From Hippasteria phrygiana (Eukaryota > Echinodermata > Asteroidea > Valvatida > Goniasteridae): a stretch of 64,000 nt of DNA. The stretch spans positions 1,798,001 to 1,862,000 of the forward strand of contig JAZGUH010000155.1 of the NCBI GenBank assembly GCA_037893225.1. Reading direction: 5' to 3'. This document shows, piece by piece, positions 1 to 64,000 of the stretch (the stretch's first letter is position 1; each line of letters begins with the position of its first letter). The notes beneath the pieces were generated by a model. It ran no database searches and had not been told where the DNA came from. It was given only the letters and a program-made list of their open reading frames with translations. A program made the translations under genes and the position numbers.

Positions 1-89
1 CACCATTCTGATTATCGTCGCGCCGGGCGGACTGTTATTTATTGTAGCCATGCATCGTGGCCAATTCCGAGCTTGGTAAATATTAATCC
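1..89. other. Noncoding lead-in
   Basis: No gene, RNA or repeat is recognisable here. The sequence leads directly into the 21-bp minisatellite. Confidence 0.5.
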
Positions 90-252
90 ACCCGGAAGAA
101 ATAGTAATCTAACCGGGCGAAATAGTAATCTAACCGGGCGAAATAGTAATCCGACCGGGCGAAATAGTAATCCGACCGGGCGAAATAGTAATCAGGCAGG
201 GCGAAATGGAATCAGCCAGGGCGAAATCTTAATCTAATAATCCGTCCGGGCG
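90..252. repeat. 21-bp minisatellite
   Basis: A core reading CCGGGCGAAATAGTAATCTA recurs head to tail with a 21-bp period. The first four or five copies are nearly identical and the last three decay (AGGCAGGGCGAAATGGAATC and similar). The GC-rich CCGGGCG block contrasts with the AT-rich surroundings. No coding function is apparent. Confidence 0.85.
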
Positions 253-3072
253 GATAATCCTTCCAAAAATACCGTTGTCCTGTATACACTCCTGTATTTT
301 CCACATCGATTGAGTAAGATGACCCAATTCAATTGTGTCAAGTGTCAAGTATTAGAGGGACTGCCATCTACTGACATGGTATATATACATGTAAATATGT
401 ATTTCATCTTTGTTTGAAGCTAAAGATACCACTGTTCATTATATCGATTACAAAAACAGCACCTCATCGAAACTGAAGTGGTTTAAAGTGTGGCGATTGT
501 CATCATCCATTGTATTTTTGAAATTATTACGACTCCAGGCAGACATTCGTTTCAGAATCCACGGAGAATTTAAAACACTGCTAGCAATACCCCTGGAAAC
601 ACACAGAGAACATGCAAATTTCCACATGTCCTGTCATGTCACAAAAAACAACAACACAAAAAACAACAACAAACAAACAAACAAACAAACAAAACCAAAA
701 AAGGGACGTGTTTATATAAGTGCATGCGCAGTCCACGAGCAGTAAACTGCGCTTTCTTTATTTTGAAAAGGAACACACTATTGTATCAGATCTCAAAATT
801 GTAAAGCCCAATTCAAATTTCAAATATTGTTTCGTAGTGATGTTTTTGGTACTGACAGCGTACATCACACGTTCCAAACTAAACAAAGCTTCACTTTTTC
901 AAAACAAAGGGGCCTGACTGTAACAACTCCCAAGGTTATAAGCTCGGAATAGGAATGAGCTATGTTGAAAAAGCAATACATAAATTCATAGAATTTATGA
1001 AAATACAATCGCCACACTTTTCAGGTTTCTACTTCAAACCATTTCGTGGTGTCAGGCACGGGCGTCGCTAGAGGGGGTGTTGCTGTCGGCCAAAAACAGG
1101 CCACGTTATGTTTAGTGTATTAGCATCGTGCATAATAGCAATTGCATGGCGCCCTCAACGTCCAATTATTTCCCGGTCGGAAAAAAATTCGGGGTTACTT
1201 CTTTTTGAATTTATTTTTTTAAATCCGTCGTAACCTGTTGGCAAATCTTGGATGACACCCCTATTCAAAATGGTCTAGCAATACATATTAAAAAGTACAA
1301 GAATTGGAAACTGACTGCATAATTTTAAAATGCAGTTAACGATACTGAATGTCACTGAGATCTCATTATTTCAAATTGCCCTGATCGTGTTCTCGTTGTA
1401 TGGGCTCGTTCGTCCTTGCACCCTTTGAGCAATGTGCTCTATAATTTATCCCTCTTCCATCCTCCATGGTTCGTAACACTACAATTAACATTACAATTTT
1501 CACATCATTATATCACGTGTAAAATTAAAGATGTACTGTCCGTGCTCTCGAGGAATTTTCTGAGAAAAGTACTTTTTCTTTGATGAAATTAAGTTCAATG
1601 TGGAATATTTTCAGTTCTCCACAAAAAACGTTTCTTTCTATAATAACTTCATTTGGGAGGGTTACAGAATAAACGTACGCATTTGGTGAGCACTGCAGCT
1701 CTTAAAAAGATCAGTCAGTTATCAGTTATGATAATCGTTACCAGTCTGCAAAGGTACGTCATTATAAACCAATGAAAAAATCGCAGTAGTTTCATGTCTT
1801 TTTCCATCTTCTGAGAAGCCAATATTTTTTATTTTTCCCTGATGAATACGTGTTTGTTGCTGCCATTGATATTCTCAGATATAATAGGTTGGAAGATTCA
1901 CAGTTTTTAATTTTTTTTCTTGTCATTGTTCTACGATCGCAGACCACGGAGCTAGTTTGTGCATATATACTTTACGATCGTTATGCAGACGTTGGGGAAC
2001 CCACATTAGGTGCTCAATAAACCTGTCTGAAATACTTACGATCCGCCACTAATAAAAAATTGTGAATTGATAATTTGACAACTACACGTTGGCGTAATTT
2101 GTTCGCTTCATGTCCAATTTAATATTGAGTCACTTTTGAATTGCTATATAGACAAATAGCATTTAAACAACTTTCATTATTTAGGGTTGAAACTCGAAAT
2201 TGGAACTGACAGTATACATCTTTATACCTAAGTATGTGCATAAAATATGACATAGGTGTCATTTAATGTCGAAGTAATGTCACAATTTCTTTTCAATCTA
2301 CATCGTTTGGGTTTGGTTGAATGTATGCATACATGACAGTACGTTACTTCTTGCTTGAAGATCTCATGACGGAGCATGCCTATGGGCATTTTAATGTGCC
2401 CGTACAAAACTGTCTACAATGCGTAATGCTTGAACTTACCTAAAGTATAGTTCCCGGTGCCTGATTTATCGTTTCTGAAAAACTAATCCAGGTCTAGGTA
2501 ATTAGTGTTTTATATACTGAAATATCCTTAATGCATTTGACTTTCTGAACAGCTGCGAAAACCGATTAAAACACACGCGCATTTTAATAAAACATTTCTA
2601 TACAAAGATTATAACACAATAGAACTCTTAAAACATTATATTATTACTGCTATTGCGAACATGAAGGTCAATAAAAACTGCATTTTCGCACAATGTAGGG
2701 ATATGGGTCACCATGTACCAGGACATTACCACAGAAAACATATGGAGGACCGAAATTAGTCACTTGTCAAATGGGCCCATTCAACAAAGCACCAAAGCGA
2801 ACGGTATTTTGCGGTTTAACTTTGAAAAAGAATTGTTCGATTTTTTGAGTAATTCCGACGTTTCGATGTAAATGCTAATAAAAAAGACCTATTTGACAAA
2901 GCACAAAGTCATAAAAGGCTCGAAAGCAGAGTCTCCAAATTATCATTTGAACATAAGGATACATGTTGTCAAGTTGGAATTGTTAGGGACCGGTGGTATG
3001 TACCTTTATTTGTCCAATGTACAGGTATTGTAGGATATATTTGACACATTCTGTCAAAAGAACAAGTCCAAA
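253..3072. other. Noncoding flank, mostly single copy
   Basis: No ORF in this stretch shows a recognisable domain. Open frames at 410-745 and 720-917 are low-complexity or compositionally unremarkable. An inverted repeat pairs AAAGTGTGGCGATTGT (485-500) with its exact complement at 1005-1020, enclosing about 500 bp. The sequence ends exactly where the satellite array begins, at the CTAG of 3073. Confidence 0.6.
485..1020. repeat. Inverted repeat pair enclosing ~500 bp
   Basis: The 16-mer at 485-500 is perfectly complementary to 1005-1020. Weaker similarity continues outward (GAAGTGGTTT against AAACCATTTC after a short gap). This could be the remnant of a small inverted-repeat element. I cannot define a target duplication. 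Confidence 0.45.
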
Positions 3073-3112
3073 CTAGAAACTGGTGTTTGTGTACAAACAC
3101 AGGGCTGTTTCG
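3073..3112 (-). other. Unit junction hairpin, copy 1 (array left edge)
   Basis: CTAG, a 6-nt spacer, then GTGTTTGT-GT-ACAAACAC (8-bp stem) and AGGGCTGTTTCG. Here the junction abuts single-copy DNA, so it marks a real end of the repeat family. Read on the minus strand it is hairpin, short spacer, CTAG, then T, as at a Helitron 3' end. Confidence 0.6.
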
Positions 3113-3141
3113 GGTGTTTTTGTTTTTTTTTGTGGTAGTAT

Positions 3142-3261
3142 GATTCTAATTCTTGATGAGATATCAATGGTAGATGAAACAAAATCTTGTTTTACATTCA
3201 AGCAATTACGTATCCTTAATCATGATTGTTTTGGAAATGTGAGCATACTTGCAGTTTGTGA
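3142..3261 (+). pseudogene. Fossil Helitron helicase fragment in satellite, copy 1
   Basis: This segment matches the helicase part of the big Helitron gene (40166-40297) at DNA level. Shared blocks include TTGATGAG, ATATCAATGGT/GTATCAATGGT, TTGTTTTACATTCA and GGAAATGTGAGCATACTTGC. Translated, it keeps LDEISMVD (Walker B) and FGNVSILAV (motif III) of a PIF1-type helicase. About 20 bp are deleted in the middle and the flanks turn into satellite, so it cannot encode a helicase. Confidence 0.85.
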
Positions 3262-4843
3262 CCATGATGATGTCATTGTGATGTCACACATTTTGCACAT
3301 TCATATGTAAGTACCTATCACCTAACAAATGTATTACAAATTGTTTTTTGAAATTAGCATGTAGGTTTGATGAGATATGGCTTTGGGGTTTAAAAACTTA
3401 AAAATTACTAGAAAATCGTATAATGATGTCATCATGACATCATGTAATTTTTGTCAATAACGCCTGCTAGCATACCTACATATCACGTTTCAATTTCATT
3501 GGACTTGTAATTCTGTAGATATATGGCTTCGAAGAATCCACCTTTAAGATGACGTCACGTGACATGTGATGACATCATCATAATGTCATGTCAATTTTCA
3601 TCTATAAACTTGCAGACGTACCTAGATATTACATTTCAACTTAATCGAACTTGTACTTTTGTAGATATGGCTTCAAAAACTGCCCCTTTAAGATGACGTC
3701 ACGTGACATGTGATGACATCATGATAATGTCATGTCAATTTTCAGCTATAAACCTACTGGGCTACCTAGATATTACTTTTCAACTTAATCGAACTTGTAA
3801 TTTTGTTTATATATGGCTTCAAAAACTGCCCCTTTAAGATGACGTCACGTGACATGTGATGACGTCATCATAACGTCAATTCAATTTTGATCTAAAAACC
3901 TACTGGGCTACCTAGATATTACTTTTGAACTTAATCGGACTTGTGCTTTTGTAGACATATGGCTTCAAAAACTGCCCCTTTAAGATGACGTCACGTGACA
4001 TGTGATGACATCAATTATGATAATGTCATGTCAATTTTCAGCTATAAACCTACTGGGCTACCTAGATATTACTTTCAACTTAATCGAATTTGTACTTTTG
4101 TAGATATATGGCTTCAAAAACTGCCCCTTTAAGATGACGTCACGTGGCATGTCATGACGTCATCAAGAGGTAAAAGTTCGGCACACATTGTGAGCAGTTA
4201 GTCTAAGTGTCTGCCAAGTTTAAAAGTACCCAAAGTGCCGGTAAGAAAGAAAACGTGTACAAATGCTATAGGCAATAATCTAGCGAGTGCCCCTTTAAGA
4301 TGACACCACGTGACATGTTATGACTTGATCATAACGTCATGTCAATTTTCATCTATAACACCAGGTGGCATACCTTACGTTCCAACTGAATCGGACTTGT
4401 ACTTTTGTAGATATATGGCTTCGAAAAATGCCCCTTTAAGATGACGTCACGTGACATGTGATGACGTCATCAGGACGTAAAAGTTCGGCACACATTGTGA
4501 GCAGTTGGGGTAAGTGTCTGCCAAGTTTAAAAGTAGCCAATGTGGCCGGTAAGAAAGTAAACGTTTACAAATGCTATGGGCAATATTCTATCGACTTGAA
4601 AAAAGAATTTTGTTATGACGTCATCAGACGTCACACAATTTTCGCTTTTTAGGGCATATCTTTGAGACATACCAAAGCTATAACAAAAAGAATTTTGAAA
4701 ATATCTTGTTTTGTTCGCTAGATATAGTGAAAAGAATGTTACGATTTTAGAACTTCAAAAATTCAGCGACTTGAAAAAAGACAAGAAATCAACCCCTTTT
4801 ATAAACAGCATGCACATTTAAGCCATGGTTATCAGTCCTTCCC

Positions 4844-4855
4844 AGAATTCCTTTG
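4844..4855. repeat. Left target site duplication of the PLE
   Basis: AGAATTCCTTTG here is repeated at 7718-7729. Removing one copy plus the intervening DNA restores a continuous module A sequence identical to its neighbours. Confidence 0.85.
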
Positions 4856-4856
4856 G

Positions 4857-7352
4857 AACCAAATTCTACATGGTACCTCCATTAAACTCATCAATGTCCT
4901 CTCTCAACAGTGTCAAACTACACTTCAGAACCTCCATCAGAATATTGCCCACCTCGACTCGGAACTTAGATCCAGTTGTTCTGACACCAGATACAGTAAA
5001 TTCCATGATGAGATTGATAAGAGCGTATCTAACCTTGACTCTGTTCTGCTTAACAGGAGAAACAAGAAGATTGGTGGCTTGCTTACCAAGCAACATCAAC
5101 GCAGACAGAGACGCTTTAGACGCCCCAGGCCCCAGTCTACACCACCACCCCCTTCCAATACTGTAGTTAACCTTTCTTCATCATCCATATCTGACGCTGA
5201 ACATAAACTTCTCTCAAAGGGTCTTAATTTTTGTCCTACTCCCCACACTGTGAACCAGGTAGAGCTCAGCCAAGATCTCACGGAATACTACCGTAGGATC
5301 CGTCTCCGAGAGTTTTTCATTGATTCTGACCGATGTGACCCAGAACCGTTCCGTGTCAAAAGTACCTGGGTACCCCCCAAGAATCGTGTACCAGCCCTCG
5401 AGACTTATGTTCAAGTTGTCAGTTCTCAAGTCACTAACCCTGATAACTTTGTCCACAGAACTCATGACAATCTCCGCAGAGAGGAGCGCTTGGCGTTGAA
5501 TGCCTTGCGCTCCCGTACTGATATCATCATCAAGCCGGCCGACAAAGGTTCAGCTGTGGTCATCATGGATCGTCATCAGTACATTGACGAGGCCCACCGC
5601 CAGTTGAACAATCATACTAACTACATCTGCCTTGACTCTGACCCCACAGGTACATTCTCTCAAGAGATACAACAGGTGCTGGACGATATGCGATCACGTG
5701 ACCAGCTGTCTAAGAAAGCTCATAAATTTCTCTCTCCCTCTGACTGTAGGACTGCCAGATTTTATCTCCTTCCAAAGATTCACAAGGCTGGCAACCCCGG
5801 TAGGCCCATTGTCTCTGGTAATGGTTCACCTACGGAACGTATCTCCCTGTTTATTGACAGTTTTCTCAAACCCCTCGTTCCACAGATGCCATCATACATC
5901 CATGACACCCCAGACTTTCTGCGCAAGCTGGATGGAATCAAGAACAAGATTCCCAGCACAGCCATCATTGGGACTTTTGACGTTTCATCCCTGTACACCA
6001 ACATCCCCCACGAGGAAGGTATTCGTGCTTGTTCCTCGGCCCTGGCCAAGGCAGGACACACAACCCCACCCATCAGTGATATTGGCACCCTCATGAGACT
6101 TGTACTAACCAAGAACAATTTTTCCTTCCTAGGCAAACACTATCTACAGGTACACGGTACAGCCATGGGCACTCGCATGGCCCCCTCCTTTGCATGCCTC
6201 TTCATGGGCGACCTCGAAGAGCGCATGCTTGCCTCAGCACCATGTCGCCCCTGGGTATGGTGGAGATATATTGACGATGTATTTTTCATCTGGACCAGTG
6301 ATCAGGACAGTCTGGAGACTTTCATTAATCACATTAATTCCTTCCACAGGACCATCAAGTTTACATCAGAGTATTCAGTGCATCAGACCAACTTCCTGGA
6401 TGTCACCATCCGCAAGGAAGACAACTCGGTAACCACTGATCTGTATTCTAAACCCACAGACACCCACCAGTACCTCCACTCCTCCAGCTGTCACCCCAGG
6501 CATTGCAAGACAGGCATAGCATTCAGCCAGGCACTTAGACTCAAAAGGATTTGTTCTAATAATTCTGACTTTTCCCATCATGTACAGGTACTGAAGAATA
6601 ACTTGGTTGCCAGGGGCCACAGCTCCCGCCAAGTTCAACGTGCTATCGCCAGAGCCAAATCTATCACCAGAGATTTTGCGCTCAAGAAAAAGACACCTAG
6701 CACTAATGCCGACCCCAAGATTCCCTTGGTCACCACCTTTCATCCTAGTCTCCCTCCCCTTCGTAAAATAACTAATGACAACCATCATATCCTTCATACT
6801 TCAGATCGCCTTGCCCGTGCCGCCCCTGACAACCCAATATTGGCTTATAGGCGCCCCCGCAATCTACGAGACCTGATTGTTCGAGCCGAGGTCCCCACCT
6901 TGGCTGCATCCCCTCCCATACAGCATGGTACTTTTAAGTGCGATTCCAGGTGTGTTGTTTGCCAGACTCACATGCAGGAGTCTGACTCCTTTTCTGGCCA
7001 TTCATCTGGAACTACTCACAGAACCAATGGCAACATTACTTGCAACACCTCTAATGTCATATATCTCATTTCTTGCAGGGTTTGTGGTATCCAGTATGTC
7101 GGGGAGACCAAGAACACGCTCAAGAAGCGTTTCTATGGCCATCGATCGACTGTAAACACCAAGAAAATTGACACCCCTGTTGGTCATCACTTCAACTTGC
7201 CTAACCATTCCATTTCTGATATGATTCTACAGGGCATAGAATCACTTTTCCACCGCAAGGACTCAGTTCGCCTCAGCCGAGAGAAAGTTTGGATGAAACG
7301 TCTTCGGACTATTCAACCACATGGTCTAAACATCCAGGAAGGGAATGATTAA
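4857..7352 (+). CDS. Penelope-like reverse transcriptase/GIY-YIG endonuclease, 5' partial
   Basis: Codes for the protein that nicks DNA and reverse-transcribes the element RNA at the target (established for the Penelope-like family). Counting residues from the TTG codon at 5079: IIKPADKGSAVVIMD near 149, FYLLPKIHK near 228, GRPIVSG near 242, motif A FDVSSLYTN near 300 with the catalytic Asp, motif B GTAMGTRMAPSFA near 355, motif C YIDD near 397, and TNFLDVTI near 440. A CxxxCxxC cluster follows near 625, then a GIY-YIG nuclease (VIYLISCRVCGIQYVGET, then R and H) near 660-690. The frame has no stop from the element's left edge at 4857 to the TAA at 7350-7352, about 830 codons. That is close to family length but lacks a convincing start. 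No frameshift is seen, so this copy looks young. The GIY-YIG domain places it outside the endonuclease-less clades. Confidence 0.92.
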   Translation, partial: NQILHGTSIKLINVLSQQCQTTLQNLHQNIAHLDSELRSSCSDTRYSKFHDEIDKSVSNLDSVLLNRRNKKIGGLLTKQHQRRQRRFRRPRPQSTPPPPSNTVVNLSSSSISDAEHKLLSKGLNFCPTPHTVNQVELSQDLTEYYRRIRLREFFIDSDRCDPEPFRVKSTWVPPKNRVPALETYVQVVSSQVTNPDNFVHRTHDNLRREERLALNALRSRTDIIIKPADKGSAVVIMDRHQYIDEAHRQLNNHTNYICLDSDPTGTFSQEIQQVLDDMRSRDQLSKKAHKFLSPSDCRTARFYLLPKIHKAGNPGRPIVSGNGSPTERISLFIDSFLKPLVPQMPSYIHDTPDFLRKLDGIKNKIPSTAIIGTFDVSSLYTNIPHEEGIRACSSALAKAGHTTPPISDIGTLMRLVLTKNNFSFLGKHYLQVHGTAMGTRMAPSFACLFMGDLEERMLASAPCRPWVWWRYIDDVFFIWTSDQDSLETFINHINSFHRTIKFTSEYSVHQTNFLDVTIRKEDNSVTTDLYSKPTDTHQYLHSSSCHPRHCKTGIAFSQALRLKRICSNNSDFSHHVQVLKNNLVARGHSSRQVQRAIARAKSITRDFALKKKTPSTNADPKIPLVTTFHPSLPPLRKITNDNHHILHTSDRLARAAPDNPILAYRRPRNLRDLIVRAEVPTLAASPPIQHGTFKCDSRCVVCQTHMQESDSFSGHSSGTTHRTNGNITCNTSNVIYLISCRVCGIQYVGETKNTLKKRFYGHRSTVNTKKIDTPVGHHFNLPNHSISDMILQGIESLFHRKDSVRLSREKVWMKRLRTIQPHGLNIQEGND

Positions 7353-7717
7353 CTTTTAATTTTTTCCCCCATTGTCATTTGTTTACAGATTATCCTCCTG
7401 GCAAACCCTCTTGGGGTCTCTTGGCCAAATGGGGTTGTCTTACCATTTCCTGTTTATCTTTGCCACTAACCACATTCCTTTGTCCAATTCCCCAGCTTCA
7501 ACCTTCATCCTAATCCCTCCCCGCATTTATCCTTACCCAAACCTCTCTCTTTGATGTTTACCCACTGCCATGCTCCCTTGCATCCCTCTTTTGTGTTTCT
7601 CCACCCACCCCCTCATGCATGTGTGTTCCCTACATGTTTGTTTCTTGTACTCTGTCATTTGCCTTTGAGAAAGAACTTGCTTAAGTTCGAAACGTCAGGC
7701 CAGCTAATTTTTTGATT
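7353..7717 (+). other. PLE 3' untranslated region
   Basis: A pyrimidine-rich noncoding tail lies between the stop codon and the right target duplication, ending in the hammerhead-like core and CAGCTAATTTTTTGATT. I see no canonical AATAAA signal. Confidence 0.7.
7663..7696 (+). ncRNA. Degenerate hammerhead-ribozyme-like core of the PLE
   Basis: CTTTGAGAAA (7663-7672), a perfect stem GAACTT (7673-7678)/AAGTTC (7683-7688) with a GCTT loop, then GAAAC and GTC (7689-7696). This matches the layout CUGANGA, stem II, GAAA and cleavage-adjacent GUC known from Penelope-like elements. The CUGANGA box is altered (TTGAGAA), so cleavage activity is doubtful. Confidence 0.45.
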
Positions 7718-7729
7718 AGAATTCCTTTG
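7718..7729. repeat. Right target site duplication of the PLE
   Basis: AGAATTCCTTTG repeats the left flank at 4844-4855, and the satellite continues directly after it. Confidence 0.85.
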
Positions 7730-9022
7730 TGTTATATTGAATTTGGTCAAAATTTTGAAATGGCTGTTATTTCTTACTTGAGTGCGCCACGATCATGAAA
7801 TTTTGGAATTGGGTACAAAAAAATTCAATGTATACATTTTTGTAATCGGATTGACCCTTAGATGCGTTTAAAAAAAAAAAAAAATTTGATGACGTCATCA
7901 TGACGTCACACAATTTTCGCCTTATAGGGCATATCTGTAATTACATACCAAAGCTATAACAAAAATAATTTTGAAAATATCTTGTTTTGTTCGCTAGATA
8001 TATTGAAAAGAATGTTACGATTATAAAACTTCAAGAATTCAGCGACTTGAAAAAAGACTACAAATCAACCGTTTTTATAAACAGCATGCACATTTAAGCC
8101 ATGGTTATCAGCCCTTCCCAGAATTCCTTTGTATTATATTGAATTTGGTCTACATTTTGAAATGGCTCCTATTTCTTACTTGAGTGAGCCACGATCACGA
8201 AATTTTGGAATTAGGTACAGAAAAATTCAATATATACATTTTTGTAATCAGATTGACCCTTACATGCGTTTAAAAAAAAAATATTGTTGATGACGTCATC
8301 ATGACGTCACACAATTTTCGCCATTTAGGGCATATCTTTGAGACATACCAAAGCTGTAACAAAAATAATTTTGAAAATATCTTGTTTTGTTCGCTAGATA
8401 TATTGAAAAGAATGTTACGATTTTAAAACTTCAAAATTCAGCGACTTGAAAAAAGACTAGAAATCAACCCTTTTATAAACAGCAAGCTCATAATAGCCAT
8501 GGTTATCAGCCCGTCCCAGAATTCCTTTGTGTTATATTGAATTTGGTCTAAATTTTGAAATGGCTGTTATTTCTTACTTGAGTGAGCCACGATCATGAAA
8601 TTTTGGAATTGGGTACAGGAAAATTCAATATATACATTTTTGTAATCGGATTGACCCTTACATGCGTTAACAAAAAAACACATTTTTGATGACGTCATCA
8701 TGACGTCACACAATTTTCGCAATTTAGGGCATATCTTTGAGACATACCAAAGCTATAAGAAAAAGAATTTTGAAAATATCTTGTTTTGTTCGCTAGATAT
8801 AATTTAATGAATGTTACGATTTTCAAATTTCAAAAATTCATAAAAAATCACGTGATGACGTCATCATGACGTAAAAGTTCGGCATGCATTCTGAGCAGTT
8901 GGTCTAAGTGTCTGCTAAGTTTAAATGCAATCGGCTGCATAAAAGTAGCCAAAGTGCCTGGCAGAAAGAAATCGTGTACAAATGCTATGGGCAAAAGTCT
9001 GAAAAAGAAAAAAAAAAAAAAA

Positions 9023-9062
9023 CTAGAAACTGGTGTTTGTGTACAAACACAGGGCTGTTTCG
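9023..9062 (-). other. Unit junction hairpin, copy 2
   Basis: An A-rich run precedes CTAG. The hairpin GTGTTTGT-GT-ACAAACAC and AGGGCTGTTTCG follow, as in copy 1. Confidence 0.6.
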
Positions 9063-9089
9063 GGTGTTTTTTTTTTTTTGTGGTAGTAT

Positions 9090-9209
9090 GATTCTAATTC
9101 TTGATGAGATATCAATGGTAGATGAAACAAAATCTTGTTTTACATTCAAGCAATTACGTATCCTTAATCATAATTGTTTTGGAAATGTGAGCATACTTGC
9201 AGTTTGTGA
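9090..9209 (+). pseudogene. Fossil Helitron helicase fragment in satellite, copy 2
   Basis: Nearly identical to the 3142-3261 fossil, with the same internal deletion against the helicase gene. It was therefore copied as part of the satellite unit and not captured again. Confidence 0.85.
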
Positions 9210-10996
9210 CCATGATGATGTCATTGTGATGTCACACATTTTGCACATTCATATGTAAGTACCTATCACCTAACAAATGTATTACAAATTGTTTTTTGAA
9301 ATTAGCATGTAGGTTTGATGAGATATGGCTTTGGGGTTTAAAAACTTAAAAATTACTAGAAAATCGTATAATGATGTCATCATGACATCATGTAATTTTT
9401 GTCAATAACGCCTGCTAGCATACCTACATATCACGTTTCAATTTCATTGGACTTGTAATTCTGTAGATATATGGCTTCGAAGAATCCACCTTTAAGATGA
9501 CGTCACGTGACATGTGATGACATCATCATAATGTCATGTCAATTTTCATCTATAAACTTGCAGACGTACCTAGATATTACATTTCAACTTAATCGAACTT
9601 GTACTTTTGTAGATATGGCTTCAAAAACTGCCCCTTTAAGATGACGTCACGTGACATGTGATGACATCATGATCATGTCAATTTTCAGCTATAAACCTAC
9701 TGGGCTACCTAGATATTACTTTTCAACTTAATCGAATTTGTACTTTTGTAGATATATGGCTTCAAAAACTGCCCCTTTAAGATGACGTCACGTGGCATGT
9801 CATGACGTCATCAAGAGGTAAAAGTTCGGCACACATTGTGAGCAGTTAGTCTAAGTGTCTGCCAAGTTTAAAAGTACCCAAAGTGCCGGTAAGAAAGAAA
9901 ACGTGTACAAATGCTATAGGCAATAATCTAGCGAGTGCCCCTTTAAGATGACACCACGTGACATGTTATGACTTGATCATAACGTCATGTCAATTTTCAT
10001 CTATAACACCAGGTGGCATACCTTACGTTCCAACTGAATCGGACTTGTACTTTTGTAGATATATGGCTTCGAAAAATGCCCCTTTAAGATGACGTCACGT
10101 GACATGTGATGACGTCATCAGGACGTAAAAGTTCGGCACACATTGTGAGCAGTTGGGGTAAGTGTCTGCCAAGTTTAAAAGTAGCCAATGTGGCCGGTAA
10201 GAAAGTAAACGTTTACAAATGCTATGGGCAATATTCTATCGACTTGAAAAAAGAATTTTGTTATGACGTCATCAGACGTCACACAATTTTCGCTTTTTAG
10301 GGCATATCTTTGAGACATACCAAAGCTATAACAAAAAGAATTTTGAAAATATCTTGTTTTGTTCGCTAGATATAGTGAAAAGAATGTTACGATTTTAGAA
10401 CTTCAAAAATTCAGCGACTTGAAAAAAGACAAGAAATCAACCCCTTTTATAAACAGCATGCACATTTAAGCCATGGTTATCAGTCCTTCCCAGAATTCCT
10501 TTGTGTTATATTGAATTTGGTCTAAATTTTGAAATGGCTGTTATTTCTTACTTGAGTGAGCCACGATCATGAAATTTTGGAATTGGGTACAGGAAAATTC
10601 AATATATACATTTTTGTAATCGGATTGACCCTTACATGCGTTAACAAAAAAACACATTTTTGATGACGTCATCATGACGTCACACAATTTTCGCAATTTA
10701 GGGCATATCTTTGAGACATACCAAAGCTATAAGAAAAAGAATTTTGAAAATATCTTGTTTTGTTCGCTAGATATAATTTAATGAATGTTACGATTTTCAA
10801 ATTTCAAAAATTCATAAAAAATCACGTGATGACGTCATCATGACGTAAAAGTTCGGCATGCATTCTGAGCAGTTGGTCTAAGTGTCTGCTAAGTTTAAAT
10901 GCAATCGGCTGCATAAAAGTAGCCAAAGTGCCTGGCAGAAAGAAATCGTGTACAAATGCTATGGGCAAAAGTCTGAAAAAGAAAAAAAAAAAAAAA

Positions 10997-11036
10997 CTAG
11001 AAACTGGTGTTTGTGTACAAACACAGGGCTGTTTCG
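10997..11036 (-). other. Unit junction hairpin, copy 3
   Basis: Same 40-nt arrangement as at 9023: CTAG, 6-nt spacer, 8-bp stem with GT loop, AGGGCTGTTTCG. Confidence 0.6.
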
Positions 11037-11063
11037 GGTGTTTTTTTTTTTTTGTGGTAGTAT

Positions 11064-11183
11064 GATTCTAATTCTTGATGAGATATCAATGGTAGATGAA
11101 ACAAAATCTTGTTTTACATTCAAGCAATTACGTATCCTTAATCATAATTGTTTTGGAAATGTGAGCATACTTGCAGTTTGTGA
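11064..11183 (+). pseudogene. Fossil Helitron helicase fragment in satellite, copy 3
   Basis: Same 120-bp fragment as copies 1 and 2, keeping LDEISMVD and FGNVSILAV in translation. It is part of the amplified unit. Confidence 0.85.
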
Positions 11184-14158
11184 CCATGATGATGTCATTG
11201 TGATGTCACACATTTTGCACATTCATATGTAAGTACCTATCACCTAACAAATGTATTACAAATTGTTTTTTGAAATTAGCATGTAGGTTTGATGAGATAT
11301 GGCTTTGGGGTTTAAAAACTTAAAAATTACTAGAAAATCGTATAATGATGTCATCATGACATCATGTAATTTTTGTCAATAACGCCTGCTAGCATACCTA
11401 CATATCACGTTTCAATTTCATTGGACTTGTAATTCTGTAGATATATGGCTTCGAAGAATCCACCTTTAAGATGACGTCACGTGACATGTGATGACATCAT
11501 CATAATGTCATGTCAATTTTCATCTATAAACTTGCAGACGTACCTAGATATTACATTTCAACTTAATCGAACTTGTACTTTTGTAGATATGGCTTCAAAA
11601 ACTGCCCCTTTAAGATGACGTCACGTGACATGTGATGACATCATGATCATGTCAATTTTCAGCTATAAACCTACTGGGCTACCTAGATATTACTTTTCAA
11701 CTTAATCGAATTTGTACTTTTGTAGATATATGGCTTCAAAAACTGCCCCTTTAAGATGACGTCACGTGGCATGTCATGACGTCATCAAGAGGTAAAAGTT
11801 CGGCACACATTGTGAGCAGTTAGTCTAAGTGTCTGCCAAGTTTAAAAGTACCCAAAGTGCCGGTAAGAAAGAAAACGTGTACAAATGCTATAGGCAATAA
11901 TCTAGCGAGTGCCCCTTTAAGATGACACCACGTGACATGTTATGACTTGATCATAACGTCATGTCAATTTTCATCTATAACACCAGGTGGCATACCTTAC
12001 GTTCCAACTGAATCGGACTTGTACTTTTGTAGATATATGGCTTCGAAAAATGCCCCTTTAAGATGACGTCACGTGACATGTGATGACGTCATCAGGACGT
12101 AAAAGTTCGGCACACATTGTGAGCAGTTGGGGTAAGTGTCTGCCAAGTTTAAAAGTAGCCAATGTGGCCGGTAAGAAAGTAAACGTTTACAAATGCTATG
12201 GGCAATATTCTATCGACTTGAAAAAAGAATTTTGTTATGACGTCATCAGACGTCACACAATTTTCGCTTTTTAGGGCATATCTTTGAGACATACCAAAGC
12301 TATAACAAAAAGAATTTTGAAAATATCTTGTTTTGTTCGCTAGATATAGTGAAAAGAATGTTACGATTTTAGAACTTCAAAAATTCAGCGACTTGAAAAA
12401 AGACAAGAAATCAACCCCTTTTATAAACAGCATGCACATTTAAGCCATGGTTATCAGTCCTTCCCAGAATTCCTTTGTGTTATATTGAATTTGGTCTAAA
12501 TTTTGAAATGGCTGTTATTTCTTACTTGAGTGCGCCACGATCATGAAATTTTGGAATTGGGTACAAAAAAATTCAATGTATACATTTTTGTAATCGGATT
12601 GATTTAAAAAAAATAAAATTTTTGATGACGTCATCATGACGTCACACAATTTTCGCCTTATAGGGCATATCTGTAATTACATACCAAAGCTATAACAAAA
12701 ATAATTTTGAAAATATCTTGTTTTGTTCGCTAGATATATTGAAAAGAATGTTACGATTTAAAAAAATTAAAGATTCAGCGACTTGAAAAAAGACTACAAA
12801 TCAACCCTTTTTATAAACAGCATGCACATTTAAGTCATGGTTATCCGCCCTTCCCACAATTCCTTTGTGTTATATCGAATTTGGTCTAAATTTTGAAATG
12901 GCTGTCATTTCTTACTTGAGTGAGCCACGATCATGAAATTTTGGAATTACGTACAGACAAATTTAATGATTACATTTTTGTAATCGGATTGACCCTTACA
13001 TGCGTTTAAAAAAAAAATTTGTTGATGACGTCATCATGACGTCACACAATTTTTGCCTTTTAGGGCATATCTTTGAAACATACCAAAGCTATAACAAAAA
13101 GAATTTTGAAAATATCTTGTTTTGTTCGCTAGATATATTGAAAAGAATGTTACGATTATAAAACTTCAAGAATTCAGCGACTTGAAAAAAGACTACAAAT
13201 CAACCGTTTTTATAAACAGCATGCACATTTAAGCCATGGTTATCAGCCCTTCCCAGAATTCCTTTGTATTATATTGAATTTGGTCTACATTTTGAAATGG
13301 CTCCTATTTCTTACTTGAGTGAGCCACGATCACGAAATTTTGGAATTAGGTACAGGAAAATTCAATATATACATTTTTGTAATCAGATTGACCCTTACAT
13401 GCGTTTAAAAAAAAAAATATTGTTGATGACGTCATCATGACGTCACACAATTTTCGCCATATAGGGCATATCTTTGAGACATACCAATGCTGTAACAAAA
13501 ATAATTTTGAAAATATCTTGTTTTGTTCGCTAGATATATTGAAAAGAATGTTACGATTTTAAAACTTCAAAATTCAGCGACTTCAAAAAAGACTAGAAAT
13601 CAACCCTTTTATGAACAGCAAGCTCATAATAGCCATGATTATCAGCCCGTCCCAGAATTCCTTTGTGTTATATTGAATTTGGTCTAAATTTTGAAATGGC
13701 TGTTATTTCTTACTTGAGTGAGCCACGATCATGAAATTTTGGAATTGGGTACAGGAAAATTCAATATATACATTTTTGTAATCGGATTGACCCTTACATG
13801 CGTTAACAAAAAAACACATTTTTGATGATGTCATCATGACGTCACACAATTTTCGCAATTTAGGGCATATCTTTGAGACATACCAAAGCTATAAGAAAAA
13901 GAATTTTGAAAATATCTTGTTTTGTTCGCTAGATATAATTTAATGAATGTTACGATTTTCAAATTTCAAAAATTCATAAAAAATCACGTGATGACGTCAT
14001 CATGACGTAAAAGTTCGGCATGCATTCTGAGCAGTTGGTCTAAGTGTCTGCTAAGTTTAAATGCAATCGGCTGCATAAAAGTAGCCAAAGTGCCTGGCAG
14101 AAAGAAATCGTGTACAAATGCTATGGGCAAAAGTCTGAAAAAGAAAAAAAAAAAAAAA

Positions 14159-14198
14159 CTAGAAACTGGTGTTTGTGTACAAACACAGGGCTGTTTCG
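14159..14198 (-). other. Unit junction hairpin, copy 4
   Basis: Same arrangement as copies 1-3. Confidence 0.6.
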
Positions 14199-14227
14199 GG
14201 TGTTTTTTTTTTTTTTTGTGGTAGTAT

Positions 14228-14347
14228 GATTCTAATTCTTGATGAGATATCAATGGTAGATGAAACAAAATCTTGTTTTACATTCAAGCAATTACGTATC
14301 CTTAATCATAATTGTTTTGGAAATGTGAGCATACTTGCAGTTTGTGA
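14228..14347 (+). pseudogene. Fossil Helitron helicase fragment in satellite, copy 4
   Basis: Same 120-bp fragment as the other left-array copies. Confidence 0.85.
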
Positions 14348-17322
14348 CCATGATGATGTCATTGTGATGTCACACATTTTGCACATTCATATGTAAGTAC
14401 CTATCACCTAACAAATGTATTACAAATTGTTTTTTGAAATTAGCATGTAGGTTTGATGAGATATGGCTTTGGGGTTTAAAAACTTAAAAATTACTAGAAA
14501 ATCGTATAATGATGTCATCATGACATCATGTAATTTTTGTCAATAACGCCTGCTAGCATACCTACATATCACGTTTCAATTTCATTGGACTTGTAATTCT
14601 GTAGATATATGGCTTCGAAGAATCCACCTTTAAGATGACGTCACGTGACATGTGATGACATCATCATAATGTCATGTCAATTTTCATCTATAAACTTGCA
14701 GACGTACCTAGATATTACATTTCAACTTAATCGAACTTGTACTTTTGTAGATATGGCTTCAAAAACTGCCCCTTTAAGATGACGTCACGTGACATGTGAT
14801 GACATCATGATCATGTCAATTTTCAGCTATAAACCTACTGGGCTACCTAGATATTACTTTTCAACTTAATCGAATTTGTACTTTTGTAGATATATGGCTT
14901 CAAAAACTGCCCCTTTAAGATGACGTCACGTGGCATGTCATGACGTCATCAAGAGGTAAAAGTTCGGCACACATTGTGAGCAGTTAGTCTAAGTGTCTGC
15001 CAAGTTTAAAAGTACCCAAAGTGCCGGTAAGAAAGAAAACGTGTACAAATGCTATAGGCAATAATCTAGCGAGTGCCCCTTTAAGATGACACCACGTGAC
15101 ATGTTATGACTTGATCATAACGTCATGTCAATTTTCATCTATAACACCAGGTGGCATACCTTACGTTCCAACTGAATCGGACTTGTACTTTTGTAGATAT
15201 ATGGCTTCGAAAAATGCCCCTTTAAGATGACGTCACGTGACATGTGATGACGTCATCAGGACGTAAAAGTTCGGCACACATTGTGAGCAGTTGGGGTAAG
15301 TGTCTGCCAAGTTTAAAAGTAGCCAATGTGGCCGGTAAGAAAGTAAACGTTTACAAATGCTATGGGCAATATTCTATCGACTTGAAAAAAGAATTTTGTT
15401 ATGACGTCATCAGACGTCACACAATTTTCGCTTTTTAGGGCATATCTTTGAGACATACCAAAGCTATAACAAAAAGAATTTTGAAAATATCTTGTTTTGT
15501 TCGCTAGATATAGTGAAAAGAATGTTACGATTTTAGAACTTCAAAAATTCAGCGACTTGAAAAAAGACAAGAAATCAACCCCTTTTATAAACAGCATGCA
15601 CATTTAAGCCATGGTTATCAGTCCTTCCCAGAATTCCTTTGTGTTATATTGAATTTGGTCTAAATTTTGAAATGGCTGTTATTTCTTACTTGAGTGCGCC
15701 ACGATCATGAAATTTTGGAATTGGGTACAAAAAAATTCAATGTATACATTTTTGTAATCGGATTGATTTAAAAAAAATAAAATTTTTGATGACGTCATCA
15801 TGACGTCACACAATTTTCGCCTTATAGGGCATATCTGTAATTACATACCAAAGCTATAACAAAAATAATTTTGAAAATATCTTGTTTTGTTCGCTAGATA
15901 TATTGAAAAGAATGTTACGATTTAAAAAAATTAAAGATTCAGCGACTTGAAAAAAGACTACAAATCAACCCTTTTTATAAACAGCATGCACATTTAAGTC
16001 ATGGTTATCCGCCCTTCCCACAATTCCTTTGTGTTATATCGAATTTGGTCTAAATTTTGAAATGGCTGTCATTTCTTACTTGAGTGAGCCACGATCATGA
16101 AATTTTGGAATTACGTACAGACAAATTTAATGATTACATTTTTGTAATCGGATTGACCCTTACATGCGTTTAAAAAAAAAATTTGTTGATGACGTCATCA
16201 TGACGTCACACAATTTTTGCCTTTTAGGGCATATCTTTGAAACATACCAAAGCTATAACAAAAAGAATTTTGAAAATATCTTGTTTTGTTCGCTAGATAT
16301 ATTGAAAAGAATGTTACGATTATAAAACTTCAAGAATTCAGCGACTTGAAAAAAGACTACAAATCAACCGTTTTTATAAACAGCATGCACATTTAAGCCA
16401 TGGTTATCAGCCCTTCCCAGAATTCCTTTGTATTATATTGAATTTGGTCTACATTTTGAAATGGCTCCTATTTCTTACTTGAGTGAGCCACGATCACGAA
16501 ATTTTGGAATTAGGTACAGGAAAATTCAATATATACATTTTTGTAATCAGATTGACCCTTACATGCGTTTAAAAAAAAAAATATTGTTGATGACGTCATC
16601 ATGACGTCACACAATTTTCGCCATATAGGGCATATCTTTGAGACATACCAATGCTGTAACAAAAATAATTTTGAAAATATCTTGTTTTGTTCGCTAGATA
16701 TATTGAAAAGAATGTTACGATTTTAAAACTTCAAAATTCAGCGACTTCAAAAAAGACTAGAAATCAACCCTTTTATGAACAGCAAGCTCATAATAGCCAT
16801 GATTATCAGCCCGTCCCAGAATTCCTTTGTGTTATATTGAATTTGGTCTAAATTTTGAAATGGCTGTTATTTCTTACTTGAGTGAGCCACGATCATGAAA
16901 TTTTGGAATTGGGTACAGGAAAATTCAATATATACATTTTTGTAATCGGATTGACCCTTACATGCGTTAACAAAAAAACACATTTTTGATGACGTCATCA
17001 TGACGTCACACAATTTTCGCAATTTAGGGCATATCTTTGAGACATACCAAAGCTATAAGAAAAAGAATTTTGAAAATATCTTGTTTTGTTCGCTAGATAT
17101 AATTTAATGAATGTTACGATTTTCAAATTTCAAAAATTCATAAAAAATCACGTGATGACGTCATCATGACGTAAAAGTTCGGCATGCATTCTGAGCAGTT
17201 GGTCTAAGTGTCTGCTAAGTTTAAATGCAATCGGCTGCATAAAAGTAGCCAAAGTGCCTGGCAGAAAGAAATCGTGTACAAATGCTATGGGCAAAAGTCT
17301 GAAAAAGAAAAAAAAAAAAAAA

Positions 17323-17362
17323 CTAGAAACTGGTGTTTGTGTACAAACACAGGGCTGTTTCG
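17323..17362 (-). other. Unit junction hairpin, copy 5
   Basis: Same arrangement as copies 1-4. Confidence 0.6.
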
Positions 17363-17390
17363 GGTGTTTTTTTTTTTTTTGTGGTAGTAT

Positions 17391-17510
17391 GATTCTAATT
17401 CTTGATGAGATATCAATGGTAGATGAAACAAAATCTTGTTTTACATTCAAGCAATTACGTATCCTTAATCATAATTGTTTTGGAAATGTGAGCATACTTG
17501 CAGTTTGTGA
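17391..17510 (+). pseudogene. Fossil Helitron helicase fragment in satellite, copy 5
   Basis: Same 120-bp fragment. The units further right (20883 on) have the junction but no helicase fossil. Confidence 0.85.
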
Positions 17511-20500
17511 CCATGATGATGTCATTGTGATGTCACACATTTTGCACATTCATATGTAAGTACCTATCACCTAACAAATGTATTACAAATTGTTTTTTGA
17601 AATTAGCATGTAGGTTTGATGAGATATGGCTTTGGGGTTTAAAAACTTAAAAATTACTAGAAAATCGTATAATGATGTCATCATGACATCATGTAATTTT
17701 TGTCAATAACGCCTGCTAGCATACCTACATATCACGTTTCAATTTCATTGGACTTGTAATTCTGTAGATATATGGCTTCGAAGAATCCACCTTTAAGATG
17801 ACGTCACGTGACATGTGATGACATCATCATAATGTCATGTCAATTTTCATCTATAAACTTGCAGACGTACCTAGATATTACATTTCAACTTAATCGAACT
17901 TGTACTTTTGTAGATATGGCTTCAAAAACTGCCCCTTTAAGATGACGTCACGTGACATGTGATGACATCATGATCATGTCAATTTTCAGCTATAAACCTA
18001 CTGGGCTACCTAGATATTACTTTTCAACTTAATCGAACTTGTAATTTTGTTTATATATGGCTTCAAAAACTGCCCCTTTAAGATGACGTCACGTGACATG
18101 TCATGACGTCATCAAGAGGTAAAAGTTCGGCACACATTGTGAGCAGTTAGTCTAAGTGTCTGCCAAGTTTAAAAGTACCCAAAGTGCCGGTAAGAAAGAA
18201 AACGTGTACAAATGCTATAGGCAATAATCTAGCGAGTGCCCCTTTAAGATGACACCACGTGACATGTTATGACTTGATCATAACGTCATGTCAATTTTCA
18301 TCTATAACACCAGGTGGCATACCTTACGTTCCAACTGAATCGGACTTGTACTTTTGTAGATATATGGCTTCGAAAAATGCCCCTTTAAGATGACGTCACG
18401 TGACATGTGATGACGTCATCAGGACGTAAAAGTTCGGCACACATTGTGAGCAGTTGGGGTAAGTGTCTGCCAAGTTTAAAAGTAGCCAATGTGGCCGGTA
18501 AGAAAGTAAACGTTTACAAATGCTATGGGCAATATTCTATCGACTTGAAAAAAGAATTTTGTTATGACGTCATCAGACGTCACACAATTTTCGCTTTTTA
18601 GGGCATATCTTTGAGACATACCAAAGCTATAACAAAAAGAATTTTGAAAATATCTTGTTTTGTTCGCTAGATATAGTGAAAAGAATGTTACGATTTTAGA
18701 ACTTCAAAAATTCAGCGACTTGAAAAAAGACAAGAAATCAACCCCTTTTATAAACAGCATGCACATTTAAGCCATGGTTATCAGTCCTTCCCAGAATTCC
18801 TTTGTGTTATATTGAATTTGGTCTAAATTTTGAAATGGCTGTTATTTCTTACTTGAGTGCGCCACGATCATGAAATTTTGGAATTGGGTACAAAAAAATT
18901 CAATGTATACATTTTTGTAATCGGATTGATTTAAAAAAAATAAAATTTTTGATGACGTCATCATGACGTCACACAATTTTCGCCTTATAGGGCATATCTG
19001 TAATTACATACCAAAGCTATAACAAAAATAATTTTGAAAATATCTTGTTTTGTTCGCTAGATATATTGAAAAGAATGTTACGATTTAAAAAAATTAATGA
19101 TTCAGCGACTTGAAAAAAGACTACAAATCAACCCTTTTTATAAACAGCATGCACATTTAAGTCATGGTTATCCGCCCTTCCCACAATTCCTTTGTGTTAT
19201 ATTGAATTTGGTCTAAATTTTGAAATGGCTGTCATTTCTTACTTGAGTGAGCCACGATCATGAAATTTTGGAATTACGTACAGAAAAATTCAATGATTAC
19301 ATTTTTGTAATCGGATTGACCCTTACATGCGTTTAAAAAAAAAGATTTGTTGATGACGTCATCATGACGTCACACAATTTTCGCTTTTCGGGGCATATCT
19401 TTGAGAAATACCAAAGCTGTAACAAAAATAATTTTGAAAATATCTTGTTTTGTTCGCTAGATATATTGAAAAGAATGTTACGATTTTAAAACTTCAAAAA
19501 TTCAGCGACTTGAAAAAAGACTAGAAATCAACCCCTTTTATAAACAGCAAGCACATAATAGCCATGGTTATCTGCCCGCCCCAGAATTCCTTTGTGTTAT
19601 ATTGAATTTGGTCTAAATTTTGAAATGGCTGTCATTTCTTACTTGAGTGAGCCACGATCATGAAATTTTGGAATTACGTACAGACAAATTTAATGATTAC
19701 ATTTTTGTAATCGGATTGACCCTTACATGCGTTTAAAAAAAAAGATTTGTTGATGACGTCATCATGACGTCACACAATTTTTGCCTTTTAGGGCATATCT
19801 TTGAAACATACCAAAGCTATAACAAAAAGAATTTTGAAAATATCTTGTTTTGTTCGCTAGATATATTGAAAAGAATGTTACGATTATAAAACTTCAAGAA
19901 TTCAGCGACTTGAAAAAAGACTACAAATCAACCCTTTTTATAAACAGCATGCACATTTAAGCCATGGTTATCAGCCCTTCCCAGAATTCCTTTGTGTTAT
20001 ATTGAATTTGGTCTACATTTTGAAATGGCTCCTATTTCTTACTTGAGTGAGCCACGATCACGAAATTTTGGAATTAGGTACAGGAAAATTCAATGTATAC
20101 ATTTTTGTAATCAGATTGACCCTTACATGCGTTAAAAAAAAAAAATATTGTTGATGACGTCATCATGACGTCACACAATTTTCGCCATTTAGGGCATATC
20201 TTTGAGACATACCAAAGCTGTAACAAAAATAATTTTGAAAATATCTTGTTTTGTTCGCTAGATATAGTGAAAAGAATGTTACGATTTTAAAACTTCAAAA
20301 ATTCAGCGACTTGAAAAAAGACTAGAAATCAACCCTTTTATAAACAGCAAGCTCATAATAGCCATGGTTATCAATCCGTCCCAGAATTCCTTTGTGTTAT
20401 ATTGAATTTGGTCTAAATTTTGAAATGGCTGTTATTTCTTACTTGAGTGAGCCACGATCATGAAATTTTGGAATTGGGTACAGGAAAATTCAATATATAC

Positions 20501-20882
20501 ATTTTTGTAATCGGATTGACCCTTACATGCGTTAACAAAAAAAAACATTTTTGATGACGTCATCATGACGTCACACAATTTTCGCAATTTAGGGCATATC
20601 TTTGAGACATACCAAAGCTATAAGAAAAAGAATTTTGAAAATATCTTGTTTTGTTCGCTAGATATAATTTAATGAATGTTACGATTTTCAAATTTCAAAA
20701 ATTCATAAAAAATCACGTGATGACGTCATCATGACGTAAAAGTTCGGCATGCATTCTGAGCAGTTGGTCTAAGTGTCTGCTAAGTTTAAATGCAATCGGT
20801 TGCTTAAAAGTAGCCAAAGTGCCTGGCAGAAAGAAATCGCGTACAAATGCTATGGGCAAAAGTCTGAAAAAGAAAAAAAAAA

Positions 20883-20930
20883 CTAGACATGTTATGTGTT
20901 TGTCCCGTGGACAAACACAGGGCTGTTTCG
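20883..20930 (-). other. Unit junction hairpin, copy 6 (10-bp stem variant)
   Basis: CTAG, an 8-9 nt spacer, then GTGTTTGTCC-CGT-GGACAAACAC and AGGGCTGTTTCG. The stem is extended by CC/GG compared with the common form. Confidence 0.6.
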
Positions 20931-22812
20931 TGTTTTTTTTATTGTGTTAGTTAGTCAAATGTTTATACAATAATTAACGTTATTGGATGTGTGAAGGATT
21001 GGTTTAAAGAAAGAAATCGAGTACAAAATGTTATGGGGAATAGTGTAGCGAATGCCCCTTTAAAATGACATCACGTGACATGTGATCACTTCATAACGTC
21101 AAGTCAATGTTCACCTATAACACCCGGTGGCATACCTAGATACATGTTTCAACTTAATCGGACTTGTACTTTTGTTTATATATGGCTTCAAAAACTGCAC
21201 CTTTAAGATGACGTCACGTGACGTGTGATGACATCATCATCATAATGTCATGTCAATTTTCGTCCATAAACCTGCAGACCTACCTGGATATTACATTTCA
21301 CCTTAATCAAACTTGTACTTTTGTTTATATATGGCTTCAAAAACTGCCCCTTTAAGATGACGTCACGTGACATGTGATGACGTAATCATAACATCATGTC
21401 AATGTTCATCTATAACACCCGGTGGCATACCTAGATATTACGTTTCAACTTAATCGGACTTGTACTTTTGTAGATATATGGCTTCGAAAAAATGCCCCTT
21501 TAAGATGACGTCACGTGACATGTGATGACGTCATCATGACGTAAAAGTTCGCCACACATTGTGAGCAGTTGGTGTAAGTGTCTGCCAAGTTTAAAAGTAG
21601 CCAAAGTGGCCGGTAAGAAAGAAAACGTTTACAAATGCTATGTGCAATATTCTAGCGACTTGAAAAAAGAATTTTTTTCATGACGTCATCATGACGTCAC
21701 ACAATTTGCGCTTTTTATGGCATATCTTTGAGACATACCAAAGCTATAACAAAAATATTTTTTTAAATATCTTGTTTTGTTCGCTAGATATATTGAAAAG
21801 AATGTTACGATTCTAAAACTTCAAAAATTTAGCGACTTGAAAAAAGACTAGAAATCAACCCGTTTTATAAACAGCAAGCACATAATACCCATGGTTATCA
21901 GCCCTTCCCAGAATTCCTTTGTGTTATATTGAATTTGGTCTAAATTTTCAAATGGCTGTCATTTCTTACTTGAGTGAGCCACGATCATGAAATTTTGGAA
22001 TTACGTACAGAAAAATTCAATGTATACATTTTTGTAATCGGATTGACCCTAACATGAGTTTAAAAAAAAAAATTGTTTGATGACGTCATCATGACGTCAC
22101 ACAATTTTTGCCTTTTAGGGCATATCTTTGAGACATACCAAAGCTATAACAAAAATAATTTTGAAAATATCTTGTTTTGTTCGCTAGATATAGTGAAAAG
22201 AATGTTACGATTTTATAACTTCAAAAATTCAGCGACTTGAAAAAAGACTAGAAATCAACCGCTTTTATAAACAGCTAGCACATTTAAGCCATGGTTATCT
22301 GTCCTTCCCAGAATTCCTTTGTGTTATATTGAATTTGGTCTAAATTTTGAAATGGCTGTTATTTCTTACTTGAGTGAGCCACGATCATGAAATTTTGGAA
22401 TTGGGTACAGGAAAATTCAATATACACATTTTTGTAATCGGATTGACCCTTACATGCGTTAACAAAAAAACACATTTTTGATGACGTCATCATGACGTCA
22501 CACAATTTTCGCAATTTAGGGCATATCTTTGAGACATACCAAAGCTATAAGAAAAAGAATTTTGAAAATATCTTGTTTTGTTCGCTAGATATAATTTAAT
22601 GAATGTTACGATTTTCAAAATTCAAAAATTCATAAAAAATCACGTGATGACGTCACCATGACGTAAAAGATCGGCATGCATCCTGAGCAGTTGGTCTAAG
22701 TGTCTGTTAAGTTTAAAAGCAATCGGCTGCATAAAAGTAGCCAAAGTGCCTGGCAGAAAGAAAACGTGTACTAATGCTATGGGCAAAAGTCTGAAAAAGA
22801 AAAAAAAAAAAA

Positions 22813-22853
22813 CTAGACGGACGGTGTTTGTGGACAAACACAGGGCTGTTTCG
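22813..22853 (-). other. Unit junction hairpin, copy 7
   Basis: CTAG, spacer ACGGACG, then GTGTTTGT-GG-ACAAACAC and AGGGCTGTTTCG. Confidence 0.6.
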
Positions 22854-25010
22854 TTTTTTTTTTTTTTTAGTTTGGATGTGAAATGGGAATACAATAATTA
22901 AACTTCGTCAAACAATCGCGCTCCTGCCAGTTTTCTTTGTTAGACTTTAAAAATAATTTAGGTTGTTTGTAATAGTCACTTGTGATGACGTCATCATAAC
23001 GTAATGTAAATTTACATCTGTAAACTTGCTGACCTACCTAGATATTACATTTAAAATAATCGAACTTGTACTTTTGTAGATATACAATGTATGGCTTTAA
23101 AAACTGCCCCTTTAAGATAACGTCACGTGACATGTGATGACGTCATCATAACGTCACGTCAATTTTTATCTATGAACCTGCTTGCCTACCCGACTATATA
23201 TTACATTTCAAATAAATCGGACCTGTACTTTTGTAGATTTATGGCTTCGAAAAATGCCCCTTTAAGATAATGACACGAAACAAGTGATGACGTAATCATG
23301 ACATCATCATTTTTTTAATTTAAAATACCTACTGGGCTACCTAGATATTACTTTTGAACTTAATCGGACTTGTACTTTTGTTTATATATGGCTTCAAAAA
23401 CTGCACCTTTAAGATGACGTCATGTGACATGTGATGACATCATAATAATGTCATGTCAATTTTCATCTATAAACCTATTGGGCTACATAGATATTTCTTT
23501 TCAACTTAATCGGACTTGTACTTTTGTTTATGGCTTCAAAAACTGCCCCTTTAAGATGACGTCACGTGACATGTGATGACGTCATCATAACATCATGTCA
23601 ATGTTCATCTATAACACCCGGTGGCATACCTAGATATTACGTTTCAACTTAATCGGACTTGTACTTTTGTAGATATATGGCTTCGAAAAAATGCCCCTTT
23701 AAGATGACGTCACGTGACATGTGATGACGTCATCATGACGTAAAAGTTCGGCACACATTGTGAGCAGTTGGTGTAAGTGTCTGCCAAGTTTAAAAGTAGC
23801 CAAAGTGCCGGTAAGAAAGAAAACGTTTACAAATGCTATGTGCAATATTCTAGCGACTTGAAAAAATAATTTTTTTTATGACGTCATCATGACGTCACAC
23901 AATTTGCGCTTTTTATGGCATATCTTTGAGACATACCAAAGCTATAACAAAAAGAATTTTGAAAATATCTTGTTTTGTTCGCTAGATATATTGAAAAGAA
24001 TGTTACGATTCTAAAACTTCAAAAATTTAGCGACTTGAAAAAAGACTAGAAATCAACCCCTTTTATAAACAGCAAGCACATAATACCCATGGTTATCAGC
24101 CCTTCCCAGAATTCCTTTGTGTGATATTGAATTTGGTCTAAATTTTGAAATGGCTCCTATTTCATACTTGAGTGAGCCACGATCATGAAATTTTGGAATT
24201 AGGTACAGGAAAATTCAATATATACATTTTTCTAATCGGATTGACCCTTACATGCGTTTAAAAAAAAAGATTTGTTGATGACGTCATCATGACGTCACAC
24301 AATTTTCGCTTTTTAGGGCATATCTTTGAGACATACCAAAGCTGTAACAAAAATAATTTTGAAAATTTCTTGTTTTGTTCGCTAGATATATTGAAAAGAA
24401 TGTTACGATTTTCATACTTCAAAAATTCAGCGACTTGAAAAAAGACTAGAAATCAACCCCTTTTATAAACAGCAAGCACATAATAGCCATGGTTATCTGC
24501 CCGTCCCAGAATTCCTTTGTGTTATATTGAATTTGGTCTAAATTTTGAAATGGCTGTTATTTCTTACTTGAGTGAGCCACGATCATGAAATTTTGGAATT
24601 GGGTACAGGAAAATTCAATATATACATTTTTGTAATCGGATTGACCCTTACATGCGTTAACAAAAAAACACATTTTTGATGACGTCATCATGACGTCACA
24701 CAATTTTCGCAATTTAGGGCATATCTTTGAGACATACCAAAGCTATAAGAAAAAGAATTTTGAAAATATCTTGTTTTGTTCGCTAGATATAATTTAATGA
24801 ATGTTACGATTTTCAAAATTCAAAAATTCATAAAAAATCACGTGATGACGTCATCATGACGTAAAAGTTCGGCATGCATCCTGAGCAGTTGGTCGAAGTG
24901 TCTGTTAAGTTTAAAGGCAATCGGCTGCATCAAAGTAGCAAAAGTGCCTGGTAGAAAGAAAACGTGTACAAATGCTATGGGCAAAAAGTCTGAAAAAGAA
25001 GCAAAAAAAA

Positions 25011-25050
25011 CTAGAGGCAAGTGTTTGTGGACAAACACAGGGCTGTTTCG
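25011..25050 (-). other. Unit junction hairpin, copy 8
   Basis: CTAG, spacer AGGCAA, then GTGTTTGT-GG-ACAAACAC and AGGGCTGTTTCG. Confidence 0.6.
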
Positions 25051-25904
25051 AATTTTTTTATTGTTAGTTTGGATGTCAAATGTGTATACAATATTTAAAG
25101 TTGTTTGTTAGTTAACAATGACGGAGGGATGAAGATGTTGTTATTGGATCTATCACACCGGGTGGCATACCTAAATAGTGTGTTTCAACTGAATCGGACT
25201 TGTACATTTGTAGATATATGGCTTCGAAAAAATGCCCCTTTAATATGACGTCACGTGACATGTGATGACGTCATCATGACGTAAAAGTTAGGCACACATT
25301 GTGAGCAGTTGGGGTAAGTGTCTGCCAAGTTAAAAAGTAGCCAAAGTGGCCGGTAAGAAAGAAAACGTTTACAAATGCTAAGGGCAATAATCTAGCGAGT
25401 CCCCCTTTAAGATGACACCACGTGTTATGAGTTGATCATAACGTTATGTCAATGTTTATCTATAACACCCGGTGGCATACCTAGATATTACGTTCCAACT
25501 TAATCGGACTTGTACTTTTGCAGATATATATGGCTTCGAAAAATGCCCTTTTAAGATGACGTCACGTGACATTAGATGACGTCATCATGACGTAAAAGTT
25601 CGGCACACATTGTGAGCAGTTAGGGTAAGTGTCTGCCAAGTTAAAAAGTAGCCAAAGTGGCCGGTAAGAAAGAAAAAGTTTACAAATGCTATGGGCAATA
25701 TTCTAGGCACTTGAAAAAATAATTTATTTATGACGTCATCATGACGTCACACAATTTTCGCTTTTTAGGGCATATCTTTCAGACATACCAAAGCTGTAAC
25801 TAAAAGAATTTTAAAAATGTCTTGTTTTGTTCCCTAGATATATTGAAAAGAATGTTACGGTTTTAAAAATTTAACGATTGAGCGACTTGAAAAAAGACTA
25901 CAAA

Positions 25905-26677
25905 TCAAAAGTTTCTCTGCCACAATTGACAAACCTGTCAACTTTTTAGCGCAAGAGGGCGGTAGTACTTAAAAAAATACTTCTCTGGTTGGGTTTAGTG
26001 AATTGTAGAGGGCAGCATACGAGTTTACTGGTAAAAATTAGTTCACGGATTTTGTCCGGTGGCGCCTAGCACTGTATACCAAACTTAACTAACAATTTAA
26101 GGCAAACACACACATAGAGCGGTGGGTGAGACCGAAGCATACCCCCTGTAGTGTTTGAAGAGAAAAACCAGTAATTAACGCAACACACCTTAAAGAATGG
26201 ACGGCTGAAACAAACTTGATTTGAGCAGTAGAGAATCACAGAACGCATTTTGTTTAATACATTGGGAATTATAAACTGGAAATTAAATGTTAAGGTAATC
26301 CAATTGACGATTGAGACACAATTTACTTGAGTGGAACAAAATACAACAATTATTTTTGAAAATTATGTTAAATCCTCCCAAATCACAGAACGCAAAACTT
26401 GTTTACCTATGACGTAAAAAGCATATTTCAAAAAGAATTACAATAAGAATTTGGAAAGAATGTTATAAGACGCCTGATTGTTTCTGTGCTTTTCACTGAA
26501 TGCACTTGTTAAATACACAACTTTTTCTCTTCAACATTTTGTTTTCAGGCTTGTATTGGAGTAACTTGCCTCTCAAATTTGAATCTTTATTAATATTATG
26601 TGATATGTTCTTGATAAAAATGCATGTTGACATTGTGGCACGTAGGAAGCAATAAAAATAATTCTTTGAAAACAAGA
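25905..26677. repeat. ~960-bp repeat, left partial copy
   Basis: Starts at TCAAAAGTTTCTCTGCC and ends at CTTTGAAAACAAGAC. It matches 47644-48420 and 48603-49205 closely (AGCGCAAGAGGGCGGTAGTA, GTCCGGTGGCGCCTAGCACT). No coding potential is apparent. Its right edge passes into single-copy DNA of the Helitron island and its left edge into satellite. Confidence 0.85.
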
Positions 26678-27949
26678 CCGAATCAATGTTGCAAATGTTA
26701 TAATCAAGTTCATTTATGCTCTTTTTGAAAAGTGAAACAGATTGTGTTGAAAATTCTCTAATCCGGTGATGTTATTCCTAGTGGAAAGTGTAATAGTTAA
26801 TGAATGGGAAAACAATCATTTGTATTGTTATATGTGTATTGTTATGCGTATTAAATAACTTCTGTGATGATCCAGTTGATCAGGTATTGAAATAGTTTTT
26901 GGAAATGTTTGTAATGTGTGTCTTGTATTGGCAGAAACATTGGTAATGAGTGTTTTGAAGGGTTCAAAGTTTTGTATGGCGCATGTTTGCTTGCATGTTT
27001 CTAGTCCGTGGTTGTAATTTAAAAAGTTGTCGGGCATCAATTTGAACTTGATTTTTAAATTATGAAGTTTTCAGTTATAAAAATAGTTTTGAACTTTTCT
27101 TTGATTTTACAGAGAAGTGATGAGGCTAACTGGTTCAGGAAAGGATTTGAAATTGAAATTTGTCTTTGATTTACTGCTATAAAAGCGACGTAAATTATAA
27201 GAATAAGAAAAAATTGTATAATTATAAAGTACAGACAGTGGCATAGTGGTAACCATGGTTTTCTGTAGGGATGGAGGCTAAATGTGTCAAGGGAGCGGCA
27301 ATTCTCTATTTTTTATTAAAATTATTTTCTTAAAATTTACAGGGGGCGTGGAAACCGGGGCGGTGATGTTTTTTTTTTTTTTTTTTGGGGGGGGGGGGGG
27401 GGTTAGTGGCGCGGCGTGTACCATAAACTCCCTTTGCCGTGGATCGGAACGTCTAGACATGTACGGTTTTTAATTGTACCAGTATTGTTACAAAGGGAGA
27501 GGGTTGCGTTAATTGGAAAAACAAGAAATGGGAAAAGAGAAATTAGAAGGGACATCAATTTTTTTTTTTTTTTTAGGACAAGCTGGTCATGATGATGAGG
27601 TGTTATTCTATCATAACGGTTCATCAATGGTTGTAGCGAAGGAAAGGGCGCCCTCAATGCGGTTTCTGCATTATCCATAGACAAGGGCTGATTTGTAAAC
27701 CCGGTATTTGTCTCTGTTTTAGTTTCATGCAGTTTGGCAATGGTAATTGAGCTGGCGAAACGGAGCTTAAAGCTGGAGTTTTAAAAACGGCCTTTATATA
27801 TCTTTATATGGAACGTGTCGCATACCCTACGCGCGGTGTGGCGCGCGTAGTGTGCATGTAGGGTAGCCTGAGAATTTTATTATGGTCCTTTTCCAAAGCG
27901 CTGGGACTTCGGCTTCGCGTTATAATATTTTATGTTCCCGATCCCAGGG
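26678..27949. other. Noncoding DNA with T18-G16 tract and GC-rich hairpin
   Basis: No gene is recognised. A T run (27369-27386) abuts a G run (27387-27402). A strong inverted repeat, CTACGCGCG (27827-27835)/CGCGCGTAG (27842-27850), is nested in TACCCTAC/GTAGGGTA (27823-27830 and 27858-27865). Confidence 0.6.
27823..27865. repeat. Nested GC-rich inverted repeat
   Basis: The inner stem is CTACGCGCG/CGCGCGTAG with a 6-nt loop. The outer pair TACCCTAC/GTAGGGTA shares the same CTAC/GTAG bases, so two alternative hairpins are possible. Function unknown. Confidence 0.55.
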
Positions 27950-28159
27950 GTGCGTTTTGGCGGTCAGAAACAACCATGAACCAAAAATTTGTTCGGTTGC
28001 TTCTTGTCGGTGAATTTCTTTGGGAATTTGAAATGGGCGTAAATTATGCATCATAATGAAATCCCCAAATTTCTAAAGTGATTAAACCATAGAGCAAGAA
28101 ACAGAAAGAGAAGGAGCAGAACCGAACCAGTTTTCGGTTATAAGACCGCCAAAACGCAC
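27950..28159. mobile_element. MITE with 16-bp perfect terminal inverted repeats
   Basis: GTGCGTTTTGGCGGTC (27950-27965) is exactly inverted at 28144-28159, enclosing 210 bp without coding potential. The outer flanks differ and no target duplication is clear, so the superfamily is not assigned. Confidence 0.65.
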
Positions 28160-28736
28160 TGCAGATTTGCCAAGATTTGTGGTGCTATTTTTGCTAAATG
28201 TACACCAAAGTCTTTTGTTTTAAGCAAGAGCCAGAACCTGTTTATTTATTTATTTACATATTGAAGGTTTCAGATCGGCAGTGCGGCTAGAGATCGGAAT
28301 AGCTGGAGACGAAGCCGAAATCGAAGCCCAAGCCAAGGTTTGGGTCTGTGGGTAGTTCACAGACGTAAATAACCCATGTCTAGTCTGTGGGGGGAATAGC
28401 TGAATGTGTTAGGTGTAGAAGGGCGCCCTCTGTATTGCGAAGACAACATGTTTGAGTGGTATTTGGGCTTAACAAACATTGGTCTTCATTGTATAGACGT
28501 ATGTCTACCAGACTATTAAATTTGAGTGCTTCATGATGAAGAGCATTGTTCAGTGGCACTGCAGTCCTTTGTGATGGTTGATATTTATCGTTTTTGTTAT
28601 AGGAATATCTGAATTTGTGAGTTTTGTTGTGTATTTCATAGAAGCCGAGATAAATAACTGTTTTTCATATCGTGGAATTAGTAGATACTTTTAAATCACT
28701 ATGAAATATGTGACACTCCTTTACTATGGTTTTTAT
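28160..28736. other. Noncoding interval
   Basis: I see no gene, RNA or repeat beyond a short TTTA run near 28240. Confidence 0.5.
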
Positions 28737-29193
28737 AGGTAATCGTTACCTTTAACTTTAAGAGCCCATAAGCGTAAGACTAGGACGAAGGAGGCAATTT
28801 ATGTTTCGAAACTTACCTCAATATTTTGCGATGATACAGGCAGGAAAAGTCAATCTGTGTGCTTGAAATCATCTAAATAGTTTGCTAAGATACAATGTTT
28901 TTAATATGAGCAAGCTTAATTTTGTGGAAAGAGGGCAGGGTTTTGATTTATGATGGAAATTATGGGGTAAGACTAGTAAAACGGCAATGTCTGTGACTGC
29001 CAAAATAGGTAGGAAAGTCACATTTTCTTTGAAAGTGCATTTCAAAATTACAATGAACATGAGTTAATCTGAAGAAAAAAAGACTGCTTTAGCCTGCAAA
29101 AGTCACTTTGGTACTTTAAAAGTCATCTGCAAAAGTCAGTTTTGAATAGAACTCGTTAAAAAAATAGAGGTGCCCTAAAGGTAACGATTACCT
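28737..29193. mobile_element. MITE with 18-bp perfect terminal inverted repeats
   Basis: AGGTAATCGTTACCTTTA (28737-28754) is exactly inverted at 29176-29193. Each end is itself nearly palindromic (AGGTAA-N3-TTACCT). TAT flanks both sides and could be a 3-bp target duplication. The 457-bp interior has no transposase ORF, so this is a non-autonomous DNA element. Confidence 0.75.
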
Positions 29194-29223
29194 TATTAAT
29201 TATATAATAATATTATGGTTAAG

Positions 29224-29408
29224 GGCCGGTGAGAGTGGCCACGATAACGAAGATGATAACGAAAACGGTGAAAATAAAAAGGAAACGGCATTTGATTGGT
29301 GGAATTGTCGCGTGTGTAATACGCATGCATTTAATTCAGGAATATAGGAAGCGTTTATTTGGATTGTTTTCGTTTTCGTTATGGTTATGGTGGCCAGTGT
29401 GACAGGCC
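29224..29408. mobile_element. MITE with imperfect terminal inverted repeats
   Basis: GGCCGGTGAGAGTGGCCAC at 29224-29242 pairs with 29390-29408 (15 of 19 positions). Similarity continues inward through ATAACGAAAAC-like sequence for about 25 bp more. The length of 185 bp and lack of ORF fit a MITE. The family is not assigned. Confidence 0.65.
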
Positions 29409-29414
29409 GTTTAG

Positions 29415-29440
29415 CCATGGAGAAATTTATTTCTCCATGG
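29415..29440. repeat. Perfect 26-nt palindrome
   Basis: CCATGGAGAAAT, TT, ATTTCTCCATGG forms a perfect 12-bp stem immediately outside the preceding MITE. Function unknown. Confidence 0.7.
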
Positions 29441-30797
29441 TTTAGCCTAGCTTAAAAGTAAAAAATATATCGCAGGTTATTGTTACGGCACTTAACTGTT
29501 TTGTTCCCAATGTAATGGTATTTAACGTCACGATCTTTGGTGTTGGAATCAAATGGTTCTCGGACTTTATTTTCCTTTTAAAATGTTTTCTTCAAAACAA
29601 CTGAAATCAAAGACAAGAAAATAAAATCGATTTGAATGGAAATAACCCATTTGATTAAAAACCTAAAACTTATGAAAACTGTTTGGAAAACGAAAAAGAA
29701 AAAAGAAATCGAGGCTGAGTGGGGTTTAATGTGGGGTCGATGAGCTGTCAAATCTGACGGTCTACTGATCAAGCTGCCGAAGCGATCTGACAGGAGAGCG
29801 AGAGGCAGTTTTCTGTGTTGGATGTTCTTGCACAATGCATAATATATTATATAGTGTATGGTAACTGTTAGTGTTAACATACAATATTTATTATATACAT
29901 GTTGATTTCTGTCTAATTTTTTTTAGATTTTGTTGACATAAATGTTTAGACAGTTGTTATCAAGGAGGGTTGGTTATTTTGTAAGATTTTGCTGTTCCTG
30001 ATCCATTTTGGTGAGGGGTATTAAAGTGAAATCTTTTCTGAAAAAGGGCAAAACTTCAGATAACGTGTACCTAGGCCGTAGGTGCTAGGCCTAGCTTTAA
30101 GTTCTAATTCTACTGTGGTGGTTTTTGTGTGGTGATCTTTGATTGATATGTATTGGGGAATGCCTACAATTTACCGAATATAATTTGTAAATACAATTCA
30201 TTTTTGTTAACTTTGGAATTAGAAATAAGTACTACTGTGATGTGTTGAAATGAAGTTTGTATGTTTTGGAAAAAATATTGCGTCCTCTTTAGAATTTGTG
30301 TAGAAAGTTGTATAGAATTTTGTTGAAGTATTTTTTACTTGAATGTAGTGTACACAATTGGTAATCCTCCAATTGATTTTTTAATGAATTATTATGAAAT
30401 ACCTTAGCAGACTAAGTTAATAGTAGTCTTAATCATCCTGTGAAATGGTAGCAGTAGGTATGTGCTGTCGTCAAGAAAAGTTGAAATTGAAGTTTTAAAT
30501 GATTTCCAAGTGGAAATCATTGGGAAAACTGTCTTGTAGCCTTTAGTTAGGGCGTGTTTGACTACCTGGACAATTGGCGCACACTGGACATGCTTCTATT
30601 CGGGGTGCGTCATGTGTGCAGGTAGCTACACGTGGCTTAAATAGAGGCCATCATCCGGCTGGCAGTTAAAAACGAGTGCCATTTTTCTGTCGTTTGTTCA
30701 CCATCCAAGAATGCAAAACTTTTAAAAAGTCAGTGGAACAATTTTTGTTTGGAAATACTAACTCCTAAATTTGGCCGTTTGTGAAAATTGTAGCAAT
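29441..30797. other. Noncoding interval upstream of the Helitron gene
   Basis: No gene is recognised. TTAAATAG near 30637 could serve as a TATA-like element for the downstream gene, but nothing else supports a promoter. Confidence 0.45.
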
Positions 30798-31077
30798 CAG
30801 GAGCGGATCCAGAAATTTGCAAATGGGGGGGGGGGGGGAGGTGCGCATGGGCATGGGCGTGAGGGGGTGTAAAATCTTCCAAGCAGCTAATGATGAAGGC
30901 GAGTTGTGGCGTCTATGCCGAAGGTGTGCCTGCCCCCATTGCTAGAGGTTTCTGGCTGCATTTTTTATCTGTCCCTCTTTTTTCTTATCTTTTTCAGTCT
31001 CTGTTCGTCTCTATCTCTTTATTTTTTTTCTTGAAGGAAAAAAAGGGGGGTGTTGGCTCCCCCTGGATCCGCCCCTG
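30798..31077. mobile_element. MITE with GGATCC-containing inverted repeats
   Basis: CAGGAGCGGATCCAG (30798-30812) is inverted as CTGGATCCGCCCCTG (31063-31077), with 14 of 15 positions paired over 280 bp. A G14 run (30825-30838) lies just inside. The CAG-type ends resemble hAT elements, but the 8 bp on each side (GTAGCAAT, ATAATGAG) do not match. It lies 129 bp before the Helitron ORF and could affect its leader. Confidence 0.65.
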
Positions 31078-31179
31078 ATAATGAGCAATCATGTACATTG
31101 CCTTTCAATGGGAAGTTGTTCTCAGTCCTAGATTTGTATATTATTAAATATTTGTTGGTATGACTTTGTTTATTTAGGA

Positions 31180-31202
31180 TTTGTTTTTGTCTTTATCAAC
31201 AG
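31180..31202 (+). promoter_or_regulatory. Candidate 3' splice site before the Helitron ORF
   Basis: A T-rich tract ending TCTTTATCAACAG precedes the ATG at 31206 by three bases. It fits a splice acceptor, so the start codon may lie just inside a second exon. No donor is certain. Confidence 0.4.
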
Positions 31203-31205
31203 AAA

Positions 31206-34200
31206 ATGAAGTACTACCAGGTAAACGACAATGAGAGGAGGGCTGCCATGTGCCGAATGGTGATGGAGCGGTCATCCAGACGATGTATGTTTCCCTTGTC
31301 TGTTATTGTGATGTTATCTGATTCATCATCCATTTCATCTCCCTGTTCACAGTTTTCTATATATACCCATCCCATGCGCTGTTCATCTGCCATTTCATTT
31401 CTTCTGGGTGCTCTTTCGGGAGAGCCTTCGCCACCTGGTGAAAATTCAAATGCCTTGAGGTTTGCATCTCCTCAAGGAAGTCTGTCTACCCGTAGCGAGG
31501 GTATCTCACCGAAGTCTGACCCACCAACATGTGGGTGTACTCTGCCGTGTGAGGCAGATGTACCCTGGTTACAACAGCGGCTGTGTGACCTTGCAGGACA
31601 GACGCAAACAGGTGAACCAGTTGACATTACAGTTTCCAGGACTGTAGTGGAGCAGACAGCCTGCCTTACAACTGGCAAATCTGATGTTGCCACAAAAGAT
31701 GTAATGTTGCCAGAGCCATATGAAACAATGTTGTCAGAGCCATGTGAAACAATGTTGCCAAAGCCATGTGAAACAATGTTGCCAAAGCCATATGAAACAA
31801 TGTTGCCAAAGCCATATGAAACAATGTTGTCAGAGCCATATGAAACAGTGTTGCCAGAGCCATATGAAACAATGTTGTCAGAGCCATGTGAAACAATGTT
31901 GTCAGAGCCATATGAAACAATGTTGTCAGAGCCATATGAAACAATGTTGCCAAAGCCATATGAAACAATGTTGTCAGAGCCATATGAAACAGTGTTGCCA
32001 GAGCCATATGAAACAATGTTGTCAGAGCCATGTGAAACAATGTTGCCAAAGTCATGTGAAACAATGTTGCCAAAGCCATGTTATACAATGTTGGCGAAGC
32101 CATGTGGTACAATATTGACTAAACCATGTGAAAGAGTGATGACTAGAAATAAGCGACGTCGAAGATTTACAAAGCAGAAAAAAACATGTAATGTACATGT
32201 ACAATTTCATAAATCTCTTTTGTATAATGTGGACATTTCAACAGGGATACAGACATGTTTTGATAATGATGGCATCTTGAACAAAGGATACGTGGAAACA
32301 CAGAAGATGGGAAAGTGGCTGGAGAAGGTAGGCCATATGCAGAGGAAGAGATTGGAGAAGTTGACTCCTAAAAGATTATGCAGGTATAAAAGAATGATGA
32401 TTTGCTTCAATGAGAAGAAATACTGTGCTGGTGGTAAGATTTTGGAGTATGTAGTAGAGGAGTTTCAATGGAAAAGAAATAGGAGGACAGGGAAAGTGAG
32501 TAGAAAAGCACAAAGAAGACGGAATTGTAAAGAGTCTTACAATAGACGAAGAGGTGGGAAAAGAGTACAACAGCGTATGAGTAAAGATGAGAGATGTGTT
32601 CATGAATATGCCCAGAAAATTATTTTTTCTCACACATGGAGTACATTGAAGACAGTGTTACATAAAAAGCAGTATTGGAATTGTAGCAAAAGAGGTCAGA
32701 AGAATGAAAGTGAAGAGTGTGACAACAGAAAGAGAAGTGGTAAGAGGATGGAATTGCGGATGACTAAAGATGAACAAGGTTTTCTCGAGAAAAGTACAAA
32801 GATGTATAGCCACAGTCAAATTGGTGCAGTTGATGAGATAGTGGATAATTTGAATGAAGTACACAAGTCAGACAAAAGGCAGATGAAGAATGCAGGACAT
32901 GTGACATGTATAAAGAAACATGTTGAGGATGGTCATGCATTAGTAAGAAATAGTGGGAAGGTGAATAATAGACAAACAGTGAAAAGTAGATGTGACCATA
33001 CAAACAGTAATGACACATGTAAAATAAGGCCAAGTAATGTTGGTGATATCAGTGAGAAACAGTGCTGGTTGTGTGATTTGAGTATTAAGGCATCTGAAAG
33101 TAATGTGCAATGTGATGGTTGTGACATATGGTATCATGTCAACTGTACGAATTTGAAGAAGAAAGAGCACATTTTGGCGAACAAATCATTTACTTGGTTG
33201 TGTCTTAGATGCGGAAAGACTACTTACTGCAAGTTTCTCTTGAATGATCTTGGCATTCCTACAGATAAGAATGTGTATGAGATGACAATACAAGAAAGAT
33301 GTACTGACAGCAAGTGTGTAGCAATGAAGACCTATACTGATAGACCGTGCAGAGAGGATACTGGCCAAGGATATGAAAAACACAGTGTAAGTGAACCGAG
33401 GAACAATGAGAGTTGTTTTACATGTAGATCTAGGATCGAAGAAAGAACACGTAATAATTGGGCGAGCACTAAAGGTCCAACAGTGTTGTTACGAGAGCAG
33501 TCCGGAGGCTATTCTTTAAGGAGCAGAAAGGTAAAAAGTACTGAAGAGAGCAATACAGATAAAAAAGAACCCGATCGAATCAGGGAAATTGAGGGTACAT
33601 ATGATGTTGAGATGCAAAAGGTATACAGACAGAGTAGTAGAAAGAGAAGTAGTAGAAAGAGAAAAGCATTAGAAAGTTTTGAAATGGAATTGAAAGTGAA
33701 TGAAAAAAGGATGACACATGAAATTGAGGAAATGGATGATAATGTACCACTGACGACAAAAGTGAACTTTCCATATAGTTGTGCATCATTGAGAAGTAAA
33801 CAAGAAGAATTTCCTGTAGATGTGGTACTACAAACTGAACAAGATAAGCAAAGAGATGTAAGCTGTGTGACATTGCCAGAAAAGATTTTGCAGGGCAGTT
33901 TTCATCAAGGCCATCATAAGTTTGGATGTCATAGTGGTAAACAATGTGTAGCGAATGGATTGAGTTGTATGTTAATGAGTAGGTTGAAGAAATTAAGAGA
34001 TTGGACTTGTTTTGACATGGATAGTGCATTGAATACTGGAAATGAATTATATGGTTTTTTATCTCGGAGCTGTACAATCAACCATGACTATCTGTTGGTG
34101 ACTGAACTGCCAAATGAGTTAGATCTACTGAATCATCATTTCAGTATAAAGTTCAATGATTCTGTATGTGGTGCATTTGGAAAAGACTTAAATTTAGCTG

Positions 34201-37200
34201 AATTTGATATGATACCCATTAATTGTGCCTTAGAACAGACTCTGCAGCAGTACTATGCATGTTTCATAACTTTCCATGGAAATACATTTGTTGTGATCGC
34301 TCAAGATGGGATGTATTATATCTTTGATTCACACTCCAGAAATCAACAAGGTTGTCAGGTCAGTGAAGGACGAAGTTTGCTCAAATGTGTCACAGCATGG
34401 CAAGATGTATACAGGTACTGTATTGATTTGGCAAGATCTATGAATTTATCTAACAGTGAGCAGTTTGAAATTACAGGTGCATCAGTATGGTTAGATGATG
34501 AGGTAAGGCAGGATGCTGATGGTACTACACAAGAGAAAGGACATGTGTTATTAGGGAGCAGTGAGCATAGTAAAGAAATAGATGGAGACTGTACTGATTC
34601 TAGAGTATTGCGTGGTTCTTGTAGTGGCTTGTCGAGTACACGTAGTGATATACCAAATAATATGAAGGAAGACAACAATGGCAGTTTGTATGGAATGAGT
34701 TGCAATAACAAATCAGATGGAGGTAGTGATGTGGAAATCGAGAGTGTGACACAAACACAGGGTTTTAAGTTTGTTCCGTTGACATATGGTAGCAGAAATG
34801 CACTGTGTAGATTTCATCGAATGGGCCACGTATCTCTGGATCGTAATGAAATTTCAGATAAATGTGAAGAGATGGGACGACCTAATTCAGTGAAGAAAAT
34901 TAAAGGTGATGGCAACTGCTTTTTCAGGGCTATTTCATTTGCTGTGTCAGGAACTGAAAATAATCATATGCAGTTAAGAATGGCAACTGTGAATCATCTG
35001 TTGAAAAATGGAGATAAATTCAATGGCTTCCTGCGTCAAGGGTTTGTTAATGTGGAAGAATATGTCATGAGGCAAAGATTGTTTGATTGTGGAACGTGGG
35101 CTACAGAGGTTGAAATCATGGCTATGGCACACATGCTGCGTGCAGACATATACACATATGAAGATGGAAATAACTGGTATGTTTTCTCAGCAAGTACCTT
35201 TGAGAGAGAGGCTGTAAAATTAGATGAGGCAATTTACTTGTACCATATGCAAAGAATTCATTATAATGTTGTGTTGTCGGTTCATGAATTAGCAAGAGAA
35301 TCTGCTAAGGAACAAGGAAAAGCACAAGAAGAAGAAGCATTAGAAATGGATTCTTGCCTGAAAACAGCATCAAGTGATAAGAATGTAGAATTGAAATATG
35401 AGAAAGAAGTGAGTTTTGAGACCATGAAGCCAAAAAATCAAGATTTAAAACGTAAAAAACGAAAACGTACTAATATAACATTACAGCAAAAAAGGAAAAG
35501 AGAAAAAGCCAAGGAAAGGTATGACAAACAAATTAATGAGGTTGTTATGGATAGCAAAGGAATACAACAATCTAAATCTAACTGTAAAAATCAGAAAAAA
35601 TGTAGGTCAAGAAATTCCAATATTGTAGATAAGAAGTTAAAAGATGAAAAATCTTGCAATGATAAAGATAAAGCAAGTAAAAAAATATATAACCAGAAGA
35701 ATTACCAAACAAATGCAGACAGCAAGAAGAAATCATTGCACATAAAGTATCACAGTGACATCAACTTTCAAACAAAACGATTGGAGGCTCAAAGAAGAAG
35801 CTATGGTTTATATCCAAATTCAGAAGGAAAAAAAAATTCTGTGAAAAGAAGGTATCACCAAAATGTTAAATATAGAGAGAGTAAAATAAATCACGGTAAG
35901 GCAAAGTACCTTAATAATGCAGAGTATAGAAAAAAGCTAATTAATAGTGCAAAAACAAAGTACTCTGATAATGCAAAGTATAGAGAAAAGTTAATTAGCA
36001 GTGGAAAAACAAAGTACTCTGATAATGCTGAGTATAGAGAAAAGTTAATTAGCAGTGGAAAAACTAAGTACTCCGATAATGCAGAGTATAGAGAAAAGTT
36101 AATTACCAGTGGGAAAACAAAGTACTCTGATAATGCTGAGTATAGAGAAAAGTTAATTAGTAGTGGAAAAACAAAGTACTCTGATAATGCGGAGTATAGA
36201 GAAAAGTTAATTAGCAGCGGAAAAACTAAGTACTCTGATAATGCTGAGTATAGAGAAAAGTTAATTAGCAGTGGAAAAACAAAGTACTCTGATAATGCTG
36301 AGTATAGAGAAAAGTTAATTAGCAGTGGAAAAACAAAGTACTCTGATAATGCTGAATATAGAGAAAGGCTAATTAAGCAACAAAGTATCAAGTATAAAAC
36401 AAAATATCATGAAGATGTTGATTATAGAAAAAAGGAAATATATAGAGTTCAATGTAAATACCATGACAATGTTTCATATAGAAATAAGCTAATTGCAAAT
36501 ATAAAAAAGAAATACGGATGTATTGTTTCCTATAGGATGAAATTGTTAAATTTTGAGAAATGCAAATACCGCAGTGATACAAACTATAGGAGAAACTTAA
36601 TAAAGCATGGAAAAGAAAAGTACAAAAGGGACGATGGGTATCGTGAAAAAATGGCAGTGATGAATCGTACACGTACTGTAAATAAGAAAGAGAAAAGACG
36701 TAGTATATGTTTCGTTACAAACAAATTTAAAGCAGATATATCCAAAGGACCAGAATACGTGTGTGCTTCATGTCATAAACTTCTATTTAAGAAACAAGTC
36801 TTAAAATGTCATAAGTTGAAGTATAAAAATCAGAAGTGTATTACTGAAAAATATCTGCATACTTGCAGTAAAAAGTGTGAATCAAAGTGTCTGATTAGAG
36901 AATCAAGCAGATCATGTCTGTGGATTTGTTATACATGTCATAGGAAATTACTTGCTAATAGAGTACCTGGTGAGGCAAATGTGAATAATTTAACTCTAAT
37001 ACACATCCCAGAAGAATTGGCTTGTTTGAACACATTAGAAGAACATCTAATTGCTAGAAATGTGTCATTCATGAAAATGATTGCACTACCTAAAGGAGGA
37101 CAGCATGGTGTACGAGGCCCAGTTGTATGTGTACCGTCGAATATAACAGATACAGTTAAAGTATTACCGAGAGCTGAAAATGAAAATCAAATGATTCGTG

Positions 37201-40200
37201 TAAAGCTGAAGAGGAAACTAATTTATAAAGGATATTATCAGTATCAGTTTGTGAATAAAGAATACGTTGAGAGAGCCTTATCTTACCTTAAACATAACAA
37301 TAAGTGGTACCATGATATCGAAATAAACAATGATTGGGAGAATCCAGTGTGTGATGAAGATAATGATGAAATAGATCAACATGAAAGTGATGTTAAAGAA
37401 AAAGTGGAAACAAATGATGACATGGATAACAGTGATGAGGAAACAGAGGATGATCGTTTACGTGGCATAGCATTAGACAGTTGTCTTCAGCCAATTAATT
37501 TAGGACAGGAAATTCTTGATCAGTATTTTGATGATGTGCTTTGTGTTGCACCTTGTGAAGGCAATAGTCCAATCAGAATATTAATGGAAAAAGGCAATGA
37601 GGCAAAATGCTTTCCAGCATTATTTCCAACAGGTCAACCTACATTTGATGATGATCGTGATGTGAATTTAACTCTGTGTAGATACATGCATAACCGATTA
37701 ATGAATGTTGATAATAGATTTGCCAAAAATACTCAATACATTTTTTATGCTCAGTACTTGTCAGAGATTCAGAAAGTCATGTCTAGTGTTTCTATCGCAT
37801 TACGTAAAGGTTCTGATAAAATGCGTAGTGGAGAAAATGTAAATGCTTCAATCATCAATGACAGAGACCAGTTGAATGATATCTTGAAGTCAGACAGTGG
37901 ATATAAATTCTTGAAACCAATTCGTGGTACACCCCCATATTGGCAAGCAACACAGAAAGATGTTTTGGCAATGATCAGACAGCTAGGAATACCTACATGG
38001 TTTTGTTCATTTTCTGCAGCAGACATGAGATGGCCTGAAGTAATCAATACAATTTTAAGACAGCAAGGAGATTCTAGAGATGTGAAAGATTTGGACTGGA
38101 ATGAGAAATGTACAATATTGAGAAGTAATCCTGTAACTGCTGCAAGAATGTTTGATCAACGATTTCACACATTTCTGAAAGATATAATTTTGTCAAAAGC
38201 TGAACCAATTGGAAAAGTCAAAGACTATTTCTACAGAGTGGAATTTCAGCAAAGAGGATCTCCTCATACACATTGTCTCTTCTGGATAGAAAATGCACCA
38301 AAATTGGAAAGTGACAGTAACAAAGATGTTATTAAGTTTATTGACAAATACATCAGTTGCAAATTACCATCAAAAGAAGAAGATGAAGAATTAAATGAAA
38401 TCATCAGTCATGTGCAATTACATAGCAGAAGACATTCTAAGTCATGTAAAAAGAAACGTACTGAATGCAGATTTAATTTCCCGAGACCTCCATCTGAACG
38501 AACATTTATTACAGAGCCTGATATGCCAACAGATGATAAGAAAAAGGTGGATGAAAAGGACACACAGGAAAGGAATGATGCCAAGGAGTTACTTCAGTCA
38601 ATATGGACTGCAATACAGAAAAGTGAGAATGAACATATGACAACCAGTGAATTGTTTGCAAGTATAAATGTAACACAAGCTGACTTTGAGAAAGCTAATG
38701 ATGTCTTAAGCAGCAAGGCCAGTATCATACATAAGAGAAAGCCACAAGATGCTTGGGTTAATTTGTACAACCCTGCTCTAATGAGATGTTGGAATGCAAA
38801 CATGGATATTCAGTACATTTGTGATGCTTATGCTTGTGTTGCTTATGTAGTATCCTACATGTCTAAAGCTGAACGTGAAATGGGCGTATTGTTATCACAG
38901 GCTCAAGCTGAAGCAGAGAAAGGAAACTTGGATGCCAGACAGAGTATGAAGGAAATTGGCTGTGTGTATTTGCATAATCGTGAAGTATCGGCACAAGAAG
39001 CAGTTTATCGTGTCTGTAATTTGAGATTGAAAGAAGGATCAAGGAAAGTGGAATTTATACCGGTTGGTGAAAATCCAATTAAAATGAGCTTGCCACTTAG
39101 TGTTATTCAAAATAGATGCAATGATGACTGTGATGATGATAGTATTTGGATGACCAGTAGAGTTGATAGGTACTTGGCAAGACCAAATATTGATGAATTT
39201 GAAACAATGTGCTTAGCCACATTTTGTTCTGATTATAGAGTAATATACAACAACATGGCTAAGACAAGTCGTTCACGGGTGTATGATTTGAAGAATGGTT
39301 TAGGCCACATACAGAAACGTAGTCGAACTGATCCTGCAGTTATACGATTTCCAAGATTTTCAGTTGCAAAATATCCTGAGAAGTACTATCAGAGTATATT
39401 GCAGTTATACCTTCCTTATCGTATTGATGCTCAGTTGAAACCAGAGCAGTTTGAAACTTATGAGCAATTTTATCAAAATGGTGTTGTTCGAATTAGAGGT
39501 TCCCTGCAATCTGTGATGAATATTGTTGAAAGTAATCGGGCATTGTATGAAGCTAATGCTGAATCAGTGGATGAAGCTGAGGAATTATTAAATAAATTTG
39601 GTCCACAAGAAGATGCTTGGGCATTGATATCTCCAGAAACTGAAAAGGACAGACTTGAATGTAAAAGGCAGCACCAACCAGAAATTGAAGATAGTGACAA
39701 TGAGTTTGAGATTCCTGATTTGAAATCAAAGAAAGACAATGATGTGAAATGTAGCATTGAACCACATGCACTAAATGTATCCAAACAAGAAGCAATGAAT
39801 TTGTTGAGGTGCTTAAATGCAAAACAAAAGAAAGTTTTCTACAAAGTCCGACAGTGGTGTTTGGAGAAAGTGAATGGAAAAAATCCAGAACCATTTCATG
39901 TATTTGTGACAGGCGGAGCTGGTACTGGAAAAAGCCATTTGATCAAATGTATTTACTATGAAGCAACAAGGCTTTTTGCTACAATGATGGAGAATCCTGA
40001 TGATGTATCGGTACTACTCACAGCTCCTACAGGCGTTGCAGCATATAATATCCATGGTGCCACAATTCACAGTGCTTTGTCAATAGGAATAAATGTCAGA
40101 TTGCCATATCAACCACTTGGTGAAGAGAAGATCAATACATTAAGAAATAAATTAAGACAACTACAGATTCTGATTGTTGATGAGGTATCAATGGTGGATC

Positions 40201-41906
40201 AAAAAATGTTGTTTTACATTCATGGTCGTCTACGACAGGTCAAGCAATCACGTAATCATAATCCTTTTGGAAATGTGAGCATACTTGCAGTTGGTGATTT
40301 TTATCAGTTGCCCCCAGTGAAAGGAAAATCTTTGTACCAGACTGCTGTTACAGGTGATCTGTGGAATGATATTTTTGTGAAAGTGGAACTGACTGAAATT
40401 ATGAGGCAAAAGGAAGATGCACAGTTTGCTGAAGTCTTAAATAGGTTACGAATAAGAAGGAAAAGGGAACATTTGCAAGATAATGATATCAGATTGTTAA
40501 AATCACGTGAAACTGGAGAAGATTGGACTGATGCTGTGCATATTTACCCTTGCAACAAACAGGTGGATCAGTATAATACACAAACTCTCTATGCAAAGTG
40601 TTCTGAATGTGTATGTGTTTTTGCTAAAGATTTCCAGAAAGATCCAAAAAGTGGAAAAATGAAACCGGCAGGGAAATCAGTTAAGAAATCTTCCTATACT
40701 AATTTACCTGAGTTACTATGGCTTGGAGTTGGTGCTAGAGTAATGCTTACAAGGAATCTTGATGTATCTGATGGACTTGTTAATGGAGTGTTTGGAACTG
40801 TCTGTGACATAGTGACATTACCTAATCAACAATCTCCAAAGTGTGTGAAAGTTAAATTTGATGATGAGCATGTTGGGTTAAAGTTGAAAAAACAGTCATC
40901 TGTTGATCGTACCGATGCAGTTTGTATTGAAATGGTAGAAGAAAATGTGACTAACCAGTGTGTACGACATCAGTTTCCTCTCAAGTTAGCTTGGGCATGT
41001 ACAGTTCACAAGGTGCAAGGAATGACTACAAAAAAGGCAGTTGTATGTTTGGAGCGTACATTTTCAGCAGGACAAGCTTATGTTAGTTTGAGCAGAGTGG
41101 TATCACTGAATGGCCTTGTGATAGAAGGGTTCAATGAAAAATATATTTATTGTAATGAAGGTGTGGCTAAGGCAATGAATGAAATGTTACCATTTATTAA
41201 CGAGAATGATAACGGTTGTGATAAAAATAAAATAAAGTCTCACATAAGTTATAGCACATGTATTGCCATGCATAATATTCAAGGCTTATGTGCACATTTC
41301 ATGGATTTGACAAATAATAACGAAATGATGTCATGTGATTTCATGTGCTTTACAGAAACATGGACCGATAGAGACTTTAGTTGTGATATGGATATGAATG
41401 ATTGTAAATGGTATCATCAGCCAAGATGTGTGTCATATGATAACACTAGCCGTCTTACATGCATGTTGAAAGATCAGTGCCATGGAGGTGTAGCTGTGTG
41501 TGGCAAAAAGGAGAAAGTATTCAGCAGGCTAAATTTACCAATCCATAATCTTGAGTATATTGCATTTCAGATAATTTCAAATGTGTCATTAGCTGTTGTT
41601 ATAATTTATCGACCTGCATCATACACACTGCATGAATTTCTTGAGATTCTCCAAATGTTGCTAAATGAGCTACATAAGATTTCAAATAAGTGCATTGTAA
41701 TGGGTGATTTCAATGAAGATATTATGTACAAGGAATCTTCTGTTAGTAAACTGATGTCTAGTCATGGATATAAGCAATGTGTAGGTGATGCCACAACTGA
41801 AAGAGGTACTTTGCTTGACCATGTTTATGTTAGGAATATAGATATTAACATTGAAATTTGTCCAACGTATTATAGCTACCACGAAGCAGTCATTGTTCAG
41901 TTTTGA
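31206..41906 (+). CDS. Helitron/Helentron Rep-helicase polyprotein with PHD, two protease-like and EEP domains
   Basis: Predicted to nick, unwind and rejoin element DNA in rolling-circle-type transposition (family knowledge). Domains by residue: octapeptide repeats 167-310; PHD finger 619-669 (CWLC, CDGC, WYHVNC, WLCLRC); C76/tegument-protease-like domain about 900-1060 (GKQCVANGL, FDSH); OTU protease about 1225-1355 (GDGNCFFRA, final HYNVV); Lys/Tyr-rich 18-residue repeats 1583-1726; DUF6570-like Cys-rich region about 1850-1990 (CASC, CYTC, LPKGGQ); Helitron-like N domain about 2130-2380 with the HUH motif SPHTHCLFW near 2352; Tyr motif YVVSYMSK near 2547; PIF1-type helicase about 2860-3330 (GGAGTGKS, VDEVSMVD, GDFYQLPP, VHKVQGMT); EEP nuclease about 3350-3566 (HNIQG, FTETW, MGDFNED, LLDHVYV). 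The last EEP motif reads SYH instead of SDH. 3566 codons with no break suggest a recently active copy. The N-terminal 160 residues are low-confidence coding and may include intron. Confidence 0.93.
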   Translation: MKYYQVNDNERRAAMCRMVMERSSRRCMFPLSVIVMLSDSSSISSPCSQFSIYTHPMRCSSAISFLLGALSGEPSPPGENSNALRFASPQGSLSTRSEGISPKSDPPTCGCTLPCEADVPWLQQRLCDLAGQTQTGEPVDITVSRTVVEQTACLTTGKSDVATKDVMLPEPYETMLSEPCETMLPKPCETMLPKPYETMLPKPYETMLSEPYETVLPEPYETMLSEPCETMLSEPYETMLSEPYETMLPKPYETMLSEPYETVLPEPYETMLSEPCETMLPKSCETMLPKPCYTMLAKPCGTILTKPCERVMTRNKRRRRFTKQKKTCNVHVQFHKSLLYNVDISTGIQTCFDNDGILNKGYVETQKMGKWLEKVGHMQRKRLEKLTPKRLCRYKRMMICFNEKKYCAGGKILEYVVEEFQWKRNRRTGKVSRKAQRRRNCKESYNRRRGGKRVQQRMSKDERCVHEYAQKIIFSHTWSTLKTVLHKKQYWNCSKRGQKNESEECDNRKRSGKRMELRMTKDEQGFLEKSTKMYSHSQIGAVDEIVDNLNEVHKSDKRQMKNAGHVTCIKKHVEDGHALVRNSGKVNNRQTVKSRCDHTNSNDTCKIRPSNVGDISEKQCWLCDLSIKASESNVQCDGCDIWYHVNCTNLKKKEHILANKSFTWLCLRCGKTTYCKFLLNDLGIPTDKNVYEMTIQERCTDSKCVAMKTYTDRPCREDTGQGYEKHSVSEPRNNESCFTCRSRIEERTRNNWASTKGPTVLLREQSGGYSLRSRKVKSTEESNTDKKEPDRIREIEGTYDVEMQKVYRQSSRKRSSRKRKALESFEMELKVNEKRMTHEIEEMDDNVPLTTKVNFPYSCASLRSKQEEFPVDVVLQTEQDKQRDVSCVTLPEKILQGSFHQGHHKFGCHSGKQCVANGLSCMLMSRLKKLRDWTCFDMDSALNTGNELYGFLSRSCTINHDYLLVTELPNELDLLNHHFSIKFNDSVCGAFGKDLNLAEFDMIPINCALEQTLQQYYACFITFHGNTFVVIAQDGMYYIFDSHSRNQQGCQVSEGRSLLKCVTAWQDVYRYCIDLARSMNLSNSEQFEITGASVWLDDEVRQDADGTTQEKGHVLLGSSEHSKEIDGDCTDSRVLRGSCSGLSSTRSDIPNNMKEDNNGSLYGMSCNNKSDGGSDVEIESVTQTQGFKFVPLTYGSRNALCRFHRMGHVSLDRNEISDKCEEMGRPNSVKKIKGDGNCFFRAISFAVSGTENNHMQLRMATVNHLLKNGDKFNGFLRQGFVNVEEYVMRQRLFDCGTWATEVEIMAMAHMLRADIYTYEDGNNWYVFSASTFEREAVKLDEAIYLYHMQRIHYNVVLSVHELARESAKEQGKAQEEEALEMDSCLKTASSDKNVELKYEKEVSFETMKPKNQDLKRKKRKRTNITLQQKRKREKAKERYDKQINEVVMDSKGIQQSKSNCKNQKKCRSRNSNIVDKKLKDEKSCNDKDKASKKIYNQKNYQTNADSKKKSLHIKYHSDINFQTKRLEAQRRSYGLYPNSEGKKNSVKRRYHQNVKYRESKINHGKAKYLNNAEYRKKLINSAKTKYSDNAKYREKLISSGKTKYSDNAEYREKLISSGKTKYSDNAEYREKLITSGKTKYSDNAEYREKLISSGKTKYSDNAEYREKLISSGKTKYSDNAEYREKLISSGKTKYSDNAEYREKLISSGKTKYSDNAEYRERLIKQQSIKYKTKYHEDVDYRKKEIYRVQCKYHDNVSYRNKLIANIKKKYGCIVSYRMKLLNFEKCKYRSDTNYRRNLIKHGKEKYKRDDGYREKMAVMNRTRTVNKKEKRRSICFVTNKFKADISKGPEYVCASCHKLLFKKQVLKCHKLKYKNQKCITEKYLHTCSKKCESKCLIRESSRSCLWICYTCHRKLLANRVPGEANVNNLTLIHIPEELACLNTLEEHLIARNVSFMKMIALPKGGQHGVRGPVVCVPSNITDTVKVLPRAENENQMIRVKLKRKLIYKGYYQYQFVNKEYVERALSYLKHNNKWYHDIEINNDWENPVCDEDNDEIDQHESDVKEKVETNDDMDNSDEETEDDRLRGIALDSCLQPINLGQEILDQYFDDVLCVAPCEGNSPIRILMEKGNEAKCFPALFPTGQPTFDDDRDVNLTLCRYMHNRLMNVDNRFAKNTQYIFYAQYLSEIQKVMSSVSIALRKGSDKMRSGENVNASIINDRDQLNDILKSDSGYKFLKPIRGTPPYWQATQKDVLAMIRQLGIPTWFCSFSAADMRWPEVINTILRQQGDSRDVKDLDWNEKCTILRSNPVTAARMFDQRFHTFLKDIILSKAEPIGKVKDYFYRVEFQQRGSPHTHCLFWIENAPKLESDSNKDVIKFIDKYISCKLPSKEEDEELNEIISHVQLHSRRHSKSCKKKRTECRFNFPRPPSERTFITEPDMPTDDKKKVDEKDTQERNDAKELLQSIWTAIQKSENEHMTTSELFASINVTQADFEKANDVLSSKASIIHKRKPQDAWVNLYNPALMRCWNANMDIQYICDAYACVAYVVSYMSKAEREMGVLLSQAQAEAEKGNLDARQSMKEIGCVYLHNREVSAQEAVYRVCNLRLKEGSRKVEFIPVGENPIKMSLPLSVIQNRCNDDCDDDSIWMTSRVDRYLARPNIDEFETMCLATFCSDYRVIYNNMAKTSRSRVYDLKNGLGHIQKRSRTDPAVIRFPRFSVAKYPEKYYQSILQLYLPYRIDAQLKPEQFETYEQFYQNGVVRIRGSLQSVMNIVESNRALYEANAESVDEAEELLNKFGPQEDAWALISPETEKDRLECKRQHQPEIEDSDNEFEIPDLKSKKDNDVKCSIEPHALNVSKQEAMNLLRCLNAKQKKVFYKVRQWCLEKVNGKNPEPFHVFVTGGAGTGKSHLIKCIYYEATRLFATMMENPDDVSVLLTAPTGVAAYNIHGATIHSALSIGINVRLPYQPLGEEKINTLRNKLRQLQILIVDEVSMVDQKMLFYIHGRLRQVKQSRNHNPFGNVSILAVGDFYQLPPVKGKSLYQTAVTGDLWNDIFVKVELTEIMRQKEDAQFAEVLNRLRIRRKREHLQDNDIRLLKSRETGEDWTDAVHIYPCNKQVDQYNTQTLYAKCSECVCVFAKDFQKDPKSGKMKPAGKSVKKSSYTNLPELLWLGVGARVMLTRNLDVSDGLVNGVFGTVCDIVTLPNQQSPKCVKVKFDDEHVGLKLKKQSSVDRTDAVCIEMVEENVTNQCVRHQFPLKLAWACTVHKVQGMTTKKAVVCLERTFSAGQAYVSLSRVVSLNGLVIEGFNEKYIYCNEGVAKAMNEMLPFINENDNGCDKNKIKSHISYSTCIAMHNIQGLCAHFMDLTNNNEMMSCDFMCFTETWTDRDFSCDMDMNDCKWYHQPRCVSYDNTSRLTCMLKDQCHGGVAVCGKKEKVFSRLNLPIHNLEYIAFQIISNVSLAVVIIYRPASYTLHEFLEILQMLLNELHKISNKCIVMGDFNEDIMYKESSVSKLMSSHGYKQCVGDATTERGTLLDHVYVRNIDINIEICPTYYSYHEAVIVQF
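31704..32135 (+). repeat. 18 tandem copies of a 24-bp in-frame repeat
   Basis: Each unit encodes ML(P/S)(K/E)P(Y/C)ET. The copies differ mainly at P/S, K/E and Y/C, and the last four decay. Because the length is a multiple of three, copy-number change keeps the reading frame. The same periodicity opens long antisense and shifted ORFs, which are not genes. Confidence 0.95.
35952..36383 (+). repeat. Eight tandem copies of a 54-bp in-frame repeat
   Basis: Each unit encodes KTKYSDNAEYREKLISSG with few changes (Lys for Glu in unit 1, Thr for Ser in unit 3, divergent last unit). More diverged relatives lie on both sides (KYLNNAEYRKKLI, KYHDNVSYRNKLI). The segment is basic and probably helical. Lys/Tyr-rich repeats of this style occur in other Helitron-like proteins, but their role is unknown. 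Confidence 0.93.
40166..40297 (+). other. Helicase segment homologous to the satellite fossils
   Basis: This part of the polyprotein gene encodes ILIVDEVSMVD through FGNVSILAVGD, spanning Walker B and motif III. It is the segment found in degenerate form at 3142, 9090, 11064, 14228, 17391 and 51236 within the satellite arrays. Confidence 0.88.
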
Positions 41907-42013
41907 TTTTGCTTTGATCAATCAAATTATTTTTCAATTATGTACTGCTTAATGTTGTAGGCCTTCAAAAAAGAAAATGGTACACAATATGAATGAATAT
42001 TGTAAACAAGTCA

Positions 42014-42019
42014 AATAAA
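42014..42019 (+). terminator. Candidate poly(A) signal of the Helitron gene
   Basis: AATAAA lies about 108 bp after the stop codon and before the repeat-rich 3' region, a normal position for a polyadenylation signal. Confidence 0.55.
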
Positions 42020-42036
42020 ATAGTGTGGTTAAGAAA

Positions 42037-42600
42037 AAGGACAAAATACAATGTAACATGGTAAACAAGAAGGATGAAATAGCATGATAAACAAAGATGA
42101 AATAGCATAGCTGTCAAACAAGGATAATGAAATAGCAGGTAAACAAAGATGAAATAGCATAGCTGTCAAACAAGGATAATGAAATAGCAGGTAAGCAAGG
42201 ATTAATTACATGTAGCATGATTAACAAGCATGAAATACAAGTATGGTAAACAAGAAAGATGAAATAGCATATCAAAAGAGGATAAAATAACATAGCAAAC
42301 AAGAAAGAAGAAATAGGATGGTAAATAAGGATGAAAAGCATGATAAACAGTAAGGATGGAAAACAAGGATAAAATAATGTCAAATAAGGATGAAATAGCA
42401 TTGTAAACAAAAAGGATGAAATAGGATGGTAAATAAGGATGAAAAGCATGATAAACAGTAGGATGAAAAATAAGAAGGATGAAATAGCATGTAAAACAAA
42501 AAGGGTAAAATAGCATTGTAAACAAGAACAAAATGGCACGTTAAACCAGGATGAAATACCGTAGTAAATAAGGATGAAACAAAAGATTTTCAACAAAACA
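42037..42600. repeat. Irregular short tandem repeats, GATGAAATAGCATG type
   Basis: Variants of AAACAAGGATGAAATAGCAT recur at uneven 20-45 bp intervals, with one larger duplication containing AGCTGTCAAACAAGGATAAT twice. The resulting antisense ORFs are artefacts of the repetition. Confidence 0.8.
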
Positions 42601-42624
42601 GCACATCTGTTATTACTATTCTTC

Positions 42625-44330
42625 TGTTCAACAAGGGATGGCGACCATCACTGACTATATCTGTGGAACACTGCTGCCACACTCACAACTCATCAGTGTT
42701 GCACATCACAGGTTCTTCTGTTCAGCAAGGGATGGCGACCATCACTCACTATATCTGTGGAACACCGCTGCCACACTCACAACTCAGTGTGGCACATCAC
42801 AAGTTCTTCTGTTCAGCAAGGGATGGCGACCATCACTCACTGTAACTGTGGAACACCACTACCACACTCACAGCTCAGTGTGGCACGTCATAAGTTCTTG
42901 TGTTCAGCAAGGGATGCTGACTATTACTCACTGTAACTGTGGAACACTGCTGCCACACTCACAGCTTAGTGTGGCACGTCATAAGTTCTTGTGTTCAGCA
43001 AGGGATGCCGACTATTACTCACTGTAACTGTGGAACACTGCTGCTACACTCACAGCTCAGTGTGGCACGTCATAAGTTCTTGTGTTCAGCAAGGGATGCT
43101 GACTATTACTCACTGTAACTGTGGAACACTGCTGCCACACTCACAGCTCAGTGTGGCACGTCACAGGTTCTTCTGTTCAGCAAGGGATGGCGACCATCAC
43201 TCACTGTAACTGTGGAACACCACTGCCACACTCACAGCTCAGTGTGGCACATCACAGGTTCTTCTGTTCAGCAAGGGATGGCGACCATCACTCACTATCT
43301 GTGGAACACCACTACCACACTCACAGCTCAGTGTGGCACATCACAGGTTCTTCTGTTTAGCAAGGGATGGCGACCATCACTCACTGTAACTGTGGAACAC
43401 CGCTGCCACACTCACAACTCAGTGTGGCACATCACAAGTTCTTCTGTTCAGCAAGGGATGGCGACTATTACTCACTGTAACTGTGGAACACTGCTGCCAC
43501 ACTCACAGCTCAGTGTGGCACGTCATAAGTTCTTGTGTTCAGCAAGGGATGCTGACTATTACTCACTGTAACTGTGGAACACCGCTGCCACACTCACAGC
43601 TCAGTGTGGCACATCACAGGTTCTTCTGTTTAGCAAGGGATGGCGACCATCACTCACTGTAACTGTGGAACACCGCTGCCACACTCACAGCTCAGTGTGG
43701 CACATCACAGGTTCTTCTGTTCAGCAAGGGATGGCAACCATCACTCACTATCTGTGGAACACCACTACCACACTCACAGCTCAGTGTGGCACATCACAGG
43801 TTCTTCTGTTTAGCAAGGGATGGCGACCATCACTCACTGTAACTGTGGAACACCGCTGCCACACTCACAACTCAGTGTGGCACATCACAAGTTCTTCTGT
43901 TCAGCAAGGGATGGCGACTATTACTCACTGTAACTGTGGAACACTGCTGCCACACTCACAGCTCAGTGTGGCACGTCATAAGTTCTTGTGTTCAGCAAGG
44001 GATGCTGACTATTACTCACTGTAACTGTGGAACACCGCTGCCACACTCACAGCTCAGTGTGGCACATCACAGGTTCTTGTCTTCAACAAGGGATGGCGAC
44101 CATCATTCACAGTAAATGTGGAACACCGCTGCCACACTCATAGCAGTGTGCCATATCACCAGTCCTTCTGTATAATAACTTGATTATGACCATCACTCAC
44201 TATAACTGCACAACACTGGTGCCACACTCACAGCTCAGTGTGGTACATCCCAAGTTCTTATGTTCAACAAAGGATGACTATTACTAATTATAATTGCAAC
44301 ACTGTAGCTACATGTACACTCACAGGTAAG
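42625..44330. repeat. 91-bp minisatellite
   Basis: TTCAGCAAGGGATGGCGACC recurs every 91 bp (42721, 42812, 42903, 42994 and on), followed by ACTGTGGAACACCGCTGCCA and CAGCTCAGTGTGGCAC. About 18 copies are present and the last two or three are diverged. Inside, a block of about 453 bp (roughly five copies) is duplicated, seen at 43212 and again at 43665. It lies 3' of the Helitron gene and is probably part of that element. Confidence 0.93.
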
Positions 44331-44734
44331 TGTCATATCGCATGCATTTTTCAATATGGAACAGTGACTGACTATGGAGTAACGTTGCTACAGTCACATC
44401 TTTGATGTCCATCATTGGTCTTTAATACAAAAGACATATAATGTCCATTACTGAGCACTATTTGTTCATTGCCAATAACAGGTCTACATCTGTAGGTATA
44501 GTCTGCCGAAAAGGTTTTCTACGTGTCTTAGGTCTACAAAATTTCAGATCATTTCAAATTATGTATGGGAAATGAGTACATGTTTTGATTCTTAATAACA
44601 ATGAGTTTCTTGGCAGAAGAATGAATTTTCAACCAAAAAATAGGTGAATATTTTTTTGCATGGAAGTTGGGTCAGCATATTTATGTTCAATCACTTTAAT
44701 CATTTTTTTTATAGAGAGATCATTTGTTTTGTGT
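44331..44734. other. Noncoding interval
   Basis: No gene, RNA or repeat is recognised between the minisatellite and the piggyBac-like MITE. Confidence 0.5.
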
Positions 44735-44942
44735 TTAACCCCTTGCCACCAGTTGACACAAATACGTGCAGATTGAAATTGCTACTGCCGGTTGAGACAA
44801 ATACAAGCCAATGTTTGCATTTTCAATCTATTATTGGGGTATTGTGTACGTTATGCTTGGCTGTACAAGCCTCTTATTTCTGTTTCGCTTGGCTGCATAA
44901 CCCGGCCTGGTGCCCTGGCGCCACCCGGTGGCAAGGGGTTAA
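44735..44942. mobile_element. piggyBac-like MITE with TTAA target duplication
   Basis: TTAA + CCCCTTGCCACC at 44735-44750 is mirrored exactly by GGTGGCAAGGGG + TTAA at 44927-44942. TTAA duplication plus C-rich ends beginning CCC is the hallmark of piggyBac elements. The roughly 200-bp interior encodes no transposase, so it is non-autonomous. Confidence 0.88.
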
Positions 44943-45649
44943 ACATAGTACTGATGTGAATGTCCAATTTTTTTATATTGTTATTTGTTTGTAGACAGTG
45001 CAGAAATATATGACTGCAAGATGTGCAAGTTGTGCAAACCAAAATATTTGTACAACTGTCTCTTTTACAACATTTCGATATTATACATATATTTTGTTAT
45101 ATTTACCTGTTGTTATTTTCAGTTTAAAATAAGTAATTCTTGACATTAGTTTCCATATATGTATGTATTTTATAACAAATCCAAAATAATAAAGAATGTT
45201 CATGTTGATGGAATCAGGGAAACATTTTAAGTCTAAAGTAATGTGGTACATGTAGCATGCTTCAACACATGTACACTATCTTTGAAACGTATGTCCATTT
45301 AGGGACGTTTTCAGTGAAAGGAGCATCTTCTATAGACTTGCAGTCTGATCCAAGGCAACGCAGTCAGTGCACCATTGATGTAGAGGTTGCAATCAAAAAT
45401 ATTAATCAAATCCAGTCTTTGTAACTTTGGCTGGAACATACATGTACTTTGTGCTAATGACATTGGAAAGGCATGTACGTTGCCTATATGCAGTGAGTAG
45501 ACTTACTAGATTAGTATAGTATTGGAGTATAGCAAAGTTTAAGTCTCGAATCAATATCCAAAGTCTAACAATTTTTATTGTCAGCAAACAAACCAATTTA
45601 AATTTTTTGCGTATTTTATTTGTCTGATTTCTGTTTGATCACTTCCTTT
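44943..45649. other. Noncoding interval
   Basis: AT-rich sequence with no recognised gene or repeat. Confidence 0.5.
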
Positions 45650-46020
45650 TGCAGTCATCCAAGCCTCAGTTCTGTGAGCTACCACTTGCATCACAATGTC
45701 AAAGTCTACTCATCATCGGTCACCCAAGCCTGAGTTCTGTCAGCTACCACTTGCATCACTGTGACGTCAAAGACTACTCATCGAAGCCTGAGTTGTGTGA
45801 GTCACACTCATCACCTGTCAATCAAGCCGGAGTTTTGTCGGCTACTACTTATACATCATTATGACGTCAAAGACCACTCATCTAAGCCTGAGTTTCGTGA
45901 GACACAGTTTGCATTACTGTGATGTCAAAGATTGTAAATCACCTGTCATCGAAGCCTGAATTCTGTGCACTAAATGTACATATACCACTTGCACTGTGAG
46001 GTCAGAAGCTGCAAGGTGCC
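45650..46020. repeat. Degenerate 57-66 bp tandem repeat with CRE-like sites
   Basis: AAGCCTGAGTTCTGTGAGCT, TACCACTTGCATCACTGTGA and GTCAAAGACTACTCATC recur about six times with drift. Two copies contain TGACGTCA (near 45761 and 45862), the same octamer that dominates the satellite arrays. Confidence 0.75.
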
Positions 46021-46668
46021 TGTCAATGACTCGTTACCCTTGAAGAAAGATTTTAACCTGTTGAGTTGTATGCTATGTATGAAGTTCATAAATAGAGTTC
46101 TCATTTTCTAATTCAAACACAAAGTTGGCACAATCGACTGTCTATTCAACTGATATTGCCATTTCTTTTAAAATATCAATCATTATTGGCAAGGTGGTAA
46201 ATGTGAGTTACATAAGTTGATTTGTTATTGTTCATGAGAGGGACAATAGGTTAAGTATGAAGATTATTACATTTGCGGGTTTATAACTCGGGAGTGAGAT
46301 TTGTCAGGATTTCTCCGGATTTCAGGACTTTTTGTCAGGATTCTTGCACTTGTGAAATCTGGAAATGTGAAGTATTACCCTAGAGGTGGCTTTACCTGCA
46401 AAAAGGGATATAAACCCATAAACACAGGTATTTTAAGGGGTGCCTTTACCCAAATAGAAACCACAAACCCTACCATGCTGTGATGTTGTCGGTGATCGAC
46501 AACCAGTGCAAATTGTGTTGATTTTTTATTTTAGGCCAATCTTACCCCTAACAAATAACTTGTTTAATGTATTTCAAAGGATTTATAGTTGAGCATTATT
46601 TCCTATAGAAGCAATTGCTGTTTTTCATGACAGATCAAGGAATAAATTTATAACACCCATGTGATGGG
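46021..46668. other. Noncoding interval
   Basis: No gene or repeat is recognised. A 60-codon open frame at 46301-46483 has no recognisable domain. Confidence 0.45.
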
Positions 46669-46676
46669 CTTTTGAC

Positions 46677-46834
46677 CAACGGCAGTGGAACGGGGGGGGG
46701 GGGGGGGGGGAGAGGAGAGGGAGAGGAGGAGGAGGAGGAGGACCGAGGGGGAATTTCCGCAGTTCCACATAAAGAAAAACAAAAATTGGCAGAATTCCCC
46801 CTCCCCCCCTTTCAAAACTGTTCCGGCGCCGTTT
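46677..46834. mobile_element. hAT-like MITE with 8-bp target duplication
   Basis: The direct repeat CTTTTGAC flanks the element (46669-46676 and 46835-46842). The ends CAACGGCAGTGGAAC and, inverted, AAACGGCGCCGGAAC are imperfect terminal inverted repeats. The interior is a long purine tract (about 20 G followed by GA-rich sequence), with a matching C-rich stretch on the right. An 8-bp duplication with short inverted ends is typical of hAT elements. Confidence 0.75.
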
Positions 46835-46842
46835 CTTTTGAC

Positions 46843-47257
46843 TAATAGGAAGAGGTAGACTGTCTTAAGTATTTATAAATGGATTCTATAACACTTAATT
46901 GTTTAACCTGAACTTTATTTTCTAGTGCTGTTTTACTAAAGAACAGTGATATTAGTCATCCTACATTCCTGTAATAAACTACAAGACAACAGTCTAATTC
47001 TAAAACAATACCTAAAAAGTAATTTTGCTTGAAGTTCATATTTAATTAAACAATTAAACATTTGTACATAATTAATAAATTAAAGTTTAATTTACATGCT
47101 TTTTTTAATGAAAAAGTAACAACCTGATATGTATAGATATCTACTTCAACAAGATGTACATCTTGAGTATAGTTTGAAAGGAGATAAGTATCCTAGAACA
47201 CAAATATAGTTTGGCCTGACTCTGTATGTCTGTAATTCAAAAATAATGTCATAATAC
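46843..47257. other. Noncoding interval before the ~960-bp repeats
   Basis: AT-rich, no gene recognised. The last 25 bases begin to resemble the ~960-bp repeat. Confidence 0.45.
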
Positions 47258-49210
47258 GCCTGATTGTCTGTGTGCTTTTCACTGAATGCACTTGTTAAAT
47301 ACACAACTTTTTCTCTTCAACATTTTGTTTTCAGGCTTGTATTGGACTAACTTGCCTCTCAAATTTGAATCATTATTAATATTATGTGATATGTTCTTGA
47401 TAAAAATGCATGTTGACATTGTGGCTCGTAGGAAGCAATAAAAATAATTCTTTGAAAACAAGATCTTTGAATGAAAAGAATTATTTAATGAAGTCTTACT
47501 GGTATATTTTTATTACAGTATATAATTGAAAGAAAATACGGTTTTATTAACCCTAACAGTTCTGAATTCTCCAATTCTATTATGATTTTCCACACACCCT
47601 AGGGAGGTACAGTTAAATGCAAGGAAAGTCCGACATAATCTTGCTGGTCAAAAGTTTCTCTGCCACAATCGACAAACCTGTCAACTTTTTAGCGCAAGAG
47701 GGCGGTAGTACTTTAAAAAAATACTCCTCTGGTTGGTTTTAGTGAATTGTAGAGGGCAGCATACGAGTTTACTGGTAAAAATTCATTCACGGATTTTGTC
47801 CGGTGGCGCCTAGCACTGTATACCAAACTTAACTAACAATTTAAGGCAAACACACACATAGAGCGGTGGGTGAGAGCGAAGCATATCCCCTGTAGTGTTT
47901 GAAGACGGAAAACCAGTAATTAACGCAACACACCTTGAAGAATGGACGGCTGAAACAAACTTTATTTGAGCAGTAGAAAATCACAGAACGCATTTCTAAA
48001 AATACATTCGGAATTATAAACTGGAAATTAAATGTAAGGCAATCCAAATGACGATTGAGACACAATTTACTTGAGTAGAACAAAATACAACAATTATTTT
48101 TGAAAATTATGTTAAATCCTCTTAAATCACAGAACGTAAAACTTGTTTACCTATGACCTAAAAAACATATTTCAAAAAGAATTACAATAAGAATTTGGAA
48201 AGAATGTTATAAGGCGCCTGATTGTTTGTGCTTTTCACTGAATGCACTTGTTAAATACACAACTTTTTCTCTTCAACATTTTGTTTTCAGCCTTGTATTG
48301 GAGTAACTTGCCTCTCAAATTTGAATCTTTATTATTATTATGTGATATGTTCTTGATAAAAATGCATGTTGACATTGTGGCACGTAGGAAGCAATAAAAA
48401 TAATTCTTTGAAAACAAGACCTTTGAATGAAGAGAGTTATTTAATGAAGTCTTACTGGTATATTTTTATTACAGTATATAATTGAAAGAAAATACGGTCC
48501 TATTAACCCGAATAGTCCTGAATTCTCCAATTTTATTATGATTTTCCACACACCCTAAGGAGGTACAGTTAAATGCAAGGAAAGTTCGACATAATCTTGC
48601 TGGTCAAAAGTTTCTCTGCCACAATTGACAAACCTTTCAACTTTTTAGCGCAAGAGGGCGGTAGTACTTTAAAAAATACTCCTCTGGTTGTGTTCAGTGA
48701 ATTGTAGATTAGTAGTAGTGAGAGATGGCGCATATGACACACACAAAAGTGTCCTTTGCGCCAGAATTGTAGAGGGCAGCATACGAGTTTACTGGTAAAA
48801 ATTCATTCACGGATTTTGTCCGGTGGCGCCTAGCACTGTATACCAAACTTAACTAACAATTTAAGGCAAACACACACATAGAGCGGTGGGTGAGAGCGAA
48901 GCATACCCCATGTAGTGTTTGAAAACGGAAAACCAGTAATTAACGCAACACACCTTAAAGAATGGACGGCTGAAACTAACTTTATTTGAGCAGTAGAAAA
49001 TCACAGAACGCATTTTGTTTAATACATTGGGAATTATAAACTGGAAATTAAAGTAAGGTAATCCAAAATACGATTGAGACAACATTTACTTGAGTGGAAC
49101 AAAATACAACAACTATTTTTGAAAATTATGTTAAATCCTCCCAAATCACAGAACGTAAAACTTGTTTACCTATGACCTAAAAAACCTATTTCAAAAAGAA
49201 TTACAATAAG
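47258..49210. repeat. ~960-bp tandem repeat, about two copies right of the Helitron
   Basis: CGCCTGATTGT recurs at 47258 and about 48215, and AAAGTTTCTCTGCCACAAT at about 47650 and 48608, giving a period near 958-964 bp. The array starts mid-unit and ends mid-unit at about 49210, where AAATTAGCATGTTCAG satellite sequence resumes. The left copy at 25905-26677 belongs to the same family in the same orientation. Confidence 0.88.
48699..48773. mobile_element. Small insertion with 10-bp direct repeats and hairpin core
   Basis: GAATTGTAGA occurs at 48699-48708 and 48764-48773. The other two copies of the ~960-bp repeat have it only once, so about 65 bp were added. The insert contains TGGCGCA...GACAC and GTGTC...TGCGCCA, an imperfect hairpin. 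It could be a tiny MITE with a 10-bp duplication or a local duplication with later changes. Confidence 0.55.
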
Positions 49211-51077
49211 AATTTCGAAATTAGCATGTTCAGTTGATGAGATAGGCCTTATAGCTTAAAGATTCAAAAGTAAAAAAATTACTATAAAATCATATGATGA
49301 CGTCACCATAACGTCGCATCAATTTTCATATATAACACATGCCGGCCTACAAGCATTCCAGACACAAAATTGTTTAAGATAATCTACTGGGCTACCTAGA
49401 TATTACTTTTCAACTTAATCTGACTTCTACTTCGGTAAAAATATGCTTCGAAAAATGCCCCTTTCAGATGACGTCACGTGACATGTGATGACGTCATCAT
49501 GACGTAAAAGTTCGGCACACATTGTGAGCAGTTGGGGTAAGTGTCTGCCAAGTTTAAAAGTAGCCAAACTGGCCGGTAAGAAAGAAAACGTTTACAAATG
49601 CTATGGGCAATAATCTAGCGAGTGCCCCTTTAAGATGACACCACGTGACATGTTATGACTTGATCATAACGTCATGTCAATGTTCATCTATAACACCCGG
49701 TGGCATACCTAGATATTACGTTCCAACTTAATCGGACTTGTACTTTTGTAAATATATGGCTTCGAAAAATGCCCCTTTAAGATGACGTCACGTGACATGT
49801 GATGACGTCATCATGACGTAAAGGTTCGGCACACATTGTGAGCAGTTGGGGTAAGTGTCTGCCAAGTTTAAAAGTAGCCAAAGTGGCCGGTAATAAAGAA
49901 AAAGTTTACAAATGCTATGGGCAATATTCTAGCGACTTGAAAAAAGATTTTTGTTATGACGTCATCATGACGTCACACAATTTTCGCTTTTTAGGGCATA
50001 TCTTTGAGACATACCAAAGCTATAACAAAAAGAATTTTGAAAATATCTTGTTTTGTTCGCTAGATATATTGAAAAGAATGTTACGATTCCAAAAATTTAA
50101 CAATTCAGCGACTTGAAAAAAGACTACAAATCAACCCTTTTTATAAACAGCATGCTCATTTAAGCCATGGTTATCTGCCCTTCCCAGAATTCCTTTGTGT
50201 TATATTGAATTTGGTCTAAATTTTGAAATGGCTCCTATTTCTTACTTGAGTGAGCCACGATCATGAAATTTTGGAATTAGGTACAGAAAAATTCAATGTA
50301 TACATTTTTGTAATCGGATTGACCCTTACATGCGTAAAAAAAAACAAATATTGTTGATGACGTCATCATGACGTCACACAATTTTCGCCTTTTAGGGCAT
50401 ATCTTTGAGACATACCAAAGCTATAACAAAAATAATTTTGAAAATATCTTGTTTTGTTCGCTAGATATATTGAAAAGAATGTTACGATTTTAATACTTCA
50501 AAAATTCAGCGACTTGAAAAAAGACTAGAAATCAACCCCTTTTATAAACAGCAAGCACATAATAGCCATGGTTATCTGCCCGTCCCAGAATTCCTTTGTG
50601 TTATATTGAATTTGGTCTAAATTTTGAAATGGCTGTCATTTCTTACTTGAGTGAGCCACGATCATGAAATTTTGGAATTGGGTACAGGAAAATTCAATGT
50701 ATACATTTTTGTAATCGAATTGACCATTACATGCGTTTACAAAAAAACATATTTTAGATGACGTCATCATGACGTCAAACAATTTTCGCTTTTTAGGGCA
50801 TATCTTTGAGACATACCAAAGCTATAACAAAAAGAATTTTGAAAATATCTTGTTTTGTTCGCTAGATATATTAAAAAGAATGTTACGATTTTCAAATTTC
50901 AAAAATTCATAAAAAATCACGTGATGACGTCATCATGACGTAAAAGTTCGGCATGCATTATGAGCAGTTGGTCTAAGTATCTGTTAAGTTTAAAGGCAAT
51001 CGGCTGCATCAAAGTAGCCAAAGTGCCTGGTAGAAAGAAAACGTGTACAAATGCTATGGGCAAAAGTCTGAAAAAGA

Positions 51078-51111
<34 letters not shown>

Positions 51112-51139
51112 AAAAAAAACAAATCTTAACGAAAACAAG

Positions 51140-51176
51140 GGCTGTTTCGTAAAACTACGAAACAGCCAAAAACTAG
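51140..51176 (+). other. Perfect 12-bp hairpin followed by CTAG
   Basis: GGCTGTTTCGTA (51140-51151), loop AAAC, TACGAAACAGCC (51156-51167), then AAAAA and CTAG at 51173. In plus orientation this has the layout of a Helitron 3' end (hairpin, short spacer, CTRR). Its arm is the same GGCTGTTTCG that follows the other hairpin at every unit junction. Confidence 0.6.
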
Positions 51177-51213
51177 AGCTTTGGTGTTTGTGGACAAACA
51201 CAGGGCTGTTTCG
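51173..51213 (-). other. Unit junction hairpin, copy 9
   Basis: CTAG, spacer AGCTTTG, then GTGTTTGT-GG-ACAAACAC and AGGGCTGTTTCG. Together with the plus-strand hairpin at 51140 it gives a head-to-head pair sharing one CTAG. Confidence 0.6.
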
Positions 51214-51235
51214 TTTGGGGGGTTTTTGGTAGTTT

Positions 51236-51371
51236 GATTCTTAATTTTTGAGATTTCAATGGTGGATCAAAAAATCTCGTTTTACATTCATGGTCGTCTA
51301 CGACAGGTCATGCAATCACGTAGGCTTATTCATAATCGTTTTGGAAATGTGAGCATACAAGGAGTTGATGA
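51236..51371 (+). pseudogene. Better preserved Helitron helicase fragment in right array
   Basis: Matches 40166-40297 with runs such as TTTCAATGGTGGATCAAAAA, TTTTACATTCATGGTCGTCT and ACGACAGGTCATGCAATCAC. It retains the roughly 20 bp missing from the five left-array fossils, so it is closer to the ancestral fragment. It passes into TGACGTCA satellite at both ends and has lost the reading frame. Confidence 0.9.
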
Positions 51372-53879
51372 CCATGATTACGTCATCAGACGTCACACAT
51401 TTTTCACATTTATATTTAAGTGTGTATGACCTAAAAATATATTACAAGAATTATCAAAAATTGTTTAAAATTCATGTTAGATACCACGTTTGAACTTAAT
51501 CGAACTTGTACTTTTGTAGATAGATGGCTTCAAAAACTGCCCCTTTAAGATGACGTCACGTGACATGTGATGAAGTCATCATAATGTCATGTCAATTTTC
51601 ATCTATGAACCTGCAGATCTGCCTGGATATTACATTTCAACTTAATCGAACTTGTACTTTTGTTTATATGTGGCTTCAAAAACTGCCCCTTTAAGATGAC
51701 GTCAGGTGACATGTGATGAAGTCATCATAACGTCATGCCAATTTTCATCTATAAACCTGCTGGCCTACTTAGATATTACATTTCAACTTAATCGAGCTTG
51801 TACATTTGTAGATATGGCTTCAAAAACTGCCCCTTTAAGATGACGTCACGTGACATGTGATGACATCATGATAATGTCATGTCAATTTTCAGCTATAAAC
51901 CTACTGGGCTACCTAGATATTACTTTTCAACTTAATCGAACTTGTAATTTTGTTTATATATGGCTTCAAAAACTGCCCCTTTAAGATGACGTCACGTGAC
52001 ATGTGATGACGTCATCATAACGTCAATTCAATTTTTATCTATAAACCTACTGGGCTACCTAGATATTACTTTTGAACTTAATCGGACTTGTGCTTTTGTA
52101 GACATATGGCTTCAAAAACTGCCCCTTTAAGATGACGTCACGTGACATGTGATGACATCAATTATGATAATGTCATGTCAATTTTCAGCTATAAACCCAC
52201 TGGGCTACCTAGATATTACTTTTCAACTTAATCGAATTTGTACTTTTGTAGATATATGGCTTCAAAAACTGCCCCTTTAAGATGACGTCACGTGGCATGT
52301 CATGACGTCATCAAGAGGTAAAAGTTCGGCACACATTGTGAGCAGTTAGTCTAAGTGTCTGCCAAGTTTAAAAGTACCCAAAGTGCCGGTAAGAAAGAAA
52401 ACGTGTACAAATGCTATAGGCAATAATCTAGCGAGTGCCCCTTTAAGATGACACCACGTGACATGTTATGACTTGATCATAACGTCATGTCAATTTTCAT
52501 CTATAACACCAGGTGGCATACCTTACGTTCCAACTGAATCGGACTTGTACTTTTGTAGATATATGGCTTCGAAAAATGCCCCTTTAAGATGACGTCACGT
52601 GACATGTGATGACGTCATCAGGACGTAAAAGTTCGGCACACATTGTGAGCAGTTGGGGTAAGTGTCTGCCAAGTTTAAAAGTAGCCAGTGTGGCCGGTAA
52701 GAAAGTAAACGTTTACAAATGCTATGGGCAATATTCTATCGACTTGAAAAAAGAATTTTTTTTATGACGTCGTCATGACGTCACACAATTTTCGCTTTTT
52801 AGGGCATATCTTTGAGACATACCAAAGCTATAACAAAAAGAATTTAGAAAATATCTTGTTTTGTTCGCTAGATATAGTGAAAAGAATGTTACGATTATAA
52901 AACTTCAAGAATTCAGCGACTTGAAAAAAGACTACAAATCAACCCTTTTTATAAACAGCATGCACATTTAAGCCATGGTTATCAGCCCTTCCCAGAATTC
53001 CTTTGTGTTATATTGAATTTGGTCTACATTTTGAAATGGCTCCTATTTCTTACTTGAGTGAGCCACGATCACGAAATTTTGGAATTAGGTACAGGAAAAT
53101 TCAATGTATACATTTTTGTAATCAGATTGACCCTTACATGCGTTTTTAAAAAAAATATTGTTGATGACGTCATCATGACGTCACACAATTTTCGCCATTT
53201 AGGGCATATCTTTGAGACATACCAAAGCTGTAACAAAAATAATTTTGAAAATATCTTGTTTTGTTCGCTAGATATATTGAAAAGAATGTTACGATTTTAA
53301 TACTTCAAAAATTCAGCGACTTGAAAAAAGACTAGAAATCAACCCCTTTTATAAACAGCAAGCTCATAATAGCCATGGTTATCAGCCCGTCCCAGAATTC
53401 CTTTGTGTTATATTGAATTTGGTCTAAATTTTGAAATGGCTGTCATTTCTTACTTGAGTGAGCCACGATCATGAAATTTTGGAATTGGGTACAGCAAAAT
53501 TCAATATATACATTTTTGTAATCAGATTGACCCTTACATGCGTTAAAAAAAAGAAGCATTTTTGATGACGTCATCATGACGTCACACAATTTTCGCTTTT
53601 TAAGGCATATCTTTGAGACATACCAAAGCTATAAGAAAAAGAATTTTGAAAATATCTTGTTTTGTTCGCTAGATATAATTTAATGAATGTTACGATTTTC
53701 AAAATTCAAAAATTCATAAAAAATCACGTGATGACGTCATCATGACGTAAAAGTTCGGCATACATTCTGAGCAGTTGGTCTAAGTGTCTGTTAAGTTTAA
53801 AGGCAATCGGCTCCATAAAAGTAGCCAAAGTCCCTGGCAGAAAGAAATCGTGTACAAACGCTATGGGCAAAAGTCTGAA

Positions 53880-53905
53880 AAAGAAAAAAAAAAAAAAAAT
53901 AGATA
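53880..53905. other. Unit junction lacking the hairpin
   Basis: The usual A-rich run (GAAAAAGAAAAA...) is joined directly to ATAGATATTACTTTTCAACT of a module B monomer. CTAG, hairpin and GGCTGTTTCG are all missing. This could be a deletion through recombination between CTAGA of the junction and CTAGATATTAC of module B. Confidence 0.5.
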
Positions 53906-54878
53906 TTACTTTTCAACTTAATCGGACTTGTACTTTTGTTTATATATGGCTTCGAAAAATGCCCCTTTAAGATGACGTCACGTGACATGTGATGACGTCA
54001 TCATGACGTAAACGTTCGTTACACATTGTGAGCAGTTGGGGTAAGTGTCTGCCAAGTTTAAAAGTAGCCAAAGTGGCCGGTAAGAAAGAAAACGTTTACA
54101 AATGCTATGGGCAATATTCTAGCGACTTGAAAAACATATTTTTTTATGACGTCATCATTACGTCACACAATTTTCGCTTTTTAGGGCATATCTTTGAGAC
54201 ATACCAAAGCTATAACAAAAAGCATTTTGAAAATATCTTGTTTTGTTCGGTAGATATATTGAAAAGAATGTTACGATTAAAATTGTTTTATAATTTAGCG
54301 ACTTGAAAAAAGACTACAAATCAACCCTTTTTATAAACAGCATGCACATTTAAGCCATGGTTACCTGCCCTTCCCAGAATTCCTTTGTGTTATATTGAAT
54401 TTGGTCTAAATTTTGAAATGGCTGTTATTTCTTACTTGAGTGAGCCACGATCATGAAATTTTGGAATTAGGTACAGAAAAATTCAATGTATACATTTTTG
54501 TAATCAGATTGACCCTTACATGCGTTTAAAAAAAAAAAATTTTGATGACGTCATCATGACCTCACACAATTTTCGCCTTTTAGGGCATATCTTTGAGACA
54601 TACCAAAGCTATAACAAAAAGAATTTTCAAAATATCTTGTTTTTTTCGTTAGATATATTAAAAAGAATGTTACGATTTTCAAAATTCAAAAATTCATAAA
54701 AAATCACGTGATGACGTCATCATTACGTAAAAGTTCGGCAGACATTCTGAGCAGTTGGTCTAAGTGTCTGCCAAGTTTAAAGCCAATCGGCTGCTTAAAA
54801 GTGGCCAAAATGCCGGTTAGAAAGAAAACGTGCACAAATGCTATGGGCATTTGGCTGAAAAAGAAAAAAAAAAAGAAA

Positions 54879-54920
54879 CTAGAGCCAATAGTGTTTGTGG
54901 ACAAACACAGGGCTGTTTCG
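54879..54920 (-). other. Unit junction hairpin, copy 10
   Basis: CTAG, spacer AGCCAATA, then GTGTTTGT-GG-ACAAACAC and AGGGCTGTTTCG. Confidence 0.6.
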
Positions 54921-56083
54921 GTGTTTTTGTGTAAAATTTGGTGATTAAAATGAAATTTCAAAATTTTTAATAAAATTAAAAAAATTAACAAATTATAGAA
55001 AATTAGCCGATGAGGTCTCATGACGTCACTTCGGCTTCTGCATGCGGGTGGCAATATCTACATACCCACCAATTTTTATGACGATCGGACCTACCCTTAT
55101 ATGTGTTTCAAAAAAGCATATTTTTGATGACGTCATGATGACGTCACACATTTTCCCATTTATGTGAAAGAATATAGGAGCTAACAAAGCTATTACAAAA
55201 AGAATTTTGAATTTAGCATGTTCTGTTAAAGAGATATGGGTTTAAGAAACTTTAAGGTTAAAAAACTTTACAATTACTATAAAATCGTATGATGAGGTCA
55301 TCATGACGTCACCTCAATTTTCATCTATAACACGTACTTGTCTACCACCATAGCAGGTTTGAATGCAATCGGACCTACGGTTCTCTAGATATGTGCCCTT
55401 GAAAAATGCACCTTTAAGATGACGTCACATGACAAGTGATGACGTCATCATGACGTCACTCTTCGGCATAAATTTTCAGCTTAGGGTCTCTGTTTGAGTT
55501 AAACCTGATAAAGATCTGAGGTTGTTTAGTGACCAAAGTGGCTCTTACAAAATTCGTGTACAAAGTCTATGGGATTTGGGATAGAACTAAAAATTCATAG
55601 AAAATCAGCCGATGACGTCATCATGACGTCACTTTGGATTTTACATGCTAGTGGCACTATCTACCTACCCACCAATTTTCATGACGATCGGACCTATCCT
55701 TATATGTGTTTTAAAAAAGCACATTTTTGATGACGTCATCATGACGTCACACATTTTCTCCCTTTTAGGGGATATCTTTGAGACATACCAAAGCTATACC
55801 AAAAAGAATTTTGAAAATATCTTGTTTCGTTCGCCAGATATATTGAAAAGAATGTTACGATTTTAAAATTTCAAAAATTCATAAAAAATCACGTGATGAC
55901 GTCATCATGACGTAAATGTTCGGCATACATTCTGAGTAGTTAGTCTAAGTGTCTGCCAAGTTTAAAGCCAATCGGCACCATAAAAGTAGCCAAAGTGCCG
56001 GTAAGAAAGAAAACGTGTACAAATGCTATGGGCATTTGGCTGAAAAAAAAAAAAATAAAAAAAAGAAAAAAAAAAAAAGAAAA

Positions 56084-56125
56084 CTAGAGCCAATAGTGTT
56101 TGTGGACAAACACAGGGCTGTTTCG
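56084..56125 (-). other. Unit junction hairpin, copy 11
   Basis: Identical to the 54879 junction, including the spacer, as expected for a recent duplication. Confidence 0.6.
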
Positions 56126-57280
56126 GTGTTTTTGTGTAAAATTTGGTGATTAAAATGAAATTTCAAAATTTTTAATAAAATTAAAAAAATTAACAAATTA
56201 TAGAAAATTAGCCGATGAGGTCTCATGACGTCACTTCGGCTTCTGCATGCGGGTGGCAATATCTACATACCCACCAATTTTTATGACGATCGGACCTACC
56301 CTTATATGTGTTTCAAAAAAGCATATTTTTGATGACGTCATGATGACGTCACACATTTTCTCATTTATGTGAAAGAATATAGGAGCTAACAAAGCTATTA
56401 CAAAAAGAATTTTGAATTTAGCATGTTCTGTTAAAGAGATATGGGTTTAAGAAACTTTAAGGTTAAAAAACTTTACAATTACTATAAAATCGTATGATGA
56501 GGTCATCATGACGTCACCTCAATTTTCATCTATAACACGTACTTGTCTACCACCATAGCAGGTTTGAATGCAATCGGACCTACGGTTCTCTAGATATGTG
56601 CCCTTGAAAAATGCACCTTTAAGATGACGTCACATGACAAGTGATGACGTCATCATGACGTCACTCTTCGGCATAAATTTTCAGCTTAGGGTCTCTGTTT
56701 GAGTTAAACCTGATAAAGATCTGAGGTTGTTTAGTGACCAAAGTGGCTCTTACAAAATTCGTGTACAAAGTCTATGGGATTTGGGATAGAACTAAAAATT
56801 CATAGAAAATCAGCCGATGACGTCATCATGACGTCACTTTGGATTTTACATGCTAGTGGCACTATCTACCTACCCACCAATTTTCATGACGATCGGACCT
56901 ATCCTTATATGTGTTTTAAAAAAGCACATTTTTGATGACGTCATCATGACGTCACACATTTTCTCCCTTTTAGGGGATATCTTTGAGACATACCAAAGCT
57001 ATACCAAAAAGAATTTTGAAAATATCTTGTTTCGTTCGCCAGATATATTGAAAAGAATGTTACGATTTTAAAATTTCAAAAATTCATAAAAAATCACGTG
57101 ATGACGTCATCATGACGTAAATGTTCGGCATACATTCTGAGTAGTTAGTCTAAGTGTCTGCCAAGTTTAAAGCCAATCGGCACCATAAAAGTAGCCAAAG
57201 TGCCGGTAAGAAAGAAAACGTGTACAAATGCTATGGGCATTTGGCTGAAAAAGAAAAAAAAAAAAAAAAAAAAAAAAAAA

Positions 57281-57327
57281 CTAGAGGCATGAGGTTGGTG
57301 TTTGTGGACAAACACAGGGCTGTTTCG
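57281..57327 (-). other. Unit junction hairpin, copy 12
   Basis: CTAG, the longest spacer of the set (about 13 nt), then GTGTTTGT-GG-ACAAACAC and AGGGCTGTTTCG. Confidence 0.6.
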
Positions 57328-59480
57328 TTTTTGGTTTTTTAGTTTGGATGTGAAATGTGAATACAATAATTTAAGTTTGTCAAACAATCGCGCTGCTGCC
57401 AGTTTTCTTTGTTAATTTTGAAATTAATTAAAGTTGTTTGTAGTAGTAACATGTGATGACGTCATCATAACGTCACATAAATTTTCATCTATAAACTTGC
57501 TGACCTACCTAGATATAACTTTTCAACTTAATCGGACTTGTACTTTTGTTTATATATGGCTTCAAAAACTGCCCCTTTAAGATGACGTCACGTGACATGT
57601 GATGACGTCAACATCATGTCATGTCAATTTTCATCTATAAACCTACTGGGCTACCTAGATATTACTTTTAAACTTAATCGGACATGTACTTCTGTAGATA
57701 TGCGCCTTCAAAAGCTGCCCCTTTAAGATGACGTCACAAGTGATGACGTCATCATAACGTCATGTCAATTTGCATTTATAAAACTACTTGGATACCTAGA
57801 TATTACATTTTAACTTAATCGAACTTGTACTTTTGTAGATATATGGCTTTGAAAAATGCCCCTTTAAGATGACGTCACGTGACATGTGATGACGTCATTA
57901 TGACGTAAAAGTTCGGCACACATTGTGAGCAGTTGGGGTAAGTGTCTGCCAAGTTTAAAATTAGCCAAAGTGGCCGGTAAGAAAGAAAACGTTTACAAAT
58001 GCTATGGGCAATATTCTAGCGACTTGAAAAAAAGAATTTTTTGATGACGTCATCATGACGTCACACAATTTTCGCTTTTTAGGGCATATCTTTGAGACAT
58101 ACCAAAGCTATAACAAAAAGAATTTTGAAAATTTCTTGTTTAGTTCGCTAGATATATTGAAAAGAATGTTACGATTTACACAATTTAAAAATTCAGCGAC
58201 TTGAACAAAGACTACAAATCAACCTTTTTATAAACAGCATGCACATTTAAGCCATGGTTATCTGCCCTTCCCAGAATTCCTTTGTGTTATATTGAATTTG
58301 GTCTAAATTTTCAAATGGCTGTTATTTCTTACTTGAGTGAGCCACGATCATGAAATTTTTGAATTAGAGAGAGGAAAATTCAATGTATACATTTTTGTAA
58401 TCGGATTGACCCTTACATGCGTTTAAAAAAACAAACAATTGATGACGTCATCATGACGTCACACATTTTCTCCCTTTTAGGGGATATCTTTGAGACATAC
58501 CAAAGCTATAACAAAAAGAATTTTGAAAATCTATTGTTTTGTTCGCTAGATATATTGAAAAAAATGTTACGATTTTAAAATTTTAAAAATTCATAAAAAG
58601 TCACGTAATGACGTCATCATGACCTCATTTTAGATTTTGCATTCTAGTGACAGTATCTACCTACCCACCACTTTGCATGACGATCGGACCTATCCTTATA
58701 TGTGTTTAAAAAAATCACATTTTTGATGACGTCATCATGACGTCACACATTTTTTCCCTTTTAGGGCATATCTTTGAGACATACCAAAGCTATCACAAAA
58801 AGAATTTTGAAAATATCTTGTTTTGTTTGCTAGATATATTGAAAAGAATGTTACGATTTTAAAACTTCAAAAATTCAGCGACTTGAAAAAAGACTAGGAA
58901 TCAACCTCTTTTATAAACAGCAAGCACATTTAAGCCATGGTTATCTGCCCTTCCCAGAATTCCTTTGTGTTATATTGAATTTGGTCCAAATTTTGAAATG
59001 GTTGTTATTTCTTACTTGAGTGAGCCACGATCATGAAATTTTGGAATTACGTACAGCAAAATTCAATGTATACATTTTTGTAGTCGGATTGACCCTTACA
59101 TGCGTTAAAAAAAAAAAACATTTTTGATGACGTCATCATGACGTCACACAATTTTCGCTTTTTAGGGCATATCTTTGAGACATACCAAAGCTATATCAAA
59201 AAGAATTATGAAAATATCTTGTTTTTTTAGTTAGATATATTGAAAAGAATGTTACGATTTTCAAATTTCAAAAATTCATAAAAAATCACGTGATGACGTC
59301 ATCATTACGTAAAAGTGCGGCAGTCATTCTGAGCAGTTGGTCTAAGTGTCTGTTAAGTTTAAAGGCAATCGGTTGCTCAAAAGTGGCCAAAGTGCCGGTT
59401 AGAAAGAAAACGTGTACAAATGCTATGGGGAAAAGTCTGAAAAAGAAAAAAAAAAGAAAAAAAAAGAAAAAAAAAAAAAA

Positions 59481-59530
59481 CTAGACATGCTATGTGTTTG
59501 TCACGTTATGACAAACACAGGGCTGTTTCG
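59481..59530 (-). other. Unit junction hairpin, copy 13 (compensated stem)
   Basis: CTAG, an 8-9 nt spacer, then GTGTTTGTCA, loop CGTTA, TGACAAACAC. Compared with copy 6 the tenth stem pair is A-T instead of C-G, with both arms changed. Confidence 0.65.
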
Positions 59531-61027
59531 GGGTTGTTTTGTTATTTTGGATGTGTAATATGCTTATAATAGTAAAAGGTGTTTGTTAGTTAAAGACGGA
59601 GGGGTTAGGATGTTGTTGTTGGGAGGAACATAAAATGTACAAAATAAAAAAAATCATAGAAAATTTGCCGATGACGTCATCATGACGTCACTTCGGCTGC
59701 CGCATGCTTGTGGCACACTATCTACATACCCACCAATTTTTATGACGATTGGACCTACCCTTATATGTGTTTTTTTTTTAATATATTTTTGATGTCGTCA
59801 TGATGACGTCACACATTTTCTCATTTATGTGAAAGAATATAGAAGCTAACAAAGCTATTACAAAAAGAATTTTGAATTTAGCATGTTCTGGTGATGAGAT
59901 ATGGGTTTAAGAAACTTTAAGGTTAAAAAACTTAAAAATTACTATAAAATCGTATGATGACGTCATGATGACGTCATGATGACGTCACCTCAATTTTCAT
60001 CTATAACACGTACTTGTCTACCACCATAGCAGGTTTGAATGCAATCGGACCTACGGTTCTCTAGATATGTGCCCTTGAAAAATGCACCTTTAAGATGACG
60101 TCACATGACAAGTGATGACGTCATCATGACGTCACTCTTCGGCATACATTCTTAGCTTAGGGTCTCTGTTTGAGTTAAACCTGATTAAGATCTGAGGTTG
60201 TTTAGTGACCAAAGTGGCTCTTACAAAATTCGTGTACAAAGTCTATGGGATTTGGGATAAAACTAAAAAGTCATAGAAAATCAGCTGATGACGTCATCAT
60301 GACGTCACTTTGGATTTTACATGCTAGTGGCACTATCTACCTACCCACCAATTTTCATGACGATCGGACATATCCTTATATGTGTTTTAAAAAAGCACAT
60401 TTTTGATGATGTCATCATGACGTCACACATTTTCTCCCTTTCAGGGCATATCTTTGAGACATACCAAAGCTATAACAAAAATAATTTTGAAAATATCTTG
60501 TTCTGTTTGCTAGATATATTGAAAAGAATGTTACGATTTTAAAATTTTGAAAAATTCATAAAAAATCATGTGATGACGTCATCATGACGTCACTTTGGAT
60601 TCAGCATCCTAGTGACAGTATCTACCTACCCACCAATTTTCATGACGATCGGACCTATCCTTATATGTGTTTTAAAAAAGCACATTTTTGATGATGTCAT
60701 CATGACGTCACACATTTTCTCCCTTTCAGGGCATATCTTTGAGACATACCAAAGCTATAACAAAAAGAATTTTGAAAATATCTTGTTTTGTTCGCTAGAT
60801 ATATTGAACAGAATTTTACGATTTTGAAATTTCAAAAATTCATAAAAAATCACGTGATGACGTCATCATGACGTAAATGTTCGGCATACATTCTGAGCAG
60901 TTGGTCTAAGTGCCTGCCAAGTTTAAAGCCAATCGGCACCATAAAAGTAGCCAAAGTGCCAGTAAGAAAGAAAACGTGTACAAATGCAATGGGCATTTGG
61001 CTGAAAAAGAAGAAAAAAAAAAAGAAA

Positions 61028-61067
61028 CTAGAGGCAAGTGTTTGTGGACAAACACAGGGCTGTTTCT
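61028..61067 (-). other. Unit junction hairpin, copy 14
   Basis: CTAG, spacer AGGCAA, then GTGTTTGT-GG-ACAAACAC. The following motif is altered to GGCTGTTTCTA. It shares its flank (GACGGAGGGATGAAGATGTT) with copy 8 at 25011. Confidence 0.6.
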
Positions 61068-63015
61068 AATTTTTTTATTGTTAGTTTGGATGTCAAATGT
61101 GTATGCAATATTTAAAGTTGTTTGTTTGTTAGTTAACAATGACGGAGGGATGAAGATGTTGTTATTGGATGTGTGAAGGATTGGTTTAAAAAAGGAATCG
61201 TGTACAAATGCTATGGGAAATAGCCTAGCGAATGCCCCTTTAAGATGACATCACATAACATGTAATGACTTCATCATAACGTCATGTCAATTTTCATCTA
61301 TGACACCGGGTGGCATACCTAAATAGTGTGTTTCAACTGAATCGGACTTGTACATTTGTAGATATATGGCTTCGAAAAATGCCCCTTTAAGATGACGTCA
61401 CGTGACATGTAATGACGTCATCATGACGTAAAAGTTAGGCACACATTCTGAGCAGTTGGGGTAAGTGTCTGCCAAGTTTAAAAGTAGCCAAACTGGCCGG
61501 TGAGAAAGAAAACGTTTACAAATGCTATGGGCAATAATCTAGCGAGTGCCCCTTTAAGATGACACCACGTGACATGTTATGACTTGATCATAACGTCATG
61601 TCAATGTTCATCTATAACACCCGGTGGCATACCTAGATATTACGTTCCAACTTAATCGGACTTGTACTTTTGTAGATATATGGCTTCGAAAAATGCCCCT
61701 TTAAGATGACGTCACGTGACATGTGATGACGTCATCATGACGTAAAAGTTCGGCACACATTGTGAGCAGTTGGTGTAAGTGTCTGCCAAGTTTAAAAGTA
61801 GCCAAAGTGGCCGGTAAGAAAGAAAAAGTTTACAAATGCTATGTGCAATATTCTAGCGACTTGAAAAAAGAATTTTTTTCATGACGTCATCATGACGTCA
61901 CACAATTTGCGCTTTTTAGGGCATATCTTTGAGACATACCAAAGCTATAACAAAAAGAATTTTGAAAATATCTTGTTTTGTTCGCTAGATATATTGAAAA
62001 GAATGTTACGATTCTAAAACTTCAAAAATTTAGCGACTTGAAAAAAGACTAGAAATCAACCCGTTTTATAAACAGCAAGCACATAATACCCATGGTTATC
62101 AGCCCTTCCCAGAATTCCTTTGTGTTATATTGAATTTGGTCTAAATTTTGAAATGGCTCCTATTTCACACTTGAGTGAGCCACGATCATGAAATTTTGGA
62201 ATTAGGTACAGGAAAATTCAACGAATACATTTTTGTAATCGGATTGATCCTGACATGCGTTTAAAAAAAAAAGATTTGTTGATGACGTCATCATGACGTC
62301 ACACAATTTTCGCCTTTTAGGGCATATCTTTGAGACATACCAAAGCTATAACAAAAAGAATTTTGAAAATATCTTGTTTTGTTCGCTAGATATATTGAAA
62401 AGAATGTTACGATTTTAATACTTCAAAAATTCAGCGACTTGAAAAAAGACTAGAAATCAACCCCTTTTATAAACATCAAGCACATAATAGCCATGGTTAT
62501 CTGCCCGTCCCAGAATTCCTTTGTGTTATATTGAATTTGGTCTAAATTTTGAAATGGCTGTCATTTCTTACTTGAGTGAGCCACGATCATGAAATTTTGG
62601 AATTGGGTACAGGAAAATTCAATATATACATTTTTGTAATCGGATTGACCCTTACATGCGTTAACAAAAAAACACATTTTTGATGACGTCATCATGACGT
62701 CACAGAATTTTCGCAATTTAGGGCATATCTTTGAGACATACCAAAGCTATAAGAAAAAGAATTTTTAAAATATCTTGTTTTGTTCGCTAGATATAATTTA
62801 ATGAATGTTACGATTTTCAAAATTCAAAAATTCATAAAAAATCACGTGATGACGTCATCATGACGTAAAAGTTCGGCATGCATCCTGAGCAGTTGGTCTA
62901 AGTGTCTGTTAAGTTTAAAGGCAATCGGCTGCATAAAAGTAGCCAAAGTGCCTGGCAGAACGAAAACGTGTACAAAGTCTATGGGCAAAAAGTCTGAAAA
63001 AGAAGCAAAAAAAAA

Positions 63016-63056
63016 CTAGACGGACGGTGTTTGTGGACAAACACAGGGCTGTTTCG
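63016..63056 (-). other. Unit junction hairpin, copy 15
   Basis: CTAG, spacer ACGGACG, then GTGTTTGT-GG-ACAAACAC and AGGGCTGTTTCG. Spacer and downstream sequence match copy 7 at 22813. Confidence 0.6.
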
Positions 63057-64000
63057 TTTTTTTTTTTTTTTTATTTGGATGTGAAATGTGAATACAATAA
63101 TTAAACTTCGTCAAACAATCGCGCTCCTGCCAGTTTTCTTTGTTAGACTTTGAAAATAATTTAAGTTGTTTGTAATAGTCACTTGTGATGACGTCATCAT
63201 AACGTAATGTAAATTTACATCTGTAAACTTGCTGACCTACCTAGATATAACATTTAAAATAATCGAACTTGTACTTTTGTAGATATGCAATTTATGGCTT
63301 TAAAAACTGCCCCTTTAAGATAACGTCACGTGACATGTGATGACGTCATCATAACGTCACGTCAATTTTCATCTATAAACCTGCTTGCCTACCCGACTAT
63401 ATATTACATTTCAAATAAATCGGACCTGTACTTTTGTAGATTTATGGCTTCGAAAAATGCCCCTTTAAGATAATGACACGAAACAAGTGATGACGTAATC
63501 ATGACATCATCAATTGTTTTATTTAAAATACCTACTGGGCTACCTAGATATTACTTTTGAACTTAATCGGACTTGTACTTTTGTTTATATATGGCTTCAA
63601 AAACTGCACCTTTAAGATGACGTCATGTGACATGTGATGACATCATAATAATGTCATGTCAATTTTCATCTATAAACCTATTGGGCTACCTAGATATTAC
63701 TTTTCAACTTAATCGGACTTGTACTTTTGTTTATGGCTTCAAACACTGCCCCTTTAAGATGACGTCACGTGACGTGTGATGACATCATCATCATAATGTC
63801 ATGTCAATTTTCGTCCATAAACCTGCAGACCTACCTGGATATTACATTTCAACTTAATCGAACTTGTACTTTTGTTTATATATGGCTTCAAAAACTGCCC
63901 CTTTAAGATGACGTCACGTGACATCTGATGACGTCATCATAACATCATGTCAATGTTCATCTATAACACCCGGTGGCATACCTAGATATTACGTTTCAAC

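Follow-up and report, generated by a model that had tools for sequence, protein, structure and literature searches.

The window analyzed here, a stretch of 64,000 nucleotides from the asteroid Hippasteria phrygiana (assembly GCA_037893225.1, contig JAZGUH010000155.1, positions 1,798,001 to 1,862,000 of the forward strand), carries an array of head-to-tail copies of a Helentron (Helitron2-type) element. Each array unit starts with a 3′ terminus that reads, on the plus strand, as CTAG, a hairpin, and then AGGGCTGTTTC(G). On the minus strand this corresponds to CGAAACAGCC-CT-hairpin-n-CTAG, wherein the element ends before a T. A pattern search located 15 such termini, one for each of 15 units and all in the same direction. 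The 5′ terminus, wherein T-GGCTGTTTCG is accompanied by its own hairpin, is present as a single instance, and no second example was found in the window by pattern search even with three mismatches allowed. The hairpins fold better than shuffled sequences, with z values of −1.8 to −2.7 for three of the 3′ ends, −6.3 for a fourth, and −8.1 for the 5′ end. The termini are located as follows.

3073..3112, minus strand, 3′ terminus of the leftmost unit, bordered by unrelated DNA (pattern)
9023..9062, minus strand, 3′ terminus of unit (pattern)
10997..11036, minus strand, 3′ terminus of unit (pattern)
14159..14198, minus strand, 3′ terminus of unit (pattern)
17323..17362, minus strand, 3′ terminus of unit (pattern)
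20883..20930, minus strand, 3′ terminus of unit (pattern)
22813..22853, minus strand, 3′ terminus of unit (pattern)
25011..25050, minus strand, 3′ terminus of the gene-bearing unit (pattern, fold)
51139..51172, minus strand, 5′ terminus: T tract, GGCTGTTTCG, and its own hairpin (pattern with at most three mismatches, fold)
51173..51213, minus strand, 3′ terminus of the unit with the right-type helicase scrap (pattern, fold)
54879..54920, minus strand, 3′ terminus of unit (pattern)
56084..56125, minus strand, 3′ terminus of unit (pattern)
57281..57327, minus strand, 3′ terminus of unit (pattern)
59481..59530, minus strand, 3′ terminus of unit (pattern, fold)
61028..61066, minus strand, 3′ terminus of unit (pattern)
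63016..63056, minus strand, 3′ terminus of unit (pattern)

On the left, the array ends at the 3′ terminus at 3073, where none of the 3072 bases beyond it match the array. On the right it continues for at least 10 kb past the window, through three more 3′ termini and no 5′ terminus. A Penelope-like retroelement (4856-7717; reverse transcriptase and GIY-YIG, ORF 5079-7352) lies within a 400-bp repeat of the first unit, and a 12-bp duplication, AGAATTCCTTTG, stands on either side of it (4844-4855 and 7718-7729).

One unit of the array is far longer and carries a gene. It extends over 25011-51172, with its 3′ terminus on the left and its 5′ terminus on the right, and has the same termini and 146-bp and 400-bp repeats as the rest of the array; 146-bp, 400-bp, and B repeats flank the gene on both sides.

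25011..51172, minus strand (that of the termini), gene-bearing Helentron unit of 26,162 bp (termini by pattern, repeats on both gene sides)
25148..25908, plus strand, 146-bp and 400-bp repeats left of the gene (repeat comparison)
25905..26679, plus strand, B repeat left of the gene (repeat comparison)
31206..41906, plus strand, ORF of 3566 amino acids: OTU, DUF6570, Helitron_like_N (Rep), PIF1 helicase, endonuclease
42619..44276, plus strand, 91-bp minisatellite, also present in other gene copies
47241..49220, plus strand, B repeats right of the gene (repeat comparison)
49381..50909, plus strand, 146-bp and 400-bp repeats right of the gene (repeat comparison)

The matches of the ORF to Helitron_like_N, PIF1, and Exo_endo_phos exceed the Pfam cut-offs. 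It also matches Herpes_teg_N, which we take to be a family of cysteine-protease-like N-termini, and a PHD finger falls just under its cut-off. Coding tandem repeats of 24 bp and 54 bp lie within the ORF at 31703-32093 and 35902-36375. The combination of a Rep (HUH) domain, a PIF1 helicase, and a C-terminal endonuclease in one ORF is that of Helentron/Helitron2 elements. Likewise, the translation contains RGSPHTH, wherein S stands between G and P of the motif RG(S/L)PHxH, as the published rule for Helentrons has it (PMC4067079). Relatives among the matches listed are proteins of crinoid, sea urchin, mollusc, hagfish, acorn worm, and fish.

The element with the gene is one of the array's own units. 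An earlier note on this DNA had described the Helitron as a neighbor of a complex satellite; the gene lies inside one array unit rather than merely beside it. The remaining units have the same 3′ terminus and no match to the gene except for the helicase scrap described below, and most are without a 5′ terminus. As gene-less units that share termini with a gene-bearing partner and lack its ORF, they correspond to non-autonomous Helentrons (HINEs), but both termini intact on one gene-less unit were not observed in the window. The units are not canonical Helitrons (Helitron1), which start with 5′-TC, end with CTRR-3′, and have a hairpin at the 3′ end only; they resemble these in their CTAG end but not in their 5′ end, formed by T-GGCTGTTTCG with its own hairpin. 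Nor are they classical satellite DNA, that is, tandem repeats without transposon ends, since they start with a Helentron-type terminus. The termini of the window agree with the published definition of Helitron2 ends (PMC3627910) and with end features published for HINEs (PMC7492417, PMC4067079).

The direction of the ORF is opposite to that of the termini of its unit, as a nested insertion would allow, and this orientation is what favors an independent host satellite into which a Helentron was inserted, with the helicase scrap being incidental. No convincing pair of inner termini for a separately nested gene element was found when inverted repeats were searched in 41900-47300 and 25850-31300 was read through; a palindrome at 47150-47165 stands out in the former search. 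Reversed ORFs have been reported for Helitron2 elements (PMC3627910, PMC5148889). Moreover, when we compared the 944-Mb genome, several gene copies on different contigs proved to share the same flanking repeats. On the right side of seven other gene copies, B is present in all seven and is followed by the 146-bp and 400-bp repeats in five; at C88, another unit's 3′ terminus cuts into B, and the sequence read for the C185 copy ends within B. Finally, where the repeats stop, they do so at Helentron-type termini with unrelated DNA beyond. An origin as a host satellite is therefore improbable. The tie between a complex satellite and a rolling-circle transposon family, which the earlier note had drawn from the scrap, holds and is stronger than was proposed: the scrap does come from the helicase of the family, but the better proof lies in the shared termini and inner repeats.

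The scrap is a short piece of helicase sequence that lies just inside the 3′ terminus of six units, in the same sense as the gene.

40166..40297, plus strand, gene stretch equivalent to the scrap (blastn, alignment)
3142..3261, plus strand, helicase scrap, left (L) type (blastn, alignment)
9090..9209, plus strand, helicase scrap, left (L) type (blastn, alignment)
11064..11183, plus strand, helicase scrap, left (L) type (blastn, alignment)
14228..14347, plus strand, helicase scrap, left (L) type (blastn, alignment)
17391..17510, plus strand, helicase scrap, left (L) type (blastn; identical at distant genome places)
51236..51371, plus strand, helicase scrap, right (R) type (blastn; identical at distant genome places)

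These five left sites and one right site had been proposed to be homologous to 40166-40297, and blastn within the window confirms this proposal. Against the gene stretch with 200 bases of flank, 51236-51371 is 84.1% identical (E 4e-38), the sites at 9090, 11064, 14228, and 17391 match 40166-40297 at 77.6% (E 6.5e-23), and the site at 3142 matches at 76.1% (E 8e-22). No further significant match to this stretch was found in the window, wherein the next-best E value is 0.34. When aligned with the whole ORF, the right piece reaches a score of 170 and a left piece one of 119, far in excess of the maxima of 34 and 40, respectively, from 300 dinucleotide shuffles of each. A chance match in the range of unrelated sequence, which the earlier note had named as grounds for giving up the idea, is thus ruled out. 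The gene stretch encodes ILIVDEVSMVD...GNVSILAVGD, which fits the span that we take to be Walker B to motif III, as had been suggested from the letters.

The match to the gene ends abruptly at both edges of the scrap. Within the scrap, agreement with the gene at ungapped sites is 89% (right) and 91% (left); outside, it is 10-17% in 30 bases on the left and 25-28% in 40 bases on the right. Twenty bases kept in the right scrap are missing from all five left scraps, just as had been noticed. Right and left scraps are 84.5% identical at ungapped sites and have in common an insertion of about six bases relative to the gene, and they are joined to their surroundings in the same way. Because they share this insertion and these joints, both can be traced to one event. 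Changes relative to the gene at codon positions 1, 2, and 3 number 2, 8, and 4 in the right type and 5, 2, and 3 in the left type, and thus give no sign of coding constraint.

The sequence of the scraps also argues against their derivation from a host PIF1 gene, which belongs to the same protein superfamily. Across the scraps read, agreement with the Helentron gene is 88-95% at ungapped DNA sites, and the right type keeps FYIHGRLRQV, which is absent from the two PIF1 chains that we aligned. A host origin was rejected on the DNA identity to the Helentron gene, in a comparison that covered that gene and the two PIF1 chains, and we give it almost no weight.

Searches for the scrap across the genome yielded 892 to 1322 first-look candidates, gene copies among them, and the best 40 were scored for each query. 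For the right type, all 40 best-scored places, the window's own included, are 100% identical over 278 bases including flanks and are distributed over 26 contigs. For the left type, all 40 are 100% identical over 120 bases on 25 contigs, with the window's own left copies falling outside these 40. A third type, named for C100, is represented among its best 40 places by five identical sequences and 35 at 83-88%, of which we read eight divergent variants. The sequence that follows the scrap resembles the tail of B at 69% in the left type and 80% in the C100 type, and the match is weak (43 bases) in the right type.

An order of decay from helicase gene to right copy to left copies had been deduced from the bases that the left copies lack. 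The changes relative to the gene do not bear this out: nine are unique to the right type, five to the left type, and three are common to both. Moreover, a small tree, with mostly low support at its inner nodes, does not place the left type under the right type. Because each type is identical at 40 of 40 best-scored places and the two form separate lineages, there is no decay series. By their sequences, right and left types are recently multiplied lineages, and the left copies are not decayed right ones; identity at distant places suggests recent spread and nothing beyond it.

The 11 variants that we read (right, left, C100, and the eight divergent ones) have edges that agree to within one base. 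The exception is a right edge that falls at 40293, next to a small insertion. Since they share edges and none of the 11 represents a longer intermediate, the scrap probably formed once. In the least changed scrap read, at L070, 94.7% of sites agree with the window gene, and the commonest letter among scraps differs from the gene at six of 132 positions.

Loci with the right-type scrap also reveal where the array stops. The 30 such loci fetched among the 40 listed matches, again including the window's own, show a 3′ terminus beside unrelated DNA in seven cases (six distinct sites, with 0-24 of 800 bases matching the array), and at L028 the terminus adjoins DNA wherein none of 800 bases match. 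When three of the right-type loci that have unrelated DNA on the left were followed further, each reached a second 3′ terminus; these are therefore array edges and not single copies. A solitary gene-less copy with both ends was found neither in the window nor at these three edges. Unrelated DNA beside a 5′ terminus was seen a single time, at L027 (none of 583 bases match the array). We had considered the T tract as the left boundary of the element and dropped it, because CTAG is the edge beside unrelated DNA both at L028 and at 3073 in the window. Helentrons are defined in part by insertion at T-rich sites without target duplication; here, an A precedes CTAG on the plus strand in all 60 distinct CTAG ends, with a mean A fraction of 0.875 in 10 bases. 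At L045 and L061, two of the 30 right-type loci, the end is ATAG instead of CTAG and 798 of 800 flanking bases match the array; at L070 and L073, TAG follows a run of A at the end.

The scrap had been viewed as a feature of the satellite, but it is not confined to gene-less units. Twelve gene copies, including that of the window, were sampled on their left side, and the 3′ end was found in eight. Four of these eight carry the scrap (two copies on C363 and one each on C533 and C100), and it is missing from the 3′ end of the other four (the window copy, C400, the second C155 copy, and C327). The copies on C60, C185, C88, and C608 are not among the eight with a resolved 3′ end. By distance alone, with a scrap 11.9-15.0 kb upstream on the same strand, copies on C105, C2, C368, C44, C164, and C153 would also carry it. 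Among the 40 gene copies listed, at least 10 thus bear a scrap, six of them by distance only. On C363 the two gene copies lie 15.7 kb apart on the same strand (853707 and 869396), with a left-type scrap between them (L033).

Where the scrap came from is suggested by the order of parts in a scrap-bearing unit, which runs 3′ terminus, helicase piece, B tail, 146-bp repeat, 400-bp repeat. This is the order of the gene-bearing unit minus the parts on either side of the helicase piece, and because order and orientation are collinear with that unit, a deletion relic is the simplest source. In one copy, most of the gene lying between the 3′ terminal module and the B/satellite region would have been deleted; the scrap would then have spread by transposition and array growth. 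The presence of the scrap on gene-bearing copies is not predicted by a simple deletion relic, which therefore needs a later exchange of 3′ tips. The shared repeats offer the homology, and through exchange within them the scrap would have reached gene-bearing copies. The weak B-tail match of the right type and the lack of a longer intermediate among the 11 variants also count against a deletion relic.

The main rival is capture, wherein repair or template switching placed a 132-bp piece of the helicase gene of another copy as filler next to the 3′ terminal module, with no need for a gene-less deletion ancestor. It would directly explain why a scrap and a full gene are found on the same element in at least four copies read. 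By eye, each of the two joints has only three to four bases in common (GAT, TGA), as joints made by filler or template switching do. Capture does not, however, predict that order and orientation match those of the gene-bearing unit, and on balance we regard it as unlikely, if far from negligible. The earlier note had proposed that the satellite began as a non-autonomous Helitron or by a capture; capture is not demonstrated here, and a one-time deletion relic accounts for order and orientation at least as well. We judge with good but not full confidence that the array represents a single Helentron family, of which the 26-kb unit is the gene-bearing member, and that the scrap, which lies next to the 3′ terminus of many copies, derives from the gene of the family itself and is likely the remnant of one old deletion.

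How the arrays grow can be approached through the sequences into which the termini abut. Among 59 distinct 3′ termini read, 42 sit in the A tract after GTCTGAAAAAGA and six follow the 5′ hairpin. The other 11 include eight beside DNA without an array match, one (L014) inside B, and two (L053, L057) beside mostly array-like sequence. This sample is not random, as it was drawn from the window, gene flanks, and scrap loci with a pattern that requires CTAG. At L029, L034, L035, and L066, two to seven 5′ ends are stacked side by side, as would result from new copies landing in the T tract at an older copy's 5′ end. Arrays probably grow in part by insertion into the A/T tract of the element itself. 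New copies would insert into this tract at the 5′ end of older ones, aided by unequal crossing-over. The latter must also act, given that 3073-51172 holds eight 3′ termini and one 5′ terminus and that neighboring units are nearly identical (99.9% for those at 10997 and 14159, 99.7% for those at 54879 and 56084).

The same near-identity and the same excess of 3′ termini could be obtained without any self-insertion, through rolling-circle concatemers or unequal crossing-over of units, and concatemers of truncated Helitrons have been proposed for plants (cited in PMC12628747). The plant arrays, as described there, have a single 3′ end for many 5′ ends, opposite to what the window shows, and both the 42 of 59 termini in the A tract and the stacked 5′ ends at four loci speak against growth of this kind. 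We consider it possible but somewhat doubtful. A fuller statement of growth by self-insertion is itself tentative and falls a little short of an even chance: the satellite may be the living product of a self-targeting Helentron that inserts at its own 5′ T tract, with gene-bearing and gene-less units stacked and their tips shuffled by repeat exchange, the helicase scrap thereby coming to lie on both.

Several known systems resemble this one in part. The Helitron2/Helentron elements described previously (PMC3627910, PMC4067079) share with this one a hairpin at either end and asymmetric inverted repeats, with GGCTGTTTCG close to the 5′ end and CGAAACAGCC lying 30 bases from the 3′ end. Common to both are also a Rep-PIF1-endonuclease ORF, which is reversed as in Helitron-1_DR (PMC3627910), and, probably, insertion in T tracts. 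The element studied here differs in its length of 26 kb, in the satellite-like repeats on both sides of the gene, in its place inside an array of relatives, and in its 3′ end, CTAG, which is that of canonical Helitrons. The Cg_HINE elements of the Pacific oyster (PMC7492417) are likewise Helentrons of the non-autonomous kind, in which satellite-like repeats occupy the center and subterminal inverted repeats and a 3′ palindrome are present. Their authors could not relate an autonomous partner to these satellite-bearing HINEs, whereas here a gene-bearing unit shares both termini and repeats, and the portions of the oyster report available to us mention no helicase scrap.

HINEs have been described as deletion derivatives of Helentrons (PMC4067079), and in the same report the gene-less HINE-Mo copies of mite Helentrons are explained as simple deletion derivatives of those with the gene, a probable parallel to the gene-less copies here. 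Different are the long arrays and the one fixed internal gene scrap, which also occurs on gene-bearing copies. The truncated-Helitron arrays of plants (Xiong et al. as summarised in PMC12628747) are also composed of head-to-tail truncated rolling-circle elements, but have many 5′ ends and a single 3′ end, as opposed to fifteen 3′ ends and one 5′ end in the window. For the FoHeli composites of Fusarium (PMC5148889), nested self-insertion was proposed to yield several termini and a reversed ORF; those composites are short, with duplicated 5′ sequence and a single 3′ end, whereas the arrays here are long and contain many 3′ ends, with 5′ ends stacked at some loci.

Helentrons that bear satellites, Helitrons in tandem, and reversed ORFs all have precedents. 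New are the fixed scrap of helicase sequence and the presence of a gene-bearing partner within the array; no report of a helicase scrap in a satellite was found in the titles and abstract openings of the literature searched. A transposon origin of satellites has often been argued from the similarity of parts. Here, the array stands in a single window together with a gene-bearing element that shares its ends and repeats, and a unique scar serves as a lineage tag. This scar allows the exchange of units and 3′ tips between gene-less and gene-bearing copies to be traced genome-wide, and with the stacked 5′ ends, growth by self-insertion becomes open to testing.

The gene copies elsewhere in the genome vary in several further respects. 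In a 3.1-kb piece compared among eight copies, the frame is free of stops in six, including that of the window, and not in L004 and L005. At C400, C155, and C327, the helicase part is 99-100% identical to that of the window, but the start of the ORF is only about 77-79% identical and the left sides differ more. The 146-bp repeats of the C327 gene copy are interrupted near the equivalent of window position 49609 by about 1.2 kb without a match to the window (L027, 167-1343). Between the B tail and the 146-bp repeats of the gene copies on C363 and C185 (L019, L020) lies an inverted repeat around AGGAGGGCGCTATTTGATTTGGGTATG..., located by eye at 2300-2440 of L019 and absent at that place in the window, which is perhaps a small foldback element. 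In the left region of three gene-bearing copies, ARAGORN reports pairs of tRNA-Thr-like sequences (L016, 316-388 and 629-701; L018, 304-376 and 617-689; L022, 221-293 and 534-606) that probably represent a SINE, and the window units that start at 22813 and 63016 contain a short stretch that is, by eye, similar to them.
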